Shown one piece after another: positions 1-64,000 of a stretch of 64,000 nt of DNA. A program made the position numbers and the translations under genes. Source of the stretch: Chloranthus sessilifolius (taxonomy: Eukaryota; Streptophyta; Magnoliopsida; Chloranthales; Chloranthaceae); assembly GCA_021018995.1 (NCBI GenBank), contig CM037590.1:104905097-104969096 (forward strand), given 5' to 3'. How positions within the stretch are numbered: the first letter of the stretch is position 1; each line of letters opens with the position of its first letter. The notes beneath the pieces are model-generated. The model saw nothing but the letters and a program-made list of their open reading frames with translations. It ran no database searches and was not told the origin of the DNA.

Positions 1-70
1 TTATTTTTCTAATCTGTGGATTTGTAGATTTGTGAATTCATTGTGTGTGCATTAAGCGTGTGAGTGGTGT

Positions 71-1981
71 ATGTTTGGAAGGAGAACTCTCAATCCTCAT
101 ATTGTTCCATTAAATTCAGAGATTGAAAGACTCCTTAGGACTAAACAAATCTCACCCACATCTGCTGCATCTGGACTTGCTGAAATAGGTGAGCAACAGC
201 AACCTAGAACCTTGAAGGAATTCAATGCACCAGGGGTTTACAATTCTCCCTCATTTCATGGCCTAACCAAAGAAGACCCATATAAACACATTGATGAATT
301 TCTAGGACTGTGCACTACCTTCAATATTGTAGGTTTGGGGGAGGAAGCAACCAGGATGAGATTCTTTCCTTTTTTACTAAAGGATAGGGCCAGGACTTGG
401 TTGTCAATTCTACCCTCATTTCATGGCCTAACCAAAGAAGACCCATATAAACACATTGATGAATTTCTAGGACTGTGCACTACCTTCAATATTGTAGGTT
501 TGGGGGAGGAAGCAACCAGGATGAGATTCTTTCCTTTTTTACTAAAGGATAGGGCCAGGACTTGGTTGTCAATGCTCCCACCCAATAGTATTCAGTCCTG
601 AAGTGATCTTCAATGTCAATTTTTGGCCAAGTTTTTTCCCATATCCAAGACAAGCCAGTTAAGGAAGGGCATTATCTCATTTGCTCAAGATCCAACTGAG
701 GATTTTCACCAATCTTGGGAGAGATTCAAAGAACTCCTAAAGAAATGTTCCCATCATCAAATCCCTAAATGGCAACTTGTCTAAAGTTTCTATTAAGGGA
801 TTGACTCTAAAAGCAGGGATATGGTCGATGCCTCTTGTGGTGGTACTTACCTCCACAAAATTGCTGAGGAGGCTGGGGAGGTATCTGGCATTATCAGTGA
901 GAACTCCATGCAGAGAGAGACATTGTCTAGGGATTTTGACACTCCTAGACTGGTGAAAGAAAATACCACAAGAGGAAAATTGTATGAGGTAAGTGGACAC
1001 AATGATTTGGAAAGGAAAGTGGATAGTTTGACCTAGAAATTTGATAAGCTCATGGGAGCAATGCAATCACCCATGGCTGTTAAAGTGGAGGAGGCATGTG
1101 TTATATGCCAGTCCCCCACTCACTCCCTTTAGGAATGTCCCTCAGCTGTTCAATTTCCAGACTTTGTGATGGAGCATGTGGCTACCACCCAATCTTTTGG
1201 GCAACAACCTACTGCTAGTTACCAATGGAGAAACCACCCCAACTTGAGGTGGAGACAAGATGGTTTTCAAAACCAGCAGCAGCAGCCACAACAACCTATG
1301 CCTTACAAGAATGCTCAGCCATACCACCAAAATTACTTCCCAAGGCCTCAATACCAATAGCCTATGGCTCAACCTGTGCAGCAATCTGCACCCCCACCAG
1401 CTGCTAGATCATCTTCTTTTGAGGAACAAGTTCTGGCCTCATTGCAAAACTTAGGATCCTTGTCTCAGACTGTGCACTCTCATAGTCAAAGCATTAAAAA
1501 GATGGAAGACCATCTTAGTCAGCTATCTAATGCTTTAGCCAAGAGAGAGGAAGGGAGGCTACCTAGCCAACCCATAGACAACCCAAGGAGACAATATATG
1601 GTAGGTGAAGTTTCTTCTTCCCATGAGGAAGCCAAATCTGTCACCACATTGAGAAGTGGAAGGTTGGTGGATAACCAAGTAGGCTGTGGGCCTTTGAAAA
1701 ATTCAGAAAAAGAAAAAAAAGTGGTCATGGAGAAGGAACAACAAGAGCAACCCATGTTGAATAAGAAGGATAGTGATGATCCTCAAGAAAATAAAAAAAT
1801 TAAAAAGAGAGATGATGAGTTGGCTAAGGCTGCAAATGGGGGAGCAGTCCCACATTTGCCATTTCCTAGGGCAATGCAAGCACCTTTCCCTTTTGACAAA
1901 GGGCATGCCAAAATAGAGGGAATGATGAAAACTTTTAAGCAAGTGAAGATCAATCTACCTCTGCTTGATGTAATCAAGTAG
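71..1981 (+). pseudogene. gag: gag of element O, decayed
   Basis: Capsid-nucleocapsid precursor of an Athila-like element. One reading frame continues from the ATG at 71 to 1981 and on into protease, broken by seven stops (near 599, 782, 797, 1034, 1130, 1358, 1979), mostly explicable as Gln or Trp codons changed by C-to-T. The retrotransposon-gag core (LKDRARTWLS, about 375-560) is followed by a degenerate zinc knuckle at about 1099-1140 (CVICQSPTH, then a stop in place of one residue, then C), a Gln-rich stretch and a Lys/Glu-rich linker. The ATG is supported by the parallel start of element I's gag (MFGRR versus MLGRR). The capsid part contains a 55-codon in-frame duplication and lacks about 23 residues just before it that I retains. 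Confidence 0.9.
248..577 (+). repeat. 165-bp in-frame tandem duplication inside O gag
   Basis: Two copies, 248-412 and 413-577, are identical or nearly so. Each encodes 55 residues starting PSFHGLTKEDPYKH and ending in the RTWLS region. The unit is a multiple of three, so the frame is kept. Element I's gag has a single copy. Confidence 0.95.
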
Positions 1982-2582
1982 GTCCTAGCCTATGTCAAGT
2001 TTTTGAAAGACCTTTACACCCACAAAAGACAATCAAGGATACATCTGTCCAAGAAAGTCTTTTCAACAGAAAAAGTGCAACAAATACTGACTATTGCAAC
2101 CCCAACAAAACTCCAAGACCCTAGACTCCCCACTATCCCCTGCATCATTGGGGATTATACCATTGAAAAAGCCTTGTTAGACCTGAGCGCTAGTGTAAAT
2201 TTGCTTCCATATTCAGTATATGAGAAGTTGGGCTTAGGAGAGTTAAAGCCCACACATGTGGTCTTACAACTAGCTGATAGATCTGAAAGGAAGCCTGTGG
2301 GGATCATTGAAGATGTCTTGGTTGGGGTTGACAAATTCTTTTATCCTGCTGATTTTTTGGTGCTGGACATGGAGCCTAGCAGGTGTCACTACTTCCATAC
2401 CTGTGATCTTAGGCAGGCCCTTTTTGGCCACTGCTAATGCTTGTATACAATGTAGATCAAGGGACATGAAAGTATCTTTTGGTAACATGAAAGTCAAGCT
2501 GAATGTCTACAATGCAGCTCATCAGCCCCACTTAGCGAATGAGGACTGCTTTTCCATTATTGTGCTGGATGAGTTTGTGTAA
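1982..2582 (+). pseudogene. retropepsin-like protease of element O, frameshifted
   Basis: Aspartic protease domain in the same frame as gag, a fusion typical of Athila elements. The catalytic segment at about 2180-2194 reads DLSAS, where the Athila family has DLGAS, so the flap-side Gly is lost but the Asp remains. The domain goes on through LQLADRS and GIIEDVLVGVDKF. A frameshift near 2390 moves the C-terminal part (ILGRPFLATANACI) into another frame, which ends at 2582. Directly after this stop the sequence jumps to the integrase C-terminus, marking a deletion of roughly 3 kb of pol. Confidence 0.88.
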
Positions 2583-2930
2583 GAAAATCTGCTTCAGAAG
2601 TTGAGGATGGAAGCATATTCACATGCAAGGATGTACAAAGACAAAACCAAGGCCCCTCCTGACAAGCACCTACTGCGGAAAGAATTCAAACCAAGTGCCA
2701 AGGTATGGTTATTCAATTCTAGATTGAAACTCTTTCCAGACAAATTGCAGTCCAGATGGGATGGGCCTTACACAGTCTTACATGTTTTCCCATCTGGAGC
2801 TGTAGAAATCAAGGACCCTAAGGATGGTAGGCTTATGAAAGTCAATGGACAAAGGTTAAAAATTTGTGTTGAAAAAATCTGTGAACCTGAGGAGACCATT
2901 GATTTTCAGAACCCTCCAAAGTATACATGA
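2583..2930 (+). pseudogene. integrase C-terminal stub of element O
   Basis: About 110 residues from the end of an Athila-type integrase: an Arg/Lys-rich helix (EAYSHARMYKDKTK), then FNSRLKLFPDKLQSRWDGPY, the GPY/F module thought to bind DNA. The catalytic DDE core and zinc finger are absent. The reading frame is open over the stub. With the missing RT and RNase H, O is a gag plus accessory-ORF element. Confidence 0.9.
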
Positions 2931-3170
2931 TTTCAGTGTGTATCATATGTACTATAGTTTGATTTTGTTCTATTTTATTCTGCTTTGTTCAATTACAATA
3001 AAAGTGCCTTACTAGAATTAGGACATCATACCAATCTTGCCAACAATCCAGGGACCATAGGAGTGTGTACATGATGCGAGCAGGTTGAATGGAAGCACAA
3101 CAAAAGAGTTTACTGGGTGCTGAAGCTGATGACAGCACAAAAAAATGCTATTTCTATGGGCATATGAGAC
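2931..3170 (+). other. non-coding spacer after O pol
   Basis: T-rich sequence with a possible poly(A) signal (AATAAA at about 2997-3002) shortly after the integrase stub. No ORF or other feature seen. Confidence 0.5.
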
Positions 3171-3490
3171 CTTTCGATAGGTCATTTGACGATTTCGATA
3201 GGTTATTTAAGGATTTCGATTGGTGCTAAGACTTGTCGATAGGCGAAAACAGCTTTTTGATAGATTCTAAAGGTCGCAAAGAAGCTTTCGATAGATTTTG
3301 GATAGTTATCAGGAACCTATCAAAAGGATAAATCACGTGCTGCATGAACCTATCGATAGGAAGGTTTTGACCTTTCGAGGCATTTCATCTGCACGTTGTA
3401 TTTTTATAGCGTTCGATAGGACACTTTGACATATCAAATCATCCAACTCATCCTATCGAAATCTATTTTTCCTCTATATATACCTATCAG
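3171..3490 (+). promoter_or_regulatory. O internal motif array (CCTATCGATAGG type) with TATA box
   Basis: About twelve variants of the palindrome CCTATCGATAGG or its half TTTCGATAGG lie in 310 bp. Several successive copies are 20-21 bp apart (first four units), then about 31 bp. CTATATATAC at 3473-3482 is a good TATA box directly after the array, about 325 bp before the accessory start codon at 3807. The same motif is arrayed in O's LTR (22168-22532). I read this as an internal promoter for the accessory ORF; function is inferred. Confidence 0.7.
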
Positions 3491-3840
3491 TAGGTCACTT
3501 TCACCCATTTCACACTTTCTGTAAAACCCTCTTCCTCATTTGCCGCTGCCCTCTTTCCGCCAAATACTCTCAGGACTGTTTCTCATTCGATTTATCGTTC
3601 ATCAAGATTATTCAGCCTGCACAAAGGAGCATCTTGCACCTGATCTTTGGGAAATTGGAATTGTGCATCACGGGTTCTGCAAAATCCTAACAGTTTTGGG
3701 GTGAGTTGTTCTCCTGCTTTCACTCTGTGATTTCTCTAACTATTTACTTCAAAGTTTCCCTATAAATTGGTGAGTGAGCCTTAAGAGACCAATTTTTAAG
3801 AGCAAAATGGTCGATTCTTAAGAAACCCTAGCTGACCTGT
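3491..3840 (+). other. O accessory-ORF leader and first codons, cut by element I
   Basis: About 315 bp of untranslated leader precede an ATG at 3807. That frame has a TAA four codons in and then runs to 3840, where element I is inserted; it resumes at 17280, past the duplicated CCTGT. The leader position matches the 275-bp leader of element I's accessory ORF (8818-9093). No other feature seen. Confidence 0.6.
3836..3840. repeat. target site duplication of element I, left copy (CCTGT)
   Basis: CCTGT immediately before the left LTR is repeated exactly at 17275-17279 after the right LTR. It fixes the borders of element I. Confidence 0.95.
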
Positions 3841-4040
3841 TGTTAAGACCTGAAAAGTACCACTTTTCACCCCTTAACTTAACCTTTGATTAGACCCTTA
3901 GCCATCTAATAAGTTCTTATTAAGTGTTTTATGTAGGTAATAATCAGCAATGAAATAAGGCCAGGAATCCTATTAAGGAGCCTACTTTGGCACCAGAAAT
4001 TCCTCTGAAGAATGGACTCTGAATCCAGACTTGAAATGAG

Positions 4041-4770
4041 CCTCGCGTAGCTGACCCAAGCTTTAGAGGATTCAGGAGAAATATGCCTCGCGCAATCTAA
4101 CTGAGCTTCCCAAGACTTTGCAACAACCTTTCGCGCAGTTGAATGACTGAAGAGCTTCAGAAATACAAACTCGTGTAGCTCTCGTGAAGCTCAAGAGTAG
4201 AACACATCGTGCAATTTCGCGTAGTTCAAAACAGACCTCTCTCAATCTCGCATAGCTCTCTCAGAACGGCTGAGGAGAGAGAGCTTCAGAAGACTCCTCG
4301 CGCAGCTGTCACGCAGTGGCCACGGGATGCAAATATCAGAAGAGAACTCCTCGCACAATTCTCGCGCTAATCAAGAAGAAAGCATCCTCATGAAGATCAA
4401 GTAAGAGATGGAACCTCACGAGGTTCAAAACTCATTAAAGCCTCGCGAGGAAACTCGCGAAGTACATTGAAGAAGAAGTGCTCGTGCAGTTCTCGCGCTA
4501 TTCAAATCCTTCCTCGCGAAGATTAGCCCAGCGAAGACAGAGCTACCTCGCGACTGCTTGAACTCCAACCCCGCGACACCTGAGGCCTTGATGTCTACTC
4601 AATCTCGCGAAGCCCAATCCAGCGAGAGCGTAATTCTCTACCGCGCGACTGCCTGAAGAGCAAGCCAAGGCAACCTCACGACGGCTGAAGCTTCAATATC
4701 AAACTATCCTCGCGATGAGCAAGAGCTACCACGCAACAAGTCTGGGAAACAATAGCTACCTAGCGAAGCT
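4041..4770 (+). promoter_or_regulatory. CTCGCG motif array in the 5' LTR of element I
   Basis: More than twenty copies of CTCGCG or single-step decay forms (CTCGTG, CTCACG, TCGCAC), often followed by CAGTT or AAG. Several pairs are 11 bp apart, about one helical turn (for example around 4170-4185, 4353-4370 and 4480-4495). The decay forms are what CpG deamination gives. CGCG boxes are known binding sites of plant CAMTA factors, so host-factor binding is possible. The array lies about 180 bp upstream of the LTR TATA box. The same word recurs upstream of the accessory ORF (8601-8817). Confidence 0.7.
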
Positions 4771-4951
4771 CTAAACTTTAACTTCTATCCGCTTCAGCAG
4801 AGGGCATTCTGGAAATTTCTAGCGATTAGGGCATGCACTCCCATGCTCAAATATCTGTGCATGTGCCCCGAGGCATCCAAGGATCACTATTAGGCCATGT
4901 GGCATCATTAAAATTAGGGTTTCCTAACCCTAATGCGCCGCCACACCACTG

Positions 4952-4960
4952 CTATATAAA
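4952..4960 (+). promoter_or_regulatory. TATA box of the element I 5' LTR
   Basis: CTATATAAA in a C-rich context, preserved in the right LTR at about 15808-15816. Probable core promoter for the genomic RNA. Confidence 0.7.
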
Positions 4961-5738
4961 CCCATACTTAGCTTAGGTTTATTATCTCAGAACATATTTT
5001 GGATACATCTCTCTTCTCATGGAAGACTTGATCTGAGATTATTTTTTTTCTTTTCTTTTGTAGCTGTAAGTAGTTTTCTTTTTCTTTTTCTTTCTCTCCA
5101 TAGTCCAGCATTTGCTGGCTATGCCTTTGTATGCATTTTGAGCTTGCTTAAGGGAAGTTTTGTAATAAGATTTTTACATTATTAGGATTTGTGTTTGAAT
5201 GTGATCTGCTCTGTGCAAGGCTGCTGCCTCGTGATCCGCCATTGCCTTGGCTGTGTTTCAAAGCAATGGAGGACTGATTCTAAGGGCCACTCAGATCCAA
5301 GGGAATTGTGTGTCTGGGCTATCATGGTCCTATACAGCCTTAGCCCCACCACAGGACCCACTAGATCTGAAATCCTCATGGGAGCTTGAGCTGGTAGCCT
5401 AATGACAATGGTGGTGGCTGTAATAATCTTATTTTGTCTTGGGCTCCGTGAAGAGGATAGCCTCTGGGATAGTCTGTGACCATTCAAGAGGACAGATTAT
5501 AGCCTTAGGGTGATTCTAATCCACCGATCCAAGATGGATCCTTCTTCTCTGCATCTGAGCTTGTATTAGCCTGGTGGGAGATTGTACAGAGGCAGAATCC
5601 CCTATATTTGTATAAATCCGCTATCAGGTGTTAGATATGATTTGGCTATAGAGATCGTAGGCTTGTGACTGGACCATTGTAGCTTTACTCAAGCAATGGA
5701 CAGCTAGATCGAAGGTTGTACTCAATCTCTTGCTAGTT

Positions 5739-5788
5739 CTATGTGTCTGGGCCATCATGGTCCTATACAGCCTTGGCCCCACACATAG
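5739..5788 (+). other. long hairpin in the transcribed part of the I LTR
   Basis: Arms CTATGTGT (5739-5746) plus GGGCCA (5749-5754) pair with TGGCCC (5774-5779) plus ACACATAG (5781-5788) around a 19-nt loop. A sister copy at 5316-5346 has the same loop but arms GGGCTA/TAGCCC, a compensated base pair. Both copies are kept in the right LTR. They lie downstream of the TATA box and so would be in the RNA. Confidence 0.65.
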
Positions 5789-6424
5789 AGCTTTAGAGGT
5801 TGAGGTTCCCTATGGATTCTTGAGCTGGTAGCCTGGATGGAATAGTGCCTACAATGATTAACTTGTTTTGACCCATTTCTGGATTGTGGTTCCCCTATGG
5901 AATAGCCAGTGACAGGTTATGACCTTAAGGGTTTGAATCATGGCACAGAGATGGGTTGGATCCTTTCTCCTCAGTGGTGATAACGTAGCCATTGGATAGG
6001 ATTTCTATGACATCATATCTGAATCTGAGTTACAAACTCCTTTGGTCTAAGCTCAATGTCATACTTCTCACCCTTTTGTATTTATTTTCTACACTCCATC
6101 CATTCTCTAAACCATTTCTGTAAGTTAGACATTAGGCTACCTTAGGATCTGTAAACTAAGTGACCTTGAACTCCCTTCCCTTAAGGACTGCCAGACCTAT
6201 AGCCAGATCTGGAGGGACTACTAGAGATGGCTCCCTTGGAGCTGTAGATCATATTTCCCTGTGGGACAAACTCTTACTTATCAAAACTTGCTACAATGGA
6301 CCCTGTATCTTGCAGGTCTAGGACTTCTAAGTTGTGCTGAATTCATCCCCTTTTTTATTTTAATTTTAAGTTTCTTTTACCACAAACAAATAAAGAAAGC
6401 ACACCTGGAGACCCAACAAGTTTT

Positions 6425-6442
6425 TGGCGTCGTTGCCGGGGA
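6425..6442 (+). other. primer binding site of element I (tRNA-Asp type)
   Basis: TGGCGTCGTTGCCGGGGA, six bases after the LTR, matches the complement of the plant tRNA-Asp 3' end at 17 of 18 positions (T for C at 6430). This is the usual Athila primer site. Confidence 0.9.
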
Positions 6443-6785
6443 TAAGTTGATCTATTAGTAGACCCTAAGTTTTTGTAGTTTTATTATTCTTTGGTAGTTA
6501 GGAATAATTGGTATTGCTAATGTAGTTGTAAATTTGTTTTGCAGATCTAAACAGCAGCAGTAAAGGACAGTTGGACTGCAATTGGAGCTTAGCTACCTCT
6601 GTTTGCAAACTCTCTGACTTTTAAAACTCTGTCCATCTTTCTTGAAAATTCTCTAGCAGTATCTAGGATAGTTGTAAATGTACTCTCTGAGTAGCTGTAA
6701 ATTAGTTAGATAAATATTGTTAAGTGTAAAATAATTCTTTTGCAATGTACCTGCAAGAAGCTCTCCGTGCTGCTGGTGTGCTTGT
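6443..6785 (+). other. leader of element I before gag
   Basis: Untranslated leader between the primer binding site and the gag ATG. It would be expected to hold packaging signals. I see no ORF or distinctive repeat. Confidence 0.6.
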
Positions 6786-8274
6786 ATGCTAGGGAGGAGA
6801 TCTCTCAGCCCTACCTTAGAGCCTCTTAACCCTGAGTTAGAAAGGGGAAGGAGACTTAGAAGAGACAGGCACACCACAGGAGAGCCCCCAAGAGGATCTG
6901 TGACAGCAAATATGGGTGAAGAACAACCCAGAACCCTCAAGGAGTTGAATGCTCCGGATGACTATAACTCCCCTTTTAGCATTCAATTCCCTTATGTTCA
7001 GGGGAATTATGAAATAAAGACTTCAATCATCCAGATGCTGCCCTCTTTCCATGGGCTTAGAAAGGAGGGCCCTTACAAGCACATTGATCGGTTCTTGGCC
7101 TTGTGCACCACTTTTAATATCACTGGTTTGGGACCTGAGGCTACTAGGCTCAGACTCTTTCCCTTCTCTCTGAAGGATAGGGCCAGCACCTGGTTGACCA
7201 CTCTGCCCAACAACAGCATTGCTTCATGAAAAGACCTCCAGACCAAGTTCCTGACCAAGTTCTTCCCAGAGACCAAAACTAGCCAGTTGAGGAAGGCAAT
7301 TCTTGCTTTTGCCCAAGCCCCAACTGAGGATTTTAATCAAGCCTGGGATAGGTTTAAGGAAATGCTCAAACAATGCCCCCACCACAAGATCCCAGACTGG
7401 CAGCTTATTCAAAGCTTCTACAATGGGATTGATGAAAAAAGTAGAGATATGGCTGATGCCTCTTGTGGTGGCACTTACATGCACAAAACTGCTAATGAAG
7501 CATGGGAATTGTTTGAGGTGATTAGTGAAAATGCTTTTCAAAAGCTATCCTTGGAAAGAACTAGTCAGGAGTCTGAGTCAAAGGTGGGGCCTGCTGCATT
7601 GACAAGAGGAAAAGTTTGTGAGGTGTCTGGGAACAATGATCTGCAGCTGCAGATGGCAAACCTCTCTATGAAGTTTGATAGATTACTGACTGTGATGCAA
7701 CCCAGAAGGGCTGCTCATGTGGCGGAGGCATGTCTGATATGCCAATCCCCACAGCACACAGTAGAGGAATGTCCATCTGTAGGGCAATATCCTGAATTGG
7801 TTTTGGAACATGCTGCTGCTGCGCAATCTTTTGGCCAACAATAATCTGGTGGTTACAACAGACAGCCATATGGATACCAGCACCAAAATGCTGGTTACCA
7901 ATGGAGAGACCACCCAAATCTGAGGTGGAGGCAAGACAACTATATGCAGCCCCAACAGATGTTGGCCTTACTCCAAAGGCCACAGCAGCAGTCCAATCAA
8001 GGATATGCCCCTAGATCTAATTTCCAGCAGCAGAAATACTTCTTTCGAGGACCAGGTCTTGACCTCACTCTAGAACCTGGGTTCCTTGGCTCAGACTGTG
8101 AATTCTCATGGTCAGAGCATCAAGAAGATGGAAGAGCAGATCGGCCAACTGACAAACACCTTAGCCAAACGAGAAGAGGAAAGATTGCCCAGTCAACCAG
8201 TGGTTAATCCCAAGGGCCAATTTTTGATTGGTGAAGGATCCTCAAACCTTGAAGAGGATCTTTCATTGCATTGA
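6786..8274 (+). pseudogene. gag: gag of element I, decayed and truncated
   Basis: Athila-type gag from the ATG at 6786 (MLGRRSLSPT). One frame continues to about 8060 with stops at 7227 (TGA, at a position where Athila gags have Trp) and 7842 (TAA), then a frameshift carries the final part (MAQTVNSHGQSIKKM, ending 8274). The capsid core runs to KDRASTWLTTLP. The nucleocapsid has an intact CCHC knuckle (C-x2-C-x4-H-x4-C, CLICQSPQHTVEEC, about 7732-7773) followed by Gln-rich sequence. The protein is collinear with O's gag but keeps the 23-residue segment O lost. It ends abruptly where O continues into the Lys-rich linker and protease, so the pol deletion cuts in near 8262. Confidence 0.9.
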
Positions 8275-8600
8275 TACTAAGAACTGTGCACTTTGTATGA
8301 TATGTATTCTACTGTTTCTAGGAATTTTGTAGTAATCTTGCTGGAATCTGAGTTTAGTGCTTTTATGCCTACTTTTATTTCAGTGCCCTTTGTTTGATAA
8401 TTTCATGAGATTGAATGATGATGGTATTGCGTGATTGTTTATCCTGATGTGTGAATTTAATGCTTTGAGAGTATGGAAATTTTTGAACATTTTATAATGC
8501 TTATGGGTATCCCTGGAAGAGAACCTTTGAGAGAATCCACCAACAAAACATAGCTCAACAGGCTGACTAGTGGGTGTGTGAATTCTGACTTTATTTCTGC
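8275..8600 (+). other. spacer after gag in element I
   Basis: AT-rich untranslated sequence corresponding in position to the post-pol spacer of O. The gag-to-spacer junction marks the lost pol. No ORF seen. Confidence 0.5.
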
Positions 8601-8817
8601 CGTCGCGAGGTTCTGAAATTTTGGTTTAGTTCTCTCTCGCGCGGTTCATAAAAGAATCACTTTGCTTTGCTGTCGCGAGTTTCAGATAGAGTTGTGTGGG
8701 CTTCCTCGTGTAGTTCAAATAAACACCCAATCTCGCGACGCATTCTTGCCTATCCAGCGAGTAGATATTTTTAAAGCGCACCAAGCCTAGCGATATTTAA
8801 ATCCCAACTCCGCGCTG
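8601..8817 (+). promoter_or_regulatory. I internal motif array (TCGCG type) with TATA-like box
   Basis: About nine TCGCG words or near forms (GTCGCGAG, CTCGCGCGG, CTCGCGAC, CCGCGCTG, CAGCGAG) in about 215 bp, the same motif as the LTR array. GATATTTAAATC at 8792-8803 is a weak TATA candidate. The accessory start codon is at 9094. I read this as an internal promoter. Confidence 0.6.
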
Positions 8818-9093
8818 CTGTCCTTTATTGCTTTCTCTTTCCTCTCCTGCCAGCGAAACCCTAGCTCCCACTCCTCTTAATCTTTCTCCTCCAACATCTT
8901 GTCTATAGTGCATCATTCACTTAGAAACTCTGGATTTTTGTTCTTAAAGCTTCCATCAACAGTTGCCCCCTGCTAGGAGCTCCTACGGTTTGCCGTGCAT
9001 CAAATTGAACAGAACCCTAACTTTTAGGGTAAGGCTTAGCTCTTAACTTTCTCTTTCAAACTTTCAACTGCACACTCACCAAGGAGAATCTTT

Positions 9094-12000
9094 ATGGCTC
9101 CCAAAAGTGCACCTGTGAAGAGAGCCCGAGATCAGGCTCCCTTGGAGCCTGCCCCTAAGAAAGCCAAATCCTCTACGGCACAAAAAAAAGGGAAGGAGAT
9201 GGTTCCTGAGGTGGCTGAACCAACACCTGATTACTCTACACCCTCTGAACTCCTCATTTCCATTCTCTTAGAGCCTGAAGCCATTTTTGATATAGCTTTC
9301 TTTGAAGCTGAGCCGTTGTCAGCCCCTGCCATTGAGTTCTTGCGCAAGGCTGGTTTGATCCCATTAATGAAAATGATTCCTGCCCTAGCCTACGCTAGGT
9401 TAGTGCAACTCTTTTACCAACACCTTAGGTTCAGACCAGACACACATGGGCAGCCTGGCCTCCTTATGTTAGTTGATAATTTTGAGATGCTATTTAACCT
9501 AGAGTTGATTGCTGAAGTCCTGGGCATCCCAACCATTTTTTATCCCAACTGTGGTTATGGTCCCCCTGTGAGTGCCCCCATCGATACCATTGCACAGGCC
9601 CTTACTAGAGGTTTGAAAGCCATAGGGGACTCCATCAGAAGAAGGGATTTGGATCCTAAATTACTGTTCATTGATCAAGTGCTGAGGAAGAATATTTATT
9701 GCTCTGGCCATCAGCAAGAGAGGACACCAATCGCTGATGCTCTCTATTCCTTCTCCCTGGGCCATAGATTTAATGCTGCATGGCTGATTTTCGAGGCCAT
9801 GATGGATATAATGGTGAAGCTCGGGCTGAAAAAGAAGATCCACACTCTACCTTATGGAAGACTCATCACCAAACTACTTCTGAAATGAGGGTACAAGATT
9901 CCAGTAGGGGAGTTATCTGTTGACCTCACTCCCACCACTTTTGCCAAAAGACAATGGAGGATCAGCAGGAATCTGATGGATCCCCAGAAGAAGAAGAAGA
10001 AGGTTAAAGCTCAGGTTATTGCTGAGTAAGAAGAGAGAACTGCTGGGGCAAAGGCTACCCCTGCCCCTAAAAAGAAGGCTAAGGCCCCTGCTCCAAAGAA
10101 GGTGGTGCAAGCTTCTGTCACATCTACTTCTGCAGCCATACCTCCATCCACCACACTTGCCCCTCCATCTCTCCCCTTCCCTCTCTTATCTTCCTTTTCC
10201 ATTCCAACTCCCCCTATGATCCGTTCCTAGGTGGAGAGTGTTGAACCCCATGACAGCACTCCCCCTTCACCCACCTTACCTCAATACACAACCCCAGTAC
10301 CTCCACCATTATCTGAACTAAACCCTGACAGCCCTCCCCTGATAACCTACGTCAAAAAGAAAACCTCTCACACAACCTTTGCCCGTTCTTTACCTCAACC
10401 CACCACATCTATCCTTCCCACACACACCACACCCAGTGACCCACCCAGTATCCCAACCATCCCTACTTCCCCTCCACTCACAGACCTTGACTTCAACCTT
10501 GCCACCACTTCTGGATATCAGGCTTTCATGACCACATTTCTTGATACCTTGCCAAGCCATGATATCCCTCTCCCAAATTTCTCACTCCCTTCACCTCACC
10601 ACTCACCAGACCTTTCATCTTCCTCCCCTACAACTTTCTATCATGTACCCACTTCCCCTTTCCAACCTATTCCCCCCTCTTCTCATACTCCACCCCCACC
10701 ACAATCAAACACTCTTACCCATATCCTTTCCTTAATCCATGACATCCAGACACAGCTATCCACCACCACACAAACCCAAGCCCAGATGCAGACTAACATC
10801 ACCAACATCCAATCCACCCTTCAAACATTGGCAAACCCACCCATCTCTACACAACCTCCTACCACCCCACTGATCCAGCCCCATTCCACCTCTCACTCCA
10901 CATTACAACCAGACCCCCCAATTGACATAGCTACACCCTTCACCCTCCAAGACACCATACCCCACCACTCCTTCCCCACTCTATCTATCCTTCCCCCACT
11001 CATATTATCTCCTCCCCAATTTACCCACACCTCCACCCAAACAGACCCCATTTCTTTCCCATCCACCTTTCCCATTCCACCCCCCTTATTTGTAACCCCA
11101 CCACTCCCATTTCAACCTTTCACCATTCCATTTCCTCAATTCACTGACCACTCAACACAAACTGCCCCAGCAACCTATATCCCTCCTATCGACTTCATCA
11201 CTCCCGCCCCTACTTTACCCCCCAGGATCCATCGCCTTCTACTTCTTCCACTCCATTTCTCCCAATCTTACCCAGACACTCCTATTACACCCCTCCCTAT
11301 TTCACCCTCCTCCATGCCTTGAGGGACAATGCCTATATCAAGAGGGATGTCCTGAGGAGCATGGCCCAACTTCGTGAAGCCATTGAGTACCCCCTGCTGC
11401 AGAAGCTGAGTGACCTGCAGCTTGCTCACAGGCTGAAGCTGCGTGATGTGTCAAAGGGGTGGAAGTCCATTTTGGAAACCCTCAATGTGACAAAGGCTGA
11501 TGCAACTCATTACAAGATGCAAGCAGAGATGGAGAAAGCCAATGCCGAGCTGGAGCACAAGAGAGCCCGAATGTTTGAAAAGAGGCTGCATAATGTAGAG
11601 GAGATCCACCGGCTCACGAAGGGGCTTTCGGATGCCAACCTCCTTTATGCTTAGAAATAGGTAGAAATTTTATAAAAACGGGTTGCATCCCTGACCGGCC
11701 ACCCTATTGAAGTCACCCCTCTTGCCACAGCACCCCCTGAGGCACCATCTTCTTCCACACAATCAGGACCATCTTCTTCCACTCCCCCTACCCCTACACC
11801 TACACAACCTGTTCTCCCACCTCCTACATCCCCAACTCCAGTGCCTCCTCCTGTTCCTACTCCAGCTCCTGCTCCTACTCCAGTTCGTGCACCTACTAAG
11901 GTCCCTACTCCGTCCCCTGCTCCTGTCTCAGTGCCTCCCCCTGTTCCATCTCCTGCCCCCAAAAGAAAAAGGACTCCTTCCAAGAAACCTTCAGCCCCCA

Positions 12001-12794
12001 AAAGAGCCACTGCAGCCTAAAAAGGAAAAAGGTCAGCCCCTCCATCCCCACCTCCAAAGGTCACCCGAGCTTCTGCTCAGGATGATCCCCATGGTCACCT
12101 ACTTTCCAAAGAAGAACACAGACAGGCTGCTGCTGCTGTTGGTTTGGATCCCACTGTGCTTTTTCCTTTTGACTCTGAATCTGATTCTGCACCACCCATG
12201 GATCCAAGTGTCAGGACGTCGGTTGCTGCTCCTTCATCCAACCCTGTTGCACAGACCTTTCCTTAGAGAAGGAAAGTCCCAGCTAAAAGAACTTCTCACA
12301 CTGCTGCCTCTCTAAAAATTGGAAAAGCAACATCTGCCCAGTCTGAGGAGGCCCCACCAATGAGCCAGCCAGAGAAGGGAAAGCGCCCTGCCATCCCTGC
12401 ACCTAAGGACAAAGCAAAGTCTTCTGTGACTCCCCCTAAGCTTGACAAAGGGAAAAGTCCTCTCCAGTAGCAGGTGAAAGACAAAGCTAGAGCCCCTGTT
12501 GTCCCTCCTAAGCCAGAACAAGCCCAATCCCCTCTCATTCCCCCTCAGCCTCAGCTAGGGAAAAGCCCCAAAGGGAAGAGTCCCAAAGGAAAAACTCCTA
12601 TCACATCCCCAGAGCTGACTCAAGAGAAATCTTCTGTGGCCCCCCCTGAACCTAAGACCAGAAAAATGAGGGTCAGGGCACCAACCCTACCCAAAATGGC
12701 GGCTCAACGAAAGGAAGAGAGGGAACGTAGGAAGAAAGAGGAAGAGGCTATCCTCCAAGAGCATGCCAAGAGGATGGGTTGGGACAAATTTTGA
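9094..12794 (+). pseudogene. long accessory ORF of element I (PF20167-like N-terminal domain, disordered tail)
   Basis: Roughly 1,230 codons, interrupted by several stops and frameshifts. Order: basic NLS-like N-terminus (VKRAR, PKKAK, about residues 8-35); a folded domain to about residue 264 with landmarks YARLVQLFYQHL, IRRRDLDPKLLFIDQVLRKN and LPYGRLI; a KKKKKVK patch (about 9985-10005); a very long Pro/Ser/Thr-rich stretch (10231-11310); a probable coiled coil (about 11322-11654); a second Pro-rich part; an acidic patch (GLDPTVLFPFDSESDS, about 12147-12194); and a charged C-terminus (RKEERERRKKEEE). No signal peptide or membrane segment is visible, which argues against an envelope protein. 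O and H encode relatives. The family name is from memory and its function is unknown. Basic ends, acidic patch and disorder suggest a nuclear or chromatin protein. Confidence 0.8.
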
Positions 12795-14683
12795 TCCAGA
12801 TTTTGATTAGATTGTACTTAGGAATTTTTCTGTTTCTGCACTCTTTTGCTTATGTTTCCTTCTCGTTGTACATTTCTCAGTTTTAATAGATTTTCTTCTT
12901 TTGCCATCACTGTTTTGCCTTGTCTGTTGTGTGTTTGCTCCATGTTAATTCCCTTTCTTTTGCAACTCAATAAACTGCTGCACACACCTTTGACCCAGTG
13001 AGGACACTGCTCCTCACAGGTTTGGGGGTGTGGCAAGTAGACCCTGCCAATGGGAATAGTTAACCTAAGTGCAGCAGAGGCATGTGAGTAATATGGAAAT
13101 GGATCTATGTTCACTTAAGAATCATGACAAATAAGAACTTTAAAATTTTTGTAAACTTTAGACATGATAAACTTGTAATATTTCACATTTCCATGATGAG
13201 ATCACCAAGGAAACTCACTTGTATTAGCATTTAGTGAATCATTAGAGAGAGAAAAAGGTGATGGCATACTTAAAAGTTCAAAGGAAGACCATAACCAGTG
13301 AGAAATTGGCCTACAAAATTTTTTTCTATTCTTTGAAGAGTAACTAAGGCAATTCTTCTAAGTTCTAAGGACTGGCTGAGTCACTGTGCTCACTAAAAGT
13401 TAGGTAACTCTAAGTTGAAACAACTGACAGCACTCATGAGACTTAGGAAAGGATCAAGGCCTTCTCTTGGACAGTTTGAGCCTAAAAAGACCAATCCTAA
13501 AGTAACTGCCCTTGTCCATACCCCCTTTGAGCCTTAAATCTTGAATTTCTTCAAAATACACCTGAGTACTTGTACCTGAACCTATGAACCTGATTCAATC
13601 TACCCTCACTCTGAGAATTCAGAAGGTAAAGGAGAAAGAGTTGAAGATGGACTAGCTATGGTCAACATTAGGTGAATGGAGAAGAAGTATCTCAAAAATC
13701 TGGCAGTATGGTAACTGAGAACATGGTGGCATCTCAGAGAAGTAAAAACAAAAACAAAAAGAAGAAAATTCCAGCAAAAAAAGAAACTAAAATAATAATA
13801 AAGAGGAGTAAGAGAGAAGTCAAAAAGAACTTTCATTGGAAAATCAAAATCAAGAAGAGAAACTGATCACTTCAAATCTGAAAATCTCAAAGAAGATGAA
13901 GGGAGCTGAATTCAAGAAGGTGAAGTCATGAACCACCTCCTGCACCTACTGATTTCTCAATTTTGAACCCCTTTTCAACCTTCCATTCTTTTTAACCCCA
14001 CTCCATAAGCCACATTCCAGCCCAGTTAAAAGCCCTTGTGATCCAAAGTTGAGTGAGCTGTCATGTGGAGATAAAGAGTTATTCAATCTATGGTGAGGAT
14101 CTGTCAATGATGTCAGCACTTAAGAACTATGCCTATGCTCATGTTTACAGACCCATTTGGGGGATGTAACTGCTCTTAAGCCTGAGAGAAAATGAACCCC
14201 TCAACAAGACCCTTATGAGAGTATGCCCTGGGATGTTTTTGGGTCTGATCTTGAATGTATTATGTATGACCTATAACCCAATTTTTGATCTGATGATGAG
14301 CTCAGTGCTGACACACACTTGTTCAGTTTTCTGTTGTTGTAAACTGATTGGAAATGCGATGCATTCATGAGAAGTTTATGCTGTTTAAATTACTGTGCAA
14401 CCAATGGATTAAAAGTCTTTTAAGTGTACTGATTCAAGAGTAAACTAAGTCTGTTCCTTAGCTGCTCATTTGATGATAGTGCACTTTTGTTAACTATTTC
14501 ATTGAGAAGTTTGTGGGTGTCTTCACTGAAAACCCTCAGGAGACTTCACTCCTCCACTAGGGATCACCTAGGGGTTTAAAAGGCTTGGTACATATGCTAA
14601 ATGTATCTGTGCTCCCTACGAAAGTGGCATTCAATTTTTGGTAGTAGATTTAATGTACCTTTGCTAAGGGACTAGCAAAGATT
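12795..14683 (+). other. 3' untranslated region of element I
   Basis: About 1.9 kb without a credible gene between the accessory ORF and the purine tract. The block 14503-14630 is nearly identical to 21703-21830 of O (120 of 128 bases, no gaps), while the flanks are much less alike. It contains short palindromes (GCATATGC region near 14590). A lysine-rich reading frame at 13672-13866 is low-complexity A-rich sequence and probably not a gene. Confidence 0.65.
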
Positions 14684-14696
14684 AGGTTTGGGGGTG
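14684..14696 (+). other. polypurine tract of element I
   Basis: AGGTTTGGGGGTG abuts the 3' LTR. The identical word precedes O's 3' LTR at 21876-21888. It would prime plus-strand synthesis. Confidence 0.85.
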
Positions 14697-17274
14697 TGTT
14701 AAGACCTGAAAAGTACTACTTTTCACCCCTTAACTTAACCTTTGATTAGACCCTTAGCCATCTAATAAGTTCTTGTTAAGTGTTTTATGTAGGTAATAAT
14801 CAGCAGTGAAATAAGGCTAGGAATCCTGTTAAGGAGCTTGCTTTCGTACCAGAAATCCCTCTGAAGAATGGACTCTGAATCCAGACCTGAAATGAGCCTT
14901 GCGCAGCTGACCCAAGCTTTAGAGGATTCAGGAGAAATATGCCTCGCGCAGTCCAACTGAGCTTCCCAAGACTTTGCAACAACCTCTCGCGCAGTTGAAT
15001 GACTGAAGAGCTTCAGAAACACAAACTTGTGCAGCTCTCACGAAGCTCAAGAGTAGAACACATCGTGCAGTTTTGCGCAGTTTAAAGCAGACCTCTCTCA
15101 ATCTCGCACAGCTCGCTCAGAATGGCTGAGGAGAGAGAGCTTCAGAAGACTCCTCGCGCGGTTGTCGCACAGTGGCCGTGGGATGCAAATATCAGAAGAG
15201 AACTCCTCGCACGGTTCTCGCGCTAATCAAGAAGAAATCATCCTCGTGAAGATCAAGTAAGAGATGGAACCTCACGAGGTTCAAATCTCATTAAAGCCTC
15301 GCGAGGAAACTCGTGAAGTACATTGAAGAAGAAGTGATCGCGCAGTTCTCGTGCTATTCAAATCCTTCCTCGCAAAGATCAGCCCAGCGAAGACAGAGCT
15401 ACCTCGCGACTGCTTGAACTCCAACCCCGCGACACCTAAGGCCTTGATGTCTACTCAATCTCTCGAAGCCCATTCCAGCGAGAGCGCAATTTTCTACCAT
15501 GCGACTGCCTGAAGAGCAAACCAAGGCAACCTCGCGACGGCTGAAGCTTCAATATCAAACTATCCTCGTGACGAGCAAGAGCTACCACGCGACAAGTATG
15601 GGAAACAATAGCTACCTAGCGAAGCTCTGAACTTTAACTTTTATCCACTTCAGCAGAGGGCATTCTAGAAATTTCCAGCGATTAGGGCATGCACTCCCAT
15701 GCTCAAATCTCCGTGCATGCGCCTCGAGGCATCCAAGGATCACTATTAGGCCACATAGCATCATTAAAATTAGGGTTTCCTAACTCTAATGCGCCACCAC
15801 ACCACTGCTATATAAACCCATACTTAGCTTAGGTTTATTATCTCAGAACATATTTTGGATACATCTCTCTTCTCTTGGGAGACTTGATCTGAGATCATTT
15901 TTTTTCTTTTCTTTTGTAGCTGTAAGTAGTTTTCTTTTTCTTTTTCTTTCTCCCCATAGTCTAGCATTTGCTGGCTATGCCTTTGCATTCATTTTGAGCT
16001 AGCTTAAGGGAAGTTTTGTAATAGGATTTTTACATTATTGGGATTTATGTTTGAATGTGATCTGCTCTGTGCAAGGCTGCTGCCTCGTGATCCGCCATTG
16101 CCTTGGCTATGTTTCAAAGCAATGGAGGACTGATTCTAAGGGCCACTCAGATCCAAGTGACTTGTGTGTCTGGGCTATCATGGTCCTATACAGCCATAGC
16201 CCCACCACAGGACCCATTAGATCTGAAATCCCCATGGGAGCTTGAGCTGGTAGCCTGGTGACCATGGTGGTGGCAGCAATAATCTTGTTTTATCTTGGGC
16301 TCCGTGAAGAGGATAGCCTCTGGGATAGTCTGTGACCATTCAAGTGGACAGATTATAGCCTTAGGGTGATTCTAATCTACCGATCCAAGATGGATCCTTC
16401 TTCTCTGCATCTGAGCTTGTATTATCCTGGTGGGAAATTGTACAGAGGCAGAATCTCCTATATTTGTATAAATCCGCTATCAGGTGTTAGATCTGATTTG
16501 GCTATAGAGATTGTAGGCTTGTGACTGGACCATTGTAGCTTTACTCAAGCAATGGACAGCTAGATCGAAGGTTGTACTCAATCTCTTGCTAGTTCTATGT
16601 GTCTGGGCCATCATGGTCCTATATAGCCTTGGCCCCACACATAGAGCTTTAGAGGTTGAGGTTCCCTATGGATTCTTGAGCTGGTAGCCTGGATGGAATA
16701 GTGCCTACAATGATTAACTTGTTTTGACCCATTTCTGGATTGTGGTTCCCCTATGGAATTGTCAGTGACAGGTTATGACCTTAAGGGTTTGAATCATGGC
16801 ACAGAGATGGGTTGGATCCTTTCTCCTCAGTGGTGATAACGTAGCCATTGGACAGGATTTCTATGACATCAGATCTGAATCTGAGTTACAAACTCCTTTT
16901 GTCTAGGCTCAATGTCATACTTCTCACCCTTTTGTATTTATTTTCTACACTCCATCCATTCTTTAAACCATTTCTGTAAGTTAGACATTAGGCTACCTTA
17001 GGATCTGTAAACTAAGTGACCTTAAACTCCCTTCCCTTAAGGACTGCCAGACCTGTAGCCAGATCTGGAGGGACTACTAGAGATGGCTCCCTTGGAGCTG
17101 TAGATCATCTTTCCCTGTGGGACAAACTCTTACTTATCAAAACTTGCTACAATGGACCCTGTATCTTGCAGGTCTAGGACTTCTAAGTTGTGCTGAATTC
17201 ATCCCCTGTTTTATTTTAATTTTAAGTTTCTTTTACCACAAACAAATAAAGAAAGCACACCTGGAGACCCAACA
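14697..17274 (+). repeat. 3' LTR of element I
   Basis: 2,578 bp, collinear with 3841-6418, with the CTCGCG array at about 14897-15628, TATA box at about 15808-15816 and AATAAA near the end. Differences from the left copy are mainly transitions and cluster in the CpG-rich array. It is followed by the CCTGT target duplication. Confidence 0.95.
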
Positions 17275-17279
17275 CCTGT
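17275..17279. repeat. target site duplication of element I, right copy (CCTGT)
   Basis: Exact match to 3836-3840. Confidence 0.95.
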
Positions 17280-20076
17280 TCCGGCAACCAGCTTCTTCCA
17301 CCCCAAAATCCTCCAAGAAATCAAAACCTACCACCAAACCACCTACCAAAAGGAAGCTCCTTGAGGGACACCCAAAAAGGCTCCTAAAGCTAAAAAAGCC
17401 AAGTTTGTAGCAATTCAGGAACCTGCTGCAGAAATACCCATGGAGAGATCTGCTCCGACTGGGGAAGCACCTTTAGCCAACGCTGACATTTTACCGGCGG
17501 TCAAACTTCCTGCTGCATTAACCACTCCTAATGAGTTTGTGAATAGGTTGAGCCTTGTCCCTGAGATAGATTTTGATCTGGCATACTTTGCCAACATAGA
17601 GGAGTGTCCGGGGACACTACTATATCTGAAGAATGAGGGATTGTTACCCCTACTTACACCCTTGAAGGAGAATGTGTACCCTAGGCTGGTTAAATTATGG
17701 TACCAGAATTTGAAAAAGAAGGTAGTGCCTAGGAAAGAAACTGTGCTGGAAATTTTGATTGATGATTGGCAAATCACAGTGGATAGCGAGGATATTGGGA
17801 TGGCTTTGGTAGTTCCACACAAATTTGACTCGACTAGATCTGAGGGAGCACCCAAATGGGTTACATTCAAAGAAATGGCTAAGGAACTCACCAATGGAAT
17901 TGTGGGCTCTGGTGAATCTTTGATGAGAAGAGACCTCCAACCCAGTCTCAAATTCATTGATGCTATTTTGAGGAAAAATATCTATGTCACTGGACACCTA
18001 TAGGAGAGAAGGCCCCTAGTTGTAGATGTCATGTACTACTGTTCAAAAGGGCAATTTTTGAATGCACCTCAGTTGATTTTTGAGACAATGGTGGATATTA
18101 ATGACAAAGTGCTTAAAAGACAAGCATTTGCTAAAGGAGGTGGGCTGCCTTTTAGCAGGCTCATTACATGCTTGCTCAAGACTGGAAAATATGTAGTCAA
18201 AAGGAATGAGCCAATGGCAGCAGATCTTCCTACTTAGATACCCTCATCCATCCCTTCACCTACCTTACCTGTCCCATCACCCACACCTACACCCACGTTG
18301 CTGTTGCCCTTTGTATCAGTCCCTCTGAACCAATTTTACCTCCACCCACCACTTAAGTCTTCCAACCTAAAGTCCTTAAACCTCCTACATTATCAGACCC
18401 TACCCCTACTCTATCTTCTCCACCCGTTGACCAACCCATTTCTGACTTCCCCCCTCCCCAACCCCTTCTGCATACCTAGGGTTTGGACCAGTTCACCACT
18501 GCTGGGTTCACTGCCCTCATGACATCCATTGTGGAGGATGTTGCTCATGAGTACACCCCACTCCCTGACTCCCCACACCCCACACATCCTCATTTTAACC
18601 ATGCACCCTCCTCCCCTTTCCAGCCCATTCCAACACCTGTTCCCTCCAACCCCATCATGCCTGATTCTCTCATGCAAATTCTCTCTCTACTACAGTCCAT
18701 TTAATCCCAGTTGACCACCAACACCAACAACCAAGCCATCATGAGCTCCTACCTTTAATCCTTTCAATCCACCCTTACTCCATCCTCTTCAGTTTCTCAT
18801 CTCCCTCACACATCCCCTCTTTCCCCTATCCAATCACCTATCCTTTTATCCCCTCCATCTTCACCCATAGTTCCACCCCCCACAACTGCTACCCAGTTTG
18901 AGGAGGTAGCCCCTCCATTTTGCCCCATACCTATCCCATCCCCATCTTTTACCCCTTCATCACCCCCAATAGTAGCCACTAAAGCTGCTATATGACCTAC
19001 CACCCAACCTCCCACTCTCCCTACACCTGTCTTCCAAGATGCCTCCACCCAAACTGATCCATGTGAGGAACTGTTTTTCTCCATCCCCTCTTCTTCCACT
19101 CCACCCCCTTCTTTGCTCATTATCCTCAGGTCCCCCATCTACATACCCCCTTACCTCACCCTACTATATGCAATGAGGGACAACTCCTACATCCGTCGGG
19201 ATATCCTGAGTGGTATGTCTGCCCTCCGAGCTTCACTGGAAGTCTCTTATGAGGAGCGGATTGCTTTCATGGAATTGGAGAAAAGAATCCAGCTCCGGGA
19301 TATCTCTCAGGGGTGGAAGGAAATCCTAACTCGTTATGAGTCCGCCAAACTTCTTGTGCGGCTCAGACTCGCATTGCAGAGTTTGAGAAAAAGAATGTTG
19401 AGCTTCTCCAGAAAAAATTAGCCAATGCTCAGGAGATACTCAAGGCCACAAAGGAACTCTCTGAGTTCGACCTGCTTTATGCAACGAAGAAAATAGATAT
19501 TCTGGAGAGAAGAATTGCTTCATTGACTTCTCAACCATTTCAACCTACCCCTCTTGCTAAAGCTCCACCCCCCAACCCTCCTGCCACTCAACCTACTCCT
19601 ACCCCACCTGTAGATGTCCCCCCCCCTCTAGCCCAAGATCTTCCTACAGCTAAACCTTCCCCCCAACACCCTAAGAGGACTTATACAAAGAGAAACGTTA
19701 CTGCCAAGAGATCTTTTTCCTCTGCTTCTACTCGCAGTAAAGGGTAGGAACCTGCTACCCAGTTGAAGTGGTAGCAACCACCAAGCCCCCACCCCCACAG
19801 GACACCTCCTCCACCTTACTCACAAAGGAGGAAAGAAGGAAAGTTGCTGCTACCCTTGGCCTCGATCCTATTGTCCTTTTCTCCTCTGATTCTGATTCTA
19901 ATTCTGATTCCCTTGCTGCTTCTACCAAGAAAGATAAGAGCTCTGCTGCCCATTCTGAGGAAGCCCCCAAGCTGTCCACTAAGCAATCCCCACCTAAAAG
20001 AAAAGTTCCTTTATCTAAGGATGATTTGAAAATTTTGGCAGATTTGTATGATTGGCCTGATGATGGTTGTACATAA
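17275..20076 (+). pseudogene. accessory ORF of element O (PF20167-like), split by element I
   Basis: Continuation of the ORF that starts at 3807. A Lys-rich stretch (17290-17410) crosses a frameshift near 17370 and leads into a folded domain (17440-18237) with YPRLVKLWYQNL, LMRRDLQPSLKFIDAILRKN and LPFSRLIT, matching element I's domain; a TAG at 18001 interrupts it. A Pro/Ser/Thr-rich region follows (about 18240-19130), then a coiled-coil-like segment (MRDNSYIRRDILSGM, from 19170) broken by a frameshift near 19410, and another Pro-rich part. The C-terminus (19768-20076) has KEERRKVAATLGLDPIVLF and an acidic SDSDSNSDS run, aligned with the corresponding patch in I. Architecture equals I's ORF at lower overall identity. 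No membrane segment. Confidence 0.8.
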
Positions 20077-21875
20077 ATATAGTTTAGGATTATTTATTTT
20101 CTCTTCCTGCTTTGGATCATGTACATATTTTAGATGTTAATAATAATTTCTTTTCTATGTTATGTTATTCTTTTGTCTGTTCTTCATATACCCTGTTCAT
20201 TGCTACCATGCTCTCTCAACAGTGGGGACACTGTTTAATTTAGGTTTGGGGGTATGGCAGGTGTGCCAATGAAATGAGTTAATGCTAGTGCAGCTATGTT
20301 GAAAAAGTTTTTGAAAATAAAGTAATTTCCCACTTGATTTTTGGAAAAAAGAGGAAATTAAAAACTTTTTAAAACTAAAACGAGCTGTAGTTTTAACATT
20401 TTTCATGAAGCAAATGTCAAGAATTTTTAGAAAATGGATGTGTAGTGAACCTGAAATGAGAGAAAACTGTAAGGATACACCCCAGCAATTTGATGGAAGG
20501 CCATATCCAATGAAATTTGGGCCTGAAAAAAAAAATTTCTTTGAAGAGTGTCTTGGCAATTGTTTCTGCTCTATGGATTGATTGGATCTAATTTTGCCCA
20601 CTAGAAGTTAGGCAAATCCAAGTTGAAACAGCTTGACAACATTCATGACATTGAGGACATGAAGTAAGGCCATCCCTTGGACAATTTGAGCCTAAAATTT
20701 TCCCACCATTGAACTGCCCTTGATACACACCATTTGAGCCTTTAAAAACCCAGCTTGTCTTTGATAAAAAATCAAAAAATCTAAACCCAAAACCCCTTGA
20801 CCTATTTCAGTTCACCCTCAATCTGAGAAATCAGGAAATGGGAGGAGAAGTGAGGTTAGAGGAGCAAGGTTTAAAATTTGTTTGAAAGAGAAGAAAGCAC
20901 ATTTGGTGGTGTTGTGGCATTCCAGCTCGAAAAAAAAAAAAGAAGAAGAAAAAGAAAATTGGAGAAAACGTATAAAAAAGTATACAAAAAATAAATAAGT
21001 AAATAAATAAAATAAAATAAAGAGAAGTCACTTCATTTGAAAATCTACAAGAAGATAAGAAGCTGATGAAGTGATCACTTCAAGTCTGCAAATTCAAAAA
21101 GAAAATGAAGATGTGATGAAATAAAGTAGGTTGAGTTGCAAATCACCTCTTTACTTTTACTGATTTCTTAATTTGAATCCTTTTTACCCTTTTATTCTTT
21201 GTAGAACTTCACCCATAAGCCACATTACAACCCAATAAAAAGACCTTACTAATCTAAAATAGATTGAGTTGTCATGTGGAGATGAGAATTTGTTTAATCT
21301 ATGGTGAAATGAATTAGAAAATTTTAGAAGTTAGCAATACCTATGCTCATGCTTGCAGTCCTATTTGAGGGCTGTAACTGCACTTGAGCTGTGTGAAATA
21401 ATGCACCTTTCTATTTTTCTTGTGAGTAAGCAGCCTTGGTAAGATTTGGGTCTGAATCAAAGTTGTTTGGGTATTATCAAAACAAAATTCTCAAATTAAA
21501 AGTCAACTCTGCATCAATTTTCTAACACAATGCCTTGACATGAACTGACTAATAATGAAGGAATTACAACAAAATTTTAGGTTTTAAACTGATGATTTTT
21601 CTACTAAAAATCCTCTAGAATTGAATGCACTTGGTGTGGAATTTATTTTATCTCACTTAAGCTCTGTATTAGCATGTTGCACTAGTATTAACTGATTTTA
21701 TTGGAGAAGTTTGTGGGTACCTTCACTGAAAACCCTCAGAAGACTTCACTCCTCCACTAGGGATCACCTAGGGGTTTAAAAGGCTTGATGCATATGCTAA
21801 ATGCATCTGTGCTCCCTACAAAAGTGGCATTTTAGTTTTCTTTATCTTTCCTTTGTTCAGGGACTAGCAAAGCTT
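20077..21875 (+). other. 3' untranslated region of element O
   Basis: About 1.8 kb of AT-rich sequence without a credible gene. Contains an A-rich low-complexity tract (20930-21020) and the block 21703-21830 shared with element I (120 of 128 bases). The purine tract follows. Confidence 0.65.
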
Positions 21876-21888
21876 AGGTTTGGGGGTG
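21876..21888 (+). other. polypurine tract of element O
   Basis: AGGTTTGGGGGTG, identical to that of element I, directly before the TGTTAAG that opens the LTR. Confidence 0.85.
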
Positions 21889-23815
21889 TGTTAAGCAGTG
21901 AAAAATATCATTTTTCACCCTTTAACCTGACCTTTGATAGACTTGTGAATAGACTAATAAGTGCTTGTTGAGCATGTTTTGTAGATACCAGTAATAAGCA
22001 GTCATAGTGCAGAAATCTATCCTAAAGTGCTCCACAAGAAGGTCCATCTCTCACCACAGCTCTGACCCAACTATGGCACATAGAAGGGCCCCACACCAAT
22101 GCCCACTTGGGACAGGCAGCAACAATAAAGCAGCGTTGGAAAAAAAGGAAAGACAGGCTGAAAACAACCTGTCGATAGGTTATTACAACCTATCGATAGG
22201 ATTTGAAGGCTGCAAAAGGAAGAAATCGTAAAGATGGGGAGAATTCGACAGGATCAAGAACCTATCGTGCAGTCGAAAACAATAAGGGAGCATCCTATCG
22301 AATGGTTGCCTGAGCTTGAACAAAACCTATCGAAATCAATTGCGCAAGAGCTAAACCTGTCAAAAGGATCCTTCAACCTATCGAAAGCATCAAATGAAGG
22401 CTGCAGATGCTTAAGCTCAAATTGCAAGATTCAACCTATCAGAACCTTTCGATAGGATCCTGAATCCTAGCGAAAGGACCAAAGTACTTTATTTCAACCT
22501 ATCGAAAGCCTCTTCAACCTATCGAAATCGATCTAAACACTTCCCAGAAAAGCTGTTGTACACACGCAGGGAGTTGGTGACCTGTTGCATGCAAATCGAG
22601 GCACCTTAGTGACCGGCGAGAGGCTGCTATAAGTGCCCTAGGAAACCCTAACTGACCCACGTGCTCTCCCCCAACTCTAACGAACTAAAGAGCCTTCTAG
22701 AAGGGAATAAAGGCGGGAATAATAGGATTATTCTGAAAGTTGTAATTGACGGAAAAAACTAGATCTAAGGCTGAAGGAGAAAGCTATAAGAAGAGGGAAA
22801 GCCGTCAGAAAAAGGGGGATCAATTCTGGAAACCAGAGCTTGCAGTGAAATTCTCTATTTCTTTTCTCTAGCCTAACTATGGTTGGCTAATTTCTTGAGA
22901 GCAGCAAAGGGTGAGGTCGAATCTATAATTAGGGAGAGCTGAGAGTGTTATTAAGGGTTAGATGATGCACAAATAGGAAATCTGAGGATATTTCATTGTA
23001 TGGTCAGTTTAATTCAATATAATGTTGGTTTAATTATTGTATTTAGATCTATAGTTCCTTTGGTTTAATTTGGTGCTTGATCGGCTTTGTGTAGATGAGA
23101 ATAGCTCACTCACTTAACTGGTAGACCTCTTGGATGCCATTTGATCTTCCTAGATCTGATGCTCCTGCAATTTCCTGTGTCTGTGGCCTGATAATTGCAA
23201 CATTTGTAGCGGTTATAATGCTCAAATTGAATCCTTTGATTTGGAGGAAGTCTATAGGATGATCTGTGACCATTAAAGTGGACAGATCATACCCTTAAGA
23301 TCAATTCAAGCCTTTAGTTTAGAGTATATTCTTCTACCCTGTAGCTACGCCTATGGCCAGATGAGAGATTGGTGTACTCTAAACTCTTTGTAACCCTAGC
23401 AGCTCAACCTAATTGCAGCAAGACCAAACTCCAAGCTGCTTCTCCCCATTTTCTGTGTTTAATTTCCCCTCACTGCAAGATATGTACTCTGGATTTAATC
23501 CTAATATCTATTTCTGCAATCTAACTTGTTTTTGTAGTTTAATTTAGAAGTGACAACCTCTTAAACCTCTCCTCTTTCTTTTACTGTTTTAGCATTAAGA
23601 AGGGTGCCAAATCTACCACAGATCTAGAGATTTGCCTAACTTTGACACACATTTCCCTGTGGACATACCCTTACTTACTTGTTTTTAAAACTTGCTACAA
23701 TAGGCCCTGAATACTTGCAAGACTGTGTGTAAGCCTACCTTAGTGTGTGCTAACCATAGACCCTTTTACTGGTTGATTTTAAACACCTTTTTAGACACAA
23801 GGCAAGATCCCAACA
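21889..23815 (+). repeat. 3' LTR of element O
   Basis: 1,927 bp from TGTTAAG to CAACA. The start follows a purine tract. The end is set by alignment with the I LTR terminus and by resumption of element C's pol frame at 23816. A terminal hairpin lies at 21890-21926, the CCTATCGATAGG array at 22168-22532 and a TATA box (CTATAAGTG) at 22626-22634. Parts of the 3' half resemble the I LTR (for example 'acttgctacaat' near 23690), so the two families are related. The partner LTR is outside the window. Confidence 0.88.
22168..22532 (+). promoter_or_regulatory. CCTATCGATAGG motif array in the O LTR
   Basis: About eleven copies or variants in 365 bp (CCTGTCGATAGG, CCTATCGATAGG, CCTATCGAAAG, CCTTTCGATAGG and others). 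The first two are 21 bp apart. A TATA box follows at 22626. The motif matches O's internal array at 3171-3490. Confidence 0.75.
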
Positions 23816-24062
23816 GCGCAATGCTCAACTCTAAGAAAGGTCAACAAATCGTACAAGTCCTACAAGAACACCTCAACTCTTTTGCATGGTCCTATGAAGA
23901 TATGTCTGGTTTAGACCCAAGTTTAGTAGAGCATAGTCTTGTCCTGGAACCCGATGCAAAGCCTGTTAAGCAGAAACTCTGAAGGATGCACCCACAAACA
24001 ACCCTTCAAGTTAAAGAGGAAGTTGACAAGTTACACAAAGCCAAACTCATCCGAGTCGTCCT
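23816..24062 (+). pseudogene. RT N-terminal part of element C
   Basis: About 80 codons matching the pre-RT region of G at 52798-53136 (QQIVQVLQEHLNSFAWSYED; PSLVEH; KPVKQKL, then a stop; EEVDKLHKAKLIRV). One in-frame TGA lies near 23981. The segment is bounded on the left by O's LTR and on the right by G's LTR. Confidence 0.88.
24058..24062. repeat. target site duplication of element G, left copy (GTCCT)
   Basis: Matches ATCCT at 61186-61190 at four of five bases; the mismatch is G/A. Removing G and one copy restores the RT frame of element C. Confidence 0.8.
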
Positions 24063-24479
24063 TGTTGGTGCACACTTTTTCTGGGTTCCTCTCGGTCCCT
24101 GTTGAATCAATGGCTCCAATTCTGTCCAAGTGGACTCTAGCGATGCGGCGTTTGGACTAGTTGAGGTAAAAATAAATAATAATAATAAAGGGGTTTCCTA
24201 GAAAGGTTCCTGGTTTGTTGCGATCGCCAGCTATAAATATTTATCGACTCTGCAACACGTCAATGATCAAGCTTAAGAGCGGGTATGGCTTACTTCTATA
24301 CTGAATCATCCGCCTGTGAACGTCAGCAGCAATCTTTTCCTTAATTTAGATAGTTTAATTTCCCTTTTATTTCCCTTTATAGTTATAGTTCTGGTCAGTT
24401 TAGACTTCCTGGATTCTATTGTAAGTTTAGTCGTGTGGTGATCTATTGTAGTTTATTTAACCTAATATTCTAGTTCTAT

Positions 24480-25135
24480 CTGGTGTCTAGTTAATTTTTA
24501 CTATTCCTATCCTTATTGAAAGTCTACTTAATTAAATGTCTCCGTGTTACTAGAAGTACAATTAATTTTAGTCTCCTAATTCCATTAGAAGTCTAATTAT
24601 GATCAAGTTTCCTAATTGTACTAGGAGTGCACATGTAATAGTCTTGATGAACTTCTAATTAATTCAAGCATACTAATTATACTAGAATTCTAATTAAATC
24701 AGGTATAATAATTCTATTGAAATTCTAATTTAAGTAATTATAACAGTCCTACTAGAATTCTAATTGGAATAGAAGACTAATTTTACTGAAACTCTAATTT
24801 AAGCAAAGGAATTAATTTTTTATTAAAATCTAATTAAAAGCAAATAAACTATTTTTACTAAAAATCTAATTAAAATAAATAAACTAATTCTATTAAAGTT
24901 CTAATTAAAGTAAGGAATTAACTATACTAAAAATCTAATTGAAGCAATGAAATTAATCATACTAAATTATAATTAAAGCAAAGAATTAACAAATTAAAAT
25001 TTGATTTGAAGAAATTAATCAATCATACTAAAGTCTAATGAACTCGACTAATTAATTATGCTGAAATAAAATAAATCTACTAATTAATTATACTAAAAAA
25101 ATAAGAAAAAGTGATTAATTAATTCTAAAATTCCT
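24480..25135. repeat. AT-rich imperfect tandem repeats in the G LTR
   Basis: Many imperfect units built around TCTAATTAAA and ACTAAAA, each about 20-45 bp, repeated in the right LTR (59110-59765). Strong AT bias unlike the CpG-rich array next to it. Function unknown; a nucleosome-poor or scaffold-attachment-like tract is possible. Confidence 0.65.
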
Positions 25136-25916
25136 AAAAAAAAAGGGGTTTTGGGCCCGCTATTCTAAGGAGGATTAGCCTCGTTCCCGAGTACCCTTCG
25201 TAAGCTCCCTTAGGCAAATCGTATGGCTGAGATTAAAGACAAATTGGATTTCGAAATATAAAATAGTATTTTTAGGCTTTTAAGAGTTGATTTCGGAATG
25301 TTAATTATGAATTAAATTATAAAATCGGGATTATAGAAACTAAAATTATATTTTAGGGTTTTTGGAGATATTAAAATAAGAAATTTAAATTTAAATTTAA
25401 ATTTCTAGGACTGAATTCGGGTCTGAAATCAGAAAATCAGACTGTATGATTAAGGACTGAGTCTAGAATCCAAGGATTAGAACCAAAAATTAACGATAGG
25501 ACTAAAGATTAAGATTTTATAACAGAATTAAAGTCTAGGGTCGGTGAATTAGACCACCAGATTAAGGACTGGTTCCGAATTCGAAGAATTAGAATCAGAT
25601 ATAAAATATTTGCGATCTAAAAAGGGTGCTACGGTCTCAGACTGAAAATTAAAATATGTGATAAAAACTAATAGAAAACTTAAATCTATAGGCTAGAAAT
25701 TATGACCATAAGCCAAAAATTATTACCTAGGGTCGGGGCTGCGGCGAGAAATATCGAAAATTCGAAGCTTGAATTTCAAAATCATGACTAGGTTGCTCTA
25801 TGGGTTTATCCTCGGAGTTCTCTGGTTTCGGAATCCAAAAAAAGTCCGTTCTCTCTCAAAAATTTACCAGCCTCCTTGGCAAATTAAGAAAATAAATCTT
25901 TTATAGGTTTTTCTTC

Positions 25917-26335
25917 AATTACGCGTCATTTTCTAGGCATTTAACTGAATTACGCGCTGGTTTCTTGGTGCTTAATCGCTTGGAGTCGGTCACCGACTCA
26001 GTGAGCGACCGGCTGACTTGCTCAGTGAGTTTCCTAGTCTAATAGCGTTAGAGTTAATTGCGCACTTGGTAGGATGTGCGTAATCTAATTAAGCGATTCT
26101 TCAGAAGCGCTCAATCAAGGAAGCTTAGGGGTTAAGGACTGTGAGGCTAGGCCGGGCATAGGCCAATTGTACGTTGGTGATAGGGTGTGCAATCCAATCG
26201 CGCGTCTACCTTCAGGCGCGTGATCGAGTCTCGATATGGTATGAGAATGAAAGTTTGGTCTAAAAGGGGGACTGATTGCGCATTTGTGGTCTGGCGTGCA
26301 ATAGAATTACGCGCAGGGTTTCAAGCACTTAATTC
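25917..26335 (-). promoter_or_regulatory. AATTRCGCGC motif array in the G 3' LTR
   Basis: About fourteen copies of AATTACGCGC, AATTGCGCA or the inverse GCGCTTAATT. It ends just upstream (minus-strand sense) of a TATA box, CCTATAAAA, at about 25900-25907. The right LTR has the same at 60518-60938, with TATA at 60499-60507. Some repeats are 31 bp apart. Confidence 0.7.
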
Positions 26336-26581
26336 GGGGTTGTCCAGGCCTGGTATCTAGTCTGAAATGTAAGACTATTGTTTCAGTCTATATTCCAACT
26401 ATATATTATTATTTCAATATAACCTCCCTATGTTGAGATCTGAGCCACGGAGCTATTATTTCAGCTTGTGTTCAGTCATGCACTATTGTTTCAGTGCATG
26501 GTTCCCATATCAGGGTTAAGAGGTCAATGGTTGATAAAAAAAAATTATATATCCCGAGAGGGAAAATTGGGAGTATCTATA

Positions 26582-26598
26582 GATGCCCCTCTTCAACC
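26582..26598 (-). other. polypurine tract of element G
   Basis: On the minus strand this reads GGGTTGAAGAGGGGCATC up to the LTR edge, the usual form in Tat elements. Element H is inserted 22 bp inside the LTR border. Confidence 0.7.
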
Positions 26599-26603
26599 CG
26601 CTC
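26599..26603. repeat. target site duplication of element H, left copy (CGCTC)
   Basis: Exact match to 39663-39667. Confidence 0.95.
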
Positions 26604-29101
26604 TGTGACAGCTCGGATTTCGATACCCCGAAACCCGTGCCATCAGCACGATCATCTTGACCGTGCCCCTTAGCTATGCACGGAACATTGGTATATCAAG
26701 CAATGAACTGAATTGAAATAATAATGAAGTTGCGGAATTAAATTACTATATAAGTATTTCTCAAAATACAGTTCTACCCTCATACCTCTACATGAACGGA
26801 GAACCGACCCGAACCATCGATGATAGCTAATCATCATAGATGGTTCGCCCAAAAGAATAATCCCAAATTTATACATATACATTGTTTAACCAAAAATAAG
26901 GCTTGACATACCAAGCCGTATAACAATCTCACAAAACTCTCAAAGCTGCACAACGGAGTCCTCTAGAAGAAGTCCTCAGGAGGTGGCTCCAACTCGTCTC
27001 CAGGTGCAAGGTCCGACTCACGGGGTCAACGTCTCCTGAAGCCTCGGCAGCTGCTAGTAGTGGACCTGCGACGTATAGTCTAAAGGGTGAGCTACATCCT
27101 AGCTCAATAGGGAACAGAATACAGTTGAACATATAAATTACCACTCACATATATTTCATGATATGCCATGCATGATGTGTCTATGCAGTTACTAATGAAA
27201 AATAGTTGAAAAGAATCACATTTTACTGGTAGTTTACTCATGTCTTTTACTTATTTATGAATGATGCTGAAAAGGCCTAAAGCAAAACTTAAACTTTCAA
27301 CTTAAGTAATCCCCGAGCAATATAGCATCGAGCCCTGATGAGATACCCATCATCGTCATCTATATAGACAGTTTTAAAAGTATTCCCTGGGAATACAAAT
27401 AGTACCCAAGCCCCTTTCCCCTGGGGATTAGTGGCGGGGTTTCACTTGTCTCAACTCAACACCTCGGGTGTACACTGTGTCTGGATAAGCCTCCTGACCG
27501 CCTAGCCAACCAGATCGGTCACGGATATCCCGTCACACATGGATATCCGCCACGCAAACCTCAAATAATAAAAGTATCAGGTGCTTTACATATAGTTATT
27601 CACCGTGTAAGTGTGCTCTCTTATATCAGTTAGGCCCTATCAAACATGATTCAATCTTTGATACATCCCTGGGATGTATCCATTCACTTGCATCACACCT
27701 GATGCCCTTATCTCTTTACTTCCTCATCCCCTGGGGAGGGCTCATTATAATTACTCTTATTGATGTCACACACACACTTTTCACAATTCTTAAGCAATAA
27801 AACATTTTGAATTGAATTCTATATCACTACATACATGCTCTTGCAAAATAAAGTACATGTTCAAGGTGTTCCCTACCTCAAGTCTTTGTTTGATCATGCA
27901 TCAAGGTCCCACGTGGCTCCTTGTGCCCAAGCTCACACGTACCACCTATGGTACCACATAACATGTGAAATACATCACTAAAGATGTAATAAAGAAGGTC
28001 CAAGACCCTCCAAGAATCTTAAAGTCGAACTCAAAAGTCAACAAAAATTGGTACAGTCGATTAATCGAACTCCAAAATCAATTAATCGAATCTGATTCGA
28101 TTAATCGATTTCCAAAATCGATTAATCGAAATTCAATATCAATTAATCAATTCTCAAATCGATTAATCGAGATTCCCATTCGATTAATCGAATCCCCATT
28201 CGATTAATCGAAATTCTCCATTCTATCCAGTCGATTCTCAATTCGAGTAATCGAGTTTCCAAAATCGATTAATCGATCTGGAATCGATTAATCGAAATTC
28301 TAAATCGATTAATCGAACTCTCATTTCGATTAGTCGATTTCTCCAAGCTCTTTTCTTTTCTCCACTGGAGTTCACTGTAGGTTTCCAGTCGATTAATCGA
28401 TACCCAATTCGATTAATCAAAATTCAAAGTCGATTAATCGAGATCGGGGTCCTCTGACTTTTCAACTTCTTGGCCAAAATCGATTAATCGAAACTCATTT
28501 TCGATTAATCAAAATGGCCAGATTCAGCCCCCTTTTGGCTGTTCTTCCCAATCTTTTCCCTTACTTTTCCTCTATTTTTCTAAGCCTTTATCCTATACTT
28601 TAAACCATTTCTAACTACAATCTAACCTTTCAATATATGCATTTAATCTACAAAAATTTTACCTTCAATCAATCTCAAATTGATTTAAATCAAGTGGTTG
28701 GAAAGGCTAGGGTTCCAACTTTGGCTTGAACGGATCCTTCACGTTGAATCAATCTCTTTAATGCTTGAATCCCCCTTCCAATCACCCACAATAACTCCTT
28801 ACTCAACCCTTCTTTACTCCTCTCTCTCTTCTTTACTTCTCTCTCAACAACCCATAACATGAATTTTAGGGTTATTAAACCCTTTTTATCTCTCTTCTAG
28901 TTGGTGTGTTGAGCACATGCTCCGCAATAGGTGTATGTGACTTCACATTTACATCACACACCACATAGTCAGTCAAACTATTACATCTCATCCGTTCATC
29001 ACACTCTATGCTAACTATTGAACTCCTAATTGGTCAAACCTATGACCAATCGGGCACGGATCCCGAGGTCACTGTTTAACGTGATTTTTTGAGATATTAC
29101 A
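26604..29101 (-). repeat. 3' LTR of element H (left copy)
   Basis: 2,498 bp, TGTGACA...ATTACA on the plus strand. The TCGATTAATCGA array lies at 28056-28512. Against the right LTR it differs by scattered transitions and by gain or loss of single array units. Short reading frames inside are not genes. Confidence 0.95.
28056..28512 (-). promoter_or_regulatory. TCGATTAATCGA palindrome array in the H 3' LTR
   Basis: About eighteen copies or one-step variants of a perfect 12-bp palindrome with an ATTA/TAAT core. Successive copies lie 19-22 bp apart over long runs, mostly 20 or 21. Several variants are CG to CA/TG changes. No clear TATA box lies next to it in the LTR. The nearest candidate, CTATATAGA, is about 700 bp further in the transcription direction. 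Confidence 0.75.
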
Positions 29102-29114
29102 TCCTCCCCACCTT
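29102..29114 (-). other. polypurine tract of element H
   Basis: Reads AAGGTGGGGAGGA on the minus strand, touching the LTR start TGTAATATC, a form typical of Tekay-like elements. Confidence 0.85.
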
Positions 29115-29390
29115 AGGAATTTTTGTCCTCGAAAATAACCCAAAGGTGCGTAGGTCTGGGTCCCCCCCCCCACTCTCAGGTGAGGTGGCCCAGTTGACTC
29201 AGATGTATCACGGCAATGACAAGAATACAAGCATAGAATATAAAGGTTACGATAATGAAAAATTTACACCAAAAATTTTGATTTCTATTAAATATCTGAA
29301 AATTTTTACAATTCGCCAGATAATTTGGCATACAAAATATACATGCATACAATAACAACTCAAAAGAAGAAAGAAATGAGAGCGCGAGGC

Positions 29391-30995
29391 TCATGCAGGC
29401 CCCTCGTCAGGCTGGTCTGGTGGTGGAGCAGGCTGCTCCATCTGAGCTGACGGTGCTATGGGGGTCGGCGGGTTTGCTGGAGCTGGCTGGCTGGTCTGTG
29501 CTGGCTAGGTGGTCGGAGGTAGCGGCAGCTGCTGTGACTGCGGCATCTCGATCGGCGGAGCTGATGTAGAAGTGGAAGGACCAGTGCCGGTAATCGCGGT
29601 GGTCGAATGGAAGACAGGACCTCTGTGGAAGGCGGTCTGTCCCACAGTCCACTCCTCTTCCTGAGCCAGGTACCGCTGGTAGTCCAACGGGTAGATGTAG
29701 CGGAGGGTATGGAACATAAGGAAGTCCATCCTCCGATTCATCCGCTCGTTGTTGGCCTCCATGCGTGCCAACACCTCCTCGACGGTAGGACCGGATGGAG
29801 CTACGTGCCGGTGGTAGGATGATGTGGGTGTAGCTGGCGCGGAGTGAGCTGGCGGTGTCGGTGAAGCTGTGGTATGAGAGGTAGCCCTCTCCATTGATGG
29901 CTCGACCGGGTGTGCCCCACCCACGGGTGGGTCCTGATGTGGTGGTGGGGGTGGTGGTGGTGCTATTGTTGCTGCTGCTGTGGCTGGAGCCGGACCCGGA
30001 GCTGGTAGGGTCCGCTTCAGCAAGTTGTAGCTACTGGTCCATGAAGACTTGGAGAATGTCTTCACGCAATCCGTAGCCCTCACCTCGTGAGGAGAGACGG
30101 TGTAGGAGGGAGCGTTGGAATAGCACTCCAACATGCTCAAGATGAGCCGAGCATACGGCATCTTCTCCTTGGGCCTTAAGTTGCCCTTCATTAACTTCCC
30201 CTTAATATATCTCATCCCCTCGAGGATGAGCATGGTGGCGTCGAACCACCGGCCACAAAAGGCCGTGTATAGTGCGTGTTGCACTTTCTCCACGCGCTCC
30301 GTGTCATGGCGCATCGGGTATAGGTTACACTTGATTATGGAATCAAGCATCCACATGTAGTGGGGAAGGTCGATCCTCTTGATAGAGGATCGCGACCCCT
30401 TTTTCCCGTTCGTCATGCGGGTCATGACCTCTTCAAACCTAGGTTCCTCTTCAAAGGGTGGGAAGAGGGTGGTCTCAGGGGTGAAATCGAGGTAGCACTC
30501 GAGTACCTCGTGTATGTGGCGACGGGTGATCGTGTATTCTCGACCCCCTATGTTGGTCAAGATCACGTCGTCGGTAGGGCCATCGACAAGGCCCTGATAA
30601 AACAACCTCACCAATCTAGGGTAGTAAGAACCCTGGATTGGTTTGAGAAGGTTGCCGAGACCGGCATTTCTGAGGTAGTTGCGAGCCCATTGGGTCTCGC
30701 CCGGTACATCGGGATTTGTGAAAAGGGTAGGGTCGATGAGGTACTCGACCTCAAAGGTCTTTGCAGCCCACCACTCATTGGGTTGTATCACGTTAGTGGG
30801 TGGTGGCGGCATAGGGGTAGATTCGCGGGAAGACTCGCGCGAAGGTGTGCTCGTCGAACCGGAGGTGGTCTCTGATGCCGACGGTGATTGAGTCCTCACC
30901 GGCCATGGGGTAGTTGGTGGTGGTGCGGCATTCTTACGCCGAACCGGGAGCTTAGAGGTCGCCTTCTTCAAAGACAACCGGGTTTTGGGCGACAT
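29391..30995 (-). CDS. accessory ORF of element H (PF20167-like protein)
   Basis: The first open stretch (30995-29505) is 496 codons. After one TAG the same frame runs about 37 codons to a TGA at 29391, so the original protein was perhaps 534 residues. Order: basic Ser/Lys/Arg-rich N-terminus (RLSLKKATSKLPVRRK); a folded domain, about residues 75-315, with YPRLVRLFYQGL, IKRIDLPHYMWMLDSIIK, FDATMLILEGM and MPYARLILSMLE in the order seen in O and I; a Pro/Ala/His-rich linker; and a helix rich in Met, Arg and Glu (EEVLARMEANNERMNRRMDF). No signal peptide or membrane segment. It lacks the very long Pro-rich tail of I and O. The start follows a 5' leader and TATA box at 31221-31232. It is nearly intact, unlike its homologues. 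Function unknown. Confidence 0.85.
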
Positions 30996-31220
30996 TTTGG
31001 TGAAATATAAAAAATTTAGGGTTTTCTCTAACTCAAATTGAAGGAAATTGCGAATTTAGGGTTTACCGTGGGTTTTGGACGCTATAAGACTTGAATCCGA
31101 GCTGAAAACCAACGGAAATGCAAACCCTAGAGTGTCGGCTGGTTGGAGAAGGAGAAGAAGGAGAAACGCGCCCAAATGAAAAATGCAAATGATTTCGAAT
31201 GGGGAGTGAAATCCCCAATT
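30996..31220 (-). other. leader of the H accessory ORF
   Basis: About 225 bp between the TATA box and the start codon. It has an inverted GGGGA...TCCCC repeat near 31201-31216 and no upstream ORF of note. Confidence 0.5.
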
Positions 31221-31868
31221 TTATATATATAGGCCCCGACTCGATTAATCGAATAATCGAAATCGTATCCGTTTAAAATTTCAAGTTTTTGAGTTCACTG
31301 GCGCGAGCCAGTCGATTAATCGAAATCCATTTCGATTAATCAAAATTTCAAAATTGATTAATCAAAATTCACTTCGATTAATCGAAATCGTGCAGTCCCT
31401 TCCAAAATTTTCAGGATTCCTTAAGTTATTCGATTAGTCGAACTATGGTTCGATTAATCGAAATCTCAAATCGATTAATCGAATTTCACATCAATTAATC
31501 GAAATTGTTTCTCTGACTTCAAATTTTCATAAGTCCCTTAAGTTATTCGATTAATCGAACTCCCAATTCGATTAATCGAAATCGCAAATCGATTAATCGA
31601 AACCTCCTCGATTAATCGAAATGTCAGTAAATCCCTCTAAGTTCTTCTAACATGCCCAATTTGTTCGATTAATCAAACATGCAGTTCGATTAATCGAAAA
31701 CCTAAATCGATTAATCGAAACCGAAATCGATTAATCGAAATTTCATTCTGTATATTTTCTAACTCTTACTCAAGTTTCCAGTCACTAGCACATGCCAGTC
31801 GACTAATCGAACAAAATCTATTAATCGAAATTCCAAATCGATTAATCGATTTGAAATTCGATTAATCG
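31221..31868 (-). promoter_or_regulatory. H internal TCGATTAATCGA array with TATA box
   Basis: About 21 copies or near copies in 628 bp, spaced mostly 20-21 bp, upstream of the accessory ORF. The TATA box (CCTATATATATAAAA on the minus strand, about 31218-31232) lies 10 bp after the last copy. Blocks share more than the palindrome with the LTR array (opening CCAGTCGATTAATCG, spacer CTCTGACTT...TTTTC), so the two arrays are homologous. Predicted promoter of the accessory ORF. Confidence 0.78.
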
Positions 31869-32098
31869 GTTTTGCCCAATTTCGGTAGATTTTCAAGTTC
31901 TTTGTTTATTTGATTTCTCTTGGTAGTTTATGATATCAAGTGATCCTTAGTTCCACAAAACACATCCTCAAGGTCCTGTGTATATAAAAATTTATTTCTT
32001 TGTCACACTTTGATCAAAACTTCCATTGAATTACAAGTATTGTTGAGATTCCACAAACATGCTTGTGGTTTACACTTGGCTCTCAAGTCGTCGGAAAC

Positions 32099-33225
32099 AA
32101 GGCTGGATATTGTTCTTTCACATCGGCCTCTCATTCCCAAGTAGCCTCTTCGTTCGGATGATTGTTCCATCGAACAAGCACTAAGGGAATCACTTTAGTA
32201 CGCAATACTTGTTCCTTTCGATCCAAGATTTCCACTGGTTCCTCTATCATGCTCATGTCCTCACACATCTCCAAAGGTTGACTTCCTAACACATGAGATG
32301 GATCGTTTATATACTTTCTGAGCATCGATATGTGGAAAACGTTATGTACTTGATCGTATAACGGTGGTAATCCAATGCGATAAGCAACTTCTCCTACGCG
32401 TCCCAAAATTTCAAATGGTCCAACATAACGGGGACTTAGCTTCCCTCTCTTGCCAAACCTCATTACGCCTTTCATAGGTAACACTTTCACAAACACATGC
32501 TCACCCACTTTATAGTCGACACTAGTCCGCTTGATGTCGGCATAACTTTTCTGTCTGCTCTATGCTGACTTCAGCCTCTCTCTGATTATACGCACGACAG
32601 TGGCGTTGTCTCCAAGTAGTTCTGGTCCTAAAATAAACTTCTCACCTGTTTCTTCCCAATTGAGGGGTGATTTACATCGTCGTCCATACAGAGCTTCATA
32701 TGGTGCCATGCCAATGCTCGTTTGGAAACTGTTGTTGTATGCGAATTTGATCAGCGGTAGATACTGATCCCAATATCCTTGCATATCTAGCATGCATGCT
32801 CTGAGCATGTCTTCTATTACTTTGTTCACTCGCTCTGTCTGCCCATCAGTTTGAGGATGGAAAGCCGAACTAAAATCTAGTCGCGTTCCCATTCCTTCTT
32901 GAAATTTCTTCCAAAACTTGGGCGTATATAGTGGATCACAATCTAAAACTATGCTGCTTGGAATCCCGTGTAGTCTTACAATCTCCTTCATGTATAAGTC
33001 TGCCAGTCTTCCTGCCGTATACATAGTATTGTATGGCAAAAAGTGCGCTAATTTGGTCAATCGATCTACGACGACCCAAATGGCATTGTGTCTCTTGGCA
33101 GTACGCGGTAATCCAACAATGAAATCCATCGAGATCGATTCCCACTTCCATTCTGGTATTGGTAAAGGCTGTAATAGTCCAGCAGGATGTCTATGATCAA
33201 TCTTCACCTGCTGACAGGTCAAACA
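32099..33225 (-). pseudogene. integrase and chromodomain of element H
   Basis: Same frame as RT. The zinc-binding part spans the TGA at 33226 (H...H, then CLTCQQ). The catalytic core shows SMDFIVGLP (first Asp), LDCDPLYT (second Asp) and TDGQTERVN (Glu). A TAG lies at about 32560. The C-terminal module GKLSPRYVGPFEILGRVG is followed by VHNVFHISMLRKY. The chromodomain (EPVEILDRKEQ..., VRWNNHPNEEATWE) is cut by a TGA near 32131 and continues to about 32099. Chromodomains direct integration to particular chromatin. The stops fit CGA-to-TGA and CAG-to-TAG changes. Confidence 0.92.
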
Positions 33226-35184
33226 TCATGGCACGTATTCAGCCACGTCTTGCTTCAAACCTCTCCACCAATAGTTCTTTTTCAAGTCTTGGTACATTTT
33301 GGTGCTATCAAGGTGGATAGCATAATTTGACTTATGGGCTTCATCAAGAATCGTTCGTCTTAGATAGGCATTGTCCGGAATGCAGAGACGGCCCTTGAAC
33401 AATAAAGAACCATCTTCTTTTACTAAGAAGTGCGACCTGATGCCCTCACTCACGTCTTGATGAATCTTTGTTAATGTCGGATCTTTCATCTGTAGATCGT
33501 GGATATGCTCAAATATTACTGGCTTCACTGATATGTTAGCCAAAAAGGATCCTGTAGCTTTCGACTCAATGTTCGCATCGTAAAGTGCCAGGTCTTCCAA
33601 TAATTTCCACCGGTGAATACCCAAAATCAAACAAGCTAACTGAGGTGAACTCTTCCGACTCAAGGCATCGGCTACTACGTTCGCCTTGCCTGGATGGTAC
33701 TGTATAGAACAATCATAATCCTTGAGGAACTCCATCCATCTGCGTTGTCTCATGTTGAGCTCTTTCTGTGTAAACAGGTATCGGAGGATCTTATGATCGG
33801 TGAAAATTTCAAACGTCTCACCATACAAGTAATGTCTCCAAATCTTCAGCACGAAAATGACTGCTGCTAGTTCCAAGTCATGAGTCAGGTAATTTTTCTC
33901 GTGTTCTTTCAACTGTCTTGATCCGTAAGCTATCACCTTCTTGTGTTGGTTAAGCACACAACCTAAACCATTGTATGACGCATTGCTATACACTGCGTAT
34001 CCTCCACTACCTGAAGGAATCGCCAGCACTGGAGCCAAAGTGAGTCTCGTTTTGAGTTCTTGAAAACTCTTCTCGCATGCCTCACTCCACTCAAATCTTG
34101 AATCTTTTCGTGTCAGCTTCGTGAGAGGTCCCAATATCTTTGAAAACCCCTCGACAAAACGTCGATAATAGCCTGCTAAGCCCAGAAAACTTCGGACATC
34201 GGTCACTGTCTTTGGTTGCTCCCATTTAACCACTGCTTCTATCTTTGCTGGATCTACAGTGACACCGTGCTTTGAGACAACATGTCCTAAAAAGCTAACC
34301 TCTTCCAACCAAAACTCACATTTGCTGAGTTTAGCGTTCAATTGGTGTTCACGTAGCGTCTGTAGAGCAATCCTCAAATGTTCTTCGTGTTCCATCTTGG
34401 ATTTGGAGTATATCAAAATATCATCAACGAACACTACGACGCAGGAGTCCAAGTGTGGTTTAAACACTCGATTCATCAGATCCATAAACGACGCCGGAGC
34501 ATTCGTCAACCCAAACGGCATCACAAGGAATTCATAGTGTCCATACAGTGTCCTGAAAGCTGTCTTCTGAATGTCCTCTGCCTTGACTCGCAACTGATGG
34601 TATCCAGATCTCAGATCGATCTTGGAAAAATACTTTGCTCCTTGCAGTTGATCGAACAAATCGTCAATTCTAGGCAAAGGGTAGCGGTTCTTCACAGTGA
34701 GTTTGTTCAATTGTCGATAGTCAATGCATAGCCGCATTAACCCATCTTTCTTCTTGACAAATAAGACCGGTGCTCCCCATGGAGACACACTCGGTCTGAC
34801 AAACCCCTTGTCCATGAGCTCTTGTAGTTGTTCTTTCAACTCCTTCAACTCGGCCGGAGCCATTCTATATGGCGCTTTTGAAATAGGCTCCGTTCCCAGT
34901 GCTAAGTCAATGGCGAATTCCACTTCTCTCTCTGGAGGTAATCCAAGCAATTCTTCTGGAAACACGTCGGCGAAGTCTCACACAACTGCTATCTCAAAAA
35001 AGATGTTCTTTTCCTCCTTGTCCTCTTTTAAGAAAGCCAAGTATCCACTGCAACCCTTTCTGATCATTTTCTCGGCCCTTACTGTTGAGATCAGTGGCAT
35101 AGATGACGACCTCACTCCTTGAAACCGAAATGATCTTCTTGTGTTGGGTCTGAAATGATGACCTTGTTCTGTAATCGATCAAGG
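33226..35184 (-). pseudogene. reverse transcriptase and RNase H of element H
   Basis: Open from 34965 to 33226 (580 codons), with the N-terminal connection from protease broken by a stop and frameshift near 34980-35180. RT motifs are complete: [53 protein letters not shown] (catalytic Asp pair present), LSKCEFW and FLGHVVS. RNase H follows ([12 protein letters not shown], where Asn replaces the expected catalytic Asp; [21 protein letters not shown]), with DALSRK at its end. It is the only RT in the window with an intact active site. Confidence 0.95.
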
Positions 35185-35498
35185 TTACGTTGTCTTTGCC
35201 AACCAGTCCATGCCAAGGATCACATCAAACCCTTGCATGTCTAGCAGTATCAACTTTGCTTCCAACTCATGCACCTCTAGGTCTCGAACTGCTACAATGA
35301 CAGATTTGCAAGCTAACTCCGTGTCCACTAACTCTCCAGTCAGAATAGACACAGATAGGACGAAGTCCAACACCTCTGGACCAATCTTCATCCTCTTGGC
35401 AAAACGTGGAGTGACGAATGAGTCGGTAGACCCTGGGTCTATCAACACTCTAGCGTCATATCCAACAAAGCATCCCTTCTGATATATAGTTAAAGTAC
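35185..35498 (-). pseudogene. protease of element H
   Basis: Aspartic protease beginning at the predicted splice acceptor (35498). Catalytic segment VLIDPGSTDSF (D-P-G-S/T in this branch), then LILLDMQGFDVILGMDWL, the usual chromovirus end. A stop at 35185 separates it from RT. Confidence 0.85.
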
Positions 35499-35666
35499 CT
35501 ATAGTATACACACATACATACAATAATTTACACATCAATTTACACCCCTAATTCACATATAAATATAGTATTGAGAAAAAGAATTTATATAAATTCCTAA
35601 TGAATGCACCTTCTCTATCTAAAATTTTAATGAAATGAAAATTTCTTTAATTTAAAAGAGTCTCAC
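35499..35666 (-). other. putative intron between gag and protease of element H
   Basis: 168 bp of very AT-rich sequence starting GTGAGA after CAAG and ending TATAG before GTAC (minus strand). Removal would join DIIQ to GTLTI through a Gly codon, at a site where chromoviruses are continuous. Upstream gag has a one-base shift relative to this frame close by. Stops occur in the gap. Confidence 0.6.
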
Positions 35667-37039
35667 CTTGGATGATGTCATACACGCCTCGCTCTCGAGC
35701 GGATCGTGATAGGCTCTCCCATGAACGACCGGCTTCCGTGCTTGAATGGGTCGTGGTGCTGCAACCGAAGCTGTCTTTCCTTTATCAGTATCGGGGCAAT
35801 CCTTGATCAAGTGGCCCACCTTGCCACATCAGAAACAACCCCTAGTCCCTGTTCTGCAATCCACCGTTCTATGAGGCTTGCCACACTTGGCACAAGTCTC
35901 TCGAGGCGCGGAAGAAACTGTACGAGAACCCTGTGTGATAGTGGCGCCAGTAGACATGGCAGGGCTCTCATAACGTAAAGGTCTCCCCGACGCAAGTAGT
36001 GGAAATCTCTGTTGGTGTTGCTGTTGCGCTGGTCTTCCAAAACCCCCTTGGAACTGTGGTCTCTGATTTTGGGCCACGAACCTCGGCTTTTTGTTCACCA
36101 GTTCATAGTTCCCCGATCTTCCTTGATCATTTCCTCCTCTTTGTTGCTCTCTCTGTCTATATCTATTTGTATTTTCCTCTTCTACAACCAATGCCTTGCT
36201 CATGACCTCCTCATAGGTCCTCAGCTGAAATAGAGCTACTCCTCCCCTCACCTTAGGCTTCAAACCTTGCTGAAACCTCTTGGACTTCATCACGTCGGTA
36301 GCGACGTAATCCGGAGTAAAACGGGCAAGTCGTAGAAACTCCACCCCATATTCTCTCACTGTCATTCTCCCTTGCACCAATTGCAGAAATTGTATCTCAA
36401 GCTGGTTTCTTACTACTTCTGGAAAATATTATTTGTTGAACTCCTCAACAAACTCCTCCCACGTCCAGGGCAACTCCGGGGTCTCCTAAGCCCTAGTCCG
36501 TATCACGGACTTCCACCAAGGCCCAGCCTCCCCATCTAGCATGTAGGCTGCCCATCTCACACTCTCATCTTCCGTGCATGTCAGCACGCTAAAGACCTTC
36601 TCCATTTCCATTAGCCAATTTTCAGCTGCCATCGTGTCTGCCTGCCCAGAAAATGAAGGAGGTCTCATCCTCCTAAACTCTGTAAAGGATGAGGGCACAG
36701 CGTGCCGGGTCCCTGCATGTGGTGTAGGTGGTCAGCCGTTTTCGCATGAGCTGCAAAGGATGCGGCTTGTTGAGCCATGGCAGCTGCCATGGTCTCCATG
36801 GTATGCATCATCCTTTGTCGCTCCTCTCTATCCTCTTGTCTTTCTCTAACTCTCTCCTGTTCTCTTTGATCTCGATCCTGACGATCTCGATCCTCATCAT
36901 CATGCTGTCTACTACTGCTACCCCCTGGGGCCTCAGTACCTCCTAAAGGCACTCTATTGGTAGGAGAGATGTAATCATCTCCACTATGCAGACTCCTCTG
37001 TTAGCCTCCCCTTGGTAAGCCTCTTCCTCTAGATGACAT
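35667..37039 (-). pseudogene. gag: gag of element H
   Basis: Chromovirus gag. Probable start at 37039 (MSSRGRGLPRGG, then a TAA). An acidic/Arg-rich coil follows (EDRDRQDRDQREQERVRERQ). A frameshift near 36700 leads to the capsid core (RMRPPSFSG; AENWLMEMEKVF; GPWWKSV) with stops near 36486 and 36430. It then continues LVQGRMTVREYGVEFLRLAR to a Gln-rich stretch. Two zinc knuckles: CAKCGKPHRTVDC (C-x2-C-x3-H-x4-C) and CF, a TGA, CGKVGHLIKDC. A shift close to 35690 precedes the intron-like gap. Confidence 0.9.
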
Positions 37040-37127
37040 TTGCGGCTGCATTTGAAACTAAGGTTTCGTTAGCAGAAGTCCTTATGTTCTGACAAAAGAA
37101 TGATTGTCAGAATTGCTAAAAGAAATA

Positions 37128-37139
37128 GCTCTGATACCA
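37128..37139 (-). other. primer binding site of element H (initiator tRNA-Met)
   Basis: Reads TGGTATCAGAGC on the minus strand, two bases from the 5' LTR, the standard complement of the plant initiator tRNA-Met 3' end. Confidence 0.95.
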
Positions 37140-37141
37140 AC

Positions 37142-39662
37142 TGTGACAGCCCGGATTTTGGCACCCCAAAACCCGTGCCATCAGCATGATCATCTTGACC
37201 GTGCCCCTTAGCTATGCACGAAACATTGGTATATCAAGTAATGAACTGAATTGAAATAATAATGAAGCTGCGGAATTAAATTATTATATAAGTATTTCTC
37301 AAAATACAGTTCTACCCTCATGCCTCTACATGAACGGAGAACCGACTCGAACCATCGATGATAGCTAATCATCACAGATGGTTCGCCCAAAAGAATAATC
37401 CCAAATTTATACATATACATTGTTTAACCAAAAACAAGGCTTGACATACCAAGCCGTACAACAATCTCACAAAACTCTCAAAGCTGCACAACGGAGTCCT
37501 CTAGAAGAAGTCCTCAGGAGGTGGCTCCAACTCGTCTCCAGGTGCAAGGTCTGACTCACCGGAGTAAACGTCTCCTGAAGCCTCGGCAGCTGCGACGTAT
37601 AGTCTAAAGGGTGAGCTACATCCTAGCTCAATAGGGAACAGAACACAGTTGAACATATAAATTACCACTCACATATATTCCATGATATGCCATGCATGAT
37701 GTGTCTATGCAGTTACTGATGAAAAATAGTTGAAAAGAATCACATTTTACTGGTAGTTTACTCATGTCTTTTACTTATTTATGAATGATGCTGAAAAGGC
37801 CTAAAGCAAAACTTAAACTTTCAACTTAAGTAATCCCCGATCAATATAGCATCGAGCCCCAATGAGATACCCATCATCGTCATCTATATAGACAGTTTTA
37901 AAAGTATTCCCTAGGAATACAAATAGTACCCAAGCCCCTTTCCCCAGGGGATTGGTGGCGGGATTTCACTTGTCTCAACTCAACACCCCTGGGGTGTGCT
38001 TACTGTGTACGGATAAGCCTCCGCACTGGCCTACGGTTTCGCGGCCGTATATGTCACGGATGTCCTACCGCGTCAGTCGTGGATATCCCATCTCGTCAGC
38101 GGGGTACCCTATCAAACCTCAAATAACAAAAGTATCAGGTGCTTTACATATAGTTATTCACCGTGTAAGTGTGCTATCTTATATCAGTTAGGCCCTATCA
38201 AATATGATTCAATCTTGGATACATCCCTGGGATGTATCCATTCACTTGCATCACACCTGATGCTCTTATCTCTTTACTTCCTCATCCCCTGGGGATGGCT
38301 CATTATAATTACTCTTATTGATGTCACACACACACACTTTTCACAAATCTTAAGCAATAAAACATTTTGAATTGAATTCTATATCACTACATACATGCTC
38401 TTACAAAATAAAGTACATGTTCAAGGTATTCCCTACCTCAAGTCTCTGTTTGATCATGCATCAAGGTCCCACGTGCCTCCTTGTGCCCAAGCTCACACGT
38501 ACTACCTATGGTACCACATAACATGTGAAATACATCACTAAAGATGTAATAAAGAAGGTCCAAGACCCTCCAAGAATCTTAAAGTCGAACTCAAAAGTCA
38601 ACAAAAACTGGCACAGTCGATTAATCGAACTCCAAAATCAATTAATCAAATTTGATTCGATTAATCGATTTCCAAAATCGATTAATTGAAATTCAATATC
38701 AATTAATTGATTCTCAAATCGATTAATCGAGATTCCCATTTGATTAATCGAATCCCCATTCGATTAATCGAAATTCTCCATTCTATCCAGTCGATTCTCA
38801 ATTCGAGTAATCGAGTTTCCTAAATTGATTAATCGAAATTCTAAATCGATTAATCGAACTCTCATTTCGAATAGTCGATTTCTCCAAGCTCTTTTCTTTT
38901 CTCCACTAGAGTTCACTGTAGGTTCCCAGTCGATTAATCGATACCCAATTCAATTAATCGAAATTCAAAGTCGATTAATCGAAACTCAATTCGATTAATT
39001 GAGATCGGGATCCTCTGACTTTTCAACTTCTTGGCCAAAATCGATTAATCGATACTCATTTTCGATTAATCGAAATGGCCAGATTGAGCCCCCTTTTGGC
39101 TGTTCTTCCCAATCTTTTCCCTTACTTTTCCTCCATTTTTCTAAGCCTTTATCCTATACTTTAAACCATTTCTAACTACAATCTAACCTTTCAATCTATG
39201 CATTTAATCTACAAGAATTTTACCTTCAATCAATCTCAAATTGATTTAAATCAAGTGGTTGGAAAGGCTAGGGTTCCAGCTTTGGCTTGAACGGATCATT
39301 CGCGTTGAATCGGTCTCTTTAATGCTTGAATCCCCCTTCCAATCACCCACAATAACTCCTTGCTCAACCCTTCTTTACTCCTCTCTCTCTTCTTTACTTC
39401 TCTCTCAACAACCCATAACATGAATTTTAGGGTTATTAAACCCTTTTTATCTCTCTTCTAGTTGGTGTGTTGAGCACATGCACCGCGATAGGTGTATGTG
39501 ACTTCACATTTACATCACACACCACATAGTCAGTCAAACTATTACATCTCATCCGTTCATCACACTCTATGCTAACTATTGAACTCCTAATTGGTCAAAC
39601 CTGTGACCAATCGGGCACGGATCCTGAGGTCACTGTTTAACATGATTTTTTGGGATATTACA
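37142..39662 (-). repeat. 5' LTR of element H (right copy)
   Basis: 2,521 bp. TCGATTAATCGA array at 38616-39073. TATA candidates on the minus strand near 38178-38186 and 37882-37890, neither adjacent to the array. Followed by the CGCTC duplication at 39663-39667. Confidence 0.95.
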
Positions 39663-40182
39663 CGCTCTTGCAAAGTAAGAACGCGTCGAAGAAGTAGACA
39701 CCCTTATTCGTGGTGTCTTCTCGTTTCTCTTGGGAAATCACAAATGTGAATTGGTGATACTGACATGGCATGCTTGGCTTTCTTATCTATCAGCGCAAGC
39801 TAAAATAGAGCATTTGAACGACAAATGGTAGCTATCGAAGGGCACATTCCGGTCTGTGGGTGCATGGTGCATCCCGTCGCATGGCTTGAGCTAACAGAGG
39901 GATTTTACGCAATCAAGGTACCGGGGCATCAATCGAATATCCAAAATAAGGTCCAGGGATCGATAATAATAAAATGAAGTATCATATAATATCGAAGGCT
40001 TTTGCAAGACATGTCAGACCGGGCGCATCATTGCTCACACCAATGCGCGTCAGGCGTTCTTTTTCCAATAGGCATTTATAAATTCTTAGATTAAATATAC
40101 TCAATGTTCAATTTCCCAGGGGAATGGTCAATTTGTACTGGTAATTGAGGTATGGGTCTTGTGAGGTGTGCTCAATTTGAAT
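39663..40182. other. element G DNA after element H, no gene seen
   Basis: Begins with the target duplication CGCTC and continues G's region inside its 3' LTR. No ORF or clear repeat recognised up to 40182. Confidence 0.5.
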
Positions 40183-40415
40183 TTTACGCAGTGGCGTGTG
40201 CGCTTGATTCATCAAGAGTCGGCCTCTAAGTTGGGGATTCTAATGTGTCTGAACAAACGATTCTGCGCAGTGGAGTGTGCGCTTGATCCCATTCTGCGCA
40301 GTGGAATATGAGCTTGATTGCAAGTTCAGGTGGTCTCAGGAGTTATAGGTCAAGTTTAAGTGTAATTTATTATGCGCGGGTGATGGGGCGCTTAATCAGT
40401 TTTTTTTATATATTT
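40183..40415 (+). promoter_or_regulatory. G: three-copy TGCGCAG repeat and CpG motif cluster with TATA
   Basis: Three copies of a 26-bp unit (TTCTGCGCAGTGGAGTGTG then CGCTTGAT) at about 40183-40208, 40261-40287 and 40292-40318, then TATGCGCGGG and GGGGCGCTTAATCAG, and a TATATATTTAAA box at 40407-40418. Same logic as the promoter of the PMD gene, but no clear gene follows: the next 150 bp is T-rich. Confidence 0.5.
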
Positions 40416-40950
40416 AAAAGAAAGGTGAGTTGGGTTTATTTATTTTGTTTCTTTGTTCTCTTCTTTTTTTTCTCTTTTTTTTGCTTTTGTTATTTTTTTT
40501 TATTTTTTTTAAGTAAAGGTTTTTTTTTTTTTTTTTGTGAAGCAAAGTTTTGGCTTTGTGAAATAAAGGGGGGTTTTGAGATTTCAAAATTTAGAGATTT
40601 TAACTTAAGATCAATTCGATGGTAAGATGACGAAAAAGGTGGCTTCCGAGACGTCGCTGAGCAGATCCACCGGTACGGGATTTGTGGACCCGACCGTTAT
40701 TGTGGTTGTCAAGATGACACCTGGCATGTCAGATACTCTGTCTAACCTTCTTGACGAGTACTGATGATTGTCTCTTATGGGAGGACTATAGTGATTCGCG
40801 AGTCGAGAGAGACAGGTTTTGAAAACATTTGACTTAATCATTGCTAACTATATTTTTACGCAATATCGAGTAATTGAAAAGTGGGTAGTACTTACCTCGG
40901 GGTGATGCTTACCTAGATTGTGCATAATTTGTATGGTCTGGTGGCACCAT
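40416..40950. other. T-rich tract and unassigned DNA of element G
   Basis: T-rich low complexity from 40438 to 40535 gives a spurious Phe-rich ORF. The remainder has no recognisable feature. Confidence 0.5.
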
Positions 40951-40954
40951 AGTG

Positions 40955-41575
40955 TCACGATGGGACTTTGGAGGTTTCTTCTCTTAGGTCTGCTGTGGCA
41001 GTAGTTGGCGGTTGTGATGTGATGTCTTGGGAGAAATAATGTTGTGATGGGACCTGAGGGTTCTCCCTTTCTTTGGTTGCGTGCTGGGTGAGTCCTGGTG
41101 GGACATGGGGATACATTCAAGAGAGAGAGAGTCCTTTGCTTTGGTGATGGGATACAATCCATCTTTCCCTCTTTTCGTTATACGGCGCGGCATGTGCTGT
41201 CTGAGCTTTTTTTCTTTTCAGGTAGTGATGTTCGCAATGGGATGTCGACTGAGCGTAGCTAGTGATGGCATGCTAGTGGGATATTTGCGCGATGATACAT
41301 TGGTGTCTTTCTTTGGTAGATCTTGGGTTATAAAAGAAATCACGTTGTGGTTGCGTCTAGCTTCGTCTTGGGTGGTTTACTTTTGGCTTTTCTCGATGGG
41401 TTATGAGGGTATAGTTAATTTATTGTGATGGGACTAAGTATTGAAGTGATATTATATGTGTACACATTATCGCGATGGGGACGGGTGAGTAAGTCTTTTT
41501 TTTCTTTCGACGGGAGCAGCCTGTGAAGCTACGCGATGGGAAAAAGGAATTCTGGCTGCTATGGGATAAAAGAAT
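40955..41575. repeat. dispersed TCGCGATGGGAC-like repeats in element G
   Basis: About nine words of the form YGYGATGGGAY (CACGATGGGAC, TGTGATGGGAC, TCGCAATGGGA, ATCGCGATGGGG, ACGCGATGGGA and others). The consensus equals the last 12 of the 19 bases of G's primer binding site apart from its 3' base, but in the opposite orientation. Not coding. Confidence 0.5.
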
Positions 41576-41689
41576 CTTGAGGGCATAGATTTTATCCAAA
41601 GTCGAGTATTGCGTGCCTGATTTAGGCCACTCAATATGATTATGCACCTATTTCAGGCATGCGATCCCAGGCTTGAGGGGTCGTTTAAG

Positions 41690-42480
41690 CACGTGGGAGT
41701 GTGTGTGCGATTATATTACGCGTTATAATAGAAGCGCGTTATCGAGGCGTCACTAGGTCAGTGTATGAGTGATCGTTCAGGTCACGTGATGGCAATGTGT
41801 CATTTGATTGGTTTGCGTGGTTCATGGAGTGCACGTGATCGGAGCGTCGCACAGTTGGCGCGGGCGATGGTTTCAATACACGCTCGGATCGGAGCACATG
41901 TTTTGAATTATGCGTGATCGTGCTAAGCACATTTTCGAGTTATTAAGCTCAGCACATTTTTGAGAGAGCTTTCATTTTTTTTCATTCTCTGGTTTAGTCT
42001 CGAGTTTTGACCTTTTCCTGTATATCTGGTGTTCTAAAATTCGTGTTTTAATGATATCGAGCGATCTAACCGTCCGATTGGGATGTCGTCTCTTCTTATA
42101 TTCATTATTTTGTGTGATCTTCGTCCTGAGGTGATGCTCGTGGACGGCATTATTCTGAGAATGGGCGGTATTGAGAATGAAAGCGCTTGTCTTCACATCG
42201 ATCCTTTTTAGGGGGTAGTGAAGGCAGCATTAAGGAGGCGACAGTGGAGGAGGTGAAGATAACGGAAGAGGAGTAAAAAGTGGAGGGATGTGTTTCCCAA
42301 CTAATGCTCCCTAAAGTCTCTGATTGGACACTCAGAGCGGAATCTGCTCCTCGCTTCGTCTCAGTTTTGAACCCAGTTTTCATTTTGGGTTGTAGGTTAA
42401 AGTTTTGGGTTTTCGTTTTGGGTTGTAAATTCAGGAGGTACGCCTCCGGTGATACTTGTAAAATTTTAAATTATAAATGA
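41690..42480 (+). promoter_or_regulatory. G: second CpG motif cluster and diverged copy of the PMD-gene leader
   Basis: The cluster 41690-41935 holds ATTACGCG, GAAGCGCG, CACGTGAT, GCGTGATC and similar words. The next 200 bp (about 41965-42100) resembles the PMD leader at 44620-44740 (CTCTRGTTT, TGTTCTAAAATT/GTGCTCTAATTTT, GTGATATC, CCGT, GTCGTYTCTTC). At 42433-42446 is the hairpin GGAGG-TACG-CCTCC, also found later. It looks like a decayed copy of the antisense gene's ends without its exons. Confidence 0.45.
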
Positions 42481-44216
42481 GGGGGCATTTTTTTGTTTTG
42501 TTCTTGTTTGCTTGTTTATTCGTTTAATCTTATTAGCGGATTAGCTGGATTTATCTGATTTGTTTGACTTATTTTTTATTTTACTTAGAGTTTTGAGGAT
42601 TCATCCTGAATTTATTCAGGGCTTATCCCGAGGTTAATTTACTCTATTGAGCTTGGTTTAGAAGGTTTAGTTAGTTCTGTTTGGTTTGTTGGGGGCATTT
42701 TTTTAGTCCTAAATCAGTCAGGGTCTGGTTTAGAAGGTTTACTTAGTTCTGTTTGGTTTAAGGTTTGATTTTAACTTGAGCTTTGCTCTTTTATTTGATT
42801 CAACATGAGACTTAAAAGGTGTGAGTTTTCAAAGGTTTTAGGTGGGTGTTGGGTGTTTAAATCCTATTGGTTAATCCATTTCGCTTTGGATCTATGTTTC
42901 TTAGGGGGTTAAGTGTTGTGTGATTATTGGTCCATCTAGGTTTGTCATGGATTGTGGTCTTTCAAAGGGGTATGTGTTTGGTTTAGATTAAGAGTAGATT
43001 GGAATGATTTAAAGGTGTGACACCTGTCATTCTATGATTTAGGAGGGTATAGTTTATAAATGTGTGAGTTAAAAGTTTTAGGTTCTTATTATTTTGAATT
43101 TTATTCCAAGTTTAGGATTAAAAGTTTTGGGGCATTTTTTTGTGATTTAGGGCATTTTTTTTATTAATATATTTTCTTCCTTTCTCTTTTATATCCCGAG
43201 TGTTGGACCCGAAGAATTGTGTTTATGGCGTGGATTATTGAGAATTGACGGAATTGGGAATGTAAGGTAGCGGTCGAATTACTGCCATGCTAAGGGAAGA
43301 GATGGAGGAGAAAAGGTGGTAGAAAGGAAACCCAAGGATAAGGCAGGGTTAGAATTATCGTGACCGATGCCTATTTTTCCTCGGTAGGCTCTACAGATCC
43401 CATATTAGTTGCTCTTCCTTTTTAGGATTTCCAACGTGAGCTTCTAAGGGCGGATCCCGTAGGTCCTGGATGGCTTTTCTTGAGCCACTCTTTCTTTTCT
43501 GCCGGCTCGGGGCAAAAGGGAAGAAGTCATTACGGTTAGAATTCGTTCAAGGCACCCCTTTTCTTCAGGTTTCTCCGAGATTTCTAGTTTCCCGAATAAA
43601 TCCGGATTCAAGGATTGCCTGAACATGAGGATTTTAAGTTTCTTGTTTTAGGCTATATATTCAGAGGGTATGCCCTCGGTGTATTTTGTAATTATTTTAT
43701 TTGTTATGGAGATTACGAATTTAATTTCCTTTGTAAATTCAGGCTTAGTTTGTTTTGTATCTTATTTTATTTATTTTGAGTGCAAGGTTTACTCGTTTAA
43801 TTTATTTATTTTGGATCAGGGCATGTTAAGAGCATTCTTGTTTTGACTTAGTTTTGGCTTAGTTGAACAATGAGGGTGTTTTTCTTGTTTAGTTTTGCCT
43901 TAGTTGGGTCAAGTTTTTTTTTGCTTGTTTTGTTTAGTTTTTCTTCGAATGAATGGATGATGGGGGGCATTTTTTAGTTTAGTTTTTTTTTTTTTTTGGT
44001 ATTAGTCAAAATGTATAAGTGATGTTGGGGCATTTTTCCTTTTTTAGTTTAGAACATTTTCTTTTAGTTACTGGGGTAGATATTTCTTTAGGTCTGGAAT
44101 GCTTTGGGATTGGGCTTAACAAGGGCGTGGATTAGGCTGATAATTAGTGTTGGAGATTACTTATTTTTGCCTATGAATGTGTTGTTTTGGGCATTTTTTA
44201 TTTTGTGTTTCTGGAG
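42481..44216. other. G: GGGGCATTTTTT-rich non-coding region
   Basis: At least seven copies of GGGGCATTTTTT (near 42483, 42691, 43131, 43148, 43965, 44027, 44190), one hairpin GAGGG-TATG-CCCTC near 43666-43679, and no credible gene. GGGGCAT also forms the end of G's polypurine tract, there on the other strand. Confidence 0.5.
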
Positions 44217-44598
44217 AATTGCGCGCTTCACTCTGAGAACTTAAATTAATTGTGCGCCAGAGAGTGGACGTGCGTTCAGAGTGTCAGAATGTAATTACAC
44301 GCCAGTTTTTGACCGTTTGATGGATTCAAACGCAGGCTACTGGGCGCGTGATTAAGGCAGTGGCTGGTTACTGTATTGGTGACTATTGGCATTCACGCGC
44401 CACCATACGGATGCTTGAAGCGATTACGCGCTTAGTAGTATGCGCACAACCAGGCGGTTGGATTAGTTTGAGTGGGCGGTGTTTGGTTTACGCACTTGAG
44501 GTCGGTCATGTAATCCGAATTAAGCGCAGTTATAGTTGCATGTGATTAGTTTGAGTGCCAGAATTTAAGCACGTGATTTTGGGGTGTCTTATAAATAG
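44217..44598 (+). promoter_or_regulatory. promoter of the antisense PMD gene: AATTRCGCGC array and TATA
   Basis: About twelve words of the LTR motif type (GAATTGCGCGC, AATTGTGCGCC, AATTACACGCC, GCGATTACGCGC, GAATTAAGCGC, AAGCACGTGATT) in 360 bp, then TTATAAATAG at 44589-44598, 170 bp before the ATG at 44769. G's LTR has the same array next to its TATA box. Confidence 0.7.
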
Positions 44599-44768
44599 TT
44601 CAAAATTTTTCATTTTTGTCATGCGATCTGTGTTAGTCTTCGATTCTCTAGTTTCCTTATTTCTTTGTGCTCTAATTTTCATGTTTTCGTGATATCTTGT
44701 GATCCTGTTGTCCGTTTCAGGCGTCGTTTCTTTCGTTCTCTTTAGTTTTTCGAGCTCTTCATTCTAGG

Positions 44769-47700
44769 ATGGATTCTGAGGGTGGTGCTAGGCACGATAT
44801 TATCATTTCTGAGTTGGAGAGGATGTTAGGGGGGGAGATAGGTGAGACTTCTGAGGCTCGGACCGAGGTTGTCGGGGAGGTGGATGTTGGGGAGGTAGTT
44901 GGAGAGGAGCTATTGGAGGTTGAATAGCTAAGGGTCAGGGAGGAGGTGCTCGAGATTGAGAAGGGGGTCAATGAGGATGAGGGTGAGAGGGTGCGATTCC
45001 TGAGGGTGAGAGGGTTGAGGGTGCTACTGCGAAGCACCAGGGTGAGGATCATCGAGATCGTAGACACTTCCTACTGGAGGATTTCTTCGCTCGAGGCTAG
45101 GTAAGCATTCATGAGCAAGAGTTCTTCCATTTTCTTAGCCATTTAGGTTATGATATAGGCTTATTAGGATCTGGAAACCATTCTAATTTATGTCAAACCT
45201 GCATTACTGATCGATTGTTTGCTCACTCATGCATCATGATGGCATCTAGAGATAAGTCATGTTTCTATTCAATCATTCTTATCATGTTTTGTGTGTTTGT
45301 TGTAAATTGTTATTGTGTTTGGAGCATATTTGACTTGCTTTTAGTTTTAAATTTATTTTTCTTTCGGCATAGGTATGTGCTAGTTTTACTATTATTATTT
45401 ATATTTCGTTCACTTGAGCCCCCGCAGCTGGCTATTAGCTCAGTATGGGCCGAGTCTCATACTTGGTACCGTGCCTTGCCAGAGTTTTAGCGGGTGTGGC
45501 TGGTGTCTTTCGGCTTCAGACCGATCCTAGAGCTGGAGCCGTTTCAGGTAGATCATGGCCTGATAGCAGCGATCTTGGAAAGGTAGAGGGAGGAGCATCT
45601 GGCGCTTCTCTTTCCAATTGGCATGATGTTATTGACTCCAGAGGACTGGGTCCGCATCACCGATCTTCATTTTGAGGGTGAGCCGATTACGAGGCGGATG
45701 GAGGGGCATTATCTAGAGGTGTGTGAGGAGATCTTAGGTGTGTCATATAGGTCGAGCGGCTCGGGGCCAGGTGTAGTTCGGGTCACTTAGTTTTTTGACA
45801 CGTTTGTGAGGGGCTTCGTCCCCTCGAGGCGCCATTTGGAGGCGAAGGCGACCTATGAGGCGCGTTGTGCAGTAGTGACGGGCCGGGAGCTCGTCTACCT
45901 TTCTGTGGATGTACATGTGGAGGGAGGCGTTGAGGGGCCACCGATGGTCTTCGAATCTTCAGACCGCACGAGGCCTCTTTGAGGATATGCATGCAGGGCA
46001 GATATAGATCGTCATGCATATGATTTTTTTTATTTCAGTCTTTTAGGATCTGAGTCTTCATTGTGGGGTTGGCTTATTTGCTTGATTGTAGGTGATTTGG
46101 AGGCTGTATGCAGATGAGGAGGACGCGAAGGTGCCAGTGCTTCGGTCTAGCCACCCTTTCTTTGATGTGGACATATGGGTCCATTATTTTGAGAGGGTGG
46201 AGAGGATCCACACTTCTCAAGTGATGCGACAATTGGGGCTTGCTCAGGGAGTCCCTCCGGAGATTCGCCGCAGAGTGGCGAAGAGGATGACCGGCCCTCC
46301 TGGCAAAAATTTTACGACACGGATGGCGCTTCAGATAGCGAATTTTAGAGCTGAGGGGACCAGGGTTAGGGGGCACGTGACGAGGCTGAAGCCCGGGAGT
46401 ATGTGCGGTGGTCTAGTGCGTTGGGTGGCAGGCGCCTCTTCACACGTCCCTTCCATGGGAGCGGCTCTTTAACGATCAGTGGGCCGGAGTCGGCGTCGGC
46501 CTTGAGGGAGAGGTTGGCTGCGTTGGAGCAGGGCCACCTCACTGCGAGCGTGCCAGGGGCATTAGATGCTCTCCATAGGGTGGCAGAGCGGATGGGGTGC
46601 TCTCCTTGTCCATATGAGGAGATGCTGCAGTCTTTAGCCTCTTCGGTTGCTCAAGCTAGCGCAGCGGAGGATGAGTTAGGGGCTCAGCTAGCAAAGACTC
46701 AATGGCTCCTGGTGAGTTAATTTATATCTTTTTCATATTGTGTGGACTCAATATTCTAGTTGTTCTGACATGGTCGTGGTATCTTGTTTTATTTGGTTTT
46801 AGACTGTCTTAGAGAGAGGGCGAGTTTGCTCGTCAGGCGGCGATGATCGAATTGTTACACAGTCAGCAGCAGGCCGGCCGAGAGGTGGAGGCTAACTTAC
46901 AATTTGAGATTGACCGATTGGTAGGTGTCTTTACAAATATGGTTTCGTTAATTGTTAACATTATGGGCGTGCCAACTGATATGTTTATTGTCATTAGTAG
47001 AGAGCCGAGCTCACTGTCAGAGGTTTCGTTCCTACATTTGATCCATCGTTAGTTGCTTCCTCTAGTCGGGAGGATCCAGTGATGGCTCATCTTCGCTGGA
47101 TGTCATTGTTTTGTTTTCTTAGTAGCTTACTAATATCATGCAGTATTTCAGCGTCGAATTGCTGAGGATCTTCAGTCGAGGGAGGCGACTGCTGCCTCTC
47201 TACGCCTGGAGAGCCAGGTAAAGTTTTCTAGTTTGGAGCAATTTAGTTTGGGTTATTTCATCTTTATTTTATTCTGACATGTTGTGTTGGTTTGTTTGGT
47301 TCTTTGTGCAGGCTGTTTCGGACTCTGCTCTCGAGGCTCCCCCTCAGGAGTCTATTCCTATTCCTACTCAGGTATGTTTTAGTTATTGTGTTCGTAGTTG
47401 TCACTATAGTATTTCTCTTATGTGTTTGTTTATTCTTGTTGCAGCCGCCTACGTTCGTCGTTCCTTCCGTGCCTCCTGCTAAGACGGTTGGGCGACTGCT
47501 GGAGGAGAGGCAGGATCTGGTATGATTGTCTCCTTTTTAAAGTTTCTTATTTTGTTTATGTATATATTAGTTTTCTTTTGACTTTGCATGGTTAGCAGGT
47601 CCGTCAACTTGAGGAGGCGCATCTAGAGGCGACGCGAGAGCGAGCCACTCCCGAGGTGAGACGGATCCTTAGGGAGACACAGAGTCACGATGACTTATTT

Positions 47701-48108
47701 ATCGAGATGATGGTCACACAGAGGAATCAAACTGAGGTGTTAGAGGCAGCTCATCAGACGATGCGGGTAGAGATGCAGGCATCCCTAGATCAGCTGCAAT
47801 ATCGTCTAATGAGGAGTCAGCGACAAATATATAGGCTAGCTCATCAACTTGGCATATCAGATTTGAGGGCTGCGCATTCCTCGACCAGGCAGTCTCATCA
47901 CACGTCCCATGATTGTGTCAGGGGTGATACTCGTGAGGATGTTGTTGTTCGTGAGGTTCTTGCGAGGTATCCTCCTCATTCGCGATCGAGGCGATCATCT
48001 AGTCAAGCGAGTGAGGGGGGTTCTGTGGCGGGGCCTCATCGTTTGGAGGTTCTGAGGACTCCGGGTGCCGGGATTGTATTTTCAGAGGACCAGCCTACGG
48101 ACCTCTGA
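44769..48108 (+). pseudogene. antisense, intron-containing PMD-like gene inside element G
   Basis: Runs against G's transcription. Predicted exons: 44769-45100 (acidic N-terminus, one stop), 45428 to about 46000, 46092-46711, 46803-46920, 47001-47022, 47144-47217, 47312-47371, 47445-47519, 47599-48108; each intron with both ends placed has GT...AG ends. The second exon carries the plant mobile domain pattern (PFQVDHGLIAAILER, a stop where Trp is usual, REEH; GMMLLTPEDWVRITDLHFEGEP). The third has VERIHTSQVMRQLGLAQGVPPE, the usual PMD C-terminal motif. Later small exons join in phase into a Glu/Gln/Arg-rich coiled coil ending LEVLRTPGAG...TDL. Four or more stops and at least two frameshifts mean it is dead. 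PMD genes occur free and in Tat-type elements; known free ones act in chromatin silencing and meristem maintenance. Antisense placement protects its introns from loss by splicing of the genomic RNA. Confidence 0.75.
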
Positions 48109-49782
48109 GCTGATGATTCTGTGTGTGTGTGTGTGTGTGTTTTTGTATCTATGGCATGTGTGTTGCTGCACATATAGGGGGGATGCCCAGAGTGACAAGT
48201 GTAAAAGGAAATGAAAAGATTTTAACACACATATATATAGAGAGATTTCTGGTTTAGATGTACCTGATTGGCTCCTTTTCTTTTAGTTACCTCTTGCATC
48301 TACTTTTGCTTCTTAGTTCCTTTAGTGTCGTCAATCGTCATTGAGACTTGGATGCTTCCTGAGCTGGCCCAGTGATGGTTGAAGGTTGCTTCATATCTGC
48401 ACGTGTGAGAGTAACGTTGTCAAAAATTTTGTTCTCCCCCTTGCTAGTTGTCAAGGGGGGTAAGTGTCTCAGACCGGAGTCTGGTAGCAAAAGATGAATA
48501 TATGCTCTCTTTTTTCTTCTTCTTTTTTCTTCTTTTTTTTTCTTTTTCTTTCTTTTTTGTCTTTCTTTTTTTTCGAAATGAAAATAATGTAGCAGGGAAA
48601 GAAAATAGCGAAGACAAAAATAATAACAAAACAATAAAATAAAAATGCCCTAGTGTAGGAGCGTGGTATGATTGGCAATATGGTATCTCCGATAGCACTT
48701 TTCGAGTGGTAACTTCGTCATTTGTTATCTTCTTTGTGGACAAGCCGACATTTTTTATATGATTCTTCTTCTAATCTAAAAAAAATGCCCCAGCGTCAAG
48801 ATGCAATGGAGCTTCTCTATGTTTCGGGGCGAGCACTTGGGATTTATAAGCAGTCATGGGTATTTGGGGAGTTGGTTTTGAAGAAAAGCTGACTGGTACT
48901 GTCATCGAACCGGGGAGGTCTCTTTGATTAGGTCAATCGTACAGGGGTCTATCTTAGGGTGGTGGTCATCCTATCCCATGGTTATTAGGGAGAAGTATGG
49001 TAGGTATAGTAAGTGATTGCATCAGTCGTCATTCATTAGTTTTCAGTTTCATTTCTAGGAGCATCCTGTAAGGCTTCTAATTTATCATCTGAAATAAAAA
49101 TAGAAGAGAGGGGTAAGGCTAAGTGATGTGGGGAATAGTTTGCATCTAATGCTTTCTAAAAGGAATCAGTAGCAATCTTTTTCTCAAAGGGGATACGGGA
49201 TGCCATGATCGAGCTTCTTCGTCATGTTTCGGCACCATCAAAATCTCGCATTCAATGGTTAGCAGGAGTTTATCCTCCTTCCGCCACCTTACAATGACAT
49301 CTAGTAGTATGGGGACGCTAGGGATGCCCTCATAGCTTACTTATACACTTCTAGTAAAGTTACCAGAGATGTCCTCATGGCCTGCTTATGCTTCCCTGAG
49401 CTCATTGACTTGTTCATTCGTCGTAATGCTCTCACTCAAACTTTTTTTTTGTATGTAAATGTTCATTTTTTTGAAAGCATCTTGCTAGCGCAAGAATAGT
49501 GAGTTTTGATTGAACCTAACATCTTCATTTTTTTTTTCTCTAATGTATCCTCCAATGGCAGGGAAGGGAAATAAGGATCGGGTGTTACTTATGCTTTGAA
49601 AGAGGTTAGATAGGCGGTGACTAGTCCTTTAATCAGATTACCCGAGTGAGAAAAGGTGGGCGATAAATCGAAGGTCTTAAGGATATTCTAAGAATTGACA
49701 ACGTACGACCAATGAATGGGTCATGACGACTACGGGAGTGATAAGTATAAGTATTTAACCACGGGATGTGATGATCACAAGG
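48109..49782. other. spacer between converging PMD gene and G pol
   Basis: Contains (GT)10 at 48121-48140, a hairpin-like AGGGGGGATGCCC word at about 48175 in the 3' region of the PMD gene, a T/C-rich tract at 48505-48570 and no credible gene. It holds the 3' ends of both transcription units. Confidence 0.6.
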
Positions 49783-50997
49783 CTAAGGGCAATATCTTCT
49801 AAGGTACATGGCGTTCCAAGGGCTAGAGAGTTCTTTCCCATCTTGGTTTGCCAGTTTGTAGGCATTTCCAGGGTATGCAGCTGTTATGACGTATGGGCCT
49901 TCCCAGTTCGATTTTAGTTTTCCTTTCAGGTGGGCATACTTGGAAGGCATGATTTTCTTCAAGACTAATTCCTCAATATTAAAGGTTCATTCAAGGACTT
50001 TCTTATCGTAAGCCCTGGCCACTCTCCTCTGATATACCTGAGCATGATCAGCTGCCCTTAGACGTGTTTCATCGAGGTACTCTAGTTGCATGAGTAGAGC
50101 AATTCTCCTCTCATCTAAGGATAGCTCATCATCAAGTTGAATACGTAAGGATGGTACTTGTATCTCATATGGTAAGACTGCCTCTATCCCATAGGTAAGG
50201 AGGCAGGGAGTTTAGCCAGTGGCCGTACAAATAGAGGTCCTATAGGCCCAGAGTGCATTTGGTAGTCGTTCAGGCCAGTCGGCCCCATTGCTTGTTTCTA
50301 CTTTGCATTTCAGGATTCGAATTAGCATTTTGTTCGTAGCTTCTGCCTGTCCATTGCCTTGAGGGAAGAATGGTGATAAATGGTGCAGATCGATGTCGCA
50401 CTTCTTACATAACTTTTTCGTCTTCTCCGTGATAAACTGTGGTCCGTTGTTAGTGACAAACATCCTGGGTACTCCAAATCTAGCGATGATATTTCAAATA
50501 ATAAACTTTACAAGTGCTGAAGTGGTGATTCTGACATAGGATTCAGCCTCTGCCGATTTGGTGTAGTATTCGGTCGCTGTAAGTATGAATGCGTGCTTGT
50601 GAGTGTTCCCAACTATATCTATGAAGGGTCCAATGGCATCGAAGGCCCACAGTGAAAACGGCCATGGCGAGGTCATGGTGTTCAATGCAACTGATGGATC
50701 TTTGATGAGTGCGGCGTGTTCTTATCATTACTTGCGGGATTGGACGTAGAGGTCACAATCTCTGATCATTATCGGCCAAAAGTAGCCTTATTGTGTAACT
50801 TGATCGACGAGTCTCTGTCTTCTGAAGTGGGCGCCGCAGGCACTGGCATGTGCTTCTCGATTGATGTATTATCCTTTGACAGTTGTGATGCATCATAGTA
50901 GTACTCATTTAGTGAAGGCCTCCTTGTATAATGTTTTGCCGAGTATGTAGATTCGGGCGCATCGGTTTCTTATAGTCTTTCGTTCGATCTTCGTGGC
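49783..50997 (-). pseudogene. integrase of element G
   Basis: Tat-type integrase with many stops. The zinc finger is recognisable but broken (HASACGAHFRRQRLV...). Core: WPFSLWAFDAIGPF (first Asp), RMFVTNNGPQF (Asn at the second catalytic position), PQGNGQAEATNK (Glu present). C-terminus: VLKKIMPSKYAHLKGKLKSNWEGPYVI, ending with a TAG at 49783-49785. Confidence 0.88.
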
Positions 50998-52176
50998 TTA
51001 TGGAGGGATGTGTTGATGCTTTAAGAAGTTCCAGATGTCAAAATACCACTGTTGTCCATCGTCGGTCGGTGATTTTTTGAATTTGAATATAGCGACTTCG
51101 GTTTTTGTCTTGACGTGCTTTTCCAGGGTGATTGCTTCTTTCGGTCCTACACTTGTGGGGAGGATGGGTAACTCTCTCTTGACGGTCCATGCTACCTCGT
51201 GGGCGGGCACTGTCAGCTTTTCGATGAAGAAGGTCTTAGTACTTTGTTCGATAGGTATTTGGATGACCGAGGCTAACGTGGCTAAGAAATCTACAAGCTC
51301 ATTTTCTAATCTAAGGATGTGCGTGAAAGAGATTCTTTCAAATTTCTTTACCAAATATTGAGCGGTTTTTAGGCATTCCATTAGTCTCCTTTCCTTAGTT
51401 TTCCATTCTCCTATGACTTGTGAAATTACTAGTTTGGAATCACCGATGGTTTTTAACTGTTTAACGCCCAATTATAATGTTTCTCGTAGTCCAGCTATAA
51501 AGGCTTCATATTCTGTGACATTGTTAGTGACAGGGAACTCTAGTTGAAAAGCTTTAGGTATGACAACTCCTTCTGAGCTTAGGAGGACTATCCCGATGCC
51601 TTTTCATTTGTGATTTAAAGTACCGTCGAAATAAAGGGTCTATGATGTCTTATCGGGCTCTTCGTTATGAATCGTGAGTAGGTCTTCATCGGAGAAATCC
51701 ACGTGTATTGGTTCATCACTAGGGAGTGGGAAATCTGCAAGATAATTAGCGATTGCTTGCCCTTTGATCAACTTCTGTGTTACATAAGTGATATTGAATT
51801 CTTGTAGGAGCATATGCCAGTGAGCAATCTTTCCTGATGTTGCGGGCTTTTCGAATACGTACTTCAAAGAGTCCATTCGGGCTAGTATTAGTATTTTATG
51901 TGCTCTGAAGTAGTATCACAGTTTGGTAGAGGCCCACACCAATGTGAGGCAAGTCTTCTCCATTGAAGTGTATTTTCATTCATATTCGACCATCGTCCTG
52001 TTGAGGTAGTAGATAGCCTTCTCTCTCTTGTCATCTTCTTCATATTATCCCAGAATTACTCCCATTACTTTGTCATTCGCTGAGAGGTATAGAATTAGGG
52101 GTCTTCCAGGGATAGGGGGTGATAGTATTGGTGGGTTAAGGAGGTATTTCTTAATGTTGTCGAAGGCTTACTGACA
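50998..52176 (-). pseudogene. two RNase H domains of element G
   Basis: First domain (about 52150-51690): GRPLILYLSANDKVMGVILG, EKTCLTLVWASTKL, MDSLKYVFEKP, then IANYLADFP. Second, of the extra 'archaeal-like' kind seen in Tat elements (about 51660-51000): TLYFDGTLNHK, VTEYEAFIAGL, KTIGDSKLVISQVIGEW, LRLENELVDFLA. The second keeps Asp, Glu and Asp residues at the expected places. Several stops. Confidence 0.85.
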
Positions 52177-53451
52177 CTAATCATCCCATTTGTACTCAGT
52201 TCCTCCTTTAAGTAGTCTGTAGAAAGGATCGCATCTATCCGAATGTTGAGAGATAAATCTTCTGATGAATTGCAATCTCCCTATCAGGCCTCTTACTCTT
52301 AACTCTTTGATATTACTGGGAGGCGGCATCTCGAGGATGGCTCTGACTTTTGCAGGGTCAACTTCAATCCCTCGCTTGCTAACTATGAAACTAAGTAATT
52401 CTCCGGAAGTGACCCCGAAGACACATTTCTTTGGGTTCATTTTTAGCTAACATTTCTTAACTCTTTGTAACACAAGTCGGAGCGCTTTTACATGCCCTAC
52501 TCACATTTGGGACTTCACTAATATTTCATTGACGTAGACTTCTACACGCTTATGAATCATGTCATGAAAGATGGCCATCATGGCGCCTTCATACGTGACT
52601 CCTGCGTTCTTGAGCCCAAAAAGCATAACGACGTAACAGTATATTCCCCATGGTGTGGTGAAGGAAGTCTTCTCTTAGTCAGACTCTGCTAATTTGATTT
52701 GATTATATCCAGAGAAACCATCCATAAAGGATAGCATCTCATGTCCAATGGTATTATCAACTAGAGTGCCAATGTGTGGAAGTGGGAAGTCATCTTTTTA
52801 GCATGCCTGGTTGAGGTTTTGGAAGTTGATGCAAACCTGTACTCTGTCATCTTTCTTGGCAACAGGTACTATATTGGTGACCCACTTAGGGTAAAAAATG
52901 ACTCGGATAAATTTAGCTTTGTGTAACTTATCGACTTCCTCTTTAACTTGAAGGGCAATTTGTGGGTGCATCCTACGGAGTCTTTGCTTAACAGGCTTTA
53001 CATCGGGTTCTAAGATGAAGCGATGTTCTACTAAACTCGGGTCTAAATCGGGCATGTCCTCGTAGGACCATGTAAAAGAGTCAAGGTGTTCTTGCAGGAC
53101 TTGTGCAATTTGCTGGCGTTCCTTAGCATTGAGCATTGAGCTAATCAGTAGCTTCTTAGGTTTCTCTTCAGTGCTAAAGTTAAGTTCTTATGTGGCTTCT
53201 GCGATAGCTTTGGTTTGCTCATCGAAACACTTGATAACCCATTGGAAGTCCAGTGCCTCCTCGGTTACTGGTGCTCTTTCTTCATCCTCGATAAGTTCGT
53301 ATACTGCGAAATTGCTACACTGGGGATTTGAAGTTGCGAAAGGTAACCCTTCATTAGCATAATCTATGACTGAGAGATCTTTGGTAAGGTAAAGGTCAAG
53401 ACTACTAATTCTTCTCTCAAAGTCACGAAGTATCTCGTCTGGTATGATCAC
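52177..53451 (-). pseudogene. reverse transcriptase of element G
   Basis: From MIIPDEILRDFERR through QQIAQVLQEHLDSFTWSYED, YPKWVTNIVPVAKKDD, LSFMDGFSGYNQIKLAESD, GLKNAGVTYEGAMMAIF and VYVNEILVKSQ to MNPKKCVFGVTSGELLSFIV. The YVDD catalytic box has become YVNE, so both Asp are lost. Stops at about 53188, 52798, 52680, 52500 and 52450. Confidence 0.9.
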
Positions 53452-54709
53452 TAGCTTGTTGTTTAGCCGGGATGCTTTACGTCCTCGTGTAGGGAATGGG
53501 ATAGAAACCTTAGGAGAAAAGTCTCCTTGTTGGCCACAAATTTGGTTCAGGACGAAGAGTTTCCTTTTTTTCTGAGGTTTTCTTATTTTTTTAGATTTTA
53601 TATTTCTAAATTTTTAGGGTTTTCTGTTTTTCTATTTTTTTTATTTTTGATAATAAATATGGTACAGGGTCGGTCGCCTCAAGGGGCGCTAGGAGAATTG
53701 CTTCCTCTAGTTGAGGGAGCAAGACGATTGCTGGAATCGTTCAGACGATTCGTCGGGGAATGCGGACTTGTTGTGAATTTAGCATTTTTTTTTTGAGTCA
53801 TCACCTGATGAGACCTTCTGAATGAGTGAAGCTGGTAACAGCGACATAAACGCTTGGATTTCCTCTGCCACATTGATCGTCTCTTCTTCGAAGAAGCTCT
53901 GAAGATCGTAGTCAATTGAGCTATCATCCTCTGGGTCATAATAATATTGTTCTTCCCACCGAGGGGATCTCCCAAAGGATTCTCAGGGGTAGCGAGTTCT
54001 TTTCCTTGATCTTCATAATATGTTAGGATGAGCGCGCATGCTCAACAGCGAGGTTGATAATGGTGAAGAATGCAAGGGGATTCCTAAGGGCATTCCCATC
54101 CTTCTAGGTTAGAGTTGAAACCAATATCGAATTCATCTTCTTAATCTGATAATGCTTGAAGTCCTAAATTGGCTCGCTCTGCTAACTCGAGGGCCGGGAG
54201 GTCTATCCAGTAGTCCTCATCATCACTCGGGAGAGGTTGTCATTCTTCCTCTAGAGATTTCCAAAATATTTTGAGTTGCGGCGTATCTGGGGATGTATAA
54301 GCGTTTGGTTCAAGTTCCTCTTCAAAGTCTATAAGGGTGACGGGAGTGTTTCCCCATAGGTCAACCAGATGACCATTGGGATTTTTGCTTCTTGCACTGG
54401 TGGCTGAGCTGGTAGGTCATTACTTGTGTTGGTGGTCACGAGGTTAGAGTGATTCGATTCCTCCATCATAGAATGTCGGATCTAATTGATAAAACGTTCT
54501 AATATGGTAGTACATGCCCTACAACGGGGCTAGTAAGGGTGAACGATACAAGAGGAATCCTATGGGCATTCCCACCCTCCAAGGCCAAGGCCAAGGCGGA
54601 TACTATACAGATTAAGATTCTCTTCCCAAGTTGAGCGCAGGTGCTCTTCGTCATCTTGCAAGGCTGCTATGTGAAAGTCTTCATTGTCAGTGGATTCCCA
54701 ATCTTCTGA
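53452..54709 (-). pseudogene. linker region between protease and RT of element G
   Basis: Badly decayed. Acidic stretches and short conserved-looking pieces on the minus strand, plus an A-rich (sense) tract at 53560-53660. I cannot name a domain here. An Ogre-like intron between protease and RT is possible but I see no convincing boundaries. Confidence 0.4.
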
Positions 54710-55937
54710 TTATGGCTCAGGTTCTGGAGGTTCTTCTCTCCTCACTCCTATGAATTCCTCAGTGTCAAACATGGGCTTGACTCCTTCGAGCAATTTATCG
54801 ATATCGTCATTTAAATTGGTTAAATCGTTAAACACTTTAGTCATTTGCTCAATTTCCACTTCTTGAGATTTAGTGAAGGAAACTTCCTTATGCTTTGGTC
54901 CATTCGCTTTCTCAGTGGTCCCATAAACAAAGTGGTCATATAGAGACCATTTTGGTGAGATAGGAAATAAGTCGGCTTGTGGGCCGTCCGATTGATAACC
55001 TAACCCTATGTATTTGCATATTTTTGTTGGGACGACAGGTCCTACACCGCCTTGCTTATTCTTCCCGAGTCCGGTGTGAGGGATGTATCCAAGTTGGTAC
55101 ATAGGATCCCACCCTTTCGTCGTGGTAGGGTTAATGTCATAAAGTTTGGTGAGGTCTGGTTCGACCTCTCTCCTCATCAATTCTTGTTGACACATTGGGG
55201 GAGAACTAGGAGGGGTAGGGGGACGAACTTTCGTAACAGTTGTCTTGTCAGGGATTCGAATCTTTTGAATGTGACCCGTGTTCAACACATAATCATGTGC
55301 AATTGGTATGCTCACCGCATAATTAGTATCCATCTCCTAGAGGGGTGCATCAGCGTATATACGGACGATGGAGTCCTCGTATGGGAATTTGACGCATTGA
55401 TGGTATGTGGCTGTGACAGCCTTCATTGACTCCAACTATTTTCTTCCTAAAATGAGATTATATGTACTAGCGGAATTAGAAACGTGGAAGGTAATGTCTT
55501 TCGTTACAGGTCCGAGGCGAACCTGTAGCTTGATGGTTCCTTTAACAAAGCGACGCGACCCATCATAAGCTATGAGTGATAGCGCAGAGGGCCTAACATC
55601 CTACTCTGTGTACTCGAGAGTCTTTAACATTGTGAGAGGGCAGATGTTAAGCCTTGCTCCCTTGTCGACGAGTGCGTGTGGTACTAAGAACCTTCTATAT
55701 GGGGGCCGCACTCCTGCGGAGTGACTCTTTAGGCATGTCTGCATCTGTGAACGTAAGCGCTGGAGGTTGCACCATGACCAAGGTGATTTGATGAAGCTCA
55801 TCTAAGGTCGTGTCCTCATCTACTTGTGTGTCCTCAAGTGTTCTTATCAATAATCAATGATGATCAGGTGATTTCTTGATGAGTTTTAGTATGGATATCT
55901 AGGTCGGAATCTTCTGGAGATGCCACAACATATCGTA
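54710..55937 (-). pseudogene. protease and G-patch-like segment of element G
   Basis: The protease core (55801-55601) reads HALVDKGARLNICPLTML, with Lys where Ser/Thr/Asn is expected after the Asp, so inactive. A later piece has SASTYNLILGRK. The open frame 55333-54710 contains GWDPMYQLGYIPHTGLGKNKQGG (about 55110-55040), close to a G-patch (RNA-binding glycine-rich) motif that I have seen in Tat polyproteins, then an acidic tail ending EEPPEPEP. Confidence 0.75.
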
Positions 55938-58550
55938 TTATTGTCCTGGCTCGAGCACAGTTTCTTTGCCTGGCCGATGGGCCATGGGTGCAGGTGGTTG
56001 AACTGGTTGAGGTGCAGGAATTGGTGGAGGGATGATATGAGGTGGGGGAGGCAAGTTAACTTCTCTTTCTCTCACATTCCCCTCTGGTGATTGTGCATTC
56101 GTGAAATCCTTATCTCGAGAGAAAAGCGGAGGCAGATAATTAGTTTCTGATTTAAGAATCGGGCAAGTCGGCTGTTGACTGAACCCAGTGTAGCTTGATG
56201 CGGGTGTATTCATGAAATGGGTGAAATTCGAGGTCAGAATGCGTACCTGAATGGTGCCGCTCCAAGGTGGTAGGTATTGTGTGTAATCTTCCTCTTCTAT
56301 GAAAGCAGAGACCAGCCTCTCGCACGGGTAAGGATGTTCTTCTGGTTCACTTTCTTTTGGGTCGAGCAAAAGTTCGGTTGTTATTTTGTTTCCTTGGCTT
56401 GGAGTTTTTTGGGTGACACTCTCGACCCATGCAGTAATTTGTGCCGCAGTTTGAAGAACGTGATCTCCATACTCGGATTCAAAATCAGACAAAGGGAGTG
56501 GTAATGGCGTTGGTTTGGAATTTAGAGGGGTTGAAGGCTCTGGTGGGTGACTACAGAGGAATGGTCTCCTAGCCCTAAAGGAATGGACTCGTATCGGAGT
56601 GAATTTTGGATAAGGAGGTGGACTCGGCAAGGCGATTCGAGTAATCAAGGCCGAGGGGTGTGGGAGCGTAGGAGCTCTTGCTAGCATGGCGAAAGCAACA
56701 GAGGGTTGAATGCGAGTGATTAAGGTAGAGGGTTGGAAGATGAATCGACCGGAGAGATCTACGGTAGTGACCTGATCCGGTGTTGCTTGGTTGTGGTTAG
56801 GCATGGGGTTGTTAACGATTCCTAAATTTTGTAGGGATTGGTTATTATTAGGGCTAGGATTCCTAAGGGCTTTCCAATCGATCTAACTTCAATCATTCAT
56901 GTCATAGATTACGTCCCTGAAGACCCAATAGTCCTCCGGATTGTATCCCGCGTATCGATAGAAGGCGCAGTATTTACTGTAGTCTAGATTTGTCGGCCAT
57001 GGGCGAAGTTTTTCTTGTGAGAATCGGAGGAGATTCTGAGTGTTAAGGAGATGAAAGATGTTAGGGATTGTATCCAGTAAAGGGGGATTGTGTTCCCGCC
57101 TTGGTTGGTAGGGGCCTCTAGCTGGATTAAAGTTCTACGGTGGGGATACGTTATTATAATTCGACATGTGGGTCGGTCAATTATGTGTCGTGTTTTGATT
57201 CTGATAGGTGTTAGGGTATTGGTTTCTATTTTGGTATTGGCCTTGGTTTTGGTTCGTGTATCTTTGTTGATTAACACCTTGGTTTTGATTGGTATACCAT
57301 TGTTGATTTTGGTTTTGTTCGAAATTTCGCGGTTGAAAGTTTCCGTTACTAGAGTTTTGTCCTTGGTTGACAACGGAGTTAACTTGCTCAGTTCCTAAGG
57401 CTTTCTTATTATTTTTCGATTTTGATTCGTTGGAAGAGCCTACTTTTGATGTGACTATAGATAGTGCGAGATCTCTGCCTTTAATATGTCACGCTAGTCG
57501 GGATGCCCGAGAGTGGAGTGTAATGAAGTCAAGGCAATAACTTATGACAAGTGCGCTCTTTAACGGTTCCCTAGTGTTGTCAATGATAATGTCCACTGAA
57601 TCCTTCTCTTTCATTGAAGTGTCGGTTCTAGCAGCGAGTTTTCTCTATTTAGTGACGAAGTCGGTAAATTCTTCATCGGGTCCTTGTTTAACTGCCATTA
57701 GATCGTTGAGACTGACCTTCTCTTGGATCAAGTGTTTGTATTGGTCTAGGAATTGGCTGACTAATTCATCGAAGGTTTCTATCTTATAAAGCGGGAGTCC
57801 TGCAAACCAATCTAAAGTTTCTTCTTCTAATGAGCATTGGAAACAGTAAATGAGAAGTCCTTAATTATCTAGTATGGATTGGCAATCATTACAAAAGAGG
57901 GTCAAGTGATGATTCGAATTTTCAGTGCCAGTATATTTGATAAATTTTTATGGCTTAAATCCTATTGGTAAATTAAACTCGACGTCTCGACAAAATTTGT
58001 TGAATCTGAACGAGTGATCGGGATGCTCTCTCTTGGCCATGTACTCATTGAGCAGTCTAGGAAGATCTTCGATTTTAATGGTGTTGTCGCTTGGAGCAAC
58101 CCGTGAGTAAACCTTGTCTAAGGGGTCATTGTTGAAGAATGTGTGGACAGGTTGTCTCAATGGTGTGGCACGGGCTAACACCGTGCTCGGGGTAGGCGGT
58201 GGCCTCTCTTATCGCTCTTGTTCTTCTGAAAATTGTCGTGACCTAACAGTTTCGTATGCGGCGGCCAACCCTCGAAGTAATTCTTCGGAGTCGTCATCTC
58301 CTCTTTGTATTCTTTGGATACTAAGTTCTACGATCTGTTGAGCGGTAAGGTTTTGTCCAGTGTTACCATCTCTTCCATTATGATTATTACCAGTGTGTGG
58401 AGTGGAGAAGGGATTTTCCTACTCACCAGCCATATTGAACTCAGGTTATCGTGGGCTGGAGTCGTGAAGTGGTTCTTCTTCGTACATGGGGTTATTATGA
58501 TATCCCCACAATGGTGGGTCTCCTAAACTCACCCTTCGTATACCAGACAT
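55938..58550 (-). pseudogene. gag: gag region of element G
   Basis: Start predicted at 58550 (MSGIRRVSLGDPPLWGYHNN). Core with LEEETLDWFAGLPLYKIETFDELVSQF (about 57820-57730), which fits the retrotransposon-gag family, then a Gln/Asn-rich stretch (57400-57130). A decayed knuckle-like CAFYRYAGYNPEDYWVFRD sits near 56960, where Tat gags have Cys and His. The open frame 56804-55938 is Pro-rich and of unknown function. At least eight stops. Confidence 0.82.
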
Positions 58551-58667
58551 CTCGAGTCTTTGATAAAGACTCATATATATATATAAGGGAATCTAGATAA
58601 CACGATGGGAAGAATAATAGGGAAATAGGACGGAAACTAATTATCTAAAAAAAAAAGTTTGCAAAAG
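58551..58667 (-). other. leader of element G
   Basis: Short untranslated leader between primer site and gag, with a (TA)n run near 58574. Confidence 0.5.
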
Positions 58668-58686
58668 TGTCCCATCGCGATCGCCA
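58668..58686 (-). other. primer binding site of element G
   Basis: TGGCGATCGCGATGGGACA on the minus strand, three bases from the LTR. It starts TGG as expected for a CCA end. The deduced acceptor end suggests a tRNA-Arg species, as in other Tat/Ogre elements, but I could not verify which. Confidence 0.7.
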
Positions 58687-58689
58687 GTC

Positions 58690-61185
58690 TGTTGGTGCGC
58701 ACTTTTTCTGGGTTCCTCTCGGTCCCTGTTGAATCAGTAGCTCCAATTCTGTCCAAGTGGACTCTAGCGATGCGGCGTTTGGAATAGTTCAGGTAAAAAT
58801 AAATAATAATAATAAAGCAGTTTTCTAGGAAGGTTCCTAGTTTATTGCTATCGCCAGCTGCAGATATTTATCGATGCTGTAACACGTCAATGATTATGCT
58901 TAAGAGCAGGTATGAGTTATATACTGAATCGTCCGCCTGCGAACGTCAGCAGCAGTCTTTTCCTTAATTTAAATAGTTTAATTTCCCTTTTATTTCTCTT
59001 TATAGTTATAGTTCTGGTTAGTTTAGACTTCCCGGATTATATTGTGAGCTTAGCCGTGTGGTGATCTATTGTAGTTTATTTAACCTAATATTCTAGTTCC
59101 ATCAAGAGTCTAGTTAATTTTTACTATTCCTATCCTTATTGAAAGTATACTTAATTAAATGTCCCCGTGTTACTAGGAGTCCAATTAATTTTAGTCTCCT
59201 AATTCCATTAGAAGTCTAATTATGATCAGGTTTCCTAATTGTACTAGGAGTGCACATGTAATAGTCTTGATGAACTTCTAATTAATTCAAGCATACCAAT
59301 TGTACTAGAATTCTAATTAAATCAGGTATAATAATTCTATTGAAATTCTAATTGAAGCAATTATAACAATCCTACTAGAATTCTAATTGGAATAGAAGAC
59401 TAATTTTACTGAAACTCTAATTTAAGCCAAGAAATTATTTTTTTATTAAAATCTAATTAAAAGCAAATAAACTGATTTTATTAAAAATCTAATTAAAATA
59501 AATAAACTAATTCTATTAAAGTTCTAATTAAAGCAAGGAATTAACTATACTAAAAATCTAATTGAAGCAATAAAATTAATCATACTAAATTCTAATTAAA
59601 GTAAGGAATTAACCAATTAAAATCCGATTTGAAGAAATTAATCAATCATACTAAAGTCTAATGGACTCGACTAATTAATTATGCTGAAATAAAATAAATC
59701 TACTAATTAATTATACTAAAAAAATAAGAAAAAGTGATTAATTAATTCTAAAATTTCTAAAAAAAAAGGGTTTTGGGCCCACTATGCTAAGGAGGATTGG
59801 CCTCCTTCCTAAGTATCCTCCGTAAGCTCCCTTGGGCAAATCGGATGGCTGAGATTAAAGACAAATTAGATTTCGAAATGTAAAATAGTATTTTTAGGCT
59901 TTTCAGAGTTGATTTCGGAATATTAATTATGAATTAAATTATAAAATCAGGATTATAGAAACTAAAATTATATTTTAGGGTTTTTGGAGATATTAAAATA
60001 AGAAATTTAAATTTCTAGGACTGAATTCGGGTCCGAAATTAGAAAATCAGACCGTATGATTAAGGACTGGTTCTAGAATCCAAGGATTAGAACCAGAAAT
60101 TAACGATAGGACTAAAGATTAAGATTTAGAACAGAATTAAAGTCTAGGGTCGGTGAATTAGACCGCCGGATTAAGGACTGATTCTGAATTCAGAGAATTA
60201 GAATCAGATCTAAAATATTTGCAGTCGAAAAAGGGTGCTACGGTCTCAGACTGAAAATTAAAATCTATGATTAAAACTAATAGAAATCTATAGCTAGAAA
60301 TTATGGTCGGAAGCTAAAAATTAAATTATTACCTAGGGTCAGGGCTACGGCGAGAAATATCGAAGATTTGAAGCTTGAATTTCGAAATCATGACTAGGTT
60401 GCTCTATGGGCTTGTCCTCGGAGTTCTCTGGTTTCGAAATCCCAAAAAAGTTCATTCTCTCTCAAAAATTTGCCAGCCTCCTCGACGAATTAAGAAATCT
60501 TTTATAGGTTTTTCTTCAATTACGCGCCATTTTCCAGGCGTTTAACTGAATTGCGCATTGGTTTTTCGGCGCTTAATTGCTTTAAGTCAGTCACCGACTC
60601 AGTGAGCGACTGGCTGACTTGTTCAGCAAGTTTCCTAGTCCTAATAGCATTAGGGTTAATTGTGTGCTATGTATGAAATGCGCAATCTGATTAAGCGATT
60701 CTTCAGAAGCGCTCAATCAAGGAAGCTTAGGAGTTAAGGACTGTGAGGCTAGGCCGGGCATAGGCCAATTGTGCACTGGTGATAGGGCGTACAATTCGAT
60801 CGGTGGTCTACTTTCAGGCGCGTGATTGAGTCTCGATATGGTCTAGGAAAGAAAGTTTAGTCTGAAAGAGGGACTAATTGCGCGTTTGTGGTCTGGCGTG
60901 CAATCAAATTACGCACAGGGTTTCAAGCGCTTAATTCGGGGTTGTCCGGGTCTAGTCTCTAGTCTGAAATGCAAGACTATTATTTCAGTCTGCATTCTGA
61001 CTATATACTATTATTTCAGTATATAGTCTCCCTATGTTGGGATATTAGCCACAGAGCTATTGTTTCAGCCTGTGTTCAGCAATGTACTATTGTTTCAGTG
61101 TATGGTTCCCATATCAGGGTTAAGAGATCAATGGTTGACCAGACAAAATTGCATATCCCGATAGGGCAAAATATGGGTGTCTACA
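58690..61185 (-). repeat. 5' LTR of element G (right copy)
   Basis: 2,496 bp, TGTTGG...CTACA on the plus strand. Minus-strand TATA CCTATAAAA at 60499-60507, motif array 60518-60938, AT-rich repeats 59110-59765. Collinear with 24063-26581. Confidence 0.92.
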
Positions 61186-64000
61186 ATCCTCTACCCCAAA
61201 TGGGTCGCCAACATAGTACCTGTCGCCAAGAAAGACAATAGAGTACGGGTTTGCATTGACTTTTGAAACCTCAACCAGGCATGCCCAAAAGATGACTTCC
61301 CACTTCCGCATATTGACACTCTAGTTGACAACACCACTGGACATGAGATGCTATCCTTCATGGATGATTTCTTTGGATATAATCAAATCAAATTAGCAGA
61401 GTTCGATCAAGAGAAGATTTCTTTCACCACATCATGGGGAACCTACTGCTACGTCGTCATGCCCTTTAGGCTCAAGAACGCAGGAGCCACATATCAACAT
61501 GCCATGATGGCTATTTTTTACAACATGATGTATAAATGTGTAAGAATCTACGTCTATGACATATTGGTGAAGTCCCAAACGCGAGCAGGACACGTTGAAG
61601 CGCTCCAACTGGTGCTACAAAGAGCTAAGAAGTATCAGCTGAAAATGAACCCAAAGAAATATGTCTTCGGAGTCACTTTCGAAAAATTACTCGGCTTCAT
61701 AGTCAACAAACGAGGAATTGAAGTCGACCCTGCAAAAGTCAGAGCCATCCTTGAGATGCCACCTCCCAGTAATATCAAAGAATTATGAGGTCTGATAGGC
61801 AGATTGTAATTCATCAGGAGATTTACTCCCAGCATTCAGATAGATGCGATCCTTTCTACAGACTACTTAAAGGAGGAACTGAGTACAAATGGGATAACCA
61901 GTGTCAGCAAGTCTTCGACAACATCAAAAAGTACCTCCTTAACCTGCTGATACTATCGTCCCTAGTTCTCGGAAGACCCCTAATCCTCTACCTCTCAGTA
62001 AACGATAAAGCAATGGGAGTAATTTTGGGACAATATGAAGAAGATGGCAAGAGAGAGAAGGCTATCTACTACCTTAGTAGAATGATGGTCGAGTACGAGC
62101 GAAAATACACTTCACTGGATAAGACTTGCCTCACATTGCTATGGGCCTCAACAAAATTATGATACTACTTTGAAGCACATAAGATACTAGTACTAGCCCG
62201 AATGGACCCTCTGAAGTACATATTCGAAAAGCCTGCAATGTCAGAAAAGATCACTCACTGGCATATGCTATTGCAAGAATTTGATATCACTTACATCACA
62301 CAGAAGTCGATCAAAGGATAAGCAATCATATATTACCTCGCAGATCTCCCACTCCCAAGCAATGAGCCCATACATGCGAATTTTTCTGATGAAGACCTAC
62401 TCATAATTCATAACGAAGAGCCTGATAAGACGTCATGGACACTTTATTTCGACGGTGCTCTAAATCACAAAGAAAAAGGCATGTAGATAGTCCTGCTAAC
62501 CCCGAAAGGAGTCGTCATACCTAATGCTTTTCAGCTAGATTTTCCTATCACTTATAATGTCACGGAATACAAAGCTTTCATAACTGGATTACGAGCAATA
62601 CTATAATTAGGCGTTAAACAGTTGAAAACCATAGGTGATTCCAAGCTCCTAATCTCACAAGTTATTGGGGAATGGAAATTCAAGGAAAGGAGATTGATGG
62701 CATATCTGGAATCCGCTCCATATTTGGTAAAATAATTTGAACGAATCTCTTTCACGCACATCCCTAGATTAGAAAATGAGCTCGTAGACTCCCTTGCAAC
62801 ATTAGTCTCGGTCATCCAAATACCCATCGGGCAAAGTACTAAGACCTTCTTCGTAGAAAATCTAACAGTACCTGCCCACGAGGTAGCATGGACGGTTAAG
62901 TGAGAATTACCAATCCTCCCTACGAGCACAAGACCAAATAAAGCAATCACTCTGGAAAATCACGTCAAGTCAGAAACCAAAGTCGCTATGTTTAGGTTTG
63001 AAAAATTACCAACCGATGATGGACAACCATGGTATTTTGACATCTGAAACTTCCTGAAGCATCAACACTTTCCTCCATACGTCATGAAGATTGAACGGAA
63101 GGCTATAAGGAACCGATGCGCCCGATTCTATATACTCAGCTAAATATTATACAAAGAAACCTTCACCAAAGGAGTAATGCTATGATGCATCACAATCGTC
63201 GAAGGACAATACATCATCTGAGAAGCACACGCCAGTGCCTACGGTGCCCATGCTGGTAGACAGAGACTCGCCGACCAAATCATATGACAGGGCTACTTCT
63301 GGCCGATAATGATAAGAGACTGCCACCTCTATGTCCAATTCTGTAAATAATGCCAAGAACATGCCACACTCACCAAAGCTCCATCAGTTACATTGAACAC
63401 TATGACCTCGTCGTGGCCTTTTTTGATGTGGGCTTTCGACATTATCGAACCTTTCACAGACACAGTTAGGAACACTCACAAGTGCACGTTAATACTCACG
63501 GCAACCGAATACTACACCAAATGGGCAGAAGATGAATCCTATGTCAGAATCACCTCTTCGACACTCGTGAGGATTATCGTTCGAAATATCATCACCAGGT
63601 TTGGAGTACCCAGAATGTTTGTCACCGACAACGGACCACAGTTCATCGTAGAGAAGTCGAAGAAGTTATGCAAGAATTTTGGCATCGATCTACGCCATTC
63701 ATCACCGTTCTACCCTCAAGGCAATGGACAAGCAAAAGCTATAAACAAAACACTGATTCAGATTCTGAAACTCACAGTAGAGACAAGCAATGGATCCGAC
63801 TAGCCCGAACGACTATCATAAGCACTCTGGGCCTATAGGACCTCTATTCGTACGGCCACTGGCCAAACTCCTTACCTCCTTACCTATAAGATGGAGGCAG
63901 TCTTATCATATGAGCTATAAGAACCATCCTTATGTATTCAACTCGATGATGAGCTGTCCTTAGACAAGAGGAGAATTGCTCTACTCACATAGCTAGAGCA
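61186..64000 (+). pseudogene. pol of element C: RT, two RNase H domains, integrase (runs off the window)
   Basis: Resumes at YPKWVANIVPVAKKDN. RT: LSFMDDFFGYNQIKLAEFD, MPFRLKNAGATYQHAMMAIF, IYVYDILVKSQT (YVYD in place of YVDD), MNPKKYVFGVTFEKLLGFIV. First RNase H about 61960-62340, second about 62440-62820 (TLYFDGALNHKEKG, GDSKLLISQVIGEW). Integrase from about 63060: FDIIEPFTDT, RMFVTDNGPQF (Asp kept), PQGNGQAKAINK (Lys in place of the catalytic Glu). More than fifteen stops, many TAG/TAA/TGA at Gln or Trp positions. Closely related to G's pol. Confidence 0.88.

Follow-up and report, generated by a model that had tools for sequence, protein, structure and literature searches.

Foamy viruses make a transactivator, Tas, from an internal promoter, and both this promoter and the LTR respond to it. 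The VANC proteins of VANDAL (MULE) transposons are element-encoded and relieve silencing in a family-specific way; as far as the covered parts of the sources go, the VANDAL motif arrays are short and noncoding, vary from one related family to another and change together (PMC5735166, PMC10398659). Maize Spm encodes TnpA, an activator of its own element which the covered part of one source links to demethylation (PMC10398659).

Plant LTR retrotransposons with accessory genes are already on record. Grande gene23 and the Retand antisense ORFs lie between pol and the 3' LTR, often in antisense, and the parts covered describe such genes without an assigned function (PMC7264820, PMC11963269). For the Grande gene, a promoter of its own and a product in the nucleus are described there (PMC7264820). 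The covered parts of these papers report no motif common to the LTR and the internal promoter (PMC7264820, PMC11963269). A literature search over titles and abstract openings, with few subscription journals, found no plant retrotransposon motif stated as shared by these two places.

Arrays in the LTR and before the accessory gene

The window is the whole stretch of 64,000 nucleotides of Chloranthus sessilifolius DNA that was analysed. The features of its elements O, I, H and G are listed in Table 1. Element I has inserted into O (3841-17274), which separates the O accessory ORF from the O internal array. Element G is on the minus strand and its accessory gene is antisense to it. The G pol lineage is presumably Tat-type; in its decayed pieces, RT was not detected by Pfam.

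Table 1. Features of elements O, I, H and G, in window positions.
Feature	Position	Strand	Remarks
O internal array	3171..3490	+	CCTATCGATAGG-type, 7 sites with <=3 mismatches
O internal TATA box	3475..3484	+	17 bp from centre of preceding last site
I 5' LTR	3841..6418	+	95.5% to 14697-17274; TSD CCTGT by reading
I 5' LTR array	4041..4770	+	CCTCGCGAGG, 11 sites
I internal array, decayed	8601..8817	+	3 sites with <=2 mismatches
I accessory ORF, Transposase_32	9040..9885	+	PF20167 E=8e-7, under curated cut-off
I 3' LTR	14697..17274	+	array at 14897-15628, 11 sites
O accessory ORF, Transposase_32-like	17365..18237	+	aligned with H domain
O 3' LTR	21889..23815	+	O 5' LTR is L005 7831-9772, 90%
O LTR array	22168..22532	+	10 sites
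G 3' LTR	24063..26580	-	array 25917-26335, 9 sites; TATA 25905 (minus); 90.2% to 58690-61180
H 3' LTR	26605..29101	-	array 28056-28512, 18 sites; LTR pair 92.8%; TSD CGCTC by reading
H accessory ORF, Transposase_32	29508..31055	-	516 codons stop to stop; PF20167 E=2.3e-7, under cut-off
H internal TATA box	31220..31231	-	last site starts 21 bp before it
H internal array	31241..31868	-	TCGATTAATCGA, 21 sites
H gag-pol	32131..36428	-	RT, RNase H, integrase, weak chromodomain match (chromovirus), by Pfam
H 5' LTR	37143..39662	-	array 38616-39073, 18 sites
G internal array	44217..44577	+	GCGCGTAATTA, 8 sites, antisense to G
G internal TATA	44590..44598	+	18 bp from CG of last site
G accessory gene, plant-mobile-domain-like	44769..48110	+	multi-exon by reading, decayed; PF10536
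G pol region	50212..55336	-	integrase (E=0.0077), RVT_3 RNase H, G-patch, by Pfam
G 5' LTR	58690..61187	-	array 60518-60938, 10 sites; TATA 60506 (minus)

A preliminary description of this DNA had claimed that each of the four elements arrays its own motif both in the LTR and before the accessory gene. This is borne out in all four. For each element, the 7-mers enriched in one LTR array were scored across the 64 kb, with that element's LTRs masked, and the highest peak was on the internal array for O (3158-3457), H (31437-31736) and G (44220-44519), and overlapped it for I (8460-8759). The motifs are CCTATCGATAGG for O, CCTCGCGAGG for I, TCGATTAATCGA for H and the directional, non-palindromic GCGCGTAATTA for G. 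The O, I and H motifs have 0-1 sites inside the arrays of other elements, and 14, 17 and 4 sites respectively in the remaining 58.7 kb of the window. When 12 internal arrays were compared with 7 LTR profiles, each of the 12 had its highest score on an LTR belonging to its motif class, where I and L040 form one class and H and L041 another.

The same description called all four motifs palindromic, which survives for only part of them. In the O internal array the palindrome TATCGATA exceeds shuffles. The internal array of I is decayed, and its palindrome CTCGCGAG scores 4 against maxima of 6 and 5 in two shuffle tests; support for this array comes from the k-mer scan and from the relatives L040, L043 and L062. 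The LTR sites are absent in one of two further I copies examined. G rules out the palindrome as a universal rule: its best palindromes are within the shuffle range. GCGCGTAATTA, a word chosen after inspecting the arrays and counted on either strand with <=3 mismatches, is found 8 times in the G internal array (shuffle mean 1.5, maximum 6), 9 and 10 times in the LTRs (shuffle maximum 5), and elsewhere at 0.44 per 400 bp.

Relatives that lack the internal array had been named as a finding that would count against this design. Both arrays are retained in 30 out of 30 H loci, window copy included, and no motif site was found in the ORF body of these loci. A set of 28 loci was selected by accessory-protein domain, a choice that leaves out LTR families without the gene. 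Here an upstream palindrome array exceeds all 100 first-order shuffles in 21 loci; a score of 10 is reached in 21 of 28, versus none of 33 control tiles drawn outside LTRs and known arrays. Three loci (L036, L047 and L055) lack the arrays altogether, and two of them, L036 and L047, are probably deletion copies. L036 has integrase and RVT_2 immediately before the accessory gene, a copia context, and its accessory domain is near-identical to that of the array-bearing L045, L048 and L050.

The domain-picked loci bring in L041 and a copia-associated family with motif ACGGACGTCCGT. The 3' LTR could be placed in six of the eight long loci (L037, L038, L039, L040, L041 and L042), and all six have the motif in both places, with 3-8 LTR sites each. 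The core observation, an array code common to the LTR and the region upstream of the accessory gene, thus holds more widely than in the first four elements. Six families carry five core motifs, and four of these five go with one accessory protein superfamily. That motifs track clades is predicted by inheritance alone.

Against the curated PF20167 (Transposase_32) cut-off of 45 bits, H (31.3) and I (29.5) fall below, and five relatives (L036, L037, L040, L041 and L043) are above. The O ORF alone has no Pfam match at E<=0.01; the O and I domains align with H at 32% identity. Two pieces of the G gene match PF10536 collinearly (E=0.021 and 0.078, both under the cut-off), and two further pieces of this decayed copy have no Pfam match at E<=0.01. 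A Pfam scan of seven sequences up to E=10 gave only Transposase_32 or PMD, with no DUF1985 or DUF287. A search of a large protein database found no homologues for P0001, and structure prediction of the accessory domain with three window sequences gave no confident fold (pLDDT 41.9, pTM 0.39). The H accessory protein is under selection, with a pN/pS of 0.10-0.21, and 0.10 in the domain, a ratio that is biased downward since the copies used were the best-matching proteins among 56,012 candidates.

Spacing, TATA boxes and CpG decay

Besides the shared motif and its conservation, part of the promoters have a geometry in common. In five of the six families the sites recur at a step of about 21 bp, the exception being I, whose clade has no 21-bp preference. 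In H, 519 of 708 internal neighbours are 18-22 bp apart, as are 369 of 461 LTR neighbours at 19-22 bp. The copia internal arrays have 63 of 124 neighbours at 20-22 bp. In G, seven of nine inverted neighbours are at 21 bp, counting two LTRs that are not independent. In the O internal array, just one spacing in eight is 21 bp. A general 10.5-bp helical phasing of all spacings is unsupported after merging of inherited spacings (O internal, n=8, has p 0.005 and the other eight sets 0.06-0.88); only the step of about 21 bp is claimed.

Recognisable TATA boxes mostly follow the last site by 15-19 bp. Measured from the centre of that site, the distance is 15 in H internal, 17 in O internal, 19 in I relatives, 15-17 in copia internal and 16-17 in copia LTR arrays. 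It is 18 for G and 47 for L041. For copia, G and L041 the step is equal in LTR and internal promoter; in G this is the CG-to-TATA distance, on the other strand in both LTRs, where it was counted on the printed sequence, the internal one being computed. In H, the distance from the start of the last site to the TATA box is identical in 29 of 30 loci. The phase between last site and TATA box, over six hand-picked values, has a post hoc p of 0.048.

A TATA box had been described after all four internal arrays and after the LTR arrays of O, I and G. Internally this stands for O, H and G, but the I array in the window has none by strict match. Among the LTRs it stands for G; in I the TATA box comes only some 180 bp past the array (4953, 15809), and O has no strict match, with a TATAAG near 22628 by reading. 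The LTRs of H have no TATA nearby. The LTR arrays of H, O and I all lack a strict TATA within 80 bp, and the step is not seen there. Of the 17 copia-type internal promoters, 4 have a strict TATA at the expected place, as do 2 of the 5 of I type and 2 of the 3 of L041 type. The proposal that the accessory ORF has its own promoter with the cis code of the LTR is upheld for the code, and for a TATA box at a fixed step only in H, O, G and some relatives.

The arrays have roughly 3 to 9 times the CpG site density of the remaining LTR. In I, G and O, the rate of decay after insertion is similar for array CpGs and other CpGs, and in H the counts are 7 of 32 in the array versus 17 of 49 elsewhere. Denser CpG with similar decay implies upkeep in replicating copies. 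Lasting hypomethylation of the arrays after insertion is unsupported by this similar decay, and the evidence goes against a visible VANC-like demethylation.

Possible readers of the arrays

Somewhat more likely than not, the accessory protein regulates its own LTR and its own promoter in a family-specific way. Several plant LTR-retrotransposon families would then have a second transcription unit, the accessory gene with an active promoter of its own, encoding a Transposase_32-type protein in O, I, H, L041 and the copia-associated family, and a plant-mobile-domain-like one in G. The LTR and the region upstream of the gene carry arrays of one 10-12 bp site specific to the family. In most families these sites often come in pairs with two helical turns between them, and they precede the TATA box, if one can be recognised, by about 1.5 turns (or 4.5). 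The accessory protein, by itself or together with host partners, most likely binds the sites in a cooperative manner along one face of the helix. The bound protein may turn on its own promoter and the LTRs of its family, as positive feedback or as a relief of silencing like that by VANC or TnpA. Two observations support such a reader indirectly: copia-associated as well as gypsy elements have arrays upstream of one protein family, Transposase_32, and the motifs of the related families O and I are different, in LTR and internal array alike.

The main rival is that host transcription factors read the arrays. The accessory gene would then merely be co-regulated with the LTR, and its product would act elsewhere, in nuclear import, packaging or chromatin. 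One host factor per family would yield identical arrays, and the sites resemble host-type ones, if GACGTC is, as we take it, a bZIP C-box and ATTAAT homeodomain-like. The preliminary description had the protein coevolving with its motif. In a strict form this fails, as H and the L041 clade have the core TCGATTAATCGA in common while their accessory proteins are not sisters in the tree, which suits a host factor. So does a gag-only element beside L038, which bears the motif of the copia-associated family with no accessory gene in the stretch seen. Yet 21-bp pairing in five of six families and a TATA box mostly 15-19 bp away are easier to explain with one protein fold than with unrelated host factors, and four of the five cores go with one protein superfamily. 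On balance a host reader is unlikely, if a serious contender.

An accessory protein that acts as an autorepressor, closing both promoters once there is enough of it, would have an anatomy identical to that of an activator, and proteins of the TnpA type are capable of both repression and activation. The arrays however are upstream of the TATA box, and not over it or the start; the exception is one further O site directly after the O internal TATA box. They are also conserved in very abundant families, which would argue against net repression, and copy-number control of this sort is improbable.

Very improbable is an internal array that merely results from duplication of the LTR or from tandem-repeat growth, with no regulatory role. 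In favour, H arrays are near-tandem at 20-21 bp, growth alone preserves spacing and an old LTR copy could retain only the motif. Against this, masking of the motif leaves no similarity of internal promoter and LTR in 8 of 8 copies (the masking is uninformative for I, G and L040, with no match even unmasked), so that LTR duplication as an origin is without support. The array sits just before the ORF, with a TATA box where recognisable, its motif is maintained while CpGs decay, and all 30 H loci retain it.

Comparison with known systems

A family-specific reader of the arrays, as preferred here, would give a specific and testable job to the accessory genes through the cis code common with the LTR. 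The shared arrays also predict the likely target site of each accessory protein in advance. If true, the most abundant elements of plant genomes would join DNA transposons in having self-encoded anti-silencing or feedback control, and their proteins would form a natural collection of related DNA readers that differ in specificity. More tentatively, and a little short of an even call, this may be a general modular self-regulation of plant LTR retrotransposons, in copia and several gypsy lineages. Transposase_32 and PMD proteins would be family-specific DNA-binding activators or anti-silencers, each with a private two-turn-spaced site in the LTR and the internal promoter; LTR, promoter and protein would change specificity jointly, preventing cross-activation.

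The same cis elements in the LTR and before the accessory gene, as seen here, recall foamy viruses. Those are animal retroviruses with an unrelated protein, and the putative dual-promoter anatomy is here read from the DNA. Spm, where TnpA likewise has its array, is a CACTA DNA transposon; its protein is unrelated and it is without a second promoter.

The likeness to Grande and Retand is clearest in G, where the gene is antisense (+), between a minus-strand pol and the 3' LTR, with an array and a TATA box. As far as the covered parts describe them, Retand ORFs carry Transposase_28, whereas the pieces of the decayed G copy give only weak PMD matches. Unlike what is described there, sense genes are met here too, in a chromovirus and in a copia-associated family.

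With VANDAL and VANC, the elements O, I, H and G have in common the family-specific short motif arrays in noncoding DNA. Going by the parts of those papers covered, VANC carries DUF1985 and DUF287, and here the proteins are Transposase_32 or PMD-like; VANDALs are MULE DNA transposons, and these are LTR retrotransposons, with LTR pairs, gag, RT and integrase. The VANDAL motif is arrayed in one orientation, whereas the sites here are palindromic or inverted and often 21 bp apart.

Motifs in the LTRs and before the accessory genes

The window consists of nested LTR retrotransposons, from a genome of 2.17 Gb whose content is that of a plant. Element O is host to an insertion of I (TSD CCTGT), and G to one of H (TSD CGCTC), both by reading. 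H belongs to the chromoviruses and lies on the minus strand; it has gag, RT, RNase H and integrase, and its chromodomain match is weak. G, also on the minus strand, has an RVT_3 RNase H, a G-patch domain and a weak integrase match. I codes for gag and keeps its accessory gene, but its ORFs (6735-14696) contain no recognisable pol; it is therefore probably non-autonomous. O and I are relatives, with DNA identities of 67% in the gag region and 81% in the pre-LTR region. The pol region of G (50080-52893) has an inverted relative to the right of G (61192-63998, 83%), and a further one left of O, in the flanking locus L005 (3120-7826, 78%).

Features of the four elements
Feature	Coordinates	Strand	Remarks
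I LTR pair	3841-6418 / 14697-17274		95.5% identity
H LTR pair	26603-29101 / 37141-39662		92.8% identity
G LTR pair	24063-26574 / 58690-61180		90.2% identity
O 3' LTR	21889-23815		
O 5' LTR	L005 7831-9772		left of window; 90%
G-patch domain in G	54713-55336		E=0.0013
H accessory ORF	29508-31055	minus	Pfam Transposase_32, E=2.3e-7, under curated cut-off
I accessory ORF	9040-9885		Pfam Transposase_32, E=8e-7, under curated cut-off
O accessory ORF	17365-18000		no Pfam match on its own
G accessory gene	44769-48110	plus, antisense	multi-exon by reading

The preliminary description claimed that each element places its own motif both in the LTR and upstream of the accessory gene. This holds for all four: using k-mers from the LTR array, with the element's own LTRs excluded, the best match is the claimed internal array. 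If 12 internal arrays are scored on seven LTR arrays, with I and L040 taken as one motif class and H and L041 as another, the own class is best in 12/12. The related O and I carry different motifs at both positions. The motifs were also described as palindromic, which is borne out by array scores above shuffles for the O regions, the H region and the I LTR array (a 10-mer). It does not extend to the decayed I internal array of the window, which scores no higher than shuffles, nor to G, where the motif is directional. Outside the G LTRs and internal array, G-type sites are densest at 41600-42000, where 6 cluster between the 3' LTR and the internal array.

After masking of the motif, internal promoter and LTR have no blastn match at E<=0.01 in 8/8 copies (O, I, H, G, L037, L038, L040, L041), so, the motif aside, there is no trace of LTR pasting. 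For I, G and L040 there is no match even with the motif unmasked.

Relatives in the same genome

With Pfam Transposase_32 as the query, an own-genome search gave 13,855 first-look candidates, of which 150 were scored. From these, 28 loci were fetched, spread non-randomly over match coordinates and rank. The first 8 were taken at 8 kb; the next 20, at 2.5 kb, were chosen knowing the motifs of the first 8 and blind to their own upstream sequence. In 21/28 loci the best upstream palindromic 8-mer is above all 100 first-order shuffles. A score of 10 is reached in 21/28, versus 0/33 control tiles (maximum 6) drawn outside LTRs and known arrays.

The best word is of the GGACGTCC class in 17 loci (two tied with ACGTACGT; L056 weak), GATTAATC in 3 and CTCGCGAG in 5, while L036, L047 and L055 have none of these three classes upstream. 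The GGACGTCC class is copia-associated, a context that comes from one locus: L036 has copia integrase and RVT_2 immediately upstream of the accessory gene, with the ORF directly abutting copia RT, and its domain is near-identical to those of the array-bearing L045, L048 and L050. L036, like L047, is probably a deletion copy; the L047 match sits inside a 772-codon open frame. L041 has an integrase core upstream. In a tree the motif tracks protein clade, except for a core common to H and L041. Such tracking is what inheritance alone predicts.

Of the 8 long loci, 6 allowed the 3' LTR to be located, and each of these has the motif of its upstream array there as well. Site counts are 3, 5 and 4 for the copia loci L037, L038 and L039 (placed by the end of mutual homology and, by reading, a purine tract), 8 and 4 for L040 and L042 (by the tract preceding the LTR), and 4 for L041 (2 TCGATTAATCGA plus 2 TCGATGCATCGA; by a homologous pre-LTR stretch only). 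The other two are L043, where the LTR was not reached, and L036, without an upstream array.

L041, which mixes two palindromes, has an extra TCGATTAATCGA/TCGATGCATCGA array past the accessory domain (2976-3121, sense coordinates), neither upstream of the gene nor inside the placed LTR. L038 contains a small element (4070-7679; LTRs 4070-5101 / 6650-7679, 94.9%) with a gag domain on an antisense ORF and copia-associated GGACGTCC sites in its LTRs; it perhaps rides on another family's regulator. Genome-wide, exact TCGATTAATCGA pairs within 30 bp give 129,893 matches per strand (reversed control 0), and accessory relatives 41,360-56,012 unscored first-look candidates per query.

For H, the best 30 of 83 scored loci (56,012 first-look candidates; window copy included) were compared, and these share inheritance rather than being independent. 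All 30 have 18-28 sites upstream of the ORF, none in its body, and 6-19 within 1.5 kb past it, the region holding the LTR. In 29/30 a TATA begins exactly 21 bp downstream of where the last internal site starts. Both arrays are thus kept in these H loci, and also in 2/2 O copies. Of two I copies, one has both; in the second there are 2 sites upstream, and a stretch of 801 bp, excised blindly by distance, contains none.

Spacing, TATA and CpG decay

Adjacent sites are 18-22 bp apart in 519/708 H internal spacings, 19-22 bp in 369/461 for the H LTR, 20-22 bp in 63/124 for copia internal and 19-23 bp in 20/37 for L041 internal arrays. For O, 20-21 bp is found in 9/19 LTR spacings and only 1/8 internal ones. 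A step of ~21 bp is not seen among adjacent-site spacings of the I clade. In G, minus-plus neighbours are 21 bp apart in 7/9 and 52 in the other two.

A TATA-like box had been reported after all internal arrays and the LTR arrays of O, I and G. It is found for internal O, H and G and for the G LTRs, but no strict TATA lies within 80 bp of the LTR arrays of O and I, nor of those of H and L040; that of L042 has one 44 bp away. From the last-site centre, the distance to TATA is 15 for H internal, 17 for O internal, 19 for I relatives (L040, L043; 2/5), 15-17 for copia internal (strict TATA in 4/17), 16-17 for copia LTR (3/3), and 47 for both L041 clade internal (2/3) and L041 LTR. In G it is 18 from the last site, at the internal promoter (plus strand) and at both LTRs (minus strand, counted on the sequence). 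By these distances, LTR and internal promoter have step and site in common in copia, G and L041, in G on opposite strands.

Between an element's two LTRs, CpG changes to TpG/CpA at rates, arrays/elsewhere, of.40/.33 (I),.22/.35 (H; 7/32 vs 17/49),.48/.48 (G) and.56/.53 (O), several times the non-CpG C-to-T rate. The arrays of inserted copies therefore look methylated as well, those of H slightly less so, and the decay in these four LTR pairs does not support lasting demethylation of arrays. CpG sites are nevertheless ~3- to 9-fold denser in arrays, so replicating copies must keep renewing the motif. The pattern fits a candidate binding site used in transposing copies.

Accessory proteins and possible readers

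The H domain is 32% identical to each of the I and O accessory ORFs in alignment. The G gene has two weak collinear plant-mobile-domain matches (Pfam, E=0.021 and 0.078). Pfam scans found neither DUF1985 nor DUF287, which would recall VANC, nor, in G, Transposase_28, which would recall Retand. Across 30 H sequences pN/pS is 0.10 in the domain and 0.20 and 0.21 outside, values biased downward as copies were picked by protein similarity; this shows purifying selection on the H ORF.

Motif, placement, conservation and this selection are observed. The region upstream of the accessory gene would be an active promoter, and the accessory protein a putative reader of the arrays, which might bind cooperatively along one helical face and activate both LTR and internal promoter. 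The main rival is that one host factor per family reads the arrays.

With the accessory protein as reader, the system may work like its nearest precedents. Two of these are Spm TnpA and foamy-virus Tas. The others are VANC (PMC5735166, PMC10398659) and Grande gene23 and the Retand ORFs (PMC7264820, PMC11963269).
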